Origin: Stenotrophomonas acidaminiphila
GTDB taxonomy: Bacteria > Pseudomonadota > Gammaproteobacteria > Xanthomonadales > Xanthomonadaceae
Direction: 5' to 3'
Length of the DNA: 64,000 nucleotides
NCBI GenBank assembly: GCA_002951995.1
Contig: CP019797.1
Location: forward strand, 2,836,501-2,900,500
Positions 1-64,000 of this stretch are shown piece by piece; the stretch's first letter is position 1; each line of letters begins with the position of its first letter. The notes under the pieces are model-generated. The model did no database searches, was not told the origin of the DNA, and saw only the letters and a list, made by a program, of their open reading frames with translations. Both the position numbers and the translations under genes were made by a program.

Positions 1-2
1 AC

Positions 3-1154
3 CCGTGGGCGATCTACGCCCTGATCGGGCTGGCGATGGCGTGGTTCCAGTACAACCGCAACGGCCGCGGCCTGATCAGCGACATGCTGCAACCGCTGAT
101 CGGGCGCCACCACCGCGGCGCCATCGGCCACGCGGTCAACATCGCCGCGGTGGTGGCCACCGCGATCGGCGTGGCCACCACGCTGGGCTTCGGCACCATC
201 CAGATCGCCGCCGGACTGCAGCGCGTGTTCGGCATCCACGCCACCGTCGCGGCGCAGCTGGGCATCATCGCCATCGCCTTCGTGCTGTACATGGCCTCGA
301 CCCTGAGCGGCGTGGACCGTGGCATCAAGTGGCTGTCCAACTGCAACCTGCTGCTGGCCGCGCTGCTGCTGGCCGCGGTGCTGGTGCTGGGGCCGACCGG
401 CTTCATCTTCGACACCTTCACCACCACCCTCGGCGCCTACCTCAACCAGCTGGTGACCATGAGCCTGCGCATGTCGCCGTTCTCGGGCAGCACGTGGGTG
501 GCGGACTGGACGATCTTCTACTGGGCCTGGTGGATCGCCTGGGCGCCGTTCGTGGGCGCGTTCATCGCCCGTGTGTCGCGCGGGCGCAGCGTGCGCGAGT
601 TCGTGGTCGGCGTGGTGCTGGCGCCGACGCTGCTTGGTTTCGTGTGGTTCTCAGTATTCGGCGGCAGTGCGCTGTGGGCGCAGATCAGCGGCCACGCCGA
701 CCTGCTGCAGGCACTGGGCAACGGCTATGAGACGGTGCTGTTCGCGCTGTTCGACAGCCTGCCCGGCGGCTTGCTGCTGTCGGGCATCGCGCTGGTGCTG
801 CTGGTGATCTTCTTCGTCACCTCGGCCGATTCGGCGGTGCTGGTGCTGGCCAGCATGTCCACCGACGAAGCCGGCGATCCGCCGCCGGCGCGCAAGGCGG
901 TATGGGGCGTGGCGGTGGCGCTGATCGCCGCGGCCCTGCTGCTGGCCGGCGGGCTGGACGCGCTGCAGGGCATGATCACCATCGCCGCGTTGCCGTTCGC
1001 GCTGCTGATGGTGATGGTGATGGTGTGCCTGTACCGCGTGCTGGACCTGGAGTACCAGCTGGAACGGCGCCGCGCGCAGCGCGCGCGGCATGCCGTGCAG
1101 GCGTGGATCGAACGCGAGATGGCCGCGCAGGAAGAGGCTGGAGAGCAGAAGTGA
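3..1154 (+). CDS. BCCT family betaine/carnitine/choline transporter, C-terminal part
   Basis: This is the 3' part of a secondary transporter for quaternary ammonium compounds such as glycine betaine or choline, acting in the inner membrane. The reading frame is open from the first bases, so the start lies outside the window; about 384 residues are present. Most of the protein is hydrophobic helices. The BCCT signature (DWTIFYWAWW) lies near bases 497-526 and is followed by the family's conserved aromatic, Ala-Pro-Phe-rich stretch. The C-terminus is a charged, Arg-rich cytoplasmic tail. BCCT proteins are usually 500-680 residues, so roughly the last two thirds is visible. Substrate (betaine, choline or carnitine) cannot be told from this part. 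Family assignment is secure. Confidence 0.9.
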   Translation, partial: PWAIYALIGLAMAWFQYNRNGRGLISDMLQPLIGRHHRGAIGHAVNIAAVVATAIGVATTLGFGTIQIAAGLQRVFGIHATVAAQLGIIAIAFVLYMASTLSGVDRGIKWLSNCNLLLAALLLAAVLVLGPTGFIFDTFTTTLGAYLNQLVTMSLRMSPFSGSTWVADWTIFYWAWWIAWAPFVGAFIARVSRGRSVREFVVGVVLAPTLLGFVWFSVFGGSALWAQISGHADLLQALGNGYETVLFALFDSLPGGLLLSGIALVLLVIFFVTSADSAVLVLASMSTDEAGDPPPARKAVWGVAVALIAAALLLAGGLDALQGMITIAALPFALLMVMVMVCLYRVLDLEYQLERRRAQRARHAVQAWIEREMAAQEEAGEQK

Positions 1155-1181
1155 GCGGGGCGGCGGAGTGAGTTAACGCCA

Positions 1182-1353
1182 AGGAATGAGTGAACAGGAG
1201 TGAGAAAAGGCAACAGCGGCTCCGCGGTTGCCTGCCATCTCCGCATCATTCCGTCATTGGCGCGCAGGCGGGAAGCGCCTTCCAACGCACGCATGCCTGG
1301 TAATGACGGCATCCAGGCCTTTTCTCACTCCTCACTCCTCTTCACTCACTCCT
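1182..1353. repeat. Inverted-repeat block between converging genes; arms shared with a second locus
   Basis: Two perfect 14-base arms (GGAGTGAGAAAAGG at 1197-1210 and its complement at 1318-1331) flank 107 bases. Each arm continues outward into a longer GAGTGA-rich repeat of 24 bases (1182-1205 and, inverted, 1330-1353). The right-hand 24-mer is an exact reverse complement of bases 47804-47827. The spacer holds a second inverted pair (CCGTCATT / AATGACGG). It sits between two converging genes and could act as a two-way terminator, but the copy at 47.8 kb shows it is a dispersed element. Confidence 0.75.
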
Positions 1354-1360
1354 GGCCTCA

Positions 1361-3064
1361 TCAGTAGCCCGCGGCCTGGCCGTCCTTGCGGCTCTCCGAC
1401 GCACCGTAGTACACGCCGGTGGCGGGATCGCGCATGATCGCCTGGTAGCCACCGTAGGGGCCGTCGGCGAACACCACGCGATGGCCCTTGCGCATCAACG
1501 CGCGGATGGTCTCGTAGGGGAAGCCGGTTTCCAGGTTGACCTCGCCGCCGTCGCGCATCGCCGTGCCCTGCCCGGTCGGTTCGGTCGAGCCCTCGTGCTG
1601 GATGCGCGGCGCGTCGCCGGCTTCCTGCAGGTTCATGCCGAAGTCCACCAGGTTCATCACGATCTGCGCGTGGCCCTGCGGCTGCATCGCCCCGCCCATC
1701 ACCCCGAAACTGGCGAACGGCTTGCCGTCCCTGGTGATGAACGCCGGGATGATGGTCTGGAACGGGCGCTTGCCCGGCGCGTAGCCGTTGGGATGGCCAT
1801 CCTGCAGCACGAACATCTCACCCCGGTCCTGCAGGATGAAGCCCAGCCCCGGCGGCGCCATGCCGCTGCCCATGCCGCGGTAATTGGACTGGATCAGCGA
1901 GACCATCATGCCGTCGGCATCGGCCACGGTCATGTAGATGGTGTCGCCCTCCTCCAGTTGCCTGGGCGTGCCCGGCTGGGCCTCCTTCAGCGCCGTATCC
2001 ATGGAGATCAGCGCGCGCCGCTGCGCCGCGTAGTCCTTGGACACCAGCCGCTGCACCGGCGCCGGCGAGAACGCCGGGTCGGCATAGAAACGCGCACGGT
2101 CGGCGAAGGCCAGCTTCTTGGCCTCGACGAACAGGTGCACGTGCTCGGGCGAGCCGAACGCGATCTTCGTAAAGTCGTAGCCTTCCAGGATGTTGAGGAT
2201 CTGCAGCGCGGCGATACCCTGGCTGTTGGGCGGCAGTTCCCACACGTCGTAGCCACGGTAATTGCTGCTTACCGGTTCGACCCATTCGCCCTGGTGGCTG
2301 GCCAGGTCCGCATACGACAGGAAACCGCCGTTGGCCCTGAAATAGGCGTCGATGGTGCGCGCGATGTCGCCCTTGTAGAACGCGTCGCGGCCGCCATCGG
2401 CGATTTTCTGCAGGGTGTCGGCCAGGTTCGGGTTGCGCCACAGCTCGCCCTTGCGCGGGGCGCGACCATCGACGGTGAACTGTTCCTTGAAGCCGGGGTA
2501 CGGCGACAGCCGCGGCACCGAACGGTCCCAGTAGTAGGCGATCACCTCGGCCACCGGGTGGCCGTCGCGCGCGTAGCGGATCGCCGGGGCCAGGTTGTCG
2601 GCCATGGGCTTGCGCCCGAAGCGCGCGTGCAGCGCGAACCAGCCATCGACCGCGCCGGGCACCGACACCGGCAGCGGCCCGGTGGCGGGAATCTCCTTCA
2701 GCCCGCGGCGCTGCAACTCGGCCAGGGTGAGCGACTTCGGCGAGCGGCCCGAGCCGTTGTAGCCATACAGCTTCTGCGTCTTCGGGTCCCAGACGATGGC
2801 GAACAGGTCGCCTCCGATGCCGTTGCCGGTCGGCTCCATCAGCCCGAGCGCGGCGTTGGCGGCGATCGCCGCATCCACCGCCGAACCGCCGGACTTCATC
2901 ACGTCCAGCGCGATCTGCGTGGCCAGCGGCTGCGAGGTCGCGGCCATCGCGTGCGGCGCGATCACCTCCGAGCGGGTGGCGAAGCCCGGCCCGGTGATGC
3001 GGTCGGCGGCATGCAGGGCGGGAACGGCGAGGCAGGACAACAGCAGCAGCGGCAGGCGTTTCAT
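1361..3064 (-). CDS. ggt: Gamma-glutamyltransferase (glutathione hydrolase), secreted proenzyme
   Basis: Ntn-hydrolase that cleaves the gamma-glutamyl bond of glutathione and related compounds, normally in the periplasm. The product is 567 residues, a normal length. I chose the ATG at 3064 because it begins a clear Sec signal peptide (MKRLPLLLLSCLAVPALHA) and because upstream in-frame codons encode only Arg/Pro-rich sequence. The self-processing nucleophile is expected at Thr375 in the DTIYMTVAD context, which starts the small subunit. Downstream, SNYRGMGSG and the GVMGG segment fit the substrate-binding part of the small subunit. The large subunit has the GNGIGGDLF motif. It is transcribed divergently from the pilus operon and appears monocistronic. 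Confidence 0.93.
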   Translation of the reverse strand: MKRLPLLLLSCLAVPALHAADRITGPGFATRSEVIAPHAMAATSQPLATQIALDVMKSGGSAVDAAIAANAALGLMEPTGNGIGGDLFAIVWDPKTQKLYGYNGSGRSPKSLTLAELQRRGLKEIPATGPLPVSVPGAVDGWFALHARFGRKPMADNLAPAIRYARDGHPVAEVIAYYWDRSVPRLSPYPGFKEQFTVDGRAPRKGELWRNPNLADTLQKIADGGRDAFYKGDIARTIDAYFRANGGFLSYADLASHQGEWVEPVSSNYRGYDVWELPPNSQGIAALQILNILEGYDFTKIAFGSPEHVHLFVEAKKLAFADRARFYADPAFSPAPVQRLVSKDYAAQRRALISMDTALKEAQPGTPRQLEEGDTIYMTVADADGMMVSLIQSNYRGMGSGMAPPGLGFILQDRGEMFVLQDGHPNGYAPGKRPFQTIIPAFITRDGKPFASFGVMGGAMQPQGHAQIVMNLVDFGMNLQEAGDAPRIQHEGSTEPTGQGTAMRDGGEVNLETGFPYETIRALMRKGHRVVFADGPYGGYQAIMRDPATGVYYGASESRKDGQAAGY

Positions 3065-3223
3065 CGGCGGGACCGGCAACCAGAACGGATGCCGACGATA
3101 ACCGGGCCGCCGCCGCCCGCGCATGTGCCACCCCGTACGCTGCCGTGTCCATCGCCCCGTATCCCGCAATGCGCGGCGCGGGTGTGGCGTCCGGCCGCTG
3201 CATGCATGGCGGCCGGCGCGATG

Positions 3224-3260
3224 CTCTTACGTTCCTCTTACGTCCGTGCTCTATCACGTT
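3224..3260 (+). promoter_or_regulatory. Candidate activator-dependent promoter of the pilus operon with 11-bp-period direct repeats
   Basis: Two adjacent 11-base repeats, CTCTTACGTTC (3224-3234) and CTCTTACGTCC (3235-3245), are followed by a weaker third (GTGCTCTATCA) containing a possible -10, TATCAC at 3252. No good -35 is present. Direct repeats with one-helical-turn period just upstream of a -10 are the known target layout of SARP-type activators, and a SARP/BTAD-like gene lies at the end of this operon. A 7-bp hairpin (3283-3301) lies in the presumed leader. The repeats are seen; the role is inferred. Confidence 0.5.
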
Positions 3261-3336
3261 GCCCCGAAACAACACACGCCTGCCGGTGCCCGCTGCACCG
3301 GTGGGCAGCGCAGGTTTCCATCAAAGGGGCAATCCA

Positions 3337-4161
3337 ATGCAAATGTCTTCCCAGCGCCGCCAGGGCGGCTTCACCCTTGTCGAGATGGCCGTGGTGCTGG
3401 TCATCATCGGCGTGATCATCGGTGCGGTGATGATCGGCCGCGACGTGCAGCGCAACGCCGAGTACACCCGCATCAAGCAGAAGTTCGTCGACCAGTGGGT
3501 GGTCACCTACAACAGCTACCACCAGCGCTACGGCGCGCCGATCGGCGACAACCAGTCCGCCCCGCAGCTGATGGTCAACGGCACCCACTTCACCGGCTTC
3601 TCCGGCGGCGACATGAGCCAGAACGCCACCGAGCCGGCGCTGATCTGCTCCGGCACCGATGCGCTGCCGACCAGCAACGGCCTGACCCGCACCCGCGAGG
3701 GCGACACCGGCTTCGACCTGCGCGACCTGGTGCGCAAGGCCGGCATCACCCTGCCGCCGGGCCGCGGCGAGGGCAAGGAAGACCGCTACGCCTACCTGGA
3801 CACCAACGGCAACCCGCAGGAAATCCGCGTGTGCTTCGGCTGGAACCGGCCCGGCACGCTGTGGGGCTCGGGCAACGCGATGATCATCACCGGGCTGACC
3901 CCGGACCTGGCGCGCGCGCTGGACCAGATGATCGACGGCAAGCCCGACGCCAGCAACGGCGCCTTCCGCCAGGTCGGCATCCAGGCCCGTACCGCCACCG
4001 CCTCCGGCGGCGCGACCTCGGCCAACGCCATCGGCACCGAATGGGGCGGCAACAACACCGGTTCGATGTCCGCGGCCGTCACCGACGGCCAGACCTTCGG
4101 CACCGGCACCGACGACGACCAGGTCATGACCGTCGTCGCCAGCTACAAGATGAACCAGTAA
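3337..4161 (+). CDS. Prepilin-like protein (major-pilin candidate), first gene of pilus operon
   Basis: A 274-residue type IV pilin-like protein. The N-terminus has a short basic leader and a class III prepilin site, cleavage predicted after Gly11 (QGG|FTLVEM) with the conserved Glu at mature position 5, followed by one hydrophobic helix (VVLVIIGVIIGAVMIG). The ATG at 3337 is preceded by AAAGGGG at good spacing; a second ATG six bases on is possible. The body is soluble and Gly/Asn/Thr-rich. It resembles the pilin at 15105: both have GRDV.R.AE..RI after the helix and both end in MNQ. Being first in the operon it may be the most expressed pilin, which is an inference. No prepilin peptidase is encoded nearby, so processing must use one from elsewhere. 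Confidence 0.85.
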   Translation: MQMSSQRRQGGFTLVEMAVVLVIIGVIIGAVMIGRDVQRNAEYTRIKQKFVDQWVVTYNSYHQRYGAPIGDNQSAPQLMVNGTHFTGFSGGDMSQNATEPALICSGTDALPTSNGLTRTREGDTGFDLRDLVRKAGITLPPGRGEGKEDRYAYLDTNGNPQEIRVCFGWNRPGTLWGSGNAMIITGLTPDLARALDQMIDGKPDASNGAFRQVGIQARTATASGGATSANAIGTEWGGNNTGSMSAAVTDGQTFGTGTDDDQVMTVVASYKMNQ

Positions 4162-4165
4162 GCCG

Positions 4166-4705
4166 ATGCGCCGGCCCTCCCTGCTCGCACGCCTGCGCCA
4201 ATCGCGCCGCACCTCGCTGTTGCTGTTCGCCGCCACCCTGGCTTCGCTGGTGGTGGCGGCGGTGTGGTTCATCAAGGAACGCTCGGCCCTGGCCGACGCC
4301 TACCAGCGCCTGGGCGACCGCAACCAGTTGCTGTCCGAGGCCAAGGTGCGCGAGCAGGAGACGCGGCTGCGCGTGGAGCACGCCAATTCCGCGCGCCAGC
4401 TGCTGGCCAGCGCCCAGGCCAACGGGCTGCTGCCCGGCGCCTGGGGCGAACGCCTGATCAACCTGCGCCAGAGCCAGATGCACCGCGAGGAAGCGCTGCC
4501 GCTGCTGGCCACCGTGCAGCGTTCGCCGGACCACCTGTTCGGCGCCGAATCCTTCGAGATCGCCGTCACCCATCCGGACGAGGGGCTGTTCGACCCGCCC
4601 GGCAGCGTCGACCGCCGGCCCGCGCCGCTGTCGGTGACCCTGCGCGGCAGCCTGCTGTTCCAGACCGCCGACGACACCGGCACCCACGGGAATCCCCTGC
4701 CATGA
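4166..4705 (+). CDS. PilO/MshJ/GspM-like inner-membrane pilus assembly protein
   Basis: A 179-residue bitopic membrane protein: basic N-terminus, one transmembrane helix at about residues 18-36, then a helical coiled-coil-like stretch (residues 37-85) and a small beta-rich C-terminal part. This is the usual plan of PilO, MshJ and GspM, which form the periplasmic alignment ring of type IV pilus and type II secretion machines. No sequence motif proves it; the call rests on architecture and position, four bases after the pilin and overlapping the next gene by ATGA. Confidence 0.6.
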   Translation: MRRPSLLARLRQSRRTSLLLFAATLASLVVAAVWFIKERSALADAYQRLGDRNQLLSEAKVREQETRLRVEHANSARQLLASAQANGLLPGAWGERLINLRQSQMHREEALPLLATVQRSPDHLFGAESFEIAVTHPDEGLFDPPGSVDRRPAPLSVTLRGSLLFQTADDTGTHGNPLP

Positions 4706-6102
4706 GCCTGCTCCACGTCATCCAGCAACAGGGCCACTGGCTGCTGTTCGACGGTGCCACCGTGACCCGCAGCGACAGCCGCCCGCGGTTGGCCGGTGCG
4801 GCCGTGGTGGTCAGCGATTTCGAGAATGCGGTCAGCAACGTCATCTCGCTCGAAGGCAGCCCCGCGCACGCGGTCGCGCTGATCGAACGGCGCCTGCGTT
4901 CGGACGGCATGATCGACGGCGAAAGCAAGATCCTGATCCACCGCACGCGCAGCATCGGCGCCGGCTACCAGACCCTGTTCACCGCGGTTCCGCTGGACCT
5001 GTGGCAGCAGACCTACGCCTGGGCGGAGGCGCAGCCGGACCATTGCCTGCTGATCCCGTTCACCTCGCTGCTGTTCAAGTCGCTGCGGCCGGGCCTCGGC
5101 CTGGTGCTGCAGTCCGGCCGCCAGGTCAGCGTGCTGGCGGTGCTCAAGCACGACATGATCTACCGCACCGCGCTGGCCTACAGCGAGGATCCGTCGGACA
5201 TGGCGATGACCGTCGGCGCGCTCGCCGAACAATTCGCCGAGGACCTGGGCAGCGGCGAGGACAGCCTCGAGCCATTGGCCCTGCACTGGTGCCCGGTGCT
5301 GGTGCCGCGCCCGGATGCGGGGCAGCCGTGGAGCGACGATGCGCTGCGCGAGGTGTTTGCCGTGCGCAGCGGCCTGCGGGTGGACAGCGTGCCGCTGCGG
5401 GTGGTGCGTGACGAGCAGGGCAACGAGTACCGCAGCGGCATCGGCTGGATCCAGTCCCAGGCCCGGCCCGGGATCGCCATCAATCCGCTGGCCAGCCGCC
5501 TGGCGTGGAGCGCCGAGTCGCTGTTGCCGGTGGCCAGTGCCGCGTCGCTGGTGTTCGCGCTGATCCTTGCCGCCCTGGGCGCCCGCTGGGCGCTGACCGG
5601 CAGCGAGGCCAGCGCACGCGCCGACGAAGTGGGCAGCGAGATCGAAGCGATCGAGCAGCGGATCGCGGCGATGCAGGCGCAGCAGGCCATGCCCGAAGGC
5701 TTCGCCGGCGTGCAGGCCTTCATCGAACGCGCCACGCGCCTGCAGGACGGCGCCGACCCCAGCGCCAGCCTGGCCCAGGTGCGGGATGCCGCCGCCGGGC
5801 AGGTACGCATCCTGCGGGTGAAGCTGGAAGAGCCGCCAGTCGCACCGCGTAATCCCGGCATGCCCGCCGCACCCACCCCGCTGCCGGGCGACTACACGCT
5901 GCGCGTGGACGGCGTGGCCGACCCGTGGCGCGGTACCCCGGGCATGCAGGTACCGGCCTTCGTCGAGGGCCTGCGCCGGGCCGGCTTCGATCCACAGCCG
6001 GTCGATCCGCAGGGCGGTGGCATGAACACCCGTTCGGCCGGCGGCTTCTTCTCCTATCTGCTCAAGCGCCCGCCGGCTGCGGCGGCAGAGGTCCGTCCAT
6101 GA
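4702..6102 (+). CDS. MshI/GspL-like inner-membrane assembly protein (PilM-PilN type)
   Basis: A 466-residue protein with a soluble N-terminal part of about 270 residues, one transmembrane helix at 275-297, a coiled coil at about 300-335 and a periplasmic C-terminal domain. This matches MshI/GspL, in which a cytoplasmic actin-like domain recruits the assembly ATPase and the periplasmic part joins the PilO-like partner. The actin-like fold is not obvious from motifs, so the N-terminal assignment is by layout. The start ATG overlaps the stop of the preceding gene (ATGA) and its stop overlaps the next start in the same way, which indicates translational coupling. Confidence 0.65.
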   Translation: MSLLHVIQQQGHWLLFDGATVTRSDSRPRLAGAAVVVSDFENAVSNVISLEGSPAHAVALIERRLRSDGMIDGESKILIHRTRSIGAGYQTLFTAVPLDLWQQTYAWAEAQPDHCLLIPFTSLLFKSLRPGLGLVLQSGRQVSVLAVLKHDMIYRTALAYSEDPSDMAMTVGALAEQFAEDLGSGEDSLEPLALHWCPVLVPRPDAGQPWSDDALREVFAVRSGLRVDSVPLRVVRDEQGNEYRSGIGWIQSQARPGIAINPLASRLAWSAESLLPVASAASLVFALILAALGARWALTGSEASARADEVGSEIEAIEQRIAAMQAQQAMPEGFAGVQAFIERATRLQDGADPSASLAQVRDAAAGQVRILRVKLEEPPVAPRNPGMPAAPTPLPGDYTLRVDGVADPWRGTPGMQVPAFVEGLRRAGFDPQPVDPQGGGMNTRSAGGFFSYLLKRPPAAAAEVRP

Positions 6103-6616
6103 AGATCAAGTTCATCGCCGCCATCGCGCTCGTGGTGTGGCTGGCGGTCACCGGCTGGCTGGCGACGATGGTCGTGGTCAAGCCCGCGGTGCTGCAACTG
6201 GGCAACGACGCCGACGAAACCGCCGCCATGGTGGAGCTGCGCAGCGCCATCGCCCACAACCAGAAGATGCAGGCGCAGGTCGAACGGCTGCGCCGCAGCG
6301 TACCCATCGGAGATGGCCAGCCGCTGCTGGCGTTGCCGCTGGCCACCCCGCCCGCCAGCGAAGGCAGCCCGTCGTCCGCCCTCGCTGGCGGCGCGGAAAC
6401 CCAGGCCGCGCACAGCGTCTCGCTGGTGCTGGTGGCCAATGGCCGGCACAGCGCGGTGGTCGACGGGCAGCGCGTACAGCGCGGCTCGCGCCTGGCCAGC
6501 GGTGCGCGCGTGGATGCCATTGGCCCGGACTGGGTACGCATCCGCAACGCGGCCGGCGAACTGGCCACGCTGCCGGTGCCCTCGCCGTACACCCACGCCG
6601 CGGGGAACAGCGATGA
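6099..6616 (+). CDS. MshK/PilP-like pilus protein, 3' end apparently frameshifted
   Basis: The N-terminus is a membrane anchor (residues about 4-28), followed by a helical region and, from about residue 105, a small domain (VSLVLVANGRHSAVVDGQRV... then WVRIRN) typical of the PilP/MshK/GspC homology region that docks to the secretin. As written, the frame has no stop at the expected place and runs on to 7316 through the whole next gene in a different frame, which cannot be real. Adding one G to the G-run at 6602-6605 gives the ending THAAGEQR and a TGA at 6614-6616 that overlaps the next ATG exactly as elsewhere in this operon. I therefore give 6616 as the end; about 172 residues. Either a sequence error or a true frameshift. 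Confidence 0.65.
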
Positions 6617-7215
6617 ACCCGCGCTACAGGAAGCCCCTGCTGTGGGGCACCGGCCTGATCGCCGGCGGTGCCCTGGCGATCCTGGCGGTGCGGCATTCCG
6701 GCGATGCGGCCGCGCCCGCCGCCCCGCCGGCGGCCGCGGCGCAGGCCCAAGCCGCCGCCGAACCGCAGGCCACGCCCGCGGGTGCGGACACGCCACCATG
6801 GCTGCAGGCCGACGCCTCGGCCGGCGGCAGCGCCATGCAGCGCGCGGCGGCCGCGACGTCGCCCCCGGTAGCGGCCACGGCAACGGACATCGGCCGCTCG
6901 CTGGCCGACATCCGCCTGAAGTCCGGCAACAACATGCGCATGGCCGACGACCTGCTGGCCCAGCTCGACCAGCTCGAGAAATCCGGCAAGGCGCCTGCCG
7001 ACGTACGCCTGGACGCACTGCGCAACAACCTGCTGATCGCCAAGCGCGCGCAGGCGCTGGCGGTGGAACTGGCCGAGTCCACGCAGAAGCCGGACAGCCC
7101 GGCACAGCGCCAGCGCAACGCCGCCATCCTGGCCGAACTGCAGCAGTTGCAGGGCCAGCTGCGCTACGACGTGGCACCGGCCAACCTGCCCGCGGCACCG
7201 GGCCGGGCGCAGTGA
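6613..7215 (+). CDS. Pilus-operon membrane protein of unknown function
   Basis: A 200-residue protein I do not recognise. It has one transmembrane helix near the N-terminus (about residues 8-25), an Ala/Pro-rich linker (residues 30-85), then a helical, charged C-terminal region (about 95-190) with heptad-like spacing (LADIRLKSGNNMRMADDLLAQL and following). This layout would span the periplasm or hold a helical bundle there. Its position between the MshK-like gene and a pilin gene, with coupling on the 5' side and only one base to the next gene, marks it as a subunit of the same machine. Confidence 0.7.
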   Translation: MNPRYRKPLLWGTGLIAGGALAILAVRHSGDAAAPAAPPAAAAQAQAAAEPQATPAGADTPPWLQADASAGGSAMQRAAAATSPPVAATATDIGRSLADIRLKSGNNMRMADDLLAQLDQLEKSGKAPADVRLDALRNNLLIAKRAQALAVELAESTQKPDSPAQRQRNAAILAELQQLQGQLRYDVAPANLPAAPGRAQ

Positions 7216-7216
7216 C

Positions 7217-8005
7217 ATGCGGCCACGCCACCGCCCGGCACGGCTCGGCCCCGGCACCCGCAGCGGCTTTTCGCTGGTGGAGCTGGCCGTGGTCATCGGC
7301 GTGCTCGGGCTGCTGACCATGACCGCGCTGTCCGCCTTCGACAACCTCGGCCAGGCACGCCGCCACAATGCCGCCCGCGCCCATGCCGAGAATGCACGGC
7401 AGGCGCTGCATGCGTTCGCGCTGCGCAACAAGCGCCTGCCGTGCCCCGACCTGTCGGGCACCGGCGACAGTGGCTTCGAGGGCAGCAACGGCGCCTGCAG
7501 CACCACCGGCAACGTCGGCTGGCTGCCCTATGCCAGCCTCGGCCTGGAGCTGCCGGTACGCGGCGAGCGCCTGCGCTACGGCGTGTACCGCGGCACCGCC
7601 AACACCGACCTGGTCGCCCCGGCGCGCGAATCGGCCGACCAGCCGGACCTGGAGTACATCGGCGGCTTCGGTTCGGCGCTGTCGCGCATCGTCGCCACCA
7701 CCACCACCGCGCCGCAGGCCAGCCAGCCGCACTACATCAGTGGCGGCACCCCCACGCAGTGCGGCGGCGGTGGCACCGGCACGCGCATGGTCAACCCCGC
7801 GTTCGTGCTGGTGGCCCCGGTCGGCTCGCGCGACGGCGGCGGCGGCGACGGCGGCTTCGATGGCGCCAACAACCGCGCCTTCGCCCAGGGCAACGGTACC
7901 TGCGTCACCCCGCCCGATTACCCCGGCGACGAGCGCTACGACGATCTCGTCGTCGCCGAAAGCGCCACCGCCCTGCTCGGCTGGCTGATGGCCACCACGC
8001 GCTGA
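7217..8005 (+). CDS. Prepilin-like protein (minor pilin) with LPCP motif
   Basis: A 262-residue minor pilin candidate. Prepilin cleavage is predicted after Gly17 (RSG|FSLVEL), Glu at mature +5, followed by a hydrophobic helix. After the helix it has RLPCPDL, then a Gly/Asn-rich stretch, WLPYASLGL and RLRYGVYRG. This LPCP...LP..SLGL...Y.VYR pattern recurs in the pilin-like proteins at 15854 and 20214, showing that these minor pilins are related. The distal part has Gly-rich turns and Cys residues that may form disulfides. It starts one base after the previous stop. Confidence 0.82.
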   Translation: MRPRHRPARLGPGTRSGFSLVELAVVIGVLGLLTMTALSAFDNLGQARRHNAARAHAENARQALHAFALRNKRLPCPDLSGTGDSGFEGSNGACSTTGNVGWLPYASLGLELPVRGERLRYGVYRGTANTDLVAPARESADQPDLEYIGGFGSALSRIVATTTTAPQASQPHYISGGTPTQCGGGGTGTRMVNPAFVLVAPVGSRDGGGGDGGFDGANNRAFAQGNGTCVTPPDYPGDERYDDLVVAESATALLGWLMATTR

Positions 8006-8059
8006 CCGCCGATGCCCTTCCTTCTGCCTTCCACCGCATCCTTCCAAGGTACAGAACCG

Positions 8060-9814
8060 ATGAATCCCAACGCCCGCACCGCCCGCGTCCCACACCGCCC
8101 CACGGTCAGAACGCTCGTCAGCGCGATCGGCGCGTTGACCCTGGCCGCCTGCAGCAACATGCCGCCGCGCAGCGTGCAGGAACTTCCGCCGACCGAGTAC
8201 AAGGCGCTGGAGCGCAGCGGCACGGCCATCGTCGAGGAATCGAAGAAGCTGGCCGCCCAGCAGGACCGCATGCGCGAACAGGTCGAGCAGCGCATGCAGC
8301 AGCAGGCCGAGGCCGCCGCGCCGGTGGCGCCGGCCTACGACCCGCTGGAGAACACCGTGGTCAGCATCAGCATGTTCAACGCCGACGTCGGCCAGCTGCT
8401 GTGGGCGCTGGCCGACGAGCTGAAGATGAACCTGATCGTCGACCCGCAGGTGCTGGAACAGCGCCAGCGCACCAGCCTGCACCTGCGCAACGTCAGCGCG
8501 CGCGAGGTCTACAACCACATCCTGGGCGCGTTCGACCTGCACGGCGAGATCCGCGGCGGCGCGCTGGTGGTCGGGCAGGTGCGCGAACGCATCTTCAACG
8601 TGGACCTGCTGAACGCCAGCACGTCCTTCGACCTGTCCACCGGCGGCGACGTGTTCGGCGCCGGCATCCAGAGCGCCGGCGGCGGCGGCCAGTCGCTGCG
8701 TGGCACGCTCACCATGAGCGGCAGCGTCGGCAAGGACAGCGACCCCTACAAGCAGCTGGATTCCGCGCTCAAGGTGATCCTGGGCAGTGACGAGCAGGCC
8801 GCCACCGCGCGTGGCCCGGACGCGCCGCCGGCGCCGGAGAAGAGCCGTTACAGCCTGGACCCCAGCTCCGGCACCCTGTACGTGCGCGCCCGTCCGTCGC
8901 AGATCCGCGCGGTGGAGGAACTGGTCGGCCACACCACGGCCAAGATGCGCCGCCAGGTGCTGGTGGAAGCGCAGATCCTGGACGTCTCGCTCAACGACAA
9001 CTTCCAGTACGGCGTGGACTGGAACCTGCTGCGCAACCGCGTGGCCGGCATCTACGGCGACAGCCCGGCCACCATCGCGCCGCTGCCCGGCACCCCCGCC
9101 AACCCCGACCTCGGCATCCCCGAAAATCCCAACCTGCTGCCCTACCAGCGCTATGGCCGCTATGGCGACCAGGCGCGCAACATCATCTTCCCCAACCAGA
9201 CGCTGGGCTCGGTGGCCGGGCGCGGGCTGGGCATCAGCTACCTGACCGACACGTTCTCGGCCGCACTCAACGCGCTGCGCACCTTCGGCAACGTCAAGGT
9301 GCTGTCCAACCCCAGCGTACGCGTGCGCAACGGCAGCCCGGCCTACCTGAGCGTGGGCTCCAACATCCGCTACGTCACCAAGTCCACCAGCAACTTCTCC
9401 AATACCGGCGGTGGCACCGCGTACAACCAGTCCACCGACATCCAGACCGATTCGCTGTTCTCCGGGGTGGTGATCGGCGTGGCGCCGATCGTGCACGACA
9501 ACGGCGGCGTCGAACTGCTGGTGCACCCGATGCAGACCGAGGTGGTGCCCGGCAGCCTGGAGCTGCAGAAGTTCCCCAACGGCAATGCGGTCACCCTGCC
9601 GGTGGTCAACGTCAAGGGCATCACCACCACGCTCAACCTGCGCGATGGCGACACCGTGCTGCTCGGCGGGCTGATCGACCAGAAGGCCAACCTCAACGAC
9701 AGCGGCATCCCCGGCCTGTCCGACGTACCGGCGTTCGGCAAGCTGTTCGGGTCGCGCGCCAAGCAACAGAGCACCCGCGAACTGGTGCTGGTGCTGCGGG
9801 TGAAGGTGATATGA
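8060..9814 (+). CDS. Pilus secretin, outer-membrane lipoprotein (MshL/PilQ/GspD family)
   Basis: Forms the outer-membrane channel through which the pilus passes. I start at the ATG at 8060, which gives a lipoprotein signal peptide ending LTLAAC (lipidated Cys31) and 584 residues; an ATG 48 bases upstream would add a non-signal extension. N0/N1-like periplasmic domains occupy about residues 90-290. The secretin domain follows with its usual marks: VLVEAQILDVSLND, VKVLSNPSVRVRNG, a region around VVIGVAPIVHDNGG, and LRDGDTVLLGGLID near the C-terminus. A Gly-rich loop lies in the N-domains. The stop overlaps the next ATG. Confidence 0.9.
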   Translation: MNPNARTARVPHRPTVRTLVSAIGALTLAACSNMPPRSVQELPPTEYKALERSGTAIVEESKKLAAQQDRMREQVEQRMQQQAEAAAPVAPAYDPLENTVVSISMFNADVGQLLWALADELKMNLIVDPQVLEQRQRTSLHLRNVSAREVYNHILGAFDLHGEIRGGALVVGQVRERIFNVDLLNASTSFDLSTGGDVFGAGIQSAGGGGQSLRGTLTMSGSVGKDSDPYKQLDSALKVILGSDEQAATARGPDAPPAPEKSRYSLDPSSGTLYVRARPSQIRAVEELVGHTTAKMRRQVLVEAQILDVSLNDNFQYGVDWNLLRNRVAGIYGDSPATIAPLPGTPANPDLGIPENPNLLPYQRYGRYGDQARNIIFPNQTLGSVAGRGLGISYLTDTFSAALNALRTFGNVKVLSNPSVRVRNGSPAYLSVGSNIRYVTKSTSNFSNTGGGTAYNQSTDIQTDSLFSGVVIGVAPIVHDNGGVELLVHPMQTEVVPGSLELQKFPNGNAVTLPVVNVKGITTTLNLRDGDTVLLGGLIDQKANLNDSGIPGLSDVPAFGKLFGSRAKQQSTRELVLVLRVKVI

Positions 9815-10710
9815 GCCTGATCCACGACGCGCTGCGGGAACACGACGCGCCGGCGCTGCCGGTGCGGCCGGCGCCGCGCGCGTCCTGGTGGGCACGGCGG
9901 GCGCCGTCCACCCGCGGCCCCCTGCTGTTCGCGGCAGCCGGCCTGGGCGGCTTCGTGCTGGCCGGCGCGGTGCTGTTGGGCCTGGGCGCGCGCGGCACCG
10001 CCGCGCCGTCGGCGGTCGCCGGCAGCGGCGCCGCCCCGCCCACCACGGCGACGACCCTCGCCACAGTGCCCGCGGCGCCGGCCGTGGCCCCCGCGCCCGC
10101 CCCGGCGCCGACGGCCAGCGCCGCGAGCGTGGCGGTACAACCACCGGAATCCACGCCGGCGGTCGTTCCCGCGCCGCAGCCGGCGTCCGACACGCCCGCA
10201 AGCAACACGCCGGGCGTCGCCACGCCGGCCCCGGCCCGGTCGGCGCCGCTGCCGGCGACCGCCGCCAACGACAGCGCCGCGCCTGCGATCCACATCGAGG
10301 TCGAACGCCGCAGCGGCGCCGCCCCGGCCGATGCCGGCGGTGACGGCCGCGCGGTGGAACAGGCCGTGGCCGATGTCGAGCGCGCGATGGCCGGCGGCGA
10401 CCTGGACAACGCCCGCCAGGCACTGGCGCGGCTGGATGGCCTGCTCTCGCCGGAGAGCCTGACCCTGCTGCGCATGCAGGCCTGGGTCGCGCATGCCGGC
10501 AACGACACCGACCAGGCCGAAGCGTTGTACCGCCGGATCGCCGAGCGCGTTCCCGAAGACGTGAACGCCGGGGTCAACATCGCCCTGCTCGACGCCCGCC
10601 GCGGCGACGCCGACGCCGCCCGCGCGCGGCTGGCACGGCTGTCCGGCCGCCATCCGCGCTCGCCGCAGGTGGCCCGCGCGCTGGCCGAACTGGACCGCGG
10701 CGCGCCATGA
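9811..10710 (+). CDS. MshN-like TPR membrane protein
   Basis: A 299-residue protein beginning MSLIHDALRE, like the start of MshN/GspB-type proteins. One transmembrane helix at about 37-60 is followed by a long Ala/Pro/Thr-rich linker (60-165) that could cross the periplasm, then TPR-like helical repeats from about 195 to the end (AVADVERAMAGGDLDNARQAL, EALYRRIAERVPEDVNAGVN). In MSHA-type loci this gene sits between the secretin and the ExeA-type ATPase, as here. It probably helps place or stabilise the secretin; the linker composition is unremarkable for such proteins. Confidence 0.75.
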   Translation: MSLIHDALREHDAPALPVRPAPRASWWARRAPSTRGPLLFAAAGLGGFVLAGAVLLGLGARGTAAPSAVAGSGAAPPTTATTLATVPAAPAVAPAPAPAPTASAASVAVQPPESTPAVVPAPQPASDTPASNTPGVATPAPARSAPLPATAANDSAAPAIHIEVERRSGAAPADAGGDGRAVEQAVADVERAMAGGDLDNARQALARLDGLLSPESLTLLRMQAWVAHAGNDTDQAEALYRRIAERVPEDVNAGVNIALLDARRGDADAARARLARLSGRHPRSPQVARALAELDRGAP

Positions 10711-12149
10711 ACCCGGCCCTGGCCCGCCACCTGCAGACGCTGGGGCTGGAACGCGCGCCGTTCCCGCCCACGCCCGATGCCGCGGCGTGGTTCCAGACCG
10801 CGCGGCTGGAGGCCGAGCGGGTCGAGGCCGCGCACTGCCTGCGTACCCGCGCCGGCTTCGTGCTGCTGACCGGCGAGATCGGCACCGGCAAGAGCACCTT
10901 CCTGCGCCGGCTGCTGGTCGCGCTCGGTGGCGAAGGCATGGTCACCTCGCTGGTGTTCAACACCTTCCTGCAGGGCCCGGACCTGCTGGCCGCGGTACTG
11001 CGGGACTTCGGCCTGGAAGCGCGCGGCACGCCGGCGGCGGACATCGACACCCTCAACCGCTTCCTGGTCCAGCAATGGCGCGCGCAGGTGACCTGCGTGC
11101 TGATGATCGACGACGCGCAGAACCTGACCCTGGAAAGCCTGGAACTGCTGCGCCTGCTCACCAACCTGGAAACCGGCCAGGAAAAGCTGCTGCAGATCGT
11201 CCTGGCCGGGCAACCGGAACTGCGCGCCAACCTGGAACAGCCCTGCATCCGCCAACTGACCAGCCGCATCTGCAAGCACGTGCAGCTCGACGTCCTGGCC
11301 GCTGACGAAGTGCAGCGCTACGTGCATTTCCGCCTGGATGCCGCCGGCAATCCCAGCCCCGGCATCCGCCTGCGCGCCGATGCCGCGCTGGCGCTGCACC
11401 GCGCCAGCGGCGGCAACCCGCGCCGCATCCACCAGATCATGGACCGCTGCCTGTATGGCCTGTACGCGATGCCGGCGCAGGCGCGGGTGATCGACCCGGC
11501 GCTGGTGCGTACCGCCGCCGCCGAAGCCGGCGCGCGCCCGCTGGCACGCCGCCTGCGGCGCACGCGGCCGGCGCTGGCCACCGCCGCCTCGCTGGCCGGG
11601 GTGCTGGCCGCGACACTGCTGGCGCTGGCGCTGCGCGGCGCCGATTCACGCGCCGGCGATGCCCCGCCGGCAGCCGCGGCGATGCCGCTGCAGGCCACCG
11701 CCGCGCCCGCCGGCGACGACCACGCGGACTGGAACGACTGTCTGCGCCGCCTGGGCCAGGCCGGAGTGCAGGTGCAGGCGGTCACCGATGCCTGGCTGGC
11801 ACGGCTGCCCACGCGCGAAGGCCTGTGCCTGCAGCGGCTGGCCGACGGCTGGCAGGCGGGATGGCGTGCGCGGCTGCGCGCGGAGGATTTCCTGGCCGCG
11901 CAGGACCAGCGCGCGCGCGTGCTGGCGGTGCAGGTGCTGCTGCAGGCCGATGGCCTGTATGGCGGCCCCCTCGATGGCCTCTACGGGCCGCGGATGCGCG
12001 CGGCCATCGCGCGCTTCCAGCAATACAGCGGGCTCCCCTCCAGCGGCGCCCCCGACCCGGCGACCCTGTTCCTGTTCGACACCCTGCTGGCGGCCCGCGC
12101 CGCCACTTCGTCCACTTCCCCGGAAACGCAACACCATGGCAACGGTTGA
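10707..12149 (+). CDS. ExeA/MshM-type AAA ATPase with C-terminal peptidoglycan-binding domain
   Basis: A 480-residue membrane ATPase. An AAA_22-type domain covers about residues 30-275 with Walker A GEIGTGKST (56-64) and Walker B VLMIDDAQ (131-138). A transmembrane helix lies at 290-309, and a PG_binding_1-like domain at about 404-460 (VLLQADGLYGGPLDGLYGP, RAAIARFQ). This is the ExeA layout: ATP hydrolysis in the cytoplasm coupled to peptidoglycan contact, which helps insert the secretin through the cell wall. The start overlaps the preceding stop. It ends 33 bases before the next annotated start, the largest gap in this part of the operon (see the following gene). Confidence 0.88.
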   Translation: MNPALARHLQTLGLERAPFPPTPDAAAWFQTARLEAERVEAAHCLRTRAGFVLLTGEIGTGKSTFLRRLLVALGGEGMVTSLVFNTFLQGPDLLAAVLRDFGLEARGTPAADIDTLNRFLVQQWRAQVTCVLMIDDAQNLTLESLELLRLLTNLETGQEKLLQIVLAGQPELRANLEQPCIRQLTSRICKHVQLDVLAADEVQRYVHFRLDAAGNPSPGIRLRADAALALHRASGGNPRRIHQIMDRCLYGLYAMPAQARVIDPALVRTAAAEAGARPLARRLRRTRPALATAASLAGVLAATLLALALRGADSRAGDAPPAAAAMPLQATAAPAGDDHADWNDCLRRLGQAGVQVQAVTDAWLARLPTREGLCLQRLADGWQAGWRARLRAEDFLAAQDQRARVLAVQVLLQADGLYGGPLDGLYGPRMRAAIARFQQYSGLPSSGAPDPATLFLFDTLLAARAATSSTSPETQHHGNG

Positions 12150-12182
12150 TCCCACCCCCGCCCGCCCGCGATCCCGTCCGCC

Positions 12183-13841
12183 GTGCAGCGCGACGGCACG
12201 CGCCTGGGCGAACGCCTGCTCGAACGCGGCCTGATCGACGCCACCCAGCTGCAGTACGCACTGCAGAAGAACGAGGTCGAGAAACAGCGCCTGGGCCGCG
12301 TCCTGATCCGCCACGGCCTGGCCAACGAATCGGACATCGTGCGCGTGCTGGCCGAGATGAACGGCATCGAGTACGTGCAGGTGGACACGCTGGCGCATGC
12401 CGAACCGCAGGTGCTGGCGATGTTCAACCGCGAACTGTGCCAGCTGCGCCAGTTCCTGCCGCTGCGGCGCAGCGGCGATGCGCTGGAAGTGCTGCTCGGC
12501 GATGCCGACACCCAGGCCGTGGGGCAGCTGGTGCTGCAGCGCTGCGGCCTGCGCTGTCGCTTCCTGCAGGGCGAATACGGCAAGGTCGCGCGGCTGATCC
12601 GCCACACCTACTACTTCGCGCAGAACCCGGTCGAAAGCCTGCTCGAACGCGAGATAAAGCGGCTGTCGACCGACAACGACCATGCCTACAGCCCGGAAAA
12701 GCTGCTGGACTACCTGCTGCACTATGCGGTGCGCGAGCGCACAACGGACATCCACCTGGCGCCTTCCGACGACAGCCTGCACGTGCTGTTCCGCGTGGAC
12801 GGCGTGCTGCGGCCGATGTTCGCCATGCCGCTCACCCTCAACCGCCTGCTCGGCTACATCAAGCTGACCGCGGAAATGGACATCTCCGAACAGCGCCGCC
12901 CGCAGGACGGCAGCTTCCGCGCCACGGTGCTGGATTCGGCGGTGACGGTGCGCGTGTCGACCCTGATCACCGATGCCGGCGAGCGCACCGTCATGCGCCT
13001 GCTGCCCGAGCACAGCGACCTGGCCGGGCTGGAGGAACTGGGCTTCTTCGCCGAGGACGTGGCGGTGCTGGAACGCCTGTTCGCGCGCCCGGCCGGGCTG
13101 GTGCTGATCACCGGCCCCACCGGCTCGGGCAAGAGCTCCTCGCTGCATGCCGCGCTGCGGATGCAGTCGCTGATCGAGCGCAACGTACTTACCGTCGAGG
13201 ACCCCATCGAATACCGCGTGCCCGGCGCCGGCCAGACCGAGGTCAACCGTCGCGCCGGCTACGAGTTCAGCTCCGCGCTGCGGCATTTCCTGCGCCACGA
13301 CCCGGACGTGATCCTGCTGGGCGAAATGCGCGACGCCGAGACCGCGCAGGCGGCGCTGGAAGCGGCGGCCACCGGCCACCTGGTGCTCTCGACCCTGCAC
13401 GTGACCACCGTGTTCGGCGTGGTCCCGCGGCTGCGCCCGCTGGGGCTGGAGGCGCAGGTCATCGCCGACAACCTGCTGGCCGTGGTCAACCAGCGCCTGG
13501 TGCGCCAGAACTGCCCGTTCTGCGCCCACGAAGTGCCCTTCAGCGAGCGCGAACTGGAATGGCTGGACCTGCCGGCCGGCAGCTGCGGCAAGCGCGGCGC
13601 CGGCTGCGAGCGCTGCCGCGGCAGCGGCTTCCATGGCCGCCTGCCGGTGTACGACATCATGGTGGTGGACGAAGCGCTGGCCAACGGCATCGCCGACGAC
13701 GTCAGCCGCGAGACGCTGCGCAGCCTGGCCATGAACGCCGGCTTCCGCAGCATCGAGGACGTCGCCAGGGCGCGCGTCATCGCCGGCCAGACCACCAGCG
13801 AGGAAGTGATGCGCGTGGCCGGCGTGGGGCCGGCGCCATGA
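12183..13841 (+). CDS. GspE/PilB/MshE-type pilus assembly ATPase
   Basis: The motor for pilus assembly, 552 residues from the GTG at 12183. An N-terminal MshEN-type domain (1-150) precedes the ATPase core: Walker A GPTGSGKSS (311-319), Asp box VEDPIEY (338-344), Walker B VILLGEMRD (376-384), and a zinc-type tetracysteine (C444, C447, C475, C478). The GTG has no ribosome-binding site. An ATG at 12136 has GGAAA upstream but is in another frame; one extra C in the run at 12155-12159 would join it to this gene and give a start MATVDPTP. The true start is therefore probably 12136 with a base missing from the sequence. Confidence 0.9.
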   Translation: MQRDGTRLGERLLERGLIDATQLQYALQKNEVEKQRLGRVLIRHGLANESDIVRVLAEMNGIEYVQVDTLAHAEPQVLAMFNRELCQLRQFLPLRRSGDALEVLLGDADTQAVGQLVLQRCGLRCRFLQGEYGKVARLIRHTYYFAQNPVESLLEREIKRLSTDNDHAYSPEKLLDYLLHYAVRERTTDIHLAPSDDSLHVLFRVDGVLRPMFAMPLTLNRLLGYIKLTAEMDISEQRRPQDGSFRATVLDSAVTVRVSTLITDAGERTVMRLLPEHSDLAGLEELGFFAEDVAVLERLFARPAGLVLITGPTGSGKSSSLHAALRMQSLIERNVLTVEDPIEYRVPGAGQTEVNRRAGYEFSSALRHFLRHDPDVILLGEMRDAETAQAALEAAATGHLVLSTLHVTTVFGVVPRLRPLGLEAQVIADNLLAVVNQRLVRQNCPFCAHEVPFSERELEWLDLPAGSCGKRGAGCERCRGSGFHGRLPVYDIMVVDEALANGIADDVSRETLRSLAMNAGFRSIEDVARARVIAGQTTSEEVMRVAGVGPAP

Positions 13842-15094
13842 ACGTCTACTACTACCGCCTGCTGCTCTCCAGCGGCCGCGTGCGCGCCGGCGTCACCCAG
13901 TTGTCGGTCGAACACGATTCGTCGGCGCGGATGTGGCTGGAAAAGAACTTCGACGCGGTCGTGCTCACCCTGTACCGCTTCCCCGGTTGGCTGGCCGAAG
14001 CGCAGCGCACCATCACCCAGCTGGTCAAGCCGAGCATCCGCTCGGTGGAGCTGGCCGGGATGCTGCGCGACCTGGCGGTGATGACCTCCAGCGGCATCCC
14101 GATCATGGAATCGCTGCGTGCGGTGGCCAACGAGGTCGGCGGTGGCCGCACCTCCAACGCCGCCCGGCTGGCGCGCCGGCTGCTGGACGAACTGGATGCC
14201 GGCGCCTCGCTCAGCGACGCGGTGTCGCGTTACCCGGACGCGTTCCCGGAGACCGTGCGCAACCTGCTGATGATCGGCGACGAAACCGGCACCATGGACA
14301 AGATGCTGATGGAGTCGGCCGACCACATCGAACGCATCTCCAAGATGACCGCCGACACCCGCCAGGCGCTGATCTACCCGGCGTTCGTGTTCTCGGCGAT
14401 CTTCGCCGCCGGCGGCTTCTGGATCTACTACGTCATCCCCAACCTGGCCGACCTGTTCAAGCAGATGAACGCCAAACTGCCGCCGCTGACCATCGCGGTG
14501 ATGAAGGGCTCGGAATGGCTGATCGGCCACATCGGCTTCATCGCCGTGGCCATGGTGGTGTCCGCGTTCGTGCTGTGGGTGGCCTGGCGCTACAGCCGCG
14601 GCTTCCGCCGCGCCGCGCACTACACCCTGCACAAGCTGCCCATCGCCAGGACCATCATGTACTCCTCGGGGCTGGCGTTCTTCACCGAGTACATGGCGCT
14701 GCTGATCCGCGCCGGCGTGGACATGGTCAGCAGCCTGCAGGTGATGGAACGGGCGATGCGCGACGAGTACTACCGCGACCGCATCATCGCCATCCGCCAG
14801 GTACTGGAGCGCGGCGACCGGGTGTCCGCGGCGATGCGCCAGGTCGGCGGCTTCCCCTCGATGATGGTGCGCATGATCGGCGTCGGCGAGGAGACCGGCA
14901 CCCTGGATTCGCAGTTCGCGCGCCTGTCGGCCGAGTACAGCCTGCGCCTGCAGCGGCTGATCACCAATCTGTCCGAAGTCATCAAGCCGGTGGTGGTGCT
15001 GCTGGCCGGCGGCATGTTCGTGTTCCTGATCGTCGCCCTGCTGCTGCCCGTCTACGACCTGGTCAAGCAGGCCATCGCTTCCCCGCAGTTCTGA
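13838..15094 (+). CDS. GspF/PilC/MshG-type inner-membrane platform protein
   Basis: A 418-residue polytopic protein that forms the platform on which the assembly ATPase acts. Two T2SSF domains (about 60-190 and 270-395) each contain the family's GxP..(E/D)SL-type start (GIPIMESLRAV; GVDMVSSLQVM) and the GDETGTMD / GEETGTLD signature. Three membrane helices are visible (about 180-205, 230-250, 385-410). The first 50 residues are a short cytoplasmic lead. The ATG overlaps the stop of the ATPase gene (ATGA). Length is normal for the family. Confidence 0.92.
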   Translation: MNVYYYRLLLSSGRVRAGVTQLSVEHDSSARMWLEKNFDAVVLTLYRFPGWLAEAQRTITQLVKPSIRSVELAGMLRDLAVMTSSGIPIMESLRAVANEVGGGRTSNAARLARRLLDELDAGASLSDAVSRYPDAFPETVRNLLMIGDETGTMDKMLMESADHIERISKMTADTRQALIYPAFVFSAIFAAGGFWIYYVIPNLADLFKQMNAKLPPLTIAVMKGSEWLIGHIGFIAVAMVVSAFVLWVAWRYSRGFRRAAHYTLHKLPIARTIMYSSGLAFFTEYMALLIRAGVDMVSSLQVMERAMRDEYYRDRIIAIRQVLERGDRVSAAMRQVGGFPSMMVRMIGVGEETGTLDSQFARLSAEYSLRLQRLITNLSEVIKPVVVLLAGGMFVFLIVALLLPVYDLVKQAIASPQF

Positions 15095-15104
15095 GGATCC
15101 CGTC

Positions 15105-15857
15105 ATGCAGCGTGCTTCCCGCCCCCTTCCGTCGGCCGCCGGCTTCACCCTGATGGAGATGTCGGTGGTGCTGGTGATCATCGCGCTAATCATCGGCGCG
15201 GTCAGCGTCGGCCGCGACGTCTACCGCAGCGCCGAGGCCGAACGCATCGGCAGCGAGTTCGTGCAGGGCTGGATCGTGGCCTACGACCGCTACGTGCAAC
15301 AGAGCGGCGTGGTCCCCGGCGATACCCCGGCCAACCCCAGCGGCCGCATCAACGGCCAGCTCGACCGCAACGGCCGCGAGCTGTGCGACGACCCGGGCAA
15401 CTTCGCCCTGCGCAAGGCCATGCTCGAACGCGGCGTCGCGCTGCCGCAGGGGCGCGCCGAGGGCATGGAGTCGTTCTACGTCTACCGCGACAGCCAGGGC
15501 AACCCGCAGCAGCTGCAGGTGTGCTTCGACACCGTCGTCGACTGGGCCGAACCCACACCCACCGGCGGCTACCAGCCGCGGGTGCGCAACATCATGGTGC
15601 TCAAGGGCCTGACCCCGGAGCTGGCCAACCAGCTCGACGCGCGCATCGACGGCCGCATCGACGCCTGTTTCGGCCGCCTGCGCGAGCAGGCGCCGATTCC
15701 CAAGTACAGCGGCGGCAGCAGCCTGTGCAATGTCGCCGTCGGCAGCAGCAGCGCATCGCAGCCGCGGCCATGGACCGAGGACGACACCCAGACCCGCAAC
15801 GGCCGCGAGGACGGCCTGGTCAAGGTGATGACCGGCTACCTGCGGATGAACCAGTGA
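15105..15857 (+). CDS. Prepilin-like protein, paralogue of the first pilin
   Basis: A 250-residue pilin-like protein. Cleavage is predicted after Gly13 (AAG|FTLMEM), with Glu at +5, then a hydrophobic helix. It resembles the protein at 3337: VVLVII.LIIGAV..GRDVYR, a similar central region (LPQGRAEGMESFYVYRDSQGNPQQ against the first pilin's LPPGRGEGKEDRYAYLDTNG), GLTPELA/GLTPDLA and an identical MNQ end. It starts ten bases after the GspF-like gene. Two closely related pilins at separate places in one operon suggest duplication, one perhaps being the main subunit and the other a priming subunit; that split is inference. Confidence 0.85.
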   Translation: MQRASRPLPSAAGFTLMEMSVVLVIIALIIGAVSVGRDVYRSAEAERIGSEFVQGWIVAYDRYVQQSGVVPGDTPANPSGRINGQLDRNGRELCDDPGNFALRKAMLERGVALPQGRAEGMESFYVYRDSQGNPQQLQVCFDTVVDWAEPTPTGGYQPRVRNIMVLKGLTPELANQLDARIDGRIDACFGRLREQAPIPKYSGGSSLCNVAVGSSSASQPRPWTEDDTQTRNGREDGLVKVMTGYLRMNQ

Positions 15858-18800
15858 CCCCGTTTCCGCTTTCCCCAACGGCCATTCAGGACACCCGTCA
15901 TGAACCAGCCCACACGTCTTCCACCCGCGGCCGCGACCCCGCGCAATCCGGCTTCGGCCTGCTCCAGGTGATGCTGATCCTGCTGCTGGTCGGCAGCGCG
16001 CTGGCCGCCGGCGCGGTGCTGTGGCAATCCAAGCGCGCGCCGGCGCAGGCCGTGGCCCAGGAGCAGGCGCTGCGCTGGGCGGACGAGGCGATCGCCGCCT
16101 TCGCCGCCGCGCACGCGCGCCTGCCGTGCCCGGCCGACATCGCCAACGGCGAGGAGAACTGCGCCTCGGGCAACGCCAAGGGCTGGCTGCCCGCGCGCAC
16201 CCTGCTCGGCGCCTCCGGCGACGGCATGCGTTTCGGTCCGGTGGCCTACATGGTCTATCGCGGCGACGCCGCCACCCACCTGGACCTCACCGCGCCGGGC
16301 AATACCTACCAGCCGCCCCTCACCGACGGCAGCGTGCGCGAGATCATCATCCGTGACGAGGACGGCGAAAAGACCGGCCGTCGCGGCTTCGTCGCCGTCA
16401 ACGGACTGGACCTGTGCCGCACGCTGGAGCTGGCGCAGGTGCAGCCGCACGATCCGCTGCGCGCCGGCAGCGCCGGCCTGCCCTGGAATGTGGCCTACGG
16501 CATCGCCGCCGCCGGCCCGCAGTCCGGGGCATCGCGCCTGGATGACGCCAACGCCGCCGGTGGCGCGCAGATGGCCGCCCCCTGGCAGGAATGGAGTGGC
16601 GGCTACGACGACCGCGTGCGCGTGCGCACCTTCGACGGCGCCGGGCAGATGCTCGGCTGCCGGCTGCTCGGCGGCGCCACGCCGGCACCGCTGGCGCGCG
16701 CCTACGCCACGCCGCTGGGCCTGCCCGGCGCGGCGGCCGCCACCGCCACGCCCTACAACGTGTCGCTGGCCGGCATGGACGTGCTGGCCGCCGCGGTGAC
16801 CCTGCACGATACGCTGGGCGAGCTGCAGGCCAGCAACATCGACGCGACCGAATCGGCCGTGCAGGGCGCGGTCCAGGCGCAGATCTCGGTGATCTTCAAG
16901 CTGGTGGCCACCGCCATCAGCCTGTCCGACAACATCACCACGCTGGTGACCTCCTCGGTATCCCTGGTGCGCGCCATCGTCACCTGCATCGCGTCGCTGG
17001 GCACCACCTGCGCCGAAGTGCCGATCAAGACCTCGGCGGTGGTCACCGCGGTGGTCGGCCTGGGTACCAAGGGCGTGACCCTGGCGGCCAAGGCCGCCTC
17101 GCTGCCGCTGGTCAGCGCGGCACTGGCGGCCACGATCAAGGCGCGCGACCTGGCGCGCAAATCGGCCATTCCGCCGGTCAGCAACCCCGAAGAAGCCCGC
17201 CGGCAACTGGAATGCACGCTGTGGGCGCGCAACTGCGGCGACGACGAGGGCGTGGTCAAGACCGAGCTCAACCCGGACTGGAGCGAGGGCGACGACCCCA
17301 AGGACAAGTACCGCATCGTTTACCGGCGCGACGCCAACGGCAACCCGATCCCGCGGCTCGATGCCGACGGCAAGCCGATGTACGACAGCAGCGGCAACCC
17401 GCTGTACGAGCCGGAGTACGAGGCCGGCGCGCCGCGCAAGGGGCTGGAGCAGGAGACCGAAGAGGCCAAAACGAACTGGCAGACCCTGCAGGTGCAGGTC
17501 GATGCCCTGGAAACCTGGCGGCTGGCGCCGTGGGGCGTCGCCGTGGCCGGCAATGGCGACCTGAGCGAGAACGGCCGCATCGTCGAGCGCATCGACGTGG
17601 AGGCCACGCGCCAGCGGATCTGCGACGGCAACTGGAAGGACTGCCGCTACGGCAAGGCCCAGGTCCGGGTGGAGTGCCGTTATGTCGGGGCCAACGCCGG
17701 GCAGTACGTGCTCAATGGCGGCACGTGCACCCATGTCGGCACCGAGAACATCACCGAACCGGACCCGAACGACGCCACCCAGACCATCACCGTCACCCGC
17801 CCCAAGGGCGACCGCGACCGGGTGGAGATCACCGACTACGTCTACAACCAGGACCAGGCGGTGGCCGACGCCATCGCCCTGCGCACCCTGGCCCAGGACT
17901 GGTCCAGCCTGCGCATGCGCAAGGAGGAGCTGGACCGGGAAATCACGCTGCGCGAGGACAACTTCAACAGCTGGTTCAGCGGCGGCGATTCGATCCTGTC
18001 GAAGATGAAGGCGCAGCGCGACGACAGCCAGCATTGCGGCGCCAGCCCGCAGACCGCCATGACCCGGCAGAAGTGCGACAACGCCAACCTCACGGTCCTG
18101 TACATCGAGACCTGCCAGAAGCCCGAGCCGGTGCGCGAGTGCAAGGCGGTCAGCCCCGGCACCGGCCGTTACCGCGACGCGGCGTGCACCGACCGCAACG
18201 GCAGTGATGCCGAAAAGAACTACGGCTGGGTCGAGACCCTGTCGCCGCCGCCCTATCCGCGCGACCCCACGCCGGACGCGGTCTGCAAGCCCAACATGCA
18301 GGACCGGATCAACGAGCTCAAGGCCGAACAGGCCGGGCTGCAGCAGGGCATGGACAACGCCCGCAACGCCTACAACGGGCGCATCAACCGCAAGGAAGCA
18401 CCGTGGCTGACGTACCCCACCGGCGCCGGCTACAACTGGTTCCAGTGGGCCATCGAGATCACCCGCGACAAGGACGACAACCCGGTCAGCTATGCCTGGA
18501 AGCAGTCGCCGATCGTGGAGACGTATACGTATTCCTGCAAGAAGTCGGAGAACCAACCCATCTGGGTGCCCGGCGATCCCAACACTACCCCACCAACCGC
18601 CGGCTACTGGAAGGACAACTGGGTGGAAGTGGACAGCACCTGCACCGCCAACCGGCGGCTGCCGTTCTACGCGCCCGAACCCTACGGCGGCGGCCGCCCG
18701 CCGCTGCTGATCACCAGTCCGGCGAACACGCCGCTGTTCGGGACGCTGCAGCTGTACGAACTGCTCCCGGAGAACGCCTGCGCGTACTTCAACAGCCGCC

Positions 18801-19120
18801 AGTGGAACGGCAGCCAGTGGTGGTGGCCCGGCGGCATCACCTGGGGCGACACCTACAAGGTGGGCCTGTACTGCCAGCGCTACCCCTACAGCCGCGCGTT
18901 CGAGGACTGGAAGCGCGCCAAGCTCGGCGCCAGCAACGCCAAGAAGCACTACGAAGACCTCTACGCCCAATACGAGAAGCTGAAGCAGGAGTACGAGGAC
19001 ATGCGCAGCGGCAGCGTCAGCGGCGGCGACGAGATCCCGATGGCGTTCGGCGCCGAACCGGCGCTGGAATGGGCCGACTCGCGCGGCTCGGCCGGCCCGC
19101 AGCCGCTGGTGCAGCCATGA
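15854..19120 (+). CDS. Giant prepilin-like protein (about 1,090 residues), non-canonical N-terminus
   Basis: This pilin-like protein is four to eight times the usual size. After a leader, the cleavage site is QSG|FGLLQVML with Gln, not Glu, at mature +5, then a hydrophobic helix. The shared minor-pilin motif follows (RLPCPAD at 89-95, GWLPARTLLG, VYRG). Residues about 305-440 are a long apolar, Ala/Val/Thr-rich helical region. The rest is hydrophilic and Cys/Trp-rich with a charged coiled coil near the C-terminus (about 1014-1055). The GTG at 15854 overlaps the previous stop. An ATG at 15900 with AGGA upstream is out of frame unless one C is added at 15937-15940; that would give a shorter, more usual leader. 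A large minor pilin or tip adhesin is likely. Confidence 0.8.
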   Translation: MTPFPLSPTAIQDTRHEPAHTSSTRGRDPAQSGFGLLQVMLILLLVGSALAAGAVLWQSKRAPAQAVAQEQALRWADEAIAAFAAAHARLPCPADIANGEENCASGNAKGWLPARTLLGASGDGMRFGPVAYMVYRGDAATHLDLTAPGNTYQPPLTDGSVREIIIRDEDGEKTGRRGFVAVNGLDLCRTLELAQVQPHDPLRAGSAGLPWNVAYGIAAAGPQSGASRLDDANAAGGAQMAAPWQEWSGGYDDRVRVRTFDGAGQMLGCRLLGGATPAPLARAYATPLGLPGAAAATATPYNVSLAGMDVLAAAVTLHDTLGELQASNIDATESAVQGAVQAQISVIFKLVATAISLSDNITTLVTSSVSLVRAIVTCIASLGTTCAEVPIKTSAVVTAVVGLGTKGVTLAAKAASLPLVSAALAATIKARDLARKSAIPPVSNPEEARRQLECTLWARNCGDDEGVVKTELNPDWSEGDDPKDKYRIVYRRDANGNPIPRLDADGKPMYDSSGNPLYEPEYEAGAPRKGLEQETEEAKTNWQTLQVQVDALETWRLAPWGVAVAGNGDLSENGRIVERIDVEATRQRICDGNWKDCRYGKAQVRVECRYVGANAGQYVLNGGTCTHVGTENITEPDPNDATQTITVTRPKGDRDRVEITDYVYNQDQAVADAIALRTLAQDWSSLRMRKEELDREITLREDNFNSWFSGGDSILSKMKAQRDDSQHCGASPQTAMTRQKCDNANLTVLYIETCQKPEPVRECKAVSPGTGRYRDAACTDRNGSDAEKNYGWVETLSPPPYPRDPTPDAVCKPNMQDRINELKAEQAGLQQGMDNARNAYNGRINRKEAPWLTYPTGAGYNWFQWAIEITRDKDDNPVSYAWKQSPIVETYTYSCKKSENQPIWVPGDPNTTPPTAGYWKDNWVEVDSTCTANRRLPFYAPEPYGGGRPPLLITSPANTPLFGTLQLYELLPENACAYFNSRQWNGSQWWWPGGITWGDTYKVGLYCQRYPYSRAFEDWKRAKLGASNAKKHYEDLYAQYEKLKQEYEDMRSGSVSGGDEIPMAFGAEPALEWADSRGSAGPQPLVQP

Positions 19121-20217
19121 GCCGCGCCCCGCACCGCCTGGCCCGCGCCGGCTTCACCCTGGTTGAACTGGCCGTGGCGCTGGCCATCGCCGCGCTGCTG
19201 ACGGTCCTGCTGGTCAGCCTGTTGCCGCTCGGCAACAGGGTGCTCGACGCCGAGCGCCAGCGGCAGGAACTGGCGCAGGCCGAACAGGCACTGCTGGGCT
19301 ACATGCGCAGCACCGGCCACCTGCCCTCGGCCGACGGCGACGGCAACGGCCGCGCCACCGGTGCCGCCGTGGGCTGGCTGCCGGTGGCCGAGCTGGGGCT
19401 GCCCGCCCGCATGCGCATCCACTACCAGGTGCAACCGCGGCTGGCGGTGGCGCCGGGCAACGCGTTCGATCCGCTGCTGCCGCCCACCGATCCGCTGGCG
19501 GTCACCGGCAACAGCAACGGCCTGGACCTGTGCATGCAGCTGCTGCTGGAACAGCGCAGCGACATACCAATGGCCGGGCTGGGCATGCCGGTGGCCTATT
19601 ACCTGGGCCATTCCGGACTGGCCGGGCACGGCCGCGCCGATGCCGATGCGCAGTGGAAGCCGGCGGCGCAGGCCATGCCCGGCACCCCCACCGACAGCGA
19701 CCTGGCCACGGTCGCCGCCGGCCCTGGCGAACTCGCCAGCCGCCTGTCCTGCACCGATCGCCTGGCCCGTGCCCAGGGCAGCGCGCAGGCCGCGCAATCG
19801 GCCTGGAGCTCGCTGGAACTGACCCGCTTCAACTTCGAGTTCCGCAAGTTCGACATCCACATCGCCGAAACCACCCGCGACCAGGCCGCCGTCAGCCTGG
19901 CGCTGGCGGTCTATGCCATGGCCGAGTCGATCACCAACGAGGCCATCGCCCTCACCCTGCTGGCCTCGGGCTGGCCGCCGGACGGGCTGACCATCGCCGC
20001 CGGCGCCAAGCTGCTGGCCAAGTCGGTGGTGTCCATGGGCTTGGCGGCCAAGAGCCTGGCCAGCGCGGCCATCGCCCTGAAGGACGCCCAGGATGCGGTC
20101 GAGGACGCCAGGACCCGGCGCGACCAGGTCAGGAACTTCATGGACCGGATCGACACGCTCTACCAGGACGCCCGCGACACCGCCCTCACCCTGGATCGCG
20201 CAGGACTGAACCCATGA
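19117..20217 (+). CDS. Prepilin-like protein with helical apolar C-terminal domain
   Basis: A 366-residue minor pilin candidate. Cleavage predicted after Gly12 (RAG|FTLVEL), Glu at +5, then a long hydrophobic helix. It keeps a weaker copy of the shared motif (HLPSADGDG, GWLPVAELGL). The second half, from about residue 237 to the end, is predicted helical and contains long apolar stretches (AAVSLALAVYAMAESI, LLAKSVVSMGLAAKSLASAA) followed by a charged helix (EDARTRRDQVRNFMDRID). This part has no Gly/Pro breaks for long spans and looks like a helical bundle. Starts overlap with the stop of the giant pilin gene (ATGA). Confidence 0.8.
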   Translation: MSRAPHRLARAGFTLVELAVALAIAALLTVLLVSLLPLGNRVLDAERQRQELAQAEQALLGYMRSTGHLPSADGDGNGRATGAAVGWLPVAELGLPARMRIHYQVQPRLAVAPGNAFDPLLPPTDPLAVTGNSNGLDLCMQLLLEQRSDIPMAGLGMPVAYYLGHSGLAGHGRADADAQWKPAAQAMPGTPTDSDLATVAAGPGELASRLSCTDRLARAQGSAQAAQSAWSSLELTRFNFEFRKFDIHIAETTRDQAAVSLALAVYAMAESITNEAIALTLLASGWPPDGLTIAAGAKLLAKSVVSMGLAAKSLASAAIALKDAQDAVEDARTRRDQVRNFMDRIDTLYQDARDTALTLDRAGLNP

Positions 20218-21554
20218 CGCCCACTGCCACCTCCTCCCCCGCCCGCGCGCGCCAGCGCGGCTTCTCGCTGATCGAACTGACCGTGGCCCTGGTCATCCTC
20301 GGCATCATCGGCATCCTGCTCACGCGCTGGCTGAGCGACACCGCGCACGAGCGCAGCCAGGTCGCGCAGCGCGACCTGCTGCAGCGCGCCGACGACGCGG
20401 TGCTGGGCTATGCCACCATCCACGCGCGCCTGCCCTGCCCGGCCAGCCCGCTCAGCGACGGCCGCGAGGACTGCGCCCAGGGCGAGGTCGGCACCCTCCC
20501 CTGGCGCACGCTGAGCCTGCCCGACAGCCGCGCCGGCAACATCCGCTACGGCGTCCTGCGCCGCACCGGCGACAGCGCGCCGTTGGCCGGCTGGAGCACC
20601 GCCGCCCAGCGCGTGGCCGACGTGGATACCGCGTTGCCGGCCGACCTGGCGCAGGTGGCGGACCAGGCGGTGCCGCTGCAGGTGACCATCAACGCGCCGC
20701 GGTTCGTGCCCTTCAGCAAGATCCAGCCCTGGGACAACTGCAGCGTGGTCGATTGCGCCAACCTGTCGCACAGCGGACTGAACAGCCTGAACAGCATGGA
20801 TTTCTGCAATGCCCTGCGCAACGCGGCGATGCTGCCGGCCAGCGCGGAGCACGTGCACACCCGGCGCGAGCTGGAGCCGGCGCAGGTCGCCGGCAACGTC
20901 GCCTACGCGCTGGCGGTGGTCGATCCGCTCGCGCCCGCGCACGACGCCACCTCACCGGTGTTCCAGTCGCCGCGCCGCCCCGGCGGCGGCCCCGACAACT
21001 ACCAGGACAAGGTGCTGGCGGTGGGCATCGACCAGCTGTGGAGCCGCCTGCGCTGCGGCGAGCACTACGCCCCGGCGCTGTACGCGCACGCCAACGTGGC
21101 CATGGCCGCGCGCCTGACCACACCGGCCATGGCCAACCACGAGGTGCAGCTGGACATCATGGTCGAGCTGGGCGTGGCCGAAGCCCTGAACGCCTCGGTG
21201 GCACTCATCGACGCCACCGCCGACCTGATCAACACCACCTCCGAGACCCTGGACACCATCGCCGAGATGTTCGAGACCTATGGCGGCTGGAACTGGCGCG
21301 TGGCGGTCGCCGGCGGCAGCATCGGCACCGCCGTCGGCAGCACCATCGCCGCCGGCGCGGCGCTGGCCGCGGCAGGCACCTACGCCGCCACGTCGCGGCA
21401 ATACCGCGACCAGTTTGCCGCCCGCTTCCCCGACGAGGCACGGCGCCTGGAAATCGAGATCGTCAGCAATGCGCGCCGCGCCGACATGCTCGGCGGCTTC
21501 CCCGACGACACCGTGCGCACCGCGGCGAAGAACCTGCAGTACACCGGGCCCTGA
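20214..21554 (+). CDS. Prepilin-like protein with LPCP motif and helical C-terminal domain, last gene of pilus operon
   Basis: A 446-residue minor pilin candidate. Cleavage predicted after Gly16 (QRG|FSLIEL), Glu at +5. The shared motif is clear: ARLPCPASPLSDGREDC, then GTLPWRTLSL and IRYGVLRR. The middle has several Cys that may pair. From about residue 312 the chain is again helical and apolar (VAEALNASVALIDATADLI; a Gly/Ala-rich segment near 370-395 of membrane-helix hydrophobicity), then an amphipathic Arg/Glu-rich helix. It overlaps the previous gene by four bases and is followed by a GC-rich hairpin, so it closes the operon. Confidence 0.82.
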   Translation: MTPTATSSPARARQRGFSLIELTVALVILGIIGILLTRWLSDTAHERSQVAQRDLLQRADDAVLGYATIHARLPCPASPLSDGREDCAQGEVGTLPWRTLSLPDSRAGNIRYGVLRRTGDSAPLAGWSTAAQRVADVDTALPADLAQVADQAVPLQVTINAPRFVPFSKIQPWDNCSVVDCANLSHSGLNSLNSMDFCNALRNAAMLPASAEHVHTRRELEPAQVAGNVAYALAVVDPLAPAHDATSPVFQSPRRPGGGPDNYQDKVLAVGIDQLWSRLRCGEHYAPALYAHANVAMAARLTTPAMANHEVQLDIMVELGVAEALNASVALIDATADLINTTSETLDTIAEMFETYGGWNWRVAVAGGSIGTAVGSTIAAGAALAAAGTYAATSRQYRDQFAARFPDEARRLEIEIVSNARRADMLGGFPDDTVRTAAKNLQYTGP

Positions 21555-21572
21555 GCCGGACGCGCCAAGGCA

Positions 21573-21603
21573 GCGGACGGGCGGCCCATCCCGCCCCGTC
21601 CGC
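21573..21603 (+). terminator. Possible transcription terminator of the pilus operon
   Basis: A 9-bp perfect stem (GCGGACGGG / CCCGTCCGC) with a 13-base loop begins 18 bases after the last pilin stop codon. It has no T-run, so it is at best a weak intrinsic terminator. Confidence 0.35.
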
Positions 21604-21703
21604 CTGTCCACCTGCCCGCCGCCCCGGCATGCGGGTCCGCGCGCGTGCCCTGGCGGACGCGCCCGCATGCCGCCCTGTCATCGAACAAGAAGGCCACGGA
21701 ACG

Positions 21704-21735
21704 AAAAAATGCCGCCATCGACGGACGATGGCGGC
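21704..21735 (-). terminator. Intrinsic terminator of the SARP-like regulator gene
   Basis: On the minus strand, a perfect 10-bp stem (GCCGCCATCG / CGATGGCGGC) with a 5-base loop is followed by six T residues (the A-run at 21704-21709 on the plus strand). It lies about 78 bases past the stop of the minus-strand regulator. A second hairpin without T-run (21784-21805) lies between them. Confidence 0.85.
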
Positions 21736-21812
21736 GCTGTGTGCAAATGCGGACGGGATGCAGGCGGGGCCCGGGAAAAGCCCGCCGGCGCGGTGATGCG
21801 CCGGCGCCTTGC

Positions 21813-22631
21813 TCAGGCGCGCATCGCCTTGTCCTGTGGTGCCGCATGCGGCGCGCGGGTGCGCCCATAACCACGCAGCGATGGCGCCGCCGCGTAGCGC
21901 TGCGCGATCTCCATGGCCAGGGTGTGGGTCGCCGTCTGCGGCTTCACCGCCAGTTCCTGCTCCAGCCCACGGGCCAGCGTCCGGTAGCAGTGCAGGGCCA
22001 TGTCCGGTTCGCCGCGCTGCGCGTACAGGCGCATCAGGCTGCGCTGCTGCGATTCGTTCCACGGGTCGAGCATGACGTGGCGTCGGCACAGGTTCACCGC
22101 GACTTCCAGGTCCTGGCTGGCGGTCGCGTCCTCGCGCGCGCGCTCCAGGGCGTTGAGCAGGCGCTGCAGCGCCCACGCCCGCGCACCCGGCAGCCATTCG
22201 CAGAATTCGTCGCAGCGCTCCAGGGCCACGCCTTCGAGCAATTCGCCGGCGTCCTCCAGCCACTCCAGCGCGGCGCTGCCGGCGATCTGCGCCGGTTCCA
22301 GCAGGTCGATGTCGAACAGCCCCTGCGATGCCTCCGGGCACAGGTGCACGTGCTCGCGGTCGATCAGCAGCACGCCTTCGCCGGCGACCGCGACGATCGC
22401 GCGGTTCAGATCGGCCAGCACCTGGCGCAGGTTGGTCAGCGCCGCCCCCGGGGCCAGGTCGGGCCACAACATCGCCGCGATGCGGCTGCGGCGATGCACG
22501 CGCGGGCGCTCGACCGCCAGATAGGCCAGCAGTGCCCAGCCCTTGCGGTAGGCAAGGCGCCCACCCTCGCCGATGCGGCATTGCCCGAGCAGCCGGACCA
22601 GCGGCTGCGCGTTACCCGGCCATGCGTTCAT
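21813..22631 (-). CDS. SARP-like transcriptional regulator (winged helix plus BTAD)
   Basis: A 272-residue regulator. The N-terminal 95 residues resemble an OmpR-type winged helix as used in SARP/AfsR proteins (YRKGWALLAYLAV, RSRIAAMLWPDL, ALTNLRQVLADLNRA). The rest is a bacterial transcriptional activation domain of helical TPR-like repeats, including the typical LLNALERARED, HVMLDPWNESQQRSLMRLYA and RGEPDMALHCYRTLARGLEQEL. No ATPase domain follows, so it is the short SARP form. I chose the ATG at 22631 for its GGGGGA site; an in-frame ATG at 22673 has that element too close. It converges on the pilus operon and may control it through the repeats at 3224. Confidence 0.85.
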   Translation of the reverse strand: MNAWPGNAQPLVRLLGQCRIGEGGRLAYRKGWALLAYLAVERPRVHRRSRIAAMLWPDLAPGAALTNLRQVLADLNRAIVAVAGEGVLLIDREHVHLCPEASQGLFDIDLLEPAQIAGSAALEWLEDAGELLEGVALERCDEFCEWLPGARAWALQRLLNALERAREDATASQDLEVAVNLCRRHVMLDPWNESQQRSLMRLYAQRGEPDMALHCYRTLARGLEQELAVKPQTATHTLAMEIAQRYAAAPSLRGYGRTRAPHAAPQDKAMRA

Positions 22632-23047
22632 GGCCCGGTCCCCCGGTGCGGTTCGATAGACACAGGCTTCCATTCCCCCTATGGCAGGCGAGAAAACGGT
22701 TCATGTGGTTCCCCAGCGTTCGGATTGGCGGCCCGCTGTTTTTCGGGGCCTCACTGATAAAACCGTGAAAACCGTCCGCTTCCCATCACGCGCCTTCACA
22801 CGCTGTCGACGCCGATGCAGGCCGGCAGCCCGATCCGGAGCGACGCGTGCCGCGCCGCTGGCGCGTCTGCATGTGGGCGCATGCGGCGGGCGCGGGCGTC
22901 CCCGATGCGTGGCGCGATCCGCGCAACTGGCATGTCGGCGGCACCCCGGCGCAGCCCCGGCAAACCACTTTCATCGGCAACCATGCCGCAGTGACAACCG
23001 TTTCCGACGCCCGCGGCCGGACACATGCGGGTAACGGGCCGCCACGC
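22632..23047. other. Non-coding region between regulator and ilv leader
   Basis: About 415 bases with no convincing gene. Near the regulator start it has AAAACGGTT (22693-22701) and a tandem AAAACCGTG/AAAACCGTC (22759-22776), a possible operator for the regulator's own promoter. The rest is GC-rich without clear structure; short open frames on both strands lack ribosome-binding sites and typical codon use. Confidence 0.5.
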
Positions 23048-23078
23048 TTGACAATGCCGAAAGTGCCGTGGTTATCTC
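23048..23078 (+). promoter_or_regulatory. Promoter of the ilv-leu operon
   Basis: A perfect -35, TTGACA (23048-23053), is followed 18-19 bases later by a weak -10 (TTATCT or TATCTC, 23072-23078). Transcription would start at or within a few bases of the leader-peptide ATG at 23084, so the leader message may be leaderless. No ribosome-binding site precedes that ATG. Confidence 0.65.
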
Positions 23079-23083
23079 GAGCC

Positions 23084-23200
23084 ATGCTGCAACGCCACAC
23101 CAGCGCCAATTCGAACCGCACCCCGGCCACCGCCGCGGCGTCGCTGCTCGTACTCGTGCTTATTACCGAGCCCACAGGTGCGGGACGAGCTGGCGCGTAG
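23084..23200 (+). CDS. ilvL: ilv-leu operon leader peptide (attenuator peptide)
   Basis: A 38-residue leader peptide, MLQRHTSANSNRTP... with the control run LLVLVLI (codons CTG CTC GTA CTC GTG CTT ATT, 23143-23166). Such a run of Leu, Val and Ile codons is the hallmark of attenuation control by charged branched-chain tRNAs. The stop codon TAG lies 22 bases before the attenuator terminator stem. The peptide has no other expected function. It is too short for standard gene finders. Confidence 0.88.
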   Translation: MLQRHTSANSNRTPATAAASLLVLVLITEPTGAGRAGA

Positions 23201-23256
23201 CAGAAAAAAGCCAGATTCGATCAAAAACCCCGCGCCGACCCCGGTGCGGGGTTTTT
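23146..23256 (+). promoter_or_regulatory. Transcription attenuator of the ilv-leu operon (alternative hairpins)
   Basis: Three mutually exclusive pairings are visible. Segment 1 over the control codons (GCTCGT, 23146-23151) pairs with segment 2 (ACGAGC, 23185-23190). Segment 2's left part (GGTGCGGG, 23177-23184) can instead pair with segment 3 (CCCGCGCC, 23229-23236), forming an antiterminator. Segment 3 otherwise joins segment 4 in a terminator of 15 bp with one G-U pair, a 4-base loop and a T5 tail (23223-23256). Ribosome stalling at the Leu/Val/Ile codons would free segment 2 and allow read-through. Confidence 0.85.
23223..23256 (+). terminator. Attenuator terminator hairpin
   Basis: AAAAACCCCGCGCCG pairs with CGGTGCGGGGTTTTT across the loop ACCC: fifteen base pairs including one G-U, ending in a T-run. 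It is a strong intrinsic terminator about 190 bases before ilvC. Confidence 0.9.
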
Positions 23257-23285
23257 CGTTTCCAGCATCCATTTCAACTGAAACC

Positions 23286-23393
23286 ATGTTCACCACCGAT
23301 ACCGCCACGCACAAACACAGCACCCGCGCCGCCATGCGCGCCGCTGCGGCGTGCATGGCCCTGATCCCTCCCCCGGCGGCCGCCGCGTCCTGA
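23286..23393 (+). CDS. Possible second leader peptide
   Basis: A 35-codon frame starting [11 protein letters not shown] and ending in [11 protein letters not shown], lying wholly between the first attenuator and ilvC. Its stop codon falls in the loop of a second terminator hairpin, so translation to the end would melt that hairpin. Four Thr codons lie in its first eight; threonine is the IlvA substrate. There is no clear ribosome-binding site, and it may be chance. Not recognised from any known family. Confidence 0.35.
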
Positions 23394-23413
23394 CGCGACG
23401 GCCGTTTTCTTTT
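23377..23413 (+). terminator. Second terminator-like hairpin upstream of ilvC
   Basis: CGGCCG and CGCG in the left arm pair with CGCG and CGGCCG in the right arm with one C/A mismatch and a 6-base loop, followed by TTTTCTTTT. It lies 34 bases before the ilvC start, so it must be read through or disrupted for operon expression. Its left arm is inside the possible second leader frame. Confidence 0.65.
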
Positions 23414-23446
23414 GCGCTCCCTCTCTCACTGCAAGGAACCGAGTCC

Positions 23447-24421
23447 ATGAGCTCCAACGAACTGCCCCAGATCAAGATCGCCGTCATCGGTTACGGCAGC
23501 CAAGGCCGCGCGCATGCGCTGAACCTGCGTGAATCGGGCTTCGAGGTAACCGTGGGCCTGCGCCCGGGCGGCCCGACCGAAGCCAAGGCCCAGGCCGACG
23601 GCTTCGTGGTCAGGACGCCGGCCGAGGCGGTCAAGGACGCCGACCTGGTCGCGGTGCTGACCCCGGACATGGTGCAGAAGAAGCTCTACGAGGAGGTGCT
23701 GGCGCCGAACATGAAGCAGGGCGCCTGCCTGCTGTTCGCCCACGGCCTGAACGTGCACTACGGCATGATCGCCCCACGCGAGGACCTGGACGTGGTGCTG
23801 GTGGCGCCCAAGGGCCCGGGCGCGCTGGTGCGCCGCGAGTACGAGATCGGCCGCGGCGTGCCGTGCATCTACGCCGTCTACCAGGACCGCAGCGGCAAGG
23901 CCGAGCAGTTCGCGCTGGCCTATGCCGCCGGCCTGGGCGGTGCCCGCGCCAACATCATCAAGACCACCTTCAAGGAAGAGACCGAAACCGACCTGTTCGG
24001 CGAGCAGGCGGTGCTGTGCGGCGGCGCCTCGGCGCTGGTGCAGGCCGGCTTCGAGACCCTGGTCGAAGCCGGTTACCAGCCGGAGATCGCCTACTACGAA
24101 GTGCTGCACGAGCTGAAGCTGATCGTCGACCTGTTCTACGAAGGCGGCATCACCCGCATGCTCGAGTTCGTCTCCGAGACCGCGCAGTACGGCGACTACG
24201 TCAGCGGCCCGCGGGTGATCGACGCCAGCACCAAGGCGCGCATGAAGGACGTGCTCACCGACATCCAGAACGGCACCTTCACCAAGAACTGGGTGGCCGA
24301 GTACGAAGCCGGCCTGCCGAACTACAACCGGTTCAAGCAGGCCGACCTGGAGCACCCGATCGAGAAGGTCGGCAAGGAGCTGCGCGCCAAGATGGTCTGG
24401 CTGCAGGCGCAGAACGCGTAA
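23447..24421 (+). CDS. ilvC: Ketol-acid reductoisomerase (NADP+)
   Basis: Converts acetolactate to dihydroxyisovalerate, and acetohydroxybutyrate to the isoleucine precursor, the second shared step of valine/leucine/isoleucine synthesis. The product is 324 residues, the class I length. Visible marks: Rossmann motif [35 protein letters not shown] with metal-binding acids, and [12 protein letters not shown]. The start ATG at 23447 has AAGGAA nine bases upstream; the 32 codons before it in the same frame overlap the terminator and are not coding. First structural gene of the attenuated operon. Confidence 0.96.
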
Positions 24422-24466
24422 CCGCGCGGTCCCCCACCCGCACAGAGCAAAGGTCAAGGTCGCTGC

Positions 24467-26194
24467 ATGAACACTCCCGTCCACGGCGCGCCACGCAATG
24501 GCGCACGCTGGTTGACGCAGGCCCTGGAGGCCGAAGGCGTGCAGACGCTGTTCGGCTACCCGGGCGGCACCATCATGCCGTTCTACGACGCATTGGTGGA
24601 TTCCACCCTCAAGCACATCCTGGTGCGCCATGAGCAGGGCGCGGCGCTGGCCGCCAACGGCTACGCCCGCGCCAGCGGCAAGGTCGGCGTGTGCGTGGCC
24701 ACCTCCGGCCCCGGCGCGTCCAACCTGGTCACCGGCATCGCCGACGCGATGCTCGACTCGGTACCGATGGTGTGCCTGACCGGACAGGTCGGCACGCCGC
24801 TGCTGGGCACCGATGCGTTCCAGGAGCTGGACGTGTTCGGCATGACCCTGCCCATCGTCAAGCACAGCTGGCTGGTGCGCCGCGTCGACGACCTGCCGCA
24901 GGTGGTGGCCGACGCGTTCCGCGTGGCCCGCGAAGGCCGCCCGGGCCCGGTGCTGATCGACCTGCCCAAGGACGTGCAGCTGGCCGACGCCTCGCACCTG
25001 CCCGAGCACGTGCCGGCCACGGCCGCCCCGCTGCCGGCGCCGGACCCGCAGCGCCTGGCCGCGGCGCTGGAGATGATCGCCGCCGCCGAGAAGCCGGTGG
25101 TCTACGGCGGCGGCGGCATCGCCCTGGGCGGCGCGGTGGAGGACTTCCGCCGCTTCGTCGAGGCCTCCGGCATTCCCACCGTGCTGACCCTGCGCGGGCT
25201 GGGCGCGCTGCCGGCCAACCACCCGCAGTACCTGGGCATGCTGGGCATGCACGGCACCCGCGCCGCCAACATGGCGGTGCAGGAGTCGGACCTGCTGATC
25301 GTGGTCGGCGCCCGCTTCGACGACCGCGCCACCGGCAAGCTGGCCGAGTTCGCGCCGTTCGCGCGGGTCATCCACCTGGATGCCGATGCCTACGAGATCG
25401 ACAAGCTGCGCGGCGCCGACATCGCCCTGCCCGGCGACCTCAAGGCCGGCCTGCGCGCGTTGTCCGGCAACCGCGGCAACTGCAACGGCTGGCGCGCGCG
25501 CTGCGCCGCCAACCGCGAGAAGTTCGCCGCGCGCTACGACGCCCCCGGCCAGGACATCTACGCCCCGGCGCTGCTCAAGCGGCTGAGCGAGATCGCGCCG
25601 CCGGACACGGTCATCGCCTGCGACGTCGGCCAGCACCAGATGTGGGTGGCCCAGCACTGCCGCTTCAACCACCCGCGCAACCACCTGACCTCCGGCGCGC
25701 TGGGCACCATGGGCTTCGGCCTGCCGGCGGCGATGGGCGCGCAATTCGCCTGCCCGGACCGCACCGTGGTGCTGGTCTCCGGCGACGGCAGTTTCATGAT
25801 GAACGTGCAGGAGCTGGCGACCATCGCCCGCTGCCGCCTGCCGGTGAAGATCGTGCTGCTGGACAACGCCTCGCTGGGCATGGTGCGGCAGTGGCAGGAA
25901 CTGTTCTTCGCCGAGCGCTACAGCGAGATCGACCTGTCCGACAACCCGGACTTCGCCGCGCTGGCGCAGGTGTTCGGCATCCCGGCCACGCGCATCACCC
26001 AGCGCGCCGACGTCGAGGACGCGCTGGCCGCGCTGCTCGACACCCCCGGCCCGGCGCTGCTGCACGTGGCCATCGACGCGCGCGCCAACGTGTGGCCGCT
26101 GGTGCCGCCGAACAACGCCAACAGCACCATGCTGGAGGGCAACCCCGCCCATGCCAAGGCAACGCAGGAGAGTTCCAATGCAATACCGGCTTGA
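24467..26194 (+). CDS. ilvG: Acetolactate synthase, large catalytic subunit
   Basis: ThDP-dependent enzyme that condenses pyruvate with pyruvate or 2-oxobutyrate, the first shared step of branched-chain amino acid synthesis. It is 575 residues, normal length. Visible: the catalytic Glu in RHEQGAALAANGYAR, the central FAD-domain region, and the ThDP motif GDGSFMMN...LLDN in the C-terminal domain. It is followed by a small ACT-type subunit, overlapping it by 17 bases, which fits the IlvGM (isozyme II) arrangement. Confidence 0.94.
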   Translation: MNTPVHGAPRNGARWLTQALEAEGVQTLFGYPGGTIMPFYDALVDSTLKHILVRHEQGAALAANGYARASGKVGVCVATSGPGASNLVTGIADAMLDSVPMVCLTGQVGTPLLGTDAFQELDVFGMTLPIVKHSWLVRRVDDLPQVVADAFRVAREGRPGPVLIDLPKDVQLADASHLPEHVPATAAPLPAPDPQRLAAALEMIAAAEKPVVYGGGGIALGGAVEDFRRFVEASGIPTVLTLRGLGALPANHPQYLGMLGMHGTRAANMAVQESDLLIVVGARFDDRATGKLAEFAPFARVIHLDADAYEIDKLRGADIALPGDLKAGLRALSGNRGNCNGWRARCAANREKFAARYDAPGQDIYAPALLKRLSEIAPPDTVIACDVGQHQMWVAQHCRFNHPRNHLTSGALGTMGFGLPAAMGAQFACPDRTVVLVSGDGSFMMNVQELATIARCRLPVKIVLLDNASLGMVRQWQELFFAERYSEIDLSDNPDFAALAQVFGIPATRITQRADVEDALAALLDTPGPALLHVAIDARANVWPLVPPNNANSTMLEGNPAHAKATQESSNAIPA

Positions 26195-26435
26195 CCTGGT
26201 GCTGACCCCCGCCGAAGGCGCGCTGCTGCGCGTGCTGGGCATGGTCGAGCGCCGGGGCTTCGCGCCCTGCAACATCGCCGGCAGCCGCCAGCCCGCCGAC
26301 GCCGGCCGCTGGCACGTGCAGATGGAAGTCAGCGGCGAGCGCCCGCCGGAAACCCTGTGCCGGCAGCTGGAAAAGGTCTACGACTGCGAATCGGTGCGGA
26401 TCGTGGCGCTGGAACCGGCCGGGGTGGCGGCATGA
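26178..26435 (+). CDS. ilvM: Acetolactate synthase small (ACT) regulatory subunit, IlvM type
   Basis: An 85-residue ACT-domain protein (MQYRLDLVLTPAEGALLRVL start, then a beta-alpha-beta-beta pattern). It partners the large subunit to stabilise it and set its feedback behaviour. The length matches IlvM, not the longer IlvH/IlvN. AGGAG precedes the ATG at 26178. It overlaps ilvG at its start and ilvA at its stop (ATGA), so all three are translationally linked. Confidence 0.85.
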   Translation: MQYRLDLVLTPAEGALLRVLGMVERRGFAPCNIAGSRQPADAGRWHVQMEVSGERPPETLCRQLEKVYDCESVRIVALEPAGVAA

Positions 26436-27639
26436 ATCCCGACGTAGGCGACGTACGGCGCCTGCCCTGTCCCGCGCGGGCAGGGCCCGCGCGCGGAGGC
26501 GTCTTCTTCGACGCCCACCGCACGCCCCGGGCCTTGGCCACGTACATGCCTGACCTTGGCCGCCCCGTCGTCGCCGCCGCGGACACCGGCGCGATCAACG
26601 TCAGCGTCGCCGACGTGCTGGCCGCGCAGGCGCGGCTGCGGCGCTTCCTGCCGCCCACCCCGCTGCACTATGCCGAGCGCTTCGGCACCTGGCTCAAGCT
26701 GGAGAACCTGCAGCGCACCGGCTCCTACAAGGTGCGCGGCGCGCTGAACGCAATGCTGGCCGCCCTGGAACGCGGCGACGAACGCCCGGTGATCTGCGCC
26801 TCGGCCGGCAACCACGCCCAGGGCGTGGCCTGGGCCTCGTTCCGGCTCGGCGTGCAGGCCATCACGGTGATGCCGCACGGCGCACCGGCCACCAAGATCG
26901 CCGGCGTGCAGCACTGGGGCGCCACCGTGCGCCAGCACGGCAGCAGCTACGACGAGGCCTACGCGTTCGCCCGCGAGCTGGCCGAGCAGAACGGCTACCG
27001 CTTCCTGTCCGCGTTCGACGACCCGGACGTGATCGCCGGCCAGGGCACGCTGGGCATCGAACTCGCCCCGCACGCACCGGACGTGGTGATCGTGCCGATC
27101 GGCGGCGGCGGCCTGGCCTCGGGCGTGGCGCTGGCGCTGAAGTCGCAGGGCGTGCGCATCATCGGCGCCCAGGTCGAGGGCGTGGACTCGATGGCGCGTG
27201 CGATCAAGGGCGACGTGCGCGAAATCGCCCCGGTCGCCACCCTGGCCGACGGCGTCAAGGTCAAGATCCCCGGTTTCCTCACCCGCCGCCTGTGCGCCAG
27301 CCTGCTCGACGACGTGGTCATCGTGCGCGAAGCCGAACTGCGCGAAACCCTGGTGCGGCTGGCGCTGGAGGAACACGTCATCGCCGAGGGCGCCGGCGCG
27401 CTGGCGCTGGCCGCCGGCCGCCGCGTCGCCGGCAAGCGCAAGTGCGCGGTGGTGTCCGGCGGCAACATCGACGCCACCGTGCTGTCCACGCTGCTGTCCG
27501 AAGTGCGCCCCAGCCCGCCGCGCAAACCGCGCCGGCGCAACGCCGAACGACTTAGAAGCCGCGTCGCCCCCAACGCGCCGCGGCCCTCCCGAAACGAACA
27601 CCCCAACATCATCGCACCCGCTGTCGAGGAGACCCTCTG

Positions 27640-27643
<4 letters not shown>
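26432..27643 (+). CDS. ilvA: Threonine dehydratase without C-terminal ACT domains
   Basis: PLP enzyme that deaminates threonine to 2-oxobutyrate, the isoleucine precursor. Visible: PLP lysine in [12 protein letters not shown], the [10 protein letters not shown] motif, and the Gly-rich [10 protein letters not shown] phosphate loop. At 403 residues it lacks the roughly 170-residue ACT regulatory region of E. coli IlvA, so isoleucine feedback may be absent. The last 50 residues are Arg/Pro-rich and look unlike protein of this family. If a C is missing at 27509-27512 the frame would end at TAG 27553-27555 instead. The stop overlaps the leuA GTG. Confidence 0.88.
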
Positions 27644-29193
<1,550 letters not shown>

Positions 29194-29231
29194 GCGCGAC
29201 GGCCCCGCATAGGCAACGGAACCAACACGCA

Positions 29232-30650
29232 ATGAGCTCCGCACCCAAGACCCTGTACGACAAACTGTGGGACGCGCACGTCGTCGTCCCCGAAAGCGAC
29301 AGCGCGCCGGCCGTGCTGTACATCGACCTGCACCTGATCCACGAAGTCACCTCGCCGCAGGCGTTCACCGAGCTGCGCGAGCGCGGACTGAAGCCGCGCC
29401 GCCCGGACCGCACCAAGGCGACCATGGACCACTCCACGCCGACCCTGCCGGCCGGCGCCGACGGCAGGCTGCCGTATGCGAGCAAGGCCTCCGAAGCGCA
29501 GGTGCAGATGCTGGCCCGGAACTGCGCCGAGTACGGCATCGAGCTGTTCGACATGGCCTCCAGCAGCCGCGGCATCGTCCACGTGATCGCGCCGGAGCAG
29601 GGCTTCACCCAGCCGGGCATGACGATTGTCTGTGGCGACAGCCACACCTCCACCCACGGCGCGTTTGGCGCGCTGGCCTTCGGCATCGGCACCAGCGAAG
29701 TGGGCCACGTGCTGGCCACGCAGTGCCTGCTGCAGCGCAAGGCCAAAACCATGGCGATCACCGTTGACGGCGAACTGGCGCCGGGCGTCGGCGCCAAGGA
29801 CGTGGTGCTGCACATCATCGGCGTGATCGGGGTCAACGGCGGCACCGGCCACGTGCTGGAATTCCGCGGTTCCACCATCGCCGCGATGGACATGGAACAG
29901 CGCATGACCCTGTGCAACATGTCCATCGAGGCCGGCGCCCGCGCCGGCATGGTGGCGCCGGACCAGACCACCTTCGACTGGGTCGCCAACACCCCGCGCG
30001 GCCCCAAGGGCGCCGAGTTCGACAAGGCGGTTGCCCACTGGAAGACGCTGCGCAGCGACGACGGCGCGCGCTTCGACGTGGAAGTGCGCGTCGACGCTGC
30101 CGACATCCGCCCCACCCTGACCTGGGGCACGCACCCGGGCACCGCCATCGCGGTGGACGCGCCGATCCCGGCCGCCAACGACGCCGCCGCGCAGAAGGGC
30201 CTGGACTACATGAAGTTCGAAGCCGGCCACGCCCTGGCCGGCACGCCGGTGGACGTGGTGTTCGTCGGCTCCTGCACCAACGGCCGCCTGAGCGACATGC
30301 GCGAGGTGGCGCAGGTGCTGCGCGGCCGCCACGTCGCCGCCGGTGTGCGCATGCTGGTGGTGCCGGGCTCGGAAATCGTCAAGCGCGACGCCGAGGCCGA
30401 GGGCATCCACGAGATCGTGCGCGCCGCCGGCGCCGAATGGCGCGAGCCCGGCTGCTCGATGTGCATCGCCATGAACGGTGACCTGGTCGCGCCGGGGCAA
30501 CTGGCGGTGAGCACCAGCAACCGCAATTTCGAGGGCCGCCAGGGCCCGGGCTCGCGCACCCTGCTAGCCTCGCCGATGAGCGCCGCCTGGGCCGCGGTGA
30601 ACGGCAAGGTCGCCGACGTGCGTGAACTGTTCGACCAGGAGGTGGCGTGA
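29232..30650 (+). CDS. leuC: 3-isopropylmalate dehydratase, large subunit
   Basis: Aconitase-family subunit holding the [4Fe-4S] cluster; with LeuD it isomerises 2- to 3-isopropylmalate. It is 472 residues, the usual length. Visible: [20 protein letters not shown], and the cluster cysteines in [10 protein letters not shown] and CSMCIAMN. The stop overlaps the first base of the leuD ATG (TGATG). Confidence 0.97.
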
Positions 30651-31228
30651 TGGCCGGTTTCCGTACCCTGACCTCGCGCAGCGTGGTGCTGCGCCAGACC
30701 AACATCGACACCGACCAGATCATCCCGGCGCGGTTCCTGTCCACCACCGAGCGTGCCGGGCTGGGCAAGAACGCGTTCAACGACTGGCGCTGGCAGGCCG
30801 ACGGCACGCCGAACCCGGAGTTCGCCTTCAACCAGCCGCAGAACGCCGGCCGCTCGATCCTGCTGGCCGGGCGCAACTTCGGCTGCGGCTCCTCGCGCGA
30901 GCACGCGCCGTGGGCGCTGACCGACCTGGGCCTGCGCGCCATCGTCAGCAGCGAGATCGCCGACATCTTCCGCGGCAATGCGCTGAAGAACGGCCTGCTG
31001 CCGATCGTGCTGGACGAAGCCGACGTGCAGGAACTGATGCAGCGCCCGGACGACGAGCTGACCATCGACGTCGCCGCGCGCGAACTGCGCACCCCCGCCG
31101 GCAAGGTGTACGCCTTCCCGCTGGACGGCTTCTCGCAGACCTGCCTGCTGGAAGGCGTGGACCAGCTGGGCTGGCTGCTTGGCCGCGTTGACGAGATCGA
31201 ACGCTACGAGGCCGCCCGCGCGGCGTGA
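30650..31228 (+). CDS. leuD: 3-isopropylmalate dehydratase, small subunit
   Basis: Swivel-domain partner of LeuC. The product is 192 residues. Typical motifs: NIDTDQIIPARFL, GRNFGCGSSREHAPWAL and FRGNALKNGLLPI. AGGAGG lies eight bases before the ATG at 30650; a GTG three bases earlier would add one residue. It is directly coupled to leuC. Confidence 0.96.
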   Translation: MAGFRTLTSRSVVLRQTNIDTDQIIPARFLSTTERAGLGKNAFNDWRWQADGTPNPEFAFNQPQNAGRSILLAGRNFGCGSSREHAPWALTDLGLRAIVSSEIADIFRGNALKNGLLPIVLDEADVQELMQRPDDELTIDVAARELRTPAGKVYAFPLDGFSQTCLLEGVDQLGWLLGRVDEIERYEAARAA

Positions 31229-31300
31229 CGCCCCCTACCGCCCGCACCCGCCGCCACGGGTGCCGGGCCGAACGACAGCAACAGGACAACCGGAACCCCC

Positions 31301-32362
31301 ATGCAAGCCAACATCGTCGTACTGCCGGGTGACGGCATCGGCCCCGAGATCACCGTCGCCGCGGTGGACGTGCTCAAGGCCATCGCCGCGCGCTTCGGCC
31401 ATGACTTCACTTTCGCCCAACACGACATCGGCGGCATCGCCATCGACAACCACGGCGAGCCGCTGCCGGCCGCCACCCTGGACGCGTGCAGCAGGGCCGA
31501 CGCCGTGCTGCTCGGCGCCGTCGGCGGGCCCAAGTGGTCCGACCCCAACGCCAAGGTGCGCCCGGAACAGGGCCTGCTGGCCATCCGCAAGGCGCTGGGC
31601 CTGTTCGCCAACCTGCGCCCGGTGCGCACCCACCCGGCCGCGCTGCACGCCTCGCCGATCAAGCCCGAGCTGCTCGCGGACGTGGACTTCGTGGTGGTGC
31701 GCGAGCTGACCGGCGGCATCTACTTCGGCGACAAGACCCGCGACGCCGACAGCGCCAGCGACCTGTGCCGCTACACCGTGGCCGAGATCGAGCGCGTGCT
31801 GCGCAGCGCCTTCCGCCTGGCCCGGCAGCGCCGCGGCAAGCTGACCTCGGTGGACAAGGCCAACGTGCTGGAGACCTCGCGGCTGTGGCGCGACGTGGCC
31901 GCGCGCATCGGCCGCGAGGAATTCCCCGACGTGGAACTGGAACACCAGCTGGTCGATTCCATGGCCATGCACCTGATCGCCAAGCCGCGCGCCTACGACG
32001 TGATCGTCACCGAAAACATGTTCGGCGACATCCTCACCGACGAGGCCTCGATGCTGGCCGGCTCGCTGGGCCTGCTGCCGTCCGCCTCGCTGGGCGAACA
32101 GGGCAAGGTGGGTATCTTTGAACCCATCCACGGCTCGGCGCCGGACATCGCCGGCAAGGGTATCGCCAACCCCTACGCCACCATCCTCAGCGCGGCCATG
32201 CTGCTGCGCCACTCGCTGGGGCTGGAGGACGAAGCCGCCGCCGTCGAGCAGGCGGTGGCCGCCGCGCTGGACGACGGCCTGTTCACCGCCGACCTGGCCG
32301 CGCAGGGACGAGCGCTTTCCACATCCCAGGCGGCGCAGGCGGTGCTCGCCCGCCTGCAATGA
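31301..32362 (+). CDS. leuB: 3-isopropylmalate dehydrogenase
   Basis: NAD-dependent oxidative decarboxylation of 3-isopropylmalate, giving 2-oxoisocaproate for leucine. It is 353 residues with [10 protein letters not shown] at the start, the substrate loop ([10 protein letters not shown]), [14 protein letters not shown] and the metal/NAD part [14 protein letters not shown] and [18 protein letters not shown]. Last gene of the ilv-leu operon; a strong terminator follows eight bases after its stop. Confidence 0.97.
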
Positions 32363-32369
32363 CTCCACG

Positions 32370-32393
32370 ACGCGGCCCCCGGGCCGCGTTTTT
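32370..32393 (+). terminator. Intrinsic terminator of the ilv-leu operon
   Basis: ACGCGGCC pairs with GGCCGCGT across the loop CCCG, followed by TTTTTCGTT. It closes the transcript after leuB and before gdhA. Confidence 0.9.
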
Positions 32394-32438
32394 CGTTATG
32401 GCTGTCCTGTTGTTGTCCTTTCCCCACCTTCAGGAGCA

Positions 32439-33788
<1,350 letters not shown>

Positions 33789-34032
33789 GGATTGCTGGTC
33801 CCTTCTTCCGTCTGGAGGAAGGGATACGGCCGGCAACCGGTCCAAGCAACTCATTCCTTCAAGGGCTTGAGCGCTTGCGTTATGCCGAGCAATTCGGAGT
33901 GCAACCGATGGCGAAAAACGCGCGGCTTTTACCATCGGCCTCGGGACAACACCACGCCCCCACCCTTTCCAAGCCGTTGATCCTCCGTGCGCTTCCATCT
34001 TCACATTAGCGTGGGAAAGCAGGACACTTGGG
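33789..34032. other. Non-coding region at the left edge of the cassette cluster
   Basis: About 245 bases without a supportable gene. GC content falls from left to right towards the AT-rich cassettes. Two short overlapping open frames here lack ribosome-binding sites. No integrase gene or clear attI site is visible. Confidence 0.5.
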
Positions 34033-34068
34033 CAACGCCACAATTAGGCGGCCTAATAAGCGTTAGCC
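34033..34068 (+). repeat. Left boundary core site of integron-type cassettes
   Basis: A 13-base near-palindrome (TTAGGCGGCCTAA, 34044-34056) precedes GCGTTAGCC, which holds an R'-type core site GTTAGCC (34062-34068, consensus GTTRRRY). The first cassette gene starts four bases later. It could be the end of a lost upstream attC or an attI-like point. A full attC is not visible. Confidence 0.5.
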
Positions 34069-34072
34069 ATCA

Positions 34073-34723
34073 ATGCCAATTCCATCGCGCACCGAAATAA
34101 AGCAACAGTTAATTCAGATCCTGAAAGATCGTGGGACATTGAAAACAGACCGCGTCTATGAAATTCTCTCGACACAGTGGAACTTAACTGAGGCAGAGAA
34201 AACCGCTAAGCGAAGTGGTGGTTCGTTGTTCGAGAATGAGATTCGCTGGGCTAGACAAGAATTGGCCATGGCTGGAATCATTGATAGACCGGCCAATTCA
34301 GGGCGGGCCTTTTGGCGACTTGCCAACGTCGCCACCGTACCACCTGAACAGTACGACGAAGAGATTGGATCCTATGATGAGGGGTCTATCAAGCGTATCT
34401 CTGTCAATGGCTATGAGCGCAGCAAGAAAGCGAGAGACGCGTGCCTAAAGGCATATGGCTATAGATGCATGGTGTGCCAGTTCGATTTTGAAAAAGTGTA
34501 TGGCGAAGCCGGGAAGAACTGCATTCACGTTCACCATCTCGTTGAAATTAGCGCTATAGGAAAGAAATACAGAATCAATCCACTTAAAGATCTAATCCCT
34601 ATTTGCCCAAACTGTCATTACCTCGCCCACAGACGCAAACCCGCATATACGGTTGCAGAGATGCAAGATATGTTGACTGCTAACAACTTGCTTAAGCCCA
34701 CGCCCCTTTGCGGCGCTACTTAA
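34073..34723 (+). CDS. HNH endonuclease with N-terminal winged-helix domain, cassette-borne
   Basis: A 216-residue protein. Residues 1-85 look like the Mrr-N-type winged helix seen in restriction enzymes. Residues 118-188 form an HNH nuclease: zinc Cys132 and Cys135 (YRCMVCQFDF), HVHH at 152-155 with the catalytic histidine, and CPNCHYLAH (C178, C181, H182). This domain pair occurs in McrA-like, modification-dependent restriction proteins, so phage or foreign-DNA defence is plausible. Base composition is far more AT-rich than the flanks. The last residues (NNLLKPTPLCGAT) are encoded by the attC-like site, as is common in cassette genes. Confidence 0.8.
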   Translation: MPIPSRTEIKQQLIQILKDRGTLKTDRVYEILSTQWNLTEAEKTAKRSGGSLFENEIRWARQELAMAGIIDRPANSGRAFWRLANVATVPPEQYDEEIGSYDEGSIKRISVNGYERSKKARDACLKAYGYRCMVCQFDFEKVYGEAGKNCIHVHHLVEISAIGKKYRINPLKDLIPICPNCHYLAHRRKPAYTVAEMQDMLTANNLLKPTPLCGAT

Positions 34724-34729
34724 CTTGGC
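34678..34729 (+). repeat. attC-like site 1 (degenerate)
   Basis: Begins TGCTAACAACTTGCTTAAGCC, has a central hairpin (CGCC/GGCG), then CTTAACT; it aligns with the family pattern TAACAA...TTCAAGCC...GGCTTAACT. The terminal R' is degraded (ACTTGGC instead of GTTRRRY), so recombination here may be lost. Confidence 0.55.
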
Positions 34730-34736
34730 ACCCTTG

Positions 34737-35390
34737 ATGCTCCTCTACTACTTTGTAAACCAAGAATTCGGCCTCAAGGACCTCCGAGAGAGACGTCTCA
34801 AGATCTCCGACATCGCTAATCTAAACGATCCATTCGACTTTCTATCAGTAGCCGCTCCCTCAAGAGAAGGCAGGAAGATGCTCCGAGAGTGGCGTCAAAG
34901 TATCGCAAATGACATCGGCTTGATTTGCTTTAGCAGGAACTGGCATAGCCCAGTGCAATGGGCTCATTACGCCGATAGACACAAAGGCGTCTGTCTTGGC
35001 TTCGAGGTCGATGACAGCCATCTCCACCAAGTTAACTATGTTCAGTCCCGCCCGGCTTGGCCCGCAACTCCGCAACCTTGGCCAACCAGCGTAAAGCAAC
35101 AGATAATTGACCAACTGCTTTATACAAAATTTTCGCACTGGAGCTATGAGGACGAGTACCGACTATTTATAAGCAAGACATCTCCGGACCCCGATGGAAA
35201 TTTTTACGCCAATTTTTCTGATGACCTGAAATTACAGAAGATTCTTGTTGGCGCCTGCTCTACCCTTACACGCTCAGACTTAAATTCTGCGCTAGGCAGT
35301 TTGGTCAATGACGTTGAAAGCTTTAAGGTCAGGCTTGCCTTTAGAGACTTCCGTATTGTCAAACAAAGAAAAGCGTCTGAGTGGCGCTAA
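34737..35390 (+). CDS. DUF2971 family protein, cassette-borne
   Basis: A 217-residue protein starting MLLYYFVNQEFGLKDLRERR, with features of DUF2971: LNDPFDF near residue 30, ICFSRNWHSPVQWAHYADRHKGVCLGFEV in the middle, and HWSYEDEYRLFIS towards the C-terminus. The family is common beside defence genes and in cassettes; its biochemical role is not established. AT-rich codon use contrasts with the flanking chromosome. A TTG twelve bases upstream is an alternative start. It lies between two attC-like sites as a single-gene cassette. Confidence 0.75.
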   Translation: MLLYYFVNQEFGLKDLRERRLKISDIANLNDPFDFLSVAAPSREGRKMLREWRQSIANDIGLICFSRNWHSPVQWAHYADRHKGVCLGFEVDDSHLHQVNYVQSRPAWPATPQPWPTSVKQQIIDQLLYTKFSHWSYEDEYRLFISKTSPDPDGNFYANFSDDLKLQKILVGACSTLTRSDLNSALGSLVNDVESFKVRLAFRDFRIVKQRKASEWR

Positions 35391-35444
35391 GAGTTTACTC
35401 AAGCCAAATCCGCTTCGCGGCTCTGTTTAATACCAGGGTTAGGC
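35384..35444 (+). repeat. attC-like site 2
   Basis: Starts in the end of the DUF2971 gene with GCGCTAA, followed by TTTACTCAAGCC, a CCGC-TTC-GCGG hairpin, TGTTTAATACC and a perfect R' core GTTAGGC (35438-35444). About 61 bases, normal for short attC sites. The next gene starts nine bases later. Confidence 0.75.
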
Positions 35445-35453
35445 CCAAGAAAA

Positions 35454-35978
35454 ATGACTCTCGAGCTCAAGATTTCAGCCTTGTCCGCACTTGCTGCACT
35501 AGGCTCAGCGTATTGGGCATGGAACAGTGCTCGCACCGCTCGTCGCGCATTAGCTCTAACAGAAGAAGACGCTGTCTCAAAGAGAGAATCGCTGAAGGCC
35601 GACCTGATCAATTCGCTGCGATGGGAGCGCAAAGACAGCGAGTACATCTCTATTTCTTGCTCCTACACAAACTCTTCAAGCTACCCAACCACCATAGAAC
35701 GTGCCGAGCTCGTGGCGCACGGGTTCGATCTTGCAGGAACAGGCTCACAGCTTCGTCTACAACCGGAAAATGAGGCCCCTGACCGCTCAGACTTTTCGCC
35801 TCTTGTGCTTCCGTTGAATTTACAGGCCCGGACAGCATCCTCCGGCTGGATCACGTTTCGCATGCCGAAGAGCTGGATTAGTCGTTATATTGTCGATAAG
35901 TACGAATTAGTAGCCACCACATGGTCGGGCCATAAGGTAACGATCGAAACCCACATCGTGATGAAGCAGGGAAAATGA
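35454..35978 (+). CDS. Cassette protein of unknown function, N-terminal membrane helix
   Basis: A 174-residue protein I do not recognise. The N-terminal 20-25 residues form a moderately hydrophobic helix (LSALAALGSAYWAW), followed by a charged helix and then a beta-rich domain (residues 60-170), consistent with a membrane-anchored protein. AT-rich like its neighbours. Its stop overlaps the next start (ATGA), so it forms a two-gene cassette with the following gene; that is unusual, since most cassettes carry one gene. Confidence 0.65.
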   Translation: MTLELKISALSALAALGSAYWAWNSARTARRALALTEEDAVSKRESLKADLINSLRWERKDSEYISISCSYTNSSSYPTTIERAELVAHGFDLAGTGSQLRLQPENEAPDRSDFSPLVLPLNLQARTASSGWITFRMPKSWISRYIVDKYELVATTWSGHKVTIETHIVMKQGK

Positions 35979-36520
35979 GCAACCACATAGCATCGATCGT
36001 GCAGATTGGCGCCATAGGAAGCCCCAATGTCAGCGATGGAAGGCTCCTTCCTTTTATTACAATTGATTGCACAGATTGCCCTGAAGTGGAGAACTCCATT
36101 GAAGTTCACGGACATCTTCCGGCACCTGGAGACGTCGTTTCTACTTGGGGCTGGAAGCGCTTTAGCAAGTCAGATGTATATCTGCGCCTTGATTTCAAAA
36201 GACCCATTACCACCACTGCACATTTGGCAATCCCTGTTTCTACTAAAGGCTATGTTGTTGACTGGATCATGGCCGTCCGAGGGCTCTATCTTCAATCGTC
36301 AAAGTACGGCGGCTGCGTGTCAGAGGGCCTGGGAAGTCCCGCAATTATTGTAGAAGTTCCCAGCGCATCAACGTTCCCAGTTTGGCCGGCCATCTACCGG
36401 AAAATCCTAGTTAAGCGCTTTAAGGCCGGAGGCCTTAAAGGCAAGGCAATCGATAAAGCCATCGAAGACTACAAGGCCAGGCAGAGGGAAATTTGGTTCA
36501 GGCGTCCTCAAGCTCCCTAA
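35975..36520 (+). CDS. Cassette protein of unknown function
   Basis: A 181-residue protein without recognised domains. It looks mixed alpha/beta, with hydrophobic strands (LLPFITIDC, VVDWIMAVRGLYL) and a Lys/Arg-rich C-terminal helix (KAIDKAIEDYKARQREIWF). No signal peptide. Translationally coupled to the preceding gene, so the two products may act together. The stop codon lies at the start of attC-like site 3. Confidence 0.65.
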   Translation: MSNHIASIVQIGAIGSPNVSDGRLLPFITIDCTDCPEVENSIEVHGHLPAPGDVVSTWGWKRFSKSDVYLRLDFKRPITTTAHLAIPVSTKGYVVDWIMAVRGLYLQSSKYGGCVSEGLGSPAIIVEVPSASTFPVWPAIYRKILVKRFKAGGLKGKAIDKAIEDYKARQREIWFRRPQAP

Positions 36521-36575
36521 ATAGCGATTAATTCAAGCTGACGCCACTCCGGCGCGGCTTAGCTCAGCATTAGCC
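36519..36575 (+). repeat. attC-like site 3, right end of cassette cluster
   Basis: Pattern: TAGCGATTAATTCAAGCTGACGCC-ACTCC-GGCGCGGCTTAGCTCAGC, then R' core ATTAGCC (36569-36575). The stem GACGCC/GGCGCGGC and the TTCAAGC / GGCTTAG complementary arms match a standard attC fold. GC-rich chromosome resumes just after. Confidence 0.75.
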
Positions 36576-36596
36576 GCCGGACTCACGTCGACAGAT

Positions 36597-36625
36597 GCCA
36601 TGGGCGGACTTGGTCCGCCCATGGC
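36597..36625. other. Perfect 13-bp hairpin
   Basis: GCCATGGGCGGAC pairs perfectly with GTCCGCCCATGGC across a TTG loop. There is no T-run on either side. It lies 12 bases past the stop of the minus-strand SymE-like gene and 21 bases past the last attC-like site. It may end the SymE transcript or protect its 3' end. Confidence 0.6.
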
Positions 36626-36637
36626 CATCAACCTAGG

Positions 36638-36859
36638 CTATTCCTCAGCAGCAATCACGATGCCGCGTCGGGTCACTATCACCCGCGCGTTCTGGCCAAC
36701 TTTGAGGCCGGCGGCCTCCAGCCAGTCGCCGCACAGTCGCAGGTAGGGCACCTGCCGGGTCTTGAAGCGGCGGTCCTTTTCCTTGGCGCGGCTTTCGTAA
36801 TACTGGCAGCCGACTTTCAGGGTGCGCGACGTAAAACGGGGTTCGACCTGCTCGGTCAT
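36638..36859 (-). CDS. SymE-like toxin/nucleic-acid-binding protein
   Basis: A 73-residue protein with an AbrB-like swapped-hairpin fold as in the SymE family: RTLKVGCQYYES, then VPYLRLCGDWLEAAGLKVGQNARVIVTRRGIVIAAEE, which matches the family core (P.LRL.G.WL..AGF..G..V.V....G.LVI). SymE proteins are type I toxin-antitoxin toxins, in E. coli SOS-induced and countered by an antisense RNA. No LexA box is obvious upstream. Located at the edge of the cassette cluster but GC-rich like the chromosome and on the other strand. Confidence 0.75.
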   Translation of the reverse strand: MTEQVEPRFTSRTLKVGCQYYESRAKEKDRRFKTRQVPYLRLCGDWLEAAGLKVGQNARVIVTRRGIVIAAEE

Positions 36860-36973
36860 GGCGATCTCCTAGGCATGGATGGAGCCGCATGGCTTTCGGG
36901 CGCGGCGACCGCCTAGTAAAGGTGTGTTGAGCACCTTTGGCGATCTGATCACCTCACCCGAGCAGGGTCAACG

Positions 36974-37822
36974 TCAGACAATCCCCCGCAACCGCCCCAG
37001 GGTTACCCGATCCCGCTGCTCCAGGTCCTGCACGGTTTCCACTTCGCCGAAGCCGCCCTGCTCCAGCAGCGCGCGGATGGCCGGGCCCTGGTCCCAGCCG
37101 TGTTCGAGCAGCAGCCAGCCGCCGGGGACGAGGTGGTCGGGGGCGCCGGCGATGATTTCGCGGATGGCGTCCAGGCCGTCGGCGCCGGAGGCCAGCGCCG
37201 GGGGCGGTTCGAAGCGCAGGTCGCCCTGCTGCAGGTGCGGGTCGCCGGCGGCGATGTAGGGCGGGTTGCTGACGATCATGTCGAAGCGGTCCGCGCCCAG
37301 CGCGGCGTACCAGTGGCCGCGGCGGAACCAGACGTTGTCCAGTCCGTGGGCCTGGGCGTTCTTCACCGCCACCGCCAGGGTGGGGCCGAGCAGGTCGGTG
37401 GCCATCACCGTGGCCAGCGGGCGTTCGCTGGCGATGGACAGGGCGATGGCGCCGCTGCCGGTGCCCAGGTCGGCGACGCGGGCCATGTGCTCGGGCGGCA
37501 GCCGCGCCAGTGCCTGTTCCACCAGCAGCTCGGTTTCCGGGCGCGGGATCAGGGTGGCGACGTTGACCTGCAGGTCCAGGGTCCAGAAGCCGCGGCGGCC
37601 GGTGAGGTAGGCCAGCGGGTGGCCTTCGGCGCGGCGCTGCAGCAGCAGTTCGAAGCGCTGGCGGGCGTCGTCGTCCACCGGGTCGGTGGCGTGGGCGAAC
37701 AGCCAGGCGCGGTCCACGCCCAGCACGTGCAGCAGCAGTTGTTCGGCCTCGTGCCGGGCGTCCTCGCCGGGCAGCCGGGCGGCGCCTTCCCGCAACAGCG
37801 CGGCAACCTGGGGGGTGGACAC
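36974..37822 (-). CDS. prmC: Peptide chain release factor N5-glutamine methyltransferase
   Basis: Methylates the Gln of the GGQ motif in release factors 1 and 2. The product is 282 residues from the GTG at 37822 ([10 protein letters not shown]), which has AGAGG at good spacing; longer in-frame starts encode Pro/Arg-rich sequence outside the family. An N-terminal helical domain is followed by the Rossmann methyltransferase: [22 protein letters not shown] (SAM binding) and the catalytic NPPYIAAGD. Alone on the minus strand. Confidence 0.93.
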
Positions 37823-38015
37823 TTCACTACCTCTTCGCGGGACGTTTCCGGGACCGGGAGGATAGTCACCCGGCCTGCCGCTGCCTACCGCGGCGGCGCC
37901 GGCCCGGGATCGAGCCTGCCTATGCCGCCCGTTCAGGTTTGGGCCAGATGTTGGCTTGGAAAGCCGGAAAACGCGCCCGATATCGGGGTGAGGGCCCGCT
38001 GCCGGGGCCGAATCA

Positions 38016-38052
38016 ATAGCCAATATCTATTGATGCGATGCATTCAATTCAT
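38016..38052 (+). promoter_or_regulatory. OxyR-type operator and promoter of ahpC
   Basis: ATAG-N7-CTAT (38016-38030) is a perfect match to half of the OxyR consensus; at the same 7-base spacing follow weaker half-sites ATGC (38038) and TCAT (38049). A -10-like TATTAG lies at 38073-38078. The genes downstream are ahpC, ahpF and oxyR itself, which supports peroxide-responsive control. Confidence 0.75.
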
Positions 38053-38127
38053 TTGTTTTATTAGGCACTGCCTATTAGCCTGTGCTGCACGGTTCACCAC
38101 CCGTCCCTTCAACCAAGAGGAAGTTCC

Positions 38128-38691
38128 ATGTCCCTTATCAACACCCAGGTCCAGCCGTTCAAGGTCAACGCCTTCCACAACGGCAAGTTCATCGAAGTCA
38201 CCGAGGAAAGCCTGAAGGGCAAGTGGTCGGTGCTGATCTTCATGCCGGCGGCCTTCACCTTCAATTGCCCGACCGAGATCGAAGACGCGGCCGAGCATTA
38301 CGCCGAGTTCCAGAAGGCGGGCACCGAGGTCTACATCGTCACCACCGACACCCACTTCTCGCACAAGGTGTGGCACGAGACCTCGCCGGCCGTGGGCAAG
38401 GCCAAGTTCCCGCTGATCGGCGACCCGACCCACCAGCTGACCAACGCTTTCGGCGTGCACATTCCGGAAGAAGGCCTGGCCCTGCGCGGCACCTTCGTGA
38501 TCAACCCGGAAGGCGTGATCAAGACCATGGAAGTGCATTCCAACGAGATCGCGCGTGACGTGTCCGAGACCCTGCGCAAGCTGAAGGCCGCCCAGTTCAC
38601 CGCCGCGCACCCGAACGAAGTGTGCCCGGCCAAGTGGAAGGAAGGCGAGAAGACCCTGACCCCGTCGCTGGACCTGGTCGGCAAGATCTAA
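38128..38691 (+). CDS. ahpC: Alkyl hydroperoxide reductase peroxiredoxin subunit
   Basis: Typical 2-Cys peroxiredoxin, 187 residues, that reduces hydrogen peroxide and organic peroxides in the cytoplasm with AhpF as electron donor. The peroxidatic Cys47 is in AFTFNCPTE (usually FTFVCPTE; Asn for Val is a mild variant). The resolving Cys166 is in EVCPAKW. GAGGAAG-type ribosome-binding sequence precedes the ATG. It heads the ahpC-ahpF-oxyR cluster behind an OxyR-type operator. Confidence 0.97.
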   Translation: MSLINTQVQPFKVNAFHNGKFIEVTEESLKGKWSVLIFMPAAFTFNCPTEIEDAAEHYAEFQKAGTEVYIVTTDTHFSHKVWHETSPAVGKAKFPLIGDPTHQLTNAFGVHIPEEGLALRGTFVINPEGVIKTMEVHSNEIARDVSETLRKLKAAQFTAAHPNEVCPAKWKEGEKTLTPSLDLVGKI

Positions 38692-38769
38692 GCGCCGGCA
38701 ACCGGTGGAGGGAACCAGCAGGCAGTAGCAGCCAGGTTCCGCTCCCTGCACTCCCACCCCGCCCTGCGG

Positions 38770-38850
38770 CGGGTGTGGGGGTGAACCGAAGCCGCGCCGC
38801 GCCAGCCCGTGGTTCTGCCCGCCAGGCGCGGTTTCGGTTCACCCCTACTT
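38770..38850 (+). repeat. Large imperfect palindrome in the ahpC-ahpF spacer
   Basis: GGGGTGAACCGAAGCCGCG near 38778 matches the inverted CGCGGTTTCGGTTCACCCC near 38830 with one mismatch, around a 28-base GC-rich loop. A smaller CACCCCGCC/GGCGGGTGTG pair lies just upstream. The structure could stabilise the ahpC message or limit read-through into ahpF, as intercistronic hairpins often do. Confidence 0.7.
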
Positions 38851-38913
38851 TCCCGGCGGGTTGCCCTGGCAACCGCGTCCTCCCCCGTTTTGCCTCGAAC
38901 AAGGAGTTGCGCC

Positions 38914-40506
38914 GTGCTCGACGACACCCTCAAGACCCAGTTGCAGCAGTACATGGGCCTGCTGCGCCAGCCGCTGCGGCTGATCGCCTCGCTCGACGAC
39001 AGCGCCGCCAGCACCGACATGCGCAGCCTGCTGGCGGACATCGTGGCCGCCGGCAACGGCAAGATCAGCCTGGACACCACGGGCAGCGATGCGCGCCGGC
39101 CGTCGTTCGTGATCGCCCGCGAGGGCGAAAGCCACGGCGTGCGCTTTGCCGGCCTGCCGCTGGGCCACGAATTCGAATCGCTGGTGCTGACCCTGCTGTG
39201 GACCGGCGGCCATCCGCCGAAGGTGGCGCAGGAGGTGATCGACGGCATCAAGGCGGTGGACGGCGAGTTCGCCTTCGAGGTGTACATGTCGCTGACCTGC
39301 CACAACTGCCCGGACGTGGTGCAGGCGCTGGCGCTGATGGCCATCGTCAACCCGAAGATCAGCACCACGGTGATCGAGGGCGGCGCGTTCCAGCAGGAAG
39401 TGGAGCAGCGCCAGGTGATGGCGGTGCCGATGGTGTTCCAGGGCGGCGAGATGTTCGACTCCGGGCGCATGACCCTGGAGCAGATCCTGGCGCGGCTGGA
39501 CACCGGCGCGGCCAGGCGCGAAGCGGCGAAGATCGCCGCCAAGGACCCGTTCGACGTGCTGGTGGTGGGCGGTGGCCCGGCCGGCGCGGCCGCGGCGATC
39601 TACGCCGCGCGCAAGGGCATCCGCACCGGCGTGGCGGCCGAGCGCTTCGGCGGCCAGGTGCTGGACACCATGGCCATCGAAAACTTCATTTCGGTGCAGT
39701 ACACCGAAGGCCCGAAGCTGGCCGCGGCGCTGGAGCAGCACGTGCGCGAGTACGAGGTGGACATCATGAACCTGCAGCGCGCCACCCGGCTGGTGCCGGC
39801 CGGTGCCGATGGCCTGGTGGAAGTGGAGCTGGAGAACGGCGCGTCGCTGAAGTCCAAGAGCGTGATCCTGTCCACCGGTGCGCGCTGGCGGCAGATGAAC
39901 GTGCCCGGCGAGGACGCGTACCGCAACAAGGGCGTGGCCTACTGCCCGCACTGCGACGGCCCGCTGTTCAAGGGCAAGCGCGTGGCGGTGATCGGCGGCG
40001 GCAACTCCGGCGTCGAGGCGGCCATCGACCTGGCCGGCATCGTCAGCCACGTCACCGTGTTCGAGTTCGACAGCAAGCTGCGCGCCGACCAGGTGCTGCA
40101 GGCCAAGCTGCACAGCCTGCCGAACGTGACCGTGGTGCTCAACGCGCAGACCACCGAGGTGCTGGGCGACGGCCAGAAGGTCACCGGCCTGGTGTACACC
40201 GACCGCGTCGGCGGCGATTCGCACCGGGTGGAACTGGAAGGCATCTTCGTGCAGATCGGCCTGCTGCCGAACACCGAGTGGCTGCGTGGCACGGTGGAGC
40301 TGAGCCCGCGCGGAGAGATCGTCATCGACGAGCGTGGCCAGACCAGCGTGCCGGGCGTGTTCGCCGCCGGCGACTGCACCACGGTGCCGTACAAGCAGAT
40401 CATCATTGCCATGGGTGCCGGCTCCACCGCGGCGCTGAGCGCGTTCGACCACCTGATCCGCACGTCGGCACCGCAGCCGGCGCCGGCGGTGGCGGAGACG
40501 GCCTGA
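38914..40506 (+). CDS. ahpF: Alkyl hydroperoxide reductase flavoprotein subunit
   Basis: NADH:AhpC oxidoreductase, 530 residues. The N-terminal double-thioredoxin-fold domain carries the CxxC pair C129/C132 (SLTCHNCPD), at E. coli numbering. The C-terminal thioredoxin-reductase-like part has FAD motif [19 protein letters not shown], the redox pair in [11 protein letters not shown] motif [10 protein letters not shown] and [17 protein letters not shown]. The start is GTG at 38914 with AAGGAG upstream. A strong hairpin with a short T-run follows the stop. Confidence 0.96.
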
Positions 40507-40511
40507 TGTTC

Positions 40512-40547
40512 ACCGCCCCTCTCGCTTTGCGGTGAGAGGGGCGGTTT
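40512..40547 (+). terminator. Terminator after ahpF
   Basis: ACCGCCCCTCTC pairs perfectly with GAGAGGGGCGGT (12 bp) across a 10-base loop and ends in TTT. It begins five bases after the ahpF stop and separates ahpCF from oxyR. Confidence 0.75.
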
Positions 40548-40811
40548 GCGAACCCCGGCTTCGCGGCCCGCCGAACGCCCTTGCGCCAACGCAGGGGCCG
40601 GGACACGGGGCGGAGGCCGGGGTGAAGGCAAGGCGCAGCGCCCTGTGCTGTCTGCATGCACGACGCTGTGCCCCTGCCCTCATCCGCCCCTGCGGGGCAC
40701 CTGCATGCGGCGCATCCCCGTGCCGCACCCTCCGGGCGGCTTTGCCGTGCGGCCTGGCCGCCCTGCCAGGCTGGCTGCCGACGGAGCAGGAAACGACGTT
40801 TGGAGGCCGGA
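40548..40811. other. Non-coding spacer upstream of oxyR
   Basis: About 265 GC-rich bases without a supportable gene. It should contain the oxyR promoter, but I see no clear -35/-10 pair or OxyR half-sites. TTGGAGG at 40799-40805 is the oxyR ribosome-binding site. Confidence 0.5.
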
Positions 40812-41717
40812 ATGAACCTGCGTGACCTCAAGTACCTGGTGGCGCTGGCCGAGCACAAGCACTTCGGCCGCGCGGCGGCGGCGTGCTTCGTCAGCCAGCC
40901 CACGCTGTCCACCCAGATCAAGAAGCTGGAGGAAGAGCTGGGCGTGCCGCTGGTGGAGCGCGCGCCGCGCAAGGTGATGCTGACCCCGGCCGGGCGCGAG
41001 GCCGCCGCGCGCGCGCGCGGCATCGTGGCCGAGGTCGAGCAGATGAAGGAGGCCGCGCGCCGCAGCCGCGACCCGGAGGCCGGCACCGTGCGCCTGGGCA
41101 TTTTCCCCACGCTGGGGCCGTACCTGCTGCCGCACGTGGTGCCGGCGATCCGCGCGCGCTTCCCGCAGCTGGAACTACTGCTGGTGGAGGAAAAGAGCGA
41201 CGTGCTGTTGACCCAGCTGCGCAACGGCCAGCTCGATGCGGCGCTGCTGGCGCTGCCGCTGCACGACGACCAGCTGCATGCCGAGTTCCTGTTCGAGGAG
41301 CCGTTCGTGCTGGCCGCGCCCGAAGGCCACCCGCTGGCCGCGCACGCCACGCTGTGCATGGCCGACCTGGCCGACCAGCGCCTGCTGCTGCTGCAGGACG
41401 GCCACTGCCTGCGCGACCAGGCGCTGGATGTCTGCCACCTGGCCGGGGCGCTGGAGAAGTCCGAATTCCAGGCCACCAGCCTGGAAACGCTGCGGCAGAT
41501 GGTCGCGGCCGATGTCGGCGTCACCCTGCTGCCAATGCTGGCGGTGAAGCCGCCGGTGGCGCGCTCGCAGAACATCCGCCTGCTCGGCTTCGCCGGCGAC
41601 GACGCGCCCAGCCGGCGCATTGCCATGGTCTGGCGCCGCAGCTCGGCGATGAGCGAGTTCCTGCAGCAGCTGGCGGGCATTTTCCAGCGCCTGCCGCCGG
41701 ACCTGCTGGCCCTGTAG
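40812..41717 (+). CDS. oxyR: Peroxide-sensing LysR-type regulator OxyR
   Basis: A 301-residue LysR-family protein: N-terminal winged helix (LKYLVALAEHKHFGRAAAACFVSQPTLS... read across 7-35) and a C-terminal sensor domain. The redox pair Cys199 and Cys208 (DGHCLRDQALDVCHL) falls at exactly the E. coli OxyR positions, so it should form the peroxide-induced disulfide. The ATG at 40812 has GGAGG nearby; the 52 codons upstream are not OxyR sequence. Third gene of the ahp cluster, likely with its own promoter. Confidence 0.96.
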   Translation: MNLRDLKYLVALAEHKHFGRAAAACFVSQPTLSTQIKKLEEELGVPLVERAPRKVMLTPAGREAAARARGIVAEVEQMKEAARRSRDPEAGTVRLGIFPTLGPYLLPHVVPAIRARFPQLELLLVEEKSDVLLTQLRNGQLDAALLALPLHDDQLHAEFLFEEPFVLAAPEGHPLAAHATLCMADLADQRLLLLQDGHCLRDQALDVCHLAGALEKSEFQATSLETLRQMVAADVGVTLLPMLAVKPPVARSQNIRLLGFAGDDAPSRRIAMVWRRSSAMSEFLQQLAGIFQRLPPDLLAL

Positions 41718-41990
41718 GCGCCGGCCTGGCTGCGCGGCGCGGCGGCCCGGCAAGCCTGTGCCGGGCGCGCCCGGCAGCTACCGGCACGCCAGGCCGCGCG
41801 GGGGCGCGCCGGGCCATGGATCCGGCGCTGCGCCCGGTGTGGAGCCGTGCCCGCAACGCAGCCGTCCGCGTGCCCGCGTGCCACCTGCGCGCGCCTGAAC
41901 CAGGGCCGCCGGCGCATTGCAACGCCGCCGCCCCGCCCCATGATCGGGGTGGGTCGCATCCGTTCCACAATCCCCGCACAATAGGCCCCG
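41718..41990. other. Non-coding spacer between oxyR and rnk
   Basis: About 270 GC-rich bases. I see no supportable gene. The end (TTCCACAATCCCCGCACAATAGG, in two parts around 41963-41985) looks like a weak promoter for rnk, with CAATAGG as a possible -10 area. Confidence 0.4.
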
Positions 41991-42017
41991 GGCGGTGCCG
42001 CATTGGCGCCGCCTTTT
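41991..42017 (+). terminator. Terminator-like hairpin in the rnk leader
   Basis: GGCGGTGCC pairs with GGCGCCGCC (one G-U) over a 5-base loop, followed by TTTT. It lies 270 bases after oxyR and only 34 bases before rnk, so it may end read-through from oxyR or act as an attenuator for rnk. Confidence 0.5.
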
Positions 42018-42050
42018 GCATGTCTCTCAACAATTGCAGGAGTTTTTTCC

Positions 42051-42476
42051 ATGCCGACCAACAGCGGCCTGCCGCCATCGATCGTCGTCTCCAGCCGTGA
42101 CATGGCCCGCCTCGAGGCCATGCTCGATTCCCCGGCCCTGAGCCGGCACCCGGCCGCCGTCGCCCTGTCCCAGGAGCTCGAACGCGCGCAGGTGCTGCCG
42201 CCGGAGGAAATCCCCGCAGGCATCGTCACCATGCATTCGCGCGTGGACTGCGTGGACGAACTGCACGACGAACAGCATTCCCTGACCCTGGTCTATCCGC
42301 ACGAGGCGGATTTCGACAAGGGTCGCGTCTCGGTGCTGGCGCCGGTGGGCAGCGCCCTGCTGGGCCTGTCCGTGGGCCAGACCATCGACTGGACCGCCCC
42401 CGGTGGCCGCCAGCTGCGCCTGCGCGTGACCGCCGTCCACTACCAGCCCGAAGCCGCGGGCGATTTCCACCGCTGA
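42051..42476 (+). CDS. rnk: Regulator of nucleoside diphosphate kinase (GreA/GreB-like)
   Basis: A 141-residue protein of the Rnk family. N-terminal short coiled-coil part (residues 1-55) and C-terminal GreA/GreB FKBP-like domain (about 58-135; [45 protein letters not shown]). Rnk binds RNA polymerase near the secondary channel but is too short to cleave transcripts. Start ATG at 42051 has AGGAG at correct spacing. Confidence 0.9.
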
Positions 42477-42510
42477 GCGCCGTGCGCCGGCCCCGCAACA
42501 GGAACCTGCC

Positions 42511-43470
42511 ATGACCCGATCCAAGCTCGCCCAGCTGCGTGAACTGTCCGTCGTGGTCGCCGATACCGGCGACTACGACGCCATCAAGCGCCTGCGCCCG
42601 GTCGACTGCACCACCAACCCGACGCTGGTGCGCAAGGCGCTGGACCTGCCGGTGTACGCCGGGCTGATCGAACGCGAACTGGAATGGGGCCGCGCCCAGC
42701 CCGGCGACCGCGCCGAGGTCGCCAAGGCCGTGGTCGACCGCCTGACCATCGGCGTGGGCGCGATGCTGGCCGAACTGGTGCCGGGCCGCGTTTCCACCGA
42801 GGTCGATGCCGACCAGGCCCACGACACCGCCGCGACCATCGCCAAGGCGCGCCAGTTCATCGCCATGTACGAAGCGGCCGGCGTGCCGCGCGACAAGGTG
42901 CTGATCAAGATCGCCGCCACCTGGGCCGGGGTGGAAGCCACCCGCGTGCTGCAGGCCGAGGGCATCGACTGCAACCTGACGCTGATCTTCAACCCGACCC
43001 AGGCGCTGGCCTGTTCGGAAGCCGGCGCGTTCCTGATCTCGCCGTTCGTGGGCCGCATCCTGGACTGGTACGTGGCCAATGGCCAGGCGCCAGCCAGCAT
43101 CGACCAGGACCCGGGCGTGCGGTTCGTGCGCGGCGTGTACGCCGAATTCAAGCGCCGCGGTTCGCCGACGGTGGTGATGGGCGCCTCGTTCCGCTCGACC
43201 GCGCAGATCGAGGCGCTGGCCGGCTGCGACCGCCTGACCATCTCGCCGGACCTGCTGGAAAAGCTCGACGCCGACCTGGGCGAGCTGCCGCGCAGGCTGG
43301 TGCCGGGCGCCGCCGAGGCGGTGGACGTTGCGCCGATCGACCAAGCGAAGTTCGACGCGGACATGGCCGCCGACCCGATGGCCACCGAGAAGCTGGCCAC
43401 CGGCATCGACGCTTTCGCCAAGGACCTGCAGGCGCTGCGCCAGCGCATTGCCGACGAACTGGCCCGCTGA
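42511..43470 (+). CDS. tal: Transaldolase
   Basis: Pentose phosphate pathway enzyme that moves a dihydroxyacetone unit between sugar phosphates. It is 319 residues, the TalA/TalB length. Motifs: DCTTNPTLV, the Schiff-base lysine in [26 protein letters not shown] and MGASFRS. It starts 34 bases after rnk with AGGAA ahead, and may be co-transcribed with it. Confidence 0.95.
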
Positions 43471-43474
43471 ACGT

Positions 43475-43506
43475 CCGCGGGAGCGCCCCCGGGTGCGCTC
43501 CTGCGG
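43475..43506 (+). terminator. Possible terminator of tal
   Basis: CCGCGGGAGCGC pairs with GCGCTCCTGCGG (12 positions, one mismatch or wobble) over an 8-base GC loop, directly after the stop. No T-run, so rho-independent action is uncertain. Confidence 0.4.
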
Positions 43507-43546
43507 GCAACCGGGCAGCGCTTGGCGTGTGTCTGGCCGCGAGCAT

Positions 43547-43566
43547 ATGCGGGGCAAGCCCCGCAT
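43547..43566. repeat. REP-like palindrome, copy 1
   Basis: ATGCGGGGCAAGCCCCGCAT: perfect arms around a CAA-type centre. One of five copies in this window of the core TGCGGGGC-N2-GCCCCGCA family, all in intergenic DNA. It lies in the 320-base spacer between tal and the minus-strand flavodoxin gene, which otherwise holds GC-rich sequence and no gene. Confidence 0.85.
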
Positions 43567-43764
43567 CTACGGTACCGGGTGGCTGCAGAAGATCCCGGGC
43601 TCCCGCCCTGCCGGCGGCGCATCGCCGCCGCGCTGAACCGCCGCCCCTCGCAGACGCGCGCCTTCGTGGGCGATGGGGCTTTGCCGGCAAGGCCGGCCGC
43701 GCCTCCAGGTGCGTGCCTGCAGACGCCCGGGCCATGCCCGAAGAATGTCCGGCCGCGAAGGTGC

Positions 43765-43784
43765 ATGCGGGGCAAGCCCCGCAT
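43765..43784. repeat. REP-like palindrome, copy 2
   Basis: Identical 20-mer to copy 1, 198 bases further on, seven bases before the stop of the minus-strand flavodoxin gene. The shared flank GGCCGCGA precedes both copies at slightly different distances. Confidence 0.85.
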
Positions 43785-43790
43785 CCAGGC

Positions 43791-44303
43791 TCAGAAGATT
43801 CCCAGTTCCAGCCCCGCCGCGAGCAGCGCGCCGAGTTCGCGGCCGCGCGCCAGGTCGGCCTGCGGCAGCATCTTGGGCGCGGCAATGGCTTCCGGCGTCT
43901 GCGCATGGGTGCGCACCAGCAGCGGTTCGGCCACTTCGCGCAGGCGCAGGCCGGTGGCGATGCGCCGCAGCTGGGCGATGGTCGGCTGCCCGTCCGAACC
44001 GGCGCAGACCACCAGCGCGTACGGCTTGCCGTCGCAGCGGCCCAGCAGCGGGTAGTAGCTGCGGTCGAAGAAATCCTTCATCGCGCCACTGATCGAGGCC
44101 AGTGTTTCCGGGGTGGCGAACACCACCGCATCGGCGCCCAGCACGTCGTCGGCCGCGGCGTCGGCCGCGCGCAGCAGGCGCACGTCCAGCGCGTCGCGGC
44201 CCCCCTCGCGCGCCGCCTCGGCGACCGCGCCGGCCATGGCCCGGGTGGCGCCGGTGAAGCCGTGCCACACCACCAGCAACCGGCGTGGCGCGGCCTCCGC
44301 CAC
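43791..44303 (-). CDS. Flavodoxin-like NAD(P)H oxidoreductase
   Basis: A 170-residue flavodoxin-fold protein. The FMN phosphate-loop region is [18 protein letters not shown], followed by the second FMN loop around [22 protein letters not shown] and [20 protein letters not shown]. It probably carries FMN and reduces an unknown acceptor. It starts one base downstream of the msrA stop, so it is the last gene of the minus-strand group gst-DUF2007-msrA. Confidence 0.75.
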
Positions 44304-44304
44304 C

Positions 44305-44976
<672 letters not shown>

Positions 44977-44986
44977 GGTCCGCTCC

Positions 44987-45253
44987 TCAGGCCGGCAGGA
45001 TTCCCGGCGCTTGCTCATCGTCACAGATGGGGCCGGCCGCGGCGTCGTCCAAGCCCAGCGCGGCGACGATGTCGTCGGCCTCGGGTTTGGCCGCGTCCGG
45101 CACGCAGACCCGCAGCAGGCCGAACAGCGGCAGCTCGCCGCCGGCGCCCAGCAGCGATTCGCCGAACACGAAGGCCGGGATGCCGGCGTCCTCCAGCGCG
45201 TGCTTGACCAGGTGCGCGTCGAACAGGTTGTTTGTCTGGTAGACCAGTTGCAT
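44987..45253 (-). CDS. DUF2007 small protein (putative signal-transducing protein)
   Basis: An 88-residue protein of the DUF2007 type: [20 protein letters not shown], then [21 protein letters not shown] and [18 protein letters not shown]. The fold is ferredoxin-like (PII-like). Function is not established. Start at the ATG 45253 after CCGGAGA. It lies ten bases upstream of msrA on the same strand. Confidence 0.8.
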
Positions 45254-45278
45254 GGGGTTGTCTCCGGGAAGGGCGGGC

Positions 45279-45947
45279 TCAGCCCGGGCGGCACAGGGCG
45301 TCGGTGGCGGCCACGCGCGCGCTTTCCTGTTCGGCCGCCTGGCGCCACTGCTGCAGTGCCGGCAGCGCGGACAGCGCCTGCAGGTAGGCCGCGGCGGTGT
45401 CGTCCAGCGCCACGCCATAGCCGTCGAAGCGGATCGCCACCGGCGCGAACATGGCATCGACGATGCCGAAGCCGCCGAACAGGAAATCGCCGCCGGCACC
45501 GTGTTCGCGGCGCAGCGTACGCCACAGCGCCTGCACCCGGTCGATGTCGCGCTGGGCGGCGGCGTCCCAGCGGTAGCCGTCGGGCCGGCGCCGGCTGTTC
45601 ATCGGCAACTGGGTGCGCAGCGCGGCGAAACCCGAGTGCATTTCGGCCGCGGCGGCACGGGCCAGCGCGCGCCGCTGCAGTTCGGCGGGCCAGCCGCGGC
45701 CGCCCAGCCAGCGCTCGTTGGCGTACTCGCAGATCGCCAGCGAATCCCAGAGCACCAGCTCGCCATCGCGCAGCGCCGGCACCTTGCCGGTGGGCGAGTG
45801 GCGCAGCGCCTGGGCGGCGAACTCCGGCGTGTCCAGCGCCAGCACCACCTCGTCGAATTCGACGCCGAACTGGCGCAGCAGCAGCCAGGGGCGCAGCGAC
45901 CAGGAGGAGTAGTTGCGGTTGCCGATCACCAGGACGGGGCGGGGCAT
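45279..45947 (-). CDS. Glutathione S-transferase family protein
   Basis: A 222-residue GST: N-terminal thioredoxin-like domain with the Ser-rich active loop [16 protein letters not shown], cis-Pro TGKVPAL and DSLAICEYA, then an all-helical C-terminal domain ([20 protein letters not shown]). This SSWSLR type is widespread in Proteobacteria; substrate unknown. First gene of the minus-strand group. Confidence 0.85.
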
Positions 45948-46046
45948 GGGCGCTACCTGCGGGCGGGACGCCCAGCATAGCGCCGGTCCGGCAGCCGGCG
46001 CCCGGCTCGGCTAAACTTGCGTTCTATTTCAATACCCTGCGCCCCC

Positions 46047-47798
<1,752 letters not shown>

Positions 47799-47803
47799 TG
47801 GGC

Positions 47804-47922
47804 AGGAGTGAGTGAAGAGGAGTGAGGAGTGGGAAGAAGCGGATCCTGCCGCGTTTTCAGCTCCTCGCCCCCGCCTTGCTCCCCCGCCTTCTCTCTCCCC
47901 TCACTCCTCTTCACTTACTCCT
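47804..47922. repeat. Dispersed inverted-repeat element between glnS and deaminase
   Basis: A 24-base arm starting AGGAGTGAGTGAAGAGG at 47804-47827 is repeated in inverse at 47899-47922 with one mismatch, with 71 bases between. The left arm is identical over all 24 bases to the complement of 1330-1353 near the ggt gene. Here the element lies between two same-strand genes and reaches six bases from the deaminase start. Confidence 0.8.
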
Positions 47923-47928
47923 CGCCCA

Positions 47929-48489
47929 ATGCTCTACGCCCAAGTCCACCTGACCCTCCCGGCCTGGATCCACGAAGTCGTCGACACCCGCCGCGTGTAT
48001 CCGGGCGACGACGCCAAGGTCGCGCTGGCGGTCGAGCTGTCGCGGCTGAACGTGGATGCGGAAACCGGTGGCCCGTTCGGCGCGGTGGTGTTCGGCCCGG
48101 ACGACCGCGTCATCGCCGCGGCGGTGAACCGCGTGGTACCGCACTGCACCTCGCTGGCGCACGCCGAGAACATGGCCTACATGCTGGCGCAGCAGCGGCT
48201 GCAGAGCCCGCGGCTGAACGACGTGCTGTCGCCGGTGACCCTGGCCACGTCCTCGCAGCCGTGCTGCCAGTGCTACGGCGCGACCATCTGGGCCGGCATC
48301 GACCGACTGCTGATCGGCGCCAGCGCCGCCGACGTCGAGGAACTGACCGCGTTCGACGAGGGCCCGCTGCCGGCCGACTGGGTCGGCGAACTGAACCGGC
48401 GCGGGATCGAGGTGGTGCAGGGCCTGCACCGCGATGCGGCGCGCGCGGTGCTGCGCCACTACGGCCACAGCGACGGCGCGCGCTATTGA
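47929..48489 (+). CDS. Nucleoside/cytidine deaminase family protein
   Basis: A 186-residue zinc deaminase: HAE motif with the proton-shuttle Glu (SLAHAENMAYMLA) and the second zinc motif PCCQCYGA, in the order of the CDA/TadA/guanine-deaminase superfamily. GGPFGAVVFGPD precedes the HAE, as in guanine deaminase-type members. Substrate cannot be settled by eye. I start at ATG 47929 (MLYAQVHL), because earlier in-frame codons lie in the repeat element; no clear ribosome-binding site is seen. Confidence 0.82.
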   Translation: MLYAQVHLTLPAWIHEVVDTRRVYPGDDAKVALAVELSRLNVDAETGGPFGAVVFGPDDRVIAAAVNRVVPHCTSLAHAENMAYMLAQQRLQSPRLNDVLSPVTLATSSQPCCQCYGATIWAGIDRLLIGASAADVEELTAFDEGPLPADWVGELNRRGIEVVQGLHRDAARAVLRHYGHSDGARY

Positions 48490-48502
48490 GGCGCACGGCC
48501 AC

Positions 48503-48522
48503 ACCCACCGCCCGCGGTGGGT
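48503..48522 (+). terminator. Hairpin after the deaminase gene
   Basis: ACCCACCG pairs with CGGTGGGT over a CCCG loop, 14 bases after the stop. No T-run follows. The remaining 220 bases before rlmM are GC-rich with no supportable gene. Confidence 0.35.
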
Positions 48523-48744
48523 GGGCAGCCCCCTTCCGTTTGGCAGCCGATGACCGCGCCTGCACCCTGACGGCGCAGCGCGGTCGCGACACGCGGGCAC
48601 AGGCGATACCCGCTTGATGCCGGCGGCGCTTGCGCCCGGTTCCGCGGACCGCGCAGCGCGCCCGGCCGCCCCGGCATCCGCTCATGTGCGAGCCTATGGC
48701 GCGCTCTTCCCCACCCTGCTCCGCCCCACCTCCAAGGAATCCCG

Positions 48745-49794
48745 ATGACCGGCCTGCTGTGCTACTGCCGCCAAGGCTTCGAGCCGGAACTGGCCGCCGA
48801 ACTGACCGAACGCGCGGCCCACGCCGGCATCGCCGGCTATGCGCGCACGCGGCGCAACGACGGCTATGTGGTCTTTGCCAGCGATGACGCCGACGCGCTC
48901 GACCGCGCGCTGCCGTGGCGCGGGCTGATCTTCGCGCGGCAGAAGCTGCGCCTGCTGGCCGAACTGCCGCAGCTGGACCCGGCCGACCGCATCAGCCCGA
49001 TCATCGCCGCGCTGCAGGGGCAGCCGCGCTTCGGCGAGCTGTGGGTGGAGCACCCCGACTCGGACGCGGGCAAGCCGCTGGCCGGGCTGGCGCGCAGTTT
49101 CGGCAACGCGCTGCGCCCGGCGCTGCGCAAAGCCGGGCTGCTCACCGACAAGGACAACACCCGGCTGCCGCGGCTGCACGTGGTGTTCGTCGACGGCACC
49201 CATGCCTTCGTCGGCGTCGCCGACACCCGCGACAGCGCGCCGTGGGCGCTGGGCATCCCGCGGCTGAAGCTGCTGCCCGAAGCGCCCTCGCGCTCGGCGC
49301 TGAAGCTGGACGAGGCGCTGCTGACCCTGCTCACGCCCGAGGAACGCGAGGCGCTGGTCAAGCCGGGCATGCGCGCGGCCGACCTGGGCGCCGCGCCCGG
49401 TGGCTGGACCTGGGTGCTGACCCGCCAGCACCTGCACGTCACCAGCATCGACAACGGCCCGCTGCGCCAGCACGTGCTCGATACCGGCCTGGTCGACCAC
49501 CTGCGCGCCGACGGCTTCCACTGGCAGCCGGAAACGCCGCTGGACTGGATGGTCTGCGACATGGTCGAACAGCCGCGACGGGTGGCCGAGCGCATGGCCA
49601 CCTGGCTGCGCGAAGGCTGGTGCCGGCACGCGATCTTCAACCTGAAACTGCCGATGAAGAAGCGCTGGGACGAGACCCGCCTGTGCCTGGACCTGTTCGC
49701 CGCGCAGGCCGGGCGGCCGCTGACCGTGCGTGCCAAGCAGCTGTACCACGACCGCGAGGAGATCACCGTGCTGGCGATCCCGGCGCGCGGCTGA
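48745..49794 (+). CDS. rlmM: 23S rRNA 2'-O-ribose C2498 methyltransferase
   Basis: Methylates the ribose of C2498 in 23S rRNA. It is 349 residues: an N-terminal THUMP-like part beginning LLCYCRQGFEPELAAEL and a Rossmann methyltransferase with DLGAAPGGWTWVLT and the catalytic segment HAIFNLKLPMKKRW. Length and motifs match RlmM. AAGGAA precedes the ATG. Two REP-like palindromes follow. Confidence 0.93.
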   Translation: MTGLLCYCRQGFEPELAAELTERAAHAGIAGYARTRRNDGYVVFASDDADALDRALPWRGLIFARQKLRLLAELPQLDPADRISPIIAALQGQPRFGELWVEHPDSDAGKPLAGLARSFGNALRPALRKAGLLTDKDNTRLPRLHVVFVDGTHAFVGVADTRDSAPWALGIPRLKLLPEAPSRSALKLDEALLTLLTPEEREALVKPGMRAADLGAAPGGWTWVLTRQHLHVTSIDNGPLRQHVLDTGLVDHLRADGFHWQPETPLDWMVCDMVEQPRRVAERMATWLREGWCRHAIFNLKLPMKKRWDETRLCLDLFAAQAGRPLTVRAKQLYHDREEITVLAIPARG

Positions 49795-49800
49795 TCGCAG

Positions 49801-49820
49801 GTGCGGGGCTCGCCCCGCAC
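49801..49820. repeat. REP-like palindrome, copy 3
   Basis: GTGCGGGGCTCGCCCCGCAC, perfect 20-base palindrome six bases after the rlmM stop. Same core as copies 1, 2, 4 and 5. Confidence 0.85.
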
Positions 49821-49842
49821 GACGCATTGCCGGGAAGGCTGC

Positions 49843-49862
49843 GTGCGGGGCAAGCCCCGCAC
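49843..49862. repeat. REP-like palindrome, copy 4
   Basis: GTGCGGGGCAAGCCCCGCAC, paired with copy 3 across 22 bases, the head-to-tail pairing typical of REP doublets. Both may serve as terminator of rlmM. Confidence 0.85.
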
Positions 49863-49941
49863 CTGCGGCGGTACGTCGTTGCTTTCGCAACCAGCGGCCA
49901 TTCCCATGGCGCGGCTCTGGCACACTGCGAGCCTTCCCCGC

Positions 49942-50853
49942 ATGGAGAGCGCCGCCATCGTCCGCCACGTCCTGTTGCGCCCTGTCGTCGCGCTGTGCCT
50001 GGTGGTGTGCGGCAACGCCGTCGCCGCCCCCGATTTCGTCGCCCGCGACCATGTCGGCGACGGCGTGTTCAGCGCCGGCATCGAAGGCCCGGCCAGCGGC
50101 CCGGACGGCGCCCTGTACGTGGTCAATTTCGGCCGCGACGGCACCATCGGCCGGGTCGATGCGGACGGCAGCGCCGAACTGTTCCTCACCCTGCCCGACG
50201 GCAGCGTCGGCAACGGCATCCGCTTCGCCGCCGACGGCACGATGTGGGTGGCCGACTACACCGGCCATGCCGTGCTGCGCGTCGATCCGGCCACCCGCGC
50301 GGTGTCGGTGTTCGCGCGCCTGCACGGTGCGCACCAGCCCAACGATATCGCGCTGGCGCCGGACGGCACGCTGTATGCGAGCGACCCGGACTGGGCCAAC
50401 CCGGACAACGGCCAGCTGTGGCGCATCGACCGCGACGGCCGCGCACAGCGGCTCGAATCCGGCATGGGCACCACCAACGGCATCGAGGTCAGCCCCGACG
50501 GCCGCCGCCTGTACGTCAACGAAAGCGTGCAGCGCAATGTCTGGGTGTATGACCGCGATGCCGCCGGCGCGCTGTCGAACAAGCGCCTGCTGCTGCGCTT
50601 CGACGACCACGGCCTGGACGGCATGCGCTGCGACGCCGACGGCAACCTGTACATCGCCCGCTACGGCGCCGGGGTCATCGCCATCGTATCGCCCGACGGC
50701 CAGCTGCTGCGCGAGGTGCCGCTCAAGGGCCGCAAGCCGACCAACCTGGCCTTCGGCGGCAGCGACGGCCGGCAGGTGTACGTGACCCTGCAGGACCGCG
50801 GCGGCATCGAGACCTTCCGCGCCGACCGCCCGGGGCGTGAATACGGGCGCTGA
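49942..50853 (+). CDS. Secreted SMP-30/gluconolactonase-like beta-propeller protein
   Basis: A 303-residue protein. From the ATG at 49942 it begins with a Sec signal peptide (about residues 1-29, ending GNAVAA). The rest consists of repeated propeller blades with the pattern GPDGALYVVNF, AADGTMWVADY, APDGTLYASDP, SPDGRRLYVNES, DADGNLYIARY, as in SMP-30/gluconolactonase/LRE proteins. It probably hydrolyses a lactone in the periplasm, but the substrate is unknown. Upstream in-frame ATGs run through the REP repeat and are unlikely. Confidence 0.82.
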   Translation: MESAAIVRHVLLRPVVALCLVVCGNAVAAPDFVARDHVGDGVFSAGIEGPASGPDGALYVVNFGRDGTIGRVDADGSAELFLTLPDGSVGNGIRFAADGTMWVADYTGHAVLRVDPATRAVSVFARLHGAHQPNDIALAPDGTLYASDPDWANPDNGQLWRIDRDGRAQRLESGMGTTNGIEVSPDGRRLYVNESVQRNVWVYDRDAAGALSNKRLLLRFDDHGLDGMRCDADGNLYIARYGAGVIAIVSPDGQLLREVPLKGRKPTNLAFGGSDGRQVYVTLQDRGGIETFRADRPGREYGR

Positions 50854-50933
50854 GCCGGAAACGGCGACCGCCGCGCGGCGTCTCATTCCACGCAACCGCG
50901 ATCGGGCATGCTGTCACCCTTGGGAGGACACGC

Positions 50934-51656
50934 ATGCATGCCATCGAACTGAAGGACCCGGCCGGTTTCGGCAATGAATTCCTGCGCCTGACCCTGCTGC
51001 AGGGGTTCCAGTCGCTGACCAAGCGCGACCTGGAGCTGTTGATCTTCGTGCTGCTCGAACGCGACGGCGCGATCGACCGCGGTGATTCCAACGCCAGCGT
51101 GGCGCTGCAGCTGCGGGTCACGCCGGCCAAGGTCAAGGGCCTGCGCCGCGACGGCTACGCGCGCTGGCGCGCGCTGGTGCCCGAGGACGCCGACGCCGCG
51201 CTGCAGCGCATCGCCGCGACCGTGCTGACCGAGGCCAACCTGCGCTCCGGGGCCAAGCACGTGAGCGAGCGCAGCCGCAAGGACGGCTTCCTGGCCGTGC
51301 GCATCGAGCACCCCGACGACGCCCAGCGCTTCGAACAGGCCATCCTCGAGGTCGGCGCGCTGCCGGTCTACGAGCGCAACCGCGAGGTGGTGGCGGTGCG
51401 CTTCGACACGCTGCTGAAGATCGCCGAGCGCTGGGGCTACCTGCAGCCCGACCCACAGGCGACGGTGGCGGCGCTGAAGAAGCTGGCCCCCACCTCGGAG
51501 GAAGTGGCCGACCTGCTGAAGAAGGACGTGGCGCAGCTGCGCTGGGACGACGTGCGGCGGGCGCTGAACAGCCTGGGCGCCAAGGCGGTCAGCTCCACCG
51601 TCGAAGGCGGCTTGAAGGGCCTGCTGAAGCTGGCGTTCCCGTTCATTCCCGGCTGA
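50934..51656 (+). CDS. Hypothetical protein with N-terminal helix-turn-helix-like region
   Basis: A 240-residue soluble protein I do not recognise. Residues about 25-75 (LTKRDLELLIFVLLERDGAI, NASVALQLRVTPAKVKGLRRDGYARW) look like a winged helix: a first helix, a second, and a recognition helix ending in basic residues. The rest is mixed alpha/beta (SRKDGFLAVRIEHPDDAQRF) and ends with helices and a short hydrophobic tail (GLLKLAFPFIPG). Own gene, with GGAGG before the ATG. Could be a DNA-binding regulator; no target is evident. Confidence 0.7.
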   Translation: MHAIELKDPAGFGNEFLRLTLLQGFQSLTKRDLELLIFVLLERDGAIDRGDSNASVALQLRVTPAKVKGLRRDGYARWRALVPEDADAALQRIAATVLTEANLRSGAKHVSERSRKDGFLAVRIEHPDDAQRFEQAILEVGALPVYERNREVVAVRFDTLLKIAERWGYLQPDPQATVAALKKLAPTSEEVADLLKKDVAQLRWDDVRRALNSLGAKAVSSTVEGGLKGLLKLAFPFIPG

Positions 51657-51772
51657 GGCGGCCGGCGCTGAACCGGCGGCAACATTCAGCCGGCCTGCAT
51701 GGGTTCTTGCGGCCGGTTTAACGGGGGCGGGCCAAGCATCGGGGGCGTGTTTTCCCTCACTGGAGTGCGCCC

Positions 51773-52084
51773 ATGAACGTTTTCCGCCCGCTGCTTCCCG
51801 CCCTGCTGCTGTGCGCGGCCAGTGCGCCGGCACTGGCCCAGGAAACCGGCAAGACCACCTTCACCGACAAGGGCACGCCGGTCACGGTGACCTCGGAGGA
51901 ACCGGATTCGGTCCGCGGCGACTACCATATCGACTTCGCCACGCTGGACCGCGACCACGACGGCTACATCAGCCGCCAGGAAGCCCAGGCCAACCCCACG
52001 CTCGCGCGCGAGTTCGATGCGCTCGACAGCCACCGCAGCGGCCGCCTGAGCAGGGCGCAGCTGGAGGGGTGGATGAAGAAGTGA
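51773..52084 (+). CDS. Secreted EF-hand protein 1
   Basis: A 103-residue secreted protein: signal peptide to about residue 22 (APALA|QE), then one canonical EF-hand loop D59-R-D-H-D-G-Y-I-S-R-Q-E70 and a weaker partner loop (DSHRSGRLSRAQ from D85). It probably binds calcium in the periplasm. GGAG lies before the ATG. It is closely related to the protein encoded next, sharing PDSV.G.Y.IDF, EAQANP.LA.EF.ALDS and QL.GW. Confidence 0.82.
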   Translation: MNVFRPLLPALLLCAASAPALAQETGKTTFTDKGTPVTVTSEEPDSVRGDYHIDFATLDRDHDGYISRQEAQANPTLAREFDALDSHRSGRLSRAQLEGWMKK

Positions 52085-52133
52085 GGCCGCGCGGGCCACA
52101 GGCGAATCCCGTCGTCCGTATGCGAGGTCTGCC

Positions 52134-52538
52134 GTGCTCCGTCCCTGCCTGCCCCCCGTTGTCCTGCTGTTGGCCGCGATGGCCGCCGCGCCCGCGCCGG
52201 CACAGACCGCGCCACGCGACGGTGCCGTCACCGCGCCATTGCCGGTGGCCCCGGCGCCGGTGCGCGCGCAGCCACTGGCCAGCGGCGCGGTCACCCATCA
52301 GGTGCGGCTGCCGGGCGAACCCGGCCAGGCCACGGTGATCGTGCGTTCGATCCAGCCGGACAGCGTGGCCGGCAACTACCGCATCGATTTCGACGCGCTT
52401 GACGTGGACGGCGATGGCTTCATCAGCCGCGAGGAGGCGCAGGCCAACCCGGCACTGGCCGACGAGTTCACGGCGCTGGACAGCGCCCGGCGCGGGAAAC
52501 TGGCGCGCGAACAGCTGGCCGGCTGGCTGGTGGATTGA
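52134..52538 (+). CDS. Secreted EF-hand protein 2 (paralogue)
   Basis: A 134-residue paralogue of the preceding gene with a longer Pro/Ala-rich lead. Signal peptide about residues 1-24 (from GTG at 52134, GAGG seven bases upstream). Canonical EF loop D90-V-D-G-D-G-F-I-S-R-E-E101; the second loop (DSARRGKLAREQ) has lost most ligands. The shared C-terminal half shows tandem duplication; the new N-terminal part is variable. Followed by REP copy 5. Confidence 0.8.
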   Translation: MLRPCLPPVVLLLAAMAAAPAPAQTAPRDGAVTAPLPVAPAPVRAQPLASGAVTHQVRLPGEPGQATVIVRSIQPDSVAGNYRIDFDALDVDGDGFISREEAQANPALADEFTALDSARRGKLAREQLAGWLVD

Positions 52539-52552
52539 CACGCAACCCGTAG

Positions 52553-52572
52553 GTGCGGTGCTTGCCCCGCAC
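52553..52572. repeat. REP-like palindrome, copy 5
   Basis: GTGCGGTGCTTGCCCCGCAC, one mismatch in the palindrome. It lies between the converging EF-hand gene and the minus-strand ubiquinone hydroxylase gene. Confidence 0.8.
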
Positions 52573-52647
52573 GGGGCTTTCCGGGGACGGCCCCATCGCC
52601 CACAGCAGTGCGTTCCTGCAAGTGCGCTCGTCCGGGAGAGCGCGCCG

Positions 52648-53826
52648 TCACAGCCCCGAGGCGCGCTTCCAGAACAGCGACAGCAGCGGCGGCATGCGCC
52701 CGGCCAGGCCGAGCAGCGCGCCGCGCGCCAGGGTCAGGTGCATCTCGTCGTTGGAGAACACCCGGTTGATCGCGTCGAAGCCATGCGCGGCGACAGTGTT
52801 GTCGCTGCGCCGGACCCGCGCCCAGCGCCGCAGCCGGTGCGGCGCGGTCCAGTCGGCGCGGCGCTGGTGCGCGTCGTGCACCAGGGCGCGCAGCGCGGCC
52901 ACGTCGCGCAGGCCGAGGTTGACGCCCTGCCCGGCCAGCGGGTGCACCACGTGCGCGGCGTCACCCAGCACCAGCACGCGGCCGGCGACATAGTCGCTGG
53001 CCAGCTGCCGGCGCAGCGGGAAGGCCGCGCGCGGCGAGACCGGGCACATCGGCCCCAGGCGGCCGGCGAAGGCGTTGGTCAGTTCGCGGCCGAAGGCGTC
53101 GTCGTCCAGCGCCAGCACCCGCTCGGCCTCGGCGTCGGGCAGGGTCCAGACGATGGAACTGCGGTGCGTGTCCACCGGCAGCACCGCCAGCGGGCCGGTA
53201 TCGAGGAAGCGCTGCCAGGCGGTGGCTTCGTTGCCGCGCGCGCTGTCCACGTAGCCGACCACGCCGCGCTGGCCGTAGTCGTGGCGCGATACCTCCAGCC
53301 CGGCCAGCGCGCGCAGGGTGGATTCGCCGCCATCGGCGGCGATGGCCACCGCCGCATCGACCCGGCGGCCGTCGTCCAGGCGCAGGCGCACGCCGCGTTC
53401 GTCCTGTTCCATCGCCTCGACCCGCGCCGGGCAATGCAGCTGCACGCCGGCACCGGGCAGTGCCGCCCACAGCCGGTCCACCAGCAGCCCGTTCTCGACG
53501 ATCCAGCCCAGCTCGCGGCGGCCCAGGGTGTCGGCATCGAAGGCCAGTTCACCGCCACCGACCGCGTCCCACACCCGCATGCGCAGGTAGGGATGCGCCC
53601 GCGCCTGCGCCACCTGCGGCCATACCCCGAGCGATTCCAGCAGTGCCGCGTTGTCGTGGGCGAAGGCGAACACGCGCAGGTCCGGCCGCTGCGCCGACCA
53701 CGGTGCCGGCGCACGCCCTTCCACCAGCGCCACCTGCAGGCCTTCGCGCGCCAGCGCCAGCGCGCAGGTGCTGCCGACCACGCCCGCACCGACCACCACC
53801 GCATCCAATCCACCACGCCGGCTCAT
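52648..53826 (-). CDS. UbiI/UbiF-like ubiquinone biosynthesis FAD monooxygenase
   Basis: A 392-residue member of the UbiH/COQ6 family that hydroxylates the ring of ubiquinone precursors. Visible: FAD motif VVGAGVVGSTCALALAREG, the middle DG motif (IAADGGESTLR), and GDAAHVVHPLAGQGVNLGLRD, the second FAD signature, closest in form to UbiI/UbiF. Which ring position it acts on cannot be decided. Its ATG overlaps the stop of the upstream ubiH gene (ATGA), so the two are co-expressed. Confidence 0.88.
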   Translation of the reverse strand: MSRRGGLDAVVVGAGVVGSTCALALAREGLQVALVEGRAPAPWSAQRPDLRVFAFAHDNAALLESLGVWPQVAQARAHPYLRMRVWDAVGGGELAFDADTLGRRELGWIVENGLLVDRLWAALPGAGVQLHCPARVEAMEQDERGVRLRLDDGRRVDAAVAIAADGGESTLRALAGLEVSRHDYGQRGVVGYVDSARGNEATAWQRFLDTGPLAVLPVDTHRSSIVWTLPDAEAERVLALDDDAFGRELTNAFAGRLGPMCPVSPRAAFPLRRQLASDYVAGRVLVLGDAAHVVHPLAGQGVNLGLRDVAALRALVHDAHQRRADWTAPHRLRRWARVRRSDNTVAAHGFDAINRVFSNDEMHLTLARGALLGLAGRMPPLLSLFWKRASGL

Positions 53827-55033
53827 TGCACCTGGCTCCTGCACAGTGCGGGCACCTGCCCGCGGAAGCCCATCGCGCCACCGACCAGGAACGACTGCAG
53901 CGGCGCGGCCTGCGCGGCGGCCACCAGCCCGAGGCTGCGCAGCGGCCGCAGCAGCGGCGCCGGGTTGCCGGTCAGCCGCGCCAACCCGTCGGAAAAGGCC
54001 AGGGTCTGCTCGCGGTCGGGCGCGCGACGCTGCACGTAGGCCCGCAGCAGGTCGTCGGCGCCCGGGTCGCACGCGGCATCGCCGATCAGCTCGGCCAGGG
54101 TCAGCGCGTCGCGCAGGCCCAGGTTGAAGCCCTGCGCGCCCAGCGGATGGATGGTCTGCGCGGCGTTGCCCAGCAGCAGCGCGCGTTCGCCGACCAGTTG
54201 CCGGGCCAGCACCTGGACCAGCGGGTAGGCGCTGCGCGGGCCGCTTTCCAGCAGCCGCCCGGCGCGCCAGCCCAGTACCGCCTGCACGCGCGCCAGCCAG
54301 GCGGCATCGTCCAGCGCCATCACCGCCTCGGCCTCCGCGCGGGCCACCCCATGGACCAGGCCGTAATGGCGGTCGCCACGCGGCAGCAGCGCGGTCGGGC
54401 CGGTGTCGGTGAAGCGCTCCCAGGCGGTGCCGTCCGGTGCCCGGGCGGCGCGCACCCGCGCCACCAGCAGGGTCTGCAGGTAATCGTGTTCGCTGGCGTC
54501 GATGCCCAGCGCCTGGCGCACCGCGCTGCGGGTGCCGTCGGCGCCGACCACCAGCCGCGCGCGCAGGCTGCGCTCGCCCGCGGCGTCGGCGATGCGCACC
54601 TGGCGGCGGCCATCGACGCAGTCGCCCAGGCCGACGAACGTGGCCGGGCGGTAGCGGGCCAGCCGCTGCAGGTCGCCCAGGCGCGCTTCCAGCGCGTGGC
54701 CGAAATCGCGCGCCACCACCACCTGGCCGAAGGCGTCGCGGCCGTAGTCGCCGGCATCCAGCAGCACGCGGCCGAAATCGCCGGCGCGGCTGACGTGGAT
54801 GCGGCGGATCGGGCCCGGCGCGCTTTCCAGGCGCTGCATCACCCCAGCGCGGTGAGCGCGTTGACCGTGGCCGCGGCGAAGCTGAGGTTGCGCTGGTCGA
54901 ACACCGCCGGCAGCGCCCCGGCCGGGGTCGCTTCCACCAGCGCCACGTCCAGCCCCAGCCGGTCCAGGGCGATGGCCAGGCTGGCACCGACCAGTCCGCC
55001 ACCGACGATCACCACATCATGAAGGTCGCTCAT
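53823..55033 (-). pseudogene. ubiH: ubiH (2-octaprenyl-6-methoxyphenol hydroxylase), frame broken by one base
   Basis: The first 64 residues (start 55033) carry the FAD motif IVGGGLVGASLAIALDRLG and end ...VNALTALG at a TGA in the frame at 54839-54841. The protein then resumes in the next frame as VMQRLESAPGPIRR..., which contains GADGTRSAVRQ and GNAAQTIHPLGAQGFNLGLRD, the UbiH signature. Adding one base to the four-base C/G run at 54842-54845 restores ALGVMQRLES and a normal 403-residue protein. Since aerobic ubiquinone synthesis needs this step, a sequence error is more likely than a real loss. Confidence 0.88.
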
Positions 55034-55150
55034 GCCGCCATGATAATGGCTCGGCCAGCGCGAACGCCGCCGCGTTGCCGCGCCGCACCCGCGGCGGTGG
55101 CGCGACTGCGGCTAGAATGGCGGCCTGATTCCGCCAGATCCCTCATCACC

Positions 55151-55732
55151 ATGACCGCCAACGTCCAACGCACCTTCGTCCTGACCCTGCTCGTGCTGCT
55201 GATGGTCGGCACCCGCATCAACCATTTCGCGCCGATCCCGGACGCGTCCTGGGCGGTGTTCTTCATCGGCGGCTTCTACCTGCGCGGCTGGACCCGCTGG
55301 GCGTTCCCGCTGCTGATGGCGCTGGCGGTGGCGATCGACTGGGCGGTGATCAGCGGCCAGGGCATGGATTTCTGGGCGCACTACTGCGTGTCGGCCGGCT
55401 ACTGGGCGCTGGTCCCGGCCTATTTCGCGATGTGGGCCGGCGGCATGCTGCTGCGCCACGCCTACACCGGCGCCAGCTGGCGTGCGCTGGGCCTGTTCGC
55501 CGCCAGCCTGGTCGGCGCGGTGGTGGTGTGCCACCTGTTCGCGCAGGGCGGTTTCTACTGGACCAGCGAAGTCGTCGCCGAGCCGACCGTGGCCGGCTGG
55601 TTCAAGAACTACACCGACTGGCTGCTGCCGTACATGCGTACCGCGGCCCTGTACACCGGCATGGCCGCGCTGGCCCAGGTTGCCGCCGAGGCGTTCGCGC
55701 GCCAGGCGGCCGCCGACCGCGTCGCGCACTGA
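55151..55732 (+). CDS. Putative BtuM-like vitamin B12 transporter (solitary ECF S-component)
   Basis: A 193-residue membrane protein with about six hydrophobic helices, starting at ATG 55151. It has a Cys at position 79 (FWAHYCVSAGYW) in the region where the described BtuM of Thiobacillus denitrificans has its cobalt-binding Cys80, and similar overall length. The next gene, 13 bases on, encodes a cobalamin adenosyltransferase, which supports a role in cobalamin uptake. The sequence relationship is judged by eye only; a general membrane protein of unknown function is the alternative. Confidence 0.6.
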   Translation: MTANVQRTFVLTLLVLLMVGTRINHFAPIPDASWAVFFIGGFYLRGWTRWAFPLLMALAVAIDWAVISGQGMDFWAHYCVSAGYWALVPAYFAMWAGGMLLRHAYTGASWRALGLFAASLVGAVVVCHLFAQGGFYWTSEVVAEPTVAGWFKNYTDWLLPYMRTAALYTGMAALAQVAAEAFARQAAADRVAH

Positions 55733-55745
55733 GCGGCCGCGCACC

Positions 55746-56300
55746 ATGGGCAACCGGCTCTCCAAAATCTATACCCGCACCGGCGACGACGGCACGACCG
55801 GGCTGGGCGACGGCAGCCGCACCGGCAAGGACTCGCTGCGGGTCAATGCCTACGGCACCGTGGACGAGGCCAACTCGGCCATCGGCGTGCTGCTGGCGGT
55901 CACGCTGCCGGACGACGTGCGCGCGCTGTTGACCACCATCCAGCACCAGCTGTTCGACCTCGGCGGCGAACTGTGCATTCCCGGCCATGCCGCCATCCAG
56001 GGCGCCGACATCGACGCGCTGGAACGGCACCTGGACCGCTACAACGACGACCTGCCGCCGCTGAAGGATTTCATCCTGCCGGCCGGCGGCGAGGCGGCCG
56101 CGCGCTGCCACCTGGCCCGCACCATCGTGCGCCGTGCCGAGCGCGAGGCGGTGGCCCTGGCCCGGGTCGAGGCGGTGCGCGGCGAGGCGGTGCGTTACCT
56201 GAACCGCCTGTCCGACCTGCTGTTCGTGCTGGCGCGGGTGCTGGCGCGGGCCGACGGCCACGGCGAAGTGCTGTGGAACCACGAGCGCCGGCGCGCCTGA
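55746..56300 (+). CDS. Cob(I)alamin adenosyltransferase, PduO type
   Basis: Transfers adenosyl from ATP to cob(I)alamin to make coenzyme B12. It is 184 residues, five-helix-bundle family. N-terminal ATP motif IYTRTGDDGTTGLGDGSR, then RVNAYGTVDEANSAIG, QHQLFDLGGEL, FILPAGG, RTIVRRAEREAVAL and YLNRLSDLLFVLAR. All are standard PduO/MMAB marks. Directly follows the putative B12 transporter, likely as an operon. Confidence 0.93.
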   Translation: MGNRLSKIYTRTGDDGTTGLGDGSRTGKDSLRVNAYGTVDEANSAIGVLLAVTLPDDVRALLTTIQHQLFDLGGELCIPGHAAIQGADIDALERHLDRYNDDLPPLKDFILPAGGEAAARCHLARTIVRRAEREAVALARVEAVRGEAVRYLNRLSDLLFVLARVLARADGHGEVLWNHERRRA

Positions 56301-56351
56301 TTCCCCCCGGAGGCCGCGCACGCCCGGGCGCGGCCGGTTACAGTGCCGGGC

Positions 56352-57269
56352 ATGCTCGTATTCACCCACACGGCCTGCCTGGGCCATGACCCCGGCCCCG
56401 ACCATCCCGAATCGCCGGAACGGCTGCGCGCGGTGCTCGACGCGCTGCGCCAGGCGTTCCCGGAGCAGCTGGACTGGCGCCAGGCGCCGCCGGCCAAACT
56501 CGGCGAACTGGCGCGGGTCCACACCCGCGAGCTGATCGACGACATGCTGCAGGCGCAGACCGCGCCGCTGCGGCGGATCGACCTGGATACCTTCACCTCG
56601 CCGGGCTCGGCCAGCGCCGCGCTGCATGCCGCCGGCGCCGGCGTGGCCGCGGTCGACGCGGTGATGCGCGGGCCCGGGCGGCGCGCGTTCTGCGCGGTGC
56701 GCCCGCCCGGGCACCACGCCACCGCCGACACCGCGATGGGCTTCTGCCTGTTCAACAACATCGCTGTGGCCGCGGCCTACGCCCGCGACGTGCACGGGCT
56801 GGAGCGGGTCGCCATCGTCGATTTCGACGTCCACCACGGCAACGGCACCCAGGCCATCTTCGAGACTGACCCGCGGGTGGCCTACTACAGCAGCCACGAG
56901 TCCGGCCTGTTCCCGTATTCCGGCAACATGCGCGAGCGCGGCGTGGGCAATGTCTGCAACATCCTGCTGCCGCCGGGCAGCGGCGGGTTCCGCTTCCGCA
57001 ATACCTGGGCCGACGAACTGCTGCCGCTGGTGGACGCCTTCCGCCCGCAGTTGCTGTTCGTGTCGGCCGGTTTCGACGCCCACCTGCACGACCCGCAGGC
57101 CGACCTGATGGTCGAGACCGAGGACTTCGGCTGGCTGACCGCCGAGCTGGCGGCGCTGGCCGACCGCCATGCCGACGGCCGCCTGGTCTCCATGCTCGAG
57201 GGCGGCTACGACCTGCAGGCCCTGGCCGAATGCAGCGTGGCCCATGTCGGCGCCCTGCTCGCCCGGTGA
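56352..57269 (+). CDS. Histone deacetylase-family (acetylpolyamine amidohydrolase-like) protein
   Basis: A 305-residue zinc amidohydrolase of the HDAC superfamily. Motifs: HPESPERLRAVLDAL near the N-terminus, AVRPPGHHA with the catalytic histidines, IVDFDVHHGNGTQ with zinc ligands, and FVSAGFDAH with the third. Bacterial members deacetylate polyamines, acetoin-type or unknown substrates. The ATG at 56352 (MLVFTHTAC) is preferred over a GTG nine bases upstream. Confidence 0.88.
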   Translation: MLVFTHTACLGHDPGPDHPESPERLRAVLDALRQAFPEQLDWRQAPPAKLGELARVHTRELIDDMLQAQTAPLRRIDLDTFTSPGSASAALHAAGAGVAAVDAVMRGPGRRAFCAVRPPGHHATADTAMGFCLFNNIAVAAAYARDVHGLERVAIVDFDVHHGNGTQAIFETDPRVAYYSSHESGLFPYSGNMRERGVGNVCNILLPPGSGGFRFRNTWADELLPLVDAFRPQLLFVSAGFDAHLHDPQADLMVETEDFGWLTAELAALADRHADGRLVSMLEGGYDLQALAECSVAHVGALLAR

Positions 57270-57368
57270 CGGACGCATGAACCCCGCCCGGCGGCCAGGA
57301 CCGGCCTTCATTGCCCCCATGCAGGCGATGCGGCAAGCTAGCGGCCGTTTTCACTGAATCCGATCCGC

Positions 57369-59801
57369 GTGCGCCCAGCCCTCCGCCTGCTTCCCCTGCC
57401 CCTGAGCGTCGCCTTCGCACTGTCGGCGATGGCCAGCGAGAAGCCGGTGAACTGGAACCTGTGCCCGGCCACCGACGTGCTGCCGGCGTTCGACGAGGCA
57501 CCCAAGGCCGACCCTGCCGCGGCCGCCACCCGCGACCAGCTGCCCACCGACATCGAGGGCGACCAGCTCTCCGGCACCAGCGTCATCCCCCAGTACCAGG
57601 GCAACGTCGCGCTCAAGCGCGGCGACCAGTTCATGGGCACCGACAACCTGCGCTTCGACACCGAGACCGGCAACTACATCGCCGACGGCAACGTGCGCTA
57701 TTCGGACTCGTCGATCCGCCTGACCGCCAAGCGCGCCGAGGGCAACCAGGAAACCGACAGCCACAAGATCAGCGATATCAGGTACCAGCTGGTCTCGCGC
57801 CGCGGCAACGGCAGCGCCGACTCCATCGACCTGCAGGGCTCGGTGGGGCAGATGCACCGCTCCACCTACACCACCTGCGATCCGTCGCAGCCGGTGTGGA
57901 AACTGGCCGCGCCGCAGATCGAGGTGGACAACGACGAAGGCTTCGGCACCGCCCGCAACGCGGTGCTGCGCGTCGGCAAGGTGCCGGTGATGTACATGCC
58001 GTGGTTCAAGTTCCCGATCGACGACCGACGCCTGACCGGGCTGCTCTATCCCAAGCTGAGCCTGTCCGGGCGCAACGGCTTCGACTACGCGCAGCCGATC
58101 TATTTCAACCTGGCGCCGAACTACGACGACACCCTGACCCCGCGCTGGATGAGCCGGCGCGGGCTGATGCTGGACAACGAGTTCCGCTACCTCTACGGCG
58201 GTGGCCGCGGCCAGCTGGAAACCGAGTGGATGCCGCATGATTCGCTGCGCGACCGGGAGCGCGGCAAGATCGCCTACAACGGCTACCACAATGTGGACCG
58301 GCACTGGCAGGCGCGCGCCAACCTGGCCTGGGTCAGCGACGAGCGCTACATGGAGGATTTCGCCAACCGCCTGCTCGGGGTGACCGCCTCCAACCTGCAG
58401 AGCACCGCCGGCCTGTACGGCACCGGTCGCACCTGGACCGCCGGGCTGATGGCCGACCACTGGCAGCTGACCGACTACACCCTGACCGAGGCCGCCCTGC
58501 CCTACAGCCGCCAGCCGCGCCTGTTCGGCACCTGGGACGACAGCTTCGGCCGCTGGCTGGAAACCGGCGTCTACGCCGAGGCGGTGCGCTTCACCCACAA
58601 CGACATCCGCGGCAAGACCATCATCGACGGCGAGTACGTGCGCGACGGCAGCCTGACCCGGGTGGACGGCGGCTCGCGCCTGGACATCAAACCCTACGTG
58701 TCGATGCCGCTGGCCGGCGCGGCGTGGTACATCACCCCGACCCTGGCCTGGCGCTACACCGCCTACGATCTGGACCGCGGCCTGGCCGACAGCATCCGCC
58801 GCAACCAGCTGGTGGCCGACGGCATCGACCCGGCCACCGCCACGCCGGAGCAGTTGCGCGGCAATACCACCCCGCACCGCAGCCTGCCCATCGCCAGCCT
58901 GGACATGGGCCTGTTCTTCGACCGCGAGACCGAGATCGGCGGCAAGTCCTACCTGCATACGCTGGAGCCGCGGCTGTTCTACCTGAACACCCCATACCGC
59001 GACCAGCGCGACCTGCCGCTGTTCGACACCCGCGCCTTCACCTTCAGCTGGGGCCAACTGTTCCGCGATTCGCGCTTTACCGGCGCCGACCGCCAGAACG
59101 ACGCCAACCAGCTGACCACGGCCCTGACCACGCGCCTGATCCGCCAGGCCGACGGCCGCGAGAAGCTGTCGGCCAGCATCGGCCAGATCTCCTACTTCGA
59201 TGACTCCAGGACCACCCTCGGCAGCGGCGATGCCATCGTCCAGCAGGGCAACTCGGCCTGGGTCGCCGACGTCAACTGGGCGATCAACGACCGCTGGACC
59301 CTGGGCAGCACCTACCAGTGGAACCCGAAATACCGCAAGGAAGACCTGGCCAGCGTCCGCGCCCGCTACCTGATGCCCGGCGACGGCGTGGTCAACCTGA
59401 CCTACCGCTACCGCCGCAACCCCAGCACCAACGTCGACCAGCTCAAGCAGGCCGACCTGTCGTTCCTGTACCCGATCAACCCGCGCTGGAGCATCGTCGG
59501 CCGCTATTACTACTCGATGCTCGACAACAAGCCGCTGGAAATCATCGGTGGCGTGCAGTGGGACAGCTGCTGCCTGGCGGTGCGCGCGCTGGCCCGCCGC
59601 TACGTGCGCAACCGCGAGGGCGACATGAACAATTCCCTGCAGGTCGAGTTCGTGCTCAAGGGCCTGAGCTCGGTCGGGCAGGACACGGACCGCACCTTGC
59701 GCCGTGCTATTCTCGGCTACAACCGAGACGACCTGTACCTCGTTCCGCCCAGCAACATCGAGGCGAACGACGACGACTACGATCCGAACCTGATTCCATG
59801 A
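57369..59801 (+). CDS. lptD: LPS-assembly protein LptD
   Basis: Outer-membrane beta-barrel that inserts lipopolysaccharide, 810 residues. A signal peptide (about 1-22) precedes the periplasmic OstA/LptA-like jellyroll (residues 60-170; GNVALKRGDQFMGTDNLRFD) and the large barrel. Cys residues at NLCPAT, TTCDPS and the DSCCLA pair match the disulfide-forming cysteines needed for function. Start is GTG; no good ATG exists in frame near it. The stop overlaps the surA ATG, the usual lptD-surA coupling. Confidence 0.96.
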   Translation: MRPALRLLPLPLSVAFALSAMASEKPVNWNLCPATDVLPAFDEAPKADPAAAATRDQLPTDIEGDQLSGTSVIPQYQGNVALKRGDQFMGTDNLRFDTETGNYIADGNVRYSDSSIRLTAKRAEGNQETDSHKISDIRYQLVSRRGNGSADSIDLQGSVGQMHRSTYTTCDPSQPVWKLAAPQIEVDNDEGFGTARNAVLRVGKVPVMYMPWFKFPIDDRRLTGLLYPKLSLSGRNGFDYAQPIYFNLAPNYDDTLTPRWMSRRGLMLDNEFRYLYGGGRGQLETEWMPHDSLRDRERGKIAYNGYHNVDRHWQARANLAWVSDERYMEDFANRLLGVTASNLQSTAGLYGTGRTWTAGLMADHWQLTDYTLTEAALPYSRQPRLFGTWDDSFGRWLETGVYAEAVRFTHNDIRGKTIIDGEYVRDGSLTRVDGGSRLDIKPYVSMPLAGAAWYITPTLAWRYTAYDLDRGLADSIRRNQLVADGIDPATATPEQLRGNTTPHRSLPIASLDMGLFFDRETEIGGKSYLHTLEPRLFYLNTPYRDQRDLPLFDTRAFTFSWGQLFRDSRFTGADRQNDANQLTTALTTRLIRQADGREKLSASIGQISYFDDSRTTLGSGDAIVQQGNSAWVADVNWAINDRWTLGSTYQWNPKYRKEDLASVRARYLMPGDGVVNLTYRYRRNPSTNVDQLKQADLSFLYPINPRWSIVGRYYYSMLDNKPLEIIGGVQWDSCCLAVRALARRYVRNREGDMNNSLQVEFVLKGLSSVGQDTDRTLRRAILGYNRDDLYLVPPSNIEANDDDYDPNLIP

Positions 59802-61156
59802 CCAAGACCCTATCCGCAGTCCTCGCCACCCTGCTGGCGCTTGCCGGCGTGTCCGCACCGGCCGCCGCGCAGCAGACGCAGCCGCTGGACCGCATCGCCG
59901 CCGTCGTCGACGAGGACGTGATCCTGCAGAGCGAACTGCAGCGCGCGATCAACAACATCAAGGCGCAGTACGCCGGCCGCGAGCACCAGCTGCCGCCGCA
60001 GGGCGTGCTTGAACGCCAGGTGCTCGAGCGCCTGGTGCTGGTCAAGCTGCAGGTGGCCCGCGCCGAGAGCAGCGGCATCCGGGTCAGCGGCGAGGAACTG
60101 AACCAGGCCATCGCCAGCATCGCCCAGCAGAACGGCACCAACGTGGACGGCCTGCGCCAGCGCCTGGCCCAGGACGGCATCGGCTTCGACGACTTCCGCA
60201 GTTCGGTACGCGAGGAAATCATCACCCAGCGCCTGCGCCAGAGCTTCGCGCAGAGCCGCATCAGCGTCAGCGAGGGCGAGGTGGACGCGGCCCTGGCGCA
60301 GCAGAACGCCGGCGGCATGCAGTACCACCTGGCGCACATCCTGGTGGCGCTGCCCGACGGCGCCAGCGCCGAGCAGATCGCCACCGGCCAGAGCAAGATC
60401 GACGGCATCAAGAACCTGATCGGCAAGGGCGAACTGGACTTCGCCGCCGCCGCGGTGCGCTATTCCGACAGCCCCAACGCGCTGGAAGGCGGCGACCTCG
60501 GCTGGCGCAGCCTGGACGAGATCCCCAACGCGTTCTCCGCGCAGATCAAGGCGATGAAGGCCGGCGACGTGATCGGCCCGATCCGCGGCCCCAGCGGCTT
60601 CCAGCTGCTGAAGCTGGTGGAAGTGCGCGACAGCGACAATGCCGCCGGCACCCATACCGTCACCGAGTACCACGCCCGCCACATCCTGGTGCGCGTGACC
60701 GACCAGGTGGACAACGCCGCGGCCAAGGCGAAGATCGAGACCCTGCGCGCGCGCATCGCCGGCGGCGCCGACTTCCAGACCGTGGCCAAGGAATCGTCCG
60801 ACGACGCCAACAGCCGCGGCCAGGGCGGCGACCTGGGCTGGTTCCCGGCCGATGCGTTCGGCCCGGACTTCGGCCGCCAGGTCGAGAGCGTGCAGGACGG
60901 TGGCGTCACCGCGCCGTTCCGCACCGATGCCGGCTGGCACATCGTGCAGCGCGTGGCCACCCGCCAGACCGACGTGACCGACGACAACAAGCGCGCGCAG
61001 ATCCGCGACCAGATCGGCCGCCGCAAGCTGGACGACGAGTACAACCGTTTCCTGCAGGAGCTGCGTGGCGACGCCTACGTCAGCTTCCGCACCGGCGACC
61101 GCGCCGAGGGCACCGCCGGGCCGGACGCCGGCGCGTCCGAACCGGCCAAGCCCTGA
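59798..61156 (+). CDS. surA: Periplasmic chaperone and peptidyl-prolyl isomerase SurA
   Basis: Folds outer-membrane proteins, including LptD. It is 452 residues: signal peptide (about 1-24, APAAA|QQ), SurA_N helical domain (DRIAAVVDEDVILQSEL), and two parvulin domains (about 170-270 and 285-385; each with HILV, GGDLGW and F..PFRT or GPIRGPSGFQL), then a C-terminal helix and a short Ala/Gly-rich tail. ATG overlaps the lptD stop. Confidence 0.95.
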   Translation: MTKTLSAVLATLLALAGVSAPAAAQQTQPLDRIAAVVDEDVILQSELQRAINNIKAQYAGREHQLPPQGVLERQVLERLVLVKLQVARAESSGIRVSGEELNQAIASIAQQNGTNVDGLRQRLAQDGIGFDDFRSSVREEIITQRLRQSFAQSRISVSEGEVDAALAQQNAGGMQYHLAHILVALPDGASAEQIATGQSKIDGIKNLIGKGELDFAAAAVRYSDSPNALEGGDLGWRSLDEIPNAFSAQIKAMKAGDVIGPIRGPSGFQLLKLVEVRDSDNAAGTHTVTEYHARHILVRVTDQVDNAAAKAKIETLRARIAGGADFQTVAKESSDDANSRGQGGDLGWFPADAFGPDFGRQVESVQDGGVTAPFRTDAGWHIVQRVATRQTDVTDDNKRAQIRDQIGRRKLDDEYNRFLQELRGDAYVSFRTGDRAEGTAGPDAGASEPAKP

Positions 61157-61160
61157 TCCC

Positions 61161-62141
61161 ATGGTTCCCCAGCTCGCTCTGGTCCCGGGCGAGCCTTCCG
61201 GGGTCGGCCCGGAACTCTGCGTCCGCCTGGCGCAGCAGCCGCGCGTTGATTGCCGGCTGCTGGCATTCGCCGACCCGGACACGCTGCGCGGCGCCGCCGC
61301 CGCGCTCGACCTGCCGCTGAACCTGCTGCCCGAGGACGCCGCCGCCACGGTGCCGGGCGACCTGCGCCTGCGCGCGGTGCGCAACGCCGCGCCGTCGCGC
61401 TTCGGCCAGCCCGACCCGGCCAACGCCCGTGCGGTGATCGACGCCCTGCTGGGCGCCGGCCAGGCCTGCCTGGCGGGCGAACTCGACGGCGTGGTCACCG
61501 GCCCGGTGCACAAGGCGGCGATCAACGACGGCGGCATCGCCTACAGCGGCACCACCGAACTGCTGGCCCAGCAGGCCGGGGTGGAGGTGGTGATGATGCT
61601 GGCCAACGCGCACATGCGCGTGGCCCTGGCCACCACCCACCTGCCGCTGCGCGAGGTAGCCGACGCCATCACCGCCGACCGCCTGCGCGCGGTGATCGCC
61701 ACCACCCACGCCGCGCTGCGCCGCGACTTCGGCCTGGCGCGGCCGCGCATCGCCGTGCTCGGGCTGAATCCGCACGCCGGCGAGGATGGCCATCTTGGCC
61801 GCGAGGAACTGGACGTGGTCATCCCGCTGCTGCAACGGCTGCGCGGCGACGGCCTGGACCTGGCCGGGCCGCTGCCCGCCGACACCGCGTTCCTGCCAGC
61901 CAGGCTGCGCCGCTTCGACGCGGTGCTGGCGATGTACCACGACCAGGGCCTGCCGGTGCTCAAGTACAGCGGCTTCGAGCAGGCGGTGAACATCACCCTG
62001 GGGCTGCCCTACCCGCGCGTGGCCGTCGACCATGGCACCGCGCTCGACCTGGCGGGCAAGGGCACGGCCGATCCCTCCAGCCTGCAGGCCGCCACCGCGC
62101 TGTGTGCGCGGCTGGCCGCACACCGTAAAATCACCCGATGA
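61161..62141 (+). CDS. pdxA: 4-hydroxythreonine-4-phosphate dehydrogenase
   Basis: Vitamin B6 (pyridoxal phosphate) biosynthesis enzyme, 326 residues. Motifs: GEPSGVGPEL, VTGPVHKAAIND, FSGTTE-type YSGTTELLA, ALATTHLPLREV, GLNPHAGEDGHLGREE and MYHDQGLPVLKY with metal-binding His/Asp. It starts four bases after the surA stop and overlaps rsmA by ATGA, the common surA-pdxA-rsmA order. Confidence 0.95.
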   Translation: MVPQLALVPGEPSGVGPELCVRLAQQPRVDCRLLAFADPDTLRGAAAALDLPLNLLPEDAAATVPGDLRLRAVRNAAPSRFGQPDPANARAVIDALLGAGQACLAGELDGVVTGPVHKAAINDGGIAYSGTTELLAQQAGVEVVMMLANAHMRVALATTHLPLREVADAITADRLRAVIATTHAALRRDFGLARPRIAVLGLNPHAGEDGHLGREELDVVIPLLQRLRGDGLDLAGPLPADTAFLPARLRRFDAVLAMYHDQGLPVLKYSGFEQAVNITLGLPYPRVAVDHGTALDLAGKGTADPSSLQAATALCARLAAHRKITR

Positions 62142-62950
62142 ATTCCTCCCACGCCCCGCGCGCCGGCGCCGGTTTCACCGCGCCGGCGAAGAAGCAGCTC
62201 GGCCAGCACTTCCTGGCCGACGCGCACTACGTCGAGAAGATCGTGCTGGCGGTCAACCCGCGGCCCGGCGACCGGCTGGTCGAGATCGGCCCCGGCCAGG
62301 GCGCCATCACCTTCCCGCTGCTGCGCCGGCATCCGCAGCTGACGGTGATCGAGTTCGACCGCGACCTGATCGCGCCGCTCACCGCCGCGGCCGCGCCGCT
62401 GGGCGAACTGACCATCGTCCACCGCGACGTGCTGCAGGTCGATTTCACCGAGCTGGCCGGCGGCGCGCCGATCCGGCTGGTCGGCAACCTGCCCTACAAC
62501 ATCTCCTCGCCGATCCTGTTCCATGCCCTGGAACACGCCGCGGCGATCAGCGACATGACCTTCATGCTGCAGAAGGAAGTGGTGGACCGCATGGCCGCCG
62601 CGCCCGGCAGCAAGGTCTATGGCCGCCTGAGCGTGATGCTGCAGGCCTGGTGCCAGGTCACCTCGCTGTTCGTGGTGCCGCCGGGCGCGTTCCGGCCGCC
62701 GCCGAAGGTGGACTCGGCGGTGGTGCGGCTGGTGCCGCGCGATCCGGCCACGGTCGGCATCGCCGATCCGGCGCACTTCGCCCGGCTGGTCAAGGCCGCC
62801 TTCGGCCAGCGCCGCAAGACCCTGCGCAACGCGCTGCACGGCCTCGTCGACGAGGCCGGTTTCGCTGCCGCCGGGGTGCGCAGCGACGCGCGCGCCGAGC
62901 AGCTGGACGTGGCCGAATTCATCGCCCTGGCCAACGCCACCGCTGCCTGA
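62138..62950 (+). CDS. rsmA: 16S rRNA adenine(1518/1519)-N6-dimethyltransferase
   Basis: KsgA, which dimethylates the two adjacent adenines in the 3' hairpin of 16S rRNA. It is 270 residues. Motifs: KKQLGQHFLAD, the SAM motif VEIGPGQGAITFPLL, IVHRDVLQVDF and the catalytic NLPYNISSPILF. ATG overlaps the pdxA stop. Confidence 0.96.
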   Translation: MNSSHAPRAGAGFTAPAKKQLGQHFLADAHYVEKIVLAVNPRPGDRLVEIGPGQGAITFPLLRRHPQLTVIEFDRDLIAPLTAAAAPLGELTIVHRDVLQVDFTELAGGAPIRLVGNLPYNISSPILFHALEHAAAISDMTFMLQKEVVDRMAAAPGSKVYGRLSVMLQAWCQVTSLFVVPPGAFRPPPKVDSAVVRLVPRDPATVGIADPAHFARLVKAAFGQRRKTLRNALHGLVDEAGFAAAGVRSDARAEQLDVAEFIALANATAA

Positions 62951-62986
62951 CGTCCGCTCACACCGCTTTTGCTTACACTTGCCCGC

Positions 62987-63370
62987 ATGGATGATTCCCG
63001 CCAGTACGCGATCGAGATCGAGGTGTCGCCTCGCTTCATCGACGAGCAGTCGGCGCCCGAGGACGGGCGCTACGCGTTCGCCTATACGATCCGCATCCAC
63101 AACCGCGGCAGCGTGCCGGCGCGGCTGATCAGCCGCCACTGGCGCATCACCGACGGCAACGGCCGCACCGAGCACGTGGATGGCGACGGCGTGGTCGGCG
63201 AGCAGCCGCGGCTGCGCCCGGGCGAGGAATTCCGCTACACCTCCGGGGTCATGCTCGGCACCGAGCGCGGCACCATGCAGGGCCACTACGACATGCTGGC
63301 CGACGACGGCACCGAATTCGCCGCGCCGGTCGCGCCGTTCGTACTGTCCATTCCCAGGACCCTGCACTGA
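62987..63370 (+). CDS. apaG: ApaG (Co2+/Mg2+ efflux-associated) protein
   Basis: A 127-residue single-domain protein with an FnIII-like fold: [45 protein letters not shown] in parts, and the Gly-rich P-loop-like [19 protein letters not shown]. Molecular role is unsettled. The ATG at 62987 has no Shine-Dalgarno, and a TACACT element lies 11 bases upstream, so the message may be leaderless. The stop overlaps the apaH start. Confidence 0.92.
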
Positions 63371-64000
63371 TGGCGACTTGGGCGATCGGCGACCTGCAGG
63401 GCTGCTACGACGTCACCCAGCGGCTGCTGGAGAAGATCAACTTCGACCCAGCCGCCGACCGGCTGTGGTTCTGTGGCGACCTGGTCAACCGCGGCGGGCA
63501 GTCGCTGGAGACCCTGCGCCTGGTGCATTCGCTGCGCGAGCACAGCGTGGTGGTGCTGGGCAACCACGACCTGTCGCTGCTGGCCGTGGGCGCGCGCAGC
63601 GCCGAGGAGCAGCGCAAGGTCAACCCCGACCTGCAGCGCGTGGTGCTGGCCGAGGACCGCGACGTGCTGCTGGACTGGCTGCGCCAGCAGAAGCTGGTGC
63701 ACGTGGACCGCGGCCTGGGCTGGATGATGTTCCATGCCGGGCTGGCGCCGAAGTGGACGGTGGCGATGGCCGAGCGGCATGCGCGCGAGGTCGAGCAGCA
63801 GCTGCACGGCAACGGCTACCGCAAGCTGCTGCGCAACATGTACGGCGACGGCCCCAGCTGGGCGCCGAACCTCACCGGCTACGACCGTTCGCGCGCGATC
63901 ATCAACATCTTCACCCGCATGCGCTACTGCACGCCGCGCGCGCGCATCGGCATGGAAGACAAGGGCACGCCGGGCACGCAGCAGTTGGGCATGTACCCGT
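63370..64000 (+). CDS. apaH: Symmetrical bis(5'-nucleosyl)-tetraphosphatase, truncated by window end
   Basis: Hydrolyses Ap4A and similar dinucleotides to two ADP; also affects stress responses and RNA caps. 210 codons are present; the family is about 275-300 residues, so the last quarter is outside. Metallophosphatase motifs: GDLQGCYD, CGDLVNRGGQS, GNHDLSLL and HAGLAPKW. The ATG shares one base with the apaG stop (TGATG). Confidence 0.94.
   Translation, partial: MATWAIGDLQGCYDVTQRLLEKINFDPAADRLWFCGDLVNRGGQSLETLRLVHSLREHSVVVLGNHDLSLLAVGARSAEEQRKVNPDLQRVVLAEDRDVLLDWLRQQKLVHVDRGLGWMMFHAGLAPKWTVAMAERHAREVEQQLHGNGYRKLLRNMYGDGPSWAPNLTGYDRSRAIINIFTRMRYCTPRARIGMEDKGTPGTQQLGMYP

Follow-up and report, generated by a model that had tools for sequence, protein, structure and literature searches.

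An MSHA-like type IV filament operon with large paralogous prepilins in Stenotrophomonas acidaminiphila

A 64,000-nucleotide stretch of Stenotrophomonas acidaminiphila DNA (hereafter, the window) contains an operon that very probably encodes a distinct MSH-type filament. The best explanation for the whole, which we favour with some reserve, is a complete type IV filament of a deep MSH side branch, in which the products of three adjacent genes, g13, g14 and g15, would form a tip with a large head. In the open-access literature that we searched, this side branch of the MSHA pilus family is apparently undescribed.

The operon consists of 15 co-directional plus-strand genes (3337-21554), delineated by codon-position GC and homology. 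By the gene coordinates, neighbouring genes overlap by 4 nt, as ATGA or GTGA, at 8 of the 14 junctions, and the widest intergenic gap is 54 nt, confirming the fifteen consecutive overlapping genes, six of them for prepilins, of a preliminary description. Of the span given there, 3224-21554, the end holds, and the start is most likely the ATG at 3337, not 3224. A search for a sigma-70 promoter before g01 found none in 3000-3400. The operon is not a chance array because distant genomes, with GC contents of 38-71%, have the same gene order. Its genes and an adjacent gene are as follows:

g01, 3337..4161, +, prepilin of 274 aa with Glu5, paralogue of g12 and candidate major pilin (PF07963, 33.2 bits)
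g02, 4166..4705, +, 179 aa, in the PilO/MshJ position, with weak matches only
g03, 4702..6102, +, 466 aa, C-terminal part weakly PilN-like
g04, 6099..6611 (homologous part), +, MshK-like, frame open to 7316
g05, 6613..7215, +, 200 aa, system-specific, found in relatives
g06, 7217..8005, +, prepilin of 262 aa, consisting only of the pilin module common to g13-g15
g07, 8060..9814, +, secretin of the MshL type with a lipobox
g08, 9811..10710, +, MshN-like TPR protein (TPR_19)
g09, 10707..12149, +, ExeA/MshM-type AAA ATPase with a peptidoglycan-binding domain (PF13401, PF01471)
g10, 12183..13841, +, extension ATPase of the MshE/GspE type with an MshEN domain (PF00437, 333 bits)
g11, 13838..15094, +, platform protein of the GspF/MshG type (PF00482, 141.6 bits)
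g12, 15105..15857, +, prepilin of 250 aa, paralogue of g01 (PF07963, 22.6 bits)
g13, 15854..19120, +, giant prepilin of 1,088 aa with Gln at mature residue 5
g14, 19117..20217, +, prepilin of 366 aa, pilin module and Ala-rich tail (PF07963, 23.5 bits)
g15, 20214..21554, +, prepilin of 446 aa, pilin module and Ala-rich tail (PF07963, 30.6 bits)
BTAD regulator-like gene, 21813..22673, -, travels with the operon (PF03704, 49.1 bits)

The comparison draws on regions from 18 genomes, for the most part the top-scoring ones, out of 162 that match MshL; the labels MSHA-type and type B were set from gene order and TIGR02519, and no named Vibrio locus is among the loci so labelled. The names MshI, MshJ, MshK, MshN and MshQ are those that we presume from gene position, and a 300-aa upstream group of the MSHA-type loci is taken to be MshI. 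On reading of the locus, no MshQ was seen.

Most of the assembly machine has recognizable counterparts in these loci. The secretin g07 passes the MshL model TIGR02519 (288.1 bits against a cut-off of 250.2), and a lipobox-like pattern is present in 54 of the 62 members of its family. The family HMM of g09 matches the MshM-position ORF in all 12 MSHA-type loci (189-254 bits), that of g08 matches MshN-position ORFs in 9 of the 12 (best 48 bits, two only at E 0.002-0.005), and that of g04 matches in 7 of the 12, with an hhalign probability of 96 to the MshK-position group. The assignment of MshK- and MshN-like proteins, secretin, ExeA-type ATPase, GspE and GspF in the preliminary description stands, whereas its PilO/MshJ-like and MshI-like labels are weak at best. 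The Pfam scan gave no informative match for g02 and g03, with scattered weak matches for g02 across the 17 family members scanned; by hhalign, g02 scores best with an upstream group of the MSHA-type loci (Prob 52) and g03 matches a 200-aa upstream group of these loci (Prob 76), the top PDB match of g03 being PilN at a non-significant E of 0.26. For g05, Pfam, profile models and hhalign against the MSHA-type groups gave no convincing family match. The g04 frame is not closed by a stop at the start of g05 and runs on to 7316, 703 nt into that gene; in the 12 of 14 relatives that also have g05, g04 ends -30 to +9 nt from the extrapolated g05 start.

The extension ATPase g10 exceeds the cut-offs of PF05157 (26.6 against 23.1) and NF053729 (52.5 against 38). 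In the window, both MshEN copies can be read, although the last position is occupied by N and M. A strict MshEN pattern occurs in only 33 of the 81 ATPases of the group, some of which are fragments, and in both copies in 7, in contrast to at least one in 9 of 9 MSHA-type ATPases, a difference that counts against the favoured explanation. The extension ATPase might be controlled by c-di-GMP. As the preliminary description had it, the locus includes neither a prepilin peptidase nor PilT, which fits known MSH loci. The only Peptidase_A24 match in the genome, at 2,686,884, is roughly 150 kb away from the operon; among the T2SSE matches, three shorter ones elsewhere in the genome are taken for candidate PilT/PilU. 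According to an excerpt from PMC9815625, MSHA of Vibrio cholerae uses a shared PilT.

Against the models of other known systems, the secretin, the ATPase and the platform protein scored below the cut-offs for T2SS (GspD, 146 vs 351 bits; GspE, 382 vs 630; GspF, 207 vs 424), T4aP (PilQ, 100 vs 284; PilB, 382 vs 676) and the T4bP PilN-type secretin (TIGR02520, 79.7 vs 287.7). In single trees of the secretin, ATPase and platform protein, and in their concatenate, all quick searches with SH-aLRT support only, the core proteins fall inside neither the T2SS clade nor the sampled MSHA-type clade. In the concatenated tree, this system forms one clade of 34 rows (31 of its 80 loci and three others) with support 100, apart from the MSHA-type, T2SS and T4aP loci; this clade, the MSHA-type rows and type B lie together on one side of a branch, also with support 100, opposite T2SS and T4aP. 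An AU test did not reject a joint clade of this system with the MSHA-type rows (p 0.386 for the ATPase, p 0.496 for the concatenate). Given the separate clade and the shared side of the branch, the system is, judging from these trees, a third deep branch of the MSH superclade outside the sampled MSHA-type clade; the shared side and the joint clade that was not rejected point to a deeply branching sister lineage rather than to something unrelated. The distinct MSHA-like appendage of the preliminary description is accordingly borne out by the trees, whereas the gene order, said there to match MSHA loci, is L-N-M-E-G here and L-M-N-E-G in the MSHA-type loci.

This operon resembles the MSHA of gammaproteobacteria in its MshL-type secretin, MshM/ExeA ATPase, MshN-like TPR protein, MshK-like protein, MshEN-bearing extension ATPase, platform protein and single locus without a prepilin peptidase, and could be read as an ordinary MSHA pilus with enlarged minor pilins and nothing separate. 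Although the secretin score, the MshM, MshN and MshK counterparts, the shared side of the branch and the AU test are in line with that reading, it is unlikely: the MSHA-type rows form their own clade without this system in all trees, the concatenate gives this system a stem of 1.3, longer than those of MSHA-type (0.93) and of T2SS and T4aP (0.89-1.11), and nothing matches the 300-aa group presumed to be MshI. The gene order differs, and so does the pilin set, with one pilin gene at the operon start, one before the secretin, and prepilins of up to 1,088 aa (446 and 1,088 aa are the largest), whereas those of the MSHA-type loci read measure about 120-380 aa. The MSH model makes mshA, E, G, L and M mandatory, according to part of PMC6668835; MshE and MshG homologues are present here, but outside the MSHA-type clade. 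A secretion machine, in which a T2SS-like pseudopilus would expel a substrate and no surface pilus would form, is improbable. It shares secretin, ATPase, platform protein and minor-pilin logic with T2SS, and the three adjacent minor-pilin genes, the largest without Glu5, recall the GspI-GspJ-GspK tip, GspK also lacking Glu5. Unlike that tip, g13-g15 are mutual paralogues with common tails, and the GspD, GspE and GspF scores are far below the cut-offs; no substrate gene was noticed in the flanks, inspected unsystematically, and a T2SS-like locus lies near 0.57-0.58 Mb of this genome (GspD, 315 bits against 351; GspE, 538 against 630, on a cut piece).

The N_methyl domain (PF07963) is above the cut-off in g01, g12, g14 and g15 and below it in g06 (17.7 vs 21.2). 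Proteins g01 and g12 are 37% identical (profile match E 2e-69), and g01 matches the solved MshA at only 12.9 bits (E 0.87), over the N-terminal helix. One module is common to g06, g13, g14 and g15 (hhalign of the g06 family to those of g15, g14 and g13, E 3.5e-56, 1.5e-40 and 3.6e-33, respectively), and g13-g15, which have an additional Ala-rich region, are paralogous over 279-367 columns. In g13, the pilin module and Ala-rich region extend to about residue 440 and are followed by about 650 further residues, with only two short families of internal repeats. It has no Pfam match, just a weak GspH-type N-terminal match (20.4 bits against a cut-off of 80), and Pfam and profile searches recognized no adhesin domain. 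In a profile search, the g15 tail weakly matched viral fusion proteins, which is taken as a chance similarity of Ala-rich heptads. Glu5 is kept in g01 (28/28), g06 (56/58), g12 (64/64), g14 (45/45) and g15 (79/81), and in only 22 of 65 cases in g13. A passage of a review (PMC10191384) describes tip complexes capped by a subunit without Glu5; g13 of the window, with Gln, carries this mark, which is not universal in the system because g13 has Glu5 in those 22 loci. The elaborate tip complex of the preliminary description is plausible on the basis of the paralogy of g13-g15 and the lack of Glu5 in g13, and g13-g14-g15 probably form the tip.

Comparison of gene content shows that the operon, including a large pilin of 398-1,131 residues, recurs in Xanthomonadaceae and beyond, in Burkholderiales, Zoogloeaceae and Marichromatium; cultured strains of Stenotrophomonas, Acidovorax and Hydrogenophaga carry it. 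Where the sequence continues for at least 6 kb beyond g11 (66 loci), 57 loci have at least four prepilins downstream, and the largest of these measures 398-1,131 aa (median 752; at least 600 aa in 53). The operon is present in 11 of 91 congeners; in others, the site is empty or has decayed, with decay in genome G663 and scars with only the BTAD gene elsewhere. All 11 carrier congeners have a BTAD homologue, as do 7 of the 80 non-carriers; the Trans_reg_C score of the BTAD gene beside the operon is 14.8, below the cut-off of 26.2.

That the operon is a relic, being lost and non-working in this strain, is very improbable: its rarity among congeners, the decayed and BTAD-only sites and the g04 frame without the usual stop are set against 14 other open frames, an intact Walker A and a dN/dS of 0.02-0.22 in g10-g15 against the near relative L062, a ratio that indicates purifying selection on these genes (g01 rows were left out because those partial loci matched g12). 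A role in contact killing, with the trio attacking or docking into the envelope of another cell through membrane-active Ala-rich tails, is quite improbable. As in the Kil tips of Myxococcus, needed for prey killing according to excerpts from PMC12075869, there is a minor-pilin trio with extra domains, one member large, here a candidate for the tip; the Kil machinery is Tad. A second hydrophobic stretch (KD19 of at least 1.3) is present in g13 (62/63), g14 (39/45) and g15 (77/80) and is rarer in g01 (1/28), g06 (24/57) and g12 (5/63). Shuffled tails, however, often reach the same peak: the median fraction that does so is 0.14-0.28, and in just 33 of 188 rows was the number 5 or fewer out of 100 shuffles. 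Most of the hydrophobicity is thus explained by Ala-rich composition. The tails would also suit a coiled-coil stalk; a designed helical dimer (E 0.0019) is one of the weak PDB matches of g14. Decidedly doubtful, too, is the bolder proposal of a separate filament class ranking with MSHA, T2SS or T4aP, where a hetero-trimer of paralogous giant pilins would replace the non-pilin tip of the PilY1/MshQ type, its helical tails serving as a stalk or as a membrane-active head that docks onto or attacks other cells.

The sequences themselves establish the parts of the machine, the separateness of the clade, the conservation of the pilin set and the paralogy of the large pilins. For the filament with a g13-g14-g15 tip, the following mechanism can be proposed. 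Chromosomal PilD would cut the prepilins, and g10, acting on the platform g11, would polymerise a shaft of g01, perhaps also of g12, which g06 would join to the tip and priming complex of g13, g14 and g15; g13, since it lacks Glu5, would take the top position. The filament would exit via the lipoprotein secretin g07, aided by g08 and the cell-wall-binding g09, and be retracted by shared PilT/PilU; the adjacent BTAD protein may regulate the operon. The extra region of g13 might be displayed as a head, an adhesin in place of PilY1 or MshQ, a function that we regard as possible, slightly short of even. A pilin module bearing an extra display module is known from modular pilins (PilB and PilC of Streptococcus sanguinis and CofB of ETEC) covered in part of PMC8179133. 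Here, by contrast, one operon has three related pilins of this kind, known domains do not match the extra part, and g13 exceeds the 860-residue many-domain example in that excerpt.

A third deep MSH branch, present in cultured strains, widens the known MSH picture: according to extracts from a 2019 survey of type IV filaments and a 2023 review, the former could use one validated MSH system (PMC6668835) and the latter omits MSHA from its comparison as too poorly characterised (PMC10191384). Among the pilus genes of the S. maltophilia complex, a passage in PMC10806987 includes mshC and mshE, without stating how they relate to this system. The tip candidates are unusually easy to recognize, being three paralogues, one mostly without Glu5 and with a large extra head; therefore, two questions, tip-pilin priming of assembly and display of a large head without PilY1, could be addressed in one operon, making this a good system for studying how such filaments get their ends.

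Other readings of the locus were rejected: riboswitch control (at gathering scores, Rfam gave no match in the window), a defence system (PADLOC on six proteins gave only weak P-loop matches of g09) and a mobile element (no plasmid match of g11 at E 1e-60 or of g15 at E 1e-3, and no phage match of g15). Relatives of g13 appear in databases as 'hypothetical protein', 'Type IV secretion protein Rhs' or 'type IV pilus modification PilV family protein'.

The MSHA-like operon recognized in the preliminary description is real, and it is also more widespread than could be seen from the sequence alone. It comprises the following features, the genes being numbered 5' to 3':

3337 to 21554, plus strand: operon of 15 genes (g01 to g15)
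g07: MshL-type secretin (core)
g08: TPR protein (core)
g09: ExeA-type ATPase with a peptidoglycan-binding domain (core)
g10: extension ATPase with an MshEN domain (core)
g11: platform protein (core)
g01, g06, g12, g13, g14 and g15: prepilins
g02 to g05: small proteins, upstream part of the operon

The genome is a single contig of 3.66 Mb. Its g11 and that of S. acidaminiphila JCM 13310 share 99.5-100% identity, but at silent sites the two operons differ by a dS of 0.11-0.24, so the genome belongs to S. acidaminiphila or a near relative. All 72 full-length g10 relatives carry Walker A and the CxxC-CxxC motif; by sequence, the motor motifs of this family are intact. The g04 frame (6099-7316) has no stop at the g05 start, where one is usual, and runs on for 703 nt inside g05. 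In 12 relatives, g04 ends -30 to +9 nt from the g05 start, and the missing stop may be a sequencing error or a strain-specific change.

For phylogenetic placement, the window operon, 31 of the 80 loci of g11 relatives and two further genomes (together, system C) were compared with MSHA-type loci (A, 12 of them), a second MSHA-like type (B, two loci), and T2SS (eight sets) and T4aP (nine sets) from a class-level genome sample; A and B are our labels, based on gene order and TIGR02519. In the concatenate (65 rows, 1,467 columns, one protein missing in four rows), a branch of support 100 separates each of the five groups from the rest, with stem lengths of 1.3 (C), 0.93 (A), 1.15 (B), 0.89 (T2SS) and 1.11 (T4aP) substitutions per site. 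The single-protein trees are consistent with C as a group of its own (39 of 83 rows for the ATPase, 36 of 82 for the secretin and 36 of 74 for the platform protein, support 100 in each). Together, A, B and C are split from T2SS and T4aP in the concatenate (support 100) and from T2SS and PilQ secretins in the secretin tree (support 99). AU tests speak against a sharp separation: a constraint that joins C with A is not rejected (p 0.386 with the ATPase, 0.496 with the concatenate), and the ATPase tree constrained for C, A and B scores slightly above the free tree (p 0.561), so the three may have branched in any order. System C shares its secretin and core with MSH and so is not categorically new. 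It nevertheless represents a deep and consistent variant whose pilin set is its own, and is best described as a deep branch of an MSH superclade, the third beside A and B. We did not find it described in the open-access literature searched. Type B occurs as a second MSHA-like locus alongside an A locus (L187 in G357, L190 in G432 and further genomes in which MshL matches twice), with the order M-L-E-G and pilins of 201-294 aa resembling g06 and g01; its rows in the concatenate form their own pair (support 100).

The best 80 of 84 g11 relatives in the genome-contig scan include 46 from Betaproteobacteria, 28 from Gammaproteobacteria, five from Desulfobacteria, Myxococcia or Magnetococcia and one without an assigned class. 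Sequence of at least 6 kb follows g11 in 66 loci, of which 57 encode four or more prepilins downstream, the largest being 398-1,131 aa (median 752; at least 600 aa in 53). The other nine comprise L075, L119 and L141, with three called each; L128, with a broken set; L133, with one pilin of 921 aa; L117, with just a short piece; and L134, L136 and L140 (Desulfobacterota, Magnetococcales), which have the core alone. The commonest order is g11-g13-g14-g15-g12, and g12 comes first in 14 loci. System C is rare: a C-type g11 (>400 bits; next best 239) is present in 4 of 369 class-sample genomes and MshL over the cut-off in 139; at the level of the order, 8 of 250 genomes match g07 at E 1e-60, and 11 of 91 genomes of the genus carry the operon. 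In five loci (L131, L135, L138, L139, L284), the extension ATPase gene is relocated to the operon end, after the pilin genes, and in S. pictorum (L100, G016:C175) g11 is broken across two frames. Locus L032 (G037) encodes three family prepilins at 13412-16185 (g01-, g15/g13- and g12-like), and the 32 kb read there contain no core gene. ECF-sigma-like and Ser/Thr-kinase-like genes, recognized by eye, adjoin the pilin genes there, at the g12 end, and in L057 (G091), at the g01 end.

The prepilins are of two kinds. The paralogues g01 and g12 share 37% identity (profile E 2e-69). A common module of ~220-250 residues with an RLPCP-type motif unites g06, g13, g14 and g15, and g06 matches the g13-g15 families with profile E values of 3.5e-56 to 3.6e-33. 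Between the two groups, similarity covers only 25-66 columns of the N-terminal helix, except for g12-g06 (119 columns). Profile overlaps reach 367 columns for g14-g15 (including the tail), 360 for g15-g13 and 279 for g14-g13. The g14 and g15 tails are Ala-rich (23-24% vs 14-16%) and Pro-poor (1.3-1.5% vs about 8%), which suggests helices. A second hydrophobic stretch is far commoner in g13-g15 than in g01, g06 and g12; shuffled residues often give an equal peak, so this stretch does not establish membrane insertion. Window g13 extends about 650 residues past the shared part, and Pfam and profile searches recognized no known domain there. Two of the g13 relatives listed bear 'Type IV secretion protein Rhs' as their UniRef name, probably a misnomer; we suspect that short D-x-x-G-N stretches lie behind it.

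Glu at mature residue 5 (Glu5) is kept in 28/28 g01, 56/58 g06, 64/64 g12, 45/45 g14 and 79/81 g15 proteins and in only 22 of 65 g13 proteins (3 of 19 from Xanthomonadaceae and 19 of 49 others in a recount without L063). In g13 of both L062 and L063, where the automatic motif register was wrong, Gln was read by eye at this position. A review (PMC10191384) has the tip complex capped by a subunit without Glu5, and a paper on modular pilins (PMC8179133) considers their tip exposure likely and names ligand binding as the common theme of the extra modules. Taken with the Glu5 pattern, these sources lead to a model in which g13, g14 and g15 would form a tip and priming complex with g13 on top; by analogy, we infer that g13 may be an adhesin. 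When the window is set against S. nitritireducens (L065), the gene that diverges fastest among the seven compared, g09-g15, is g13 (protein identity 53%, dN/dS 0.57), as would be expected for an exposed head; the values for g10 are 97% and 0.07.

V. cholerae MSHA relies on a shared PilT (PMC9815625). The window genome encodes one prepilin peptidase, at 2,686,884, and three shorter T2SSE matches, at 566,936, 983,228 and 984,424, which we take for PilT/PilU. The N-terminal domain of V. cholerae MshE binds c-di-GMP (PMC4624765). The g10 MshEN domain is over the cut-off, but the strict motif pattern is found in 33 of 81 g10 relatives vs 9 of 9 MSHA-type ATPases, so c-di-GMP control of g10 is possible.

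Just after g15 lies a minus-strand gene (BTAD, 21813..22673). A winged-helix match ahead of its BTAD domain falls below the cut-off, so a putative regulator is the natural reading of its product. Among the best 80 of 84 g11 relatives, BTAD accompanies 17 of the 20 Xanthomonadaceae loci, the exceptions being L067, L070 and L100 (short contig). Within the genus, homologues occur in 11/11 carriers and 7/80 non-carriers, counts that are not independent, the genomes being related. In all five non-carrier congeners read at the site, the GGT gene and ilvC are about 0.7-0.9 kb apart, and BTAD was not matched in the 12-13 kb read from each. The regions of four of the seven BTAD-positive non-carriers were read: in L288 (G004), L290 (G027) and L292 (G007), BTAD adjoins ilvC and the operon is absent, and L289 (G663) retains the GGT gene, a lone g01-type pilin, BTAD and ilvC; all four are apparent operon scars. 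We infer that the operon was probably ancestral at the GGT-ilvC site and repeatedly lost, with BTAD and g01 the last to go. A second BTAD copy of one carrier (L291) is not near ilvC. Elsewhere in the window, the stretch 34001-36000 has a GC content of 0.49 vs 0.64-0.71 in the adjoining stretches.
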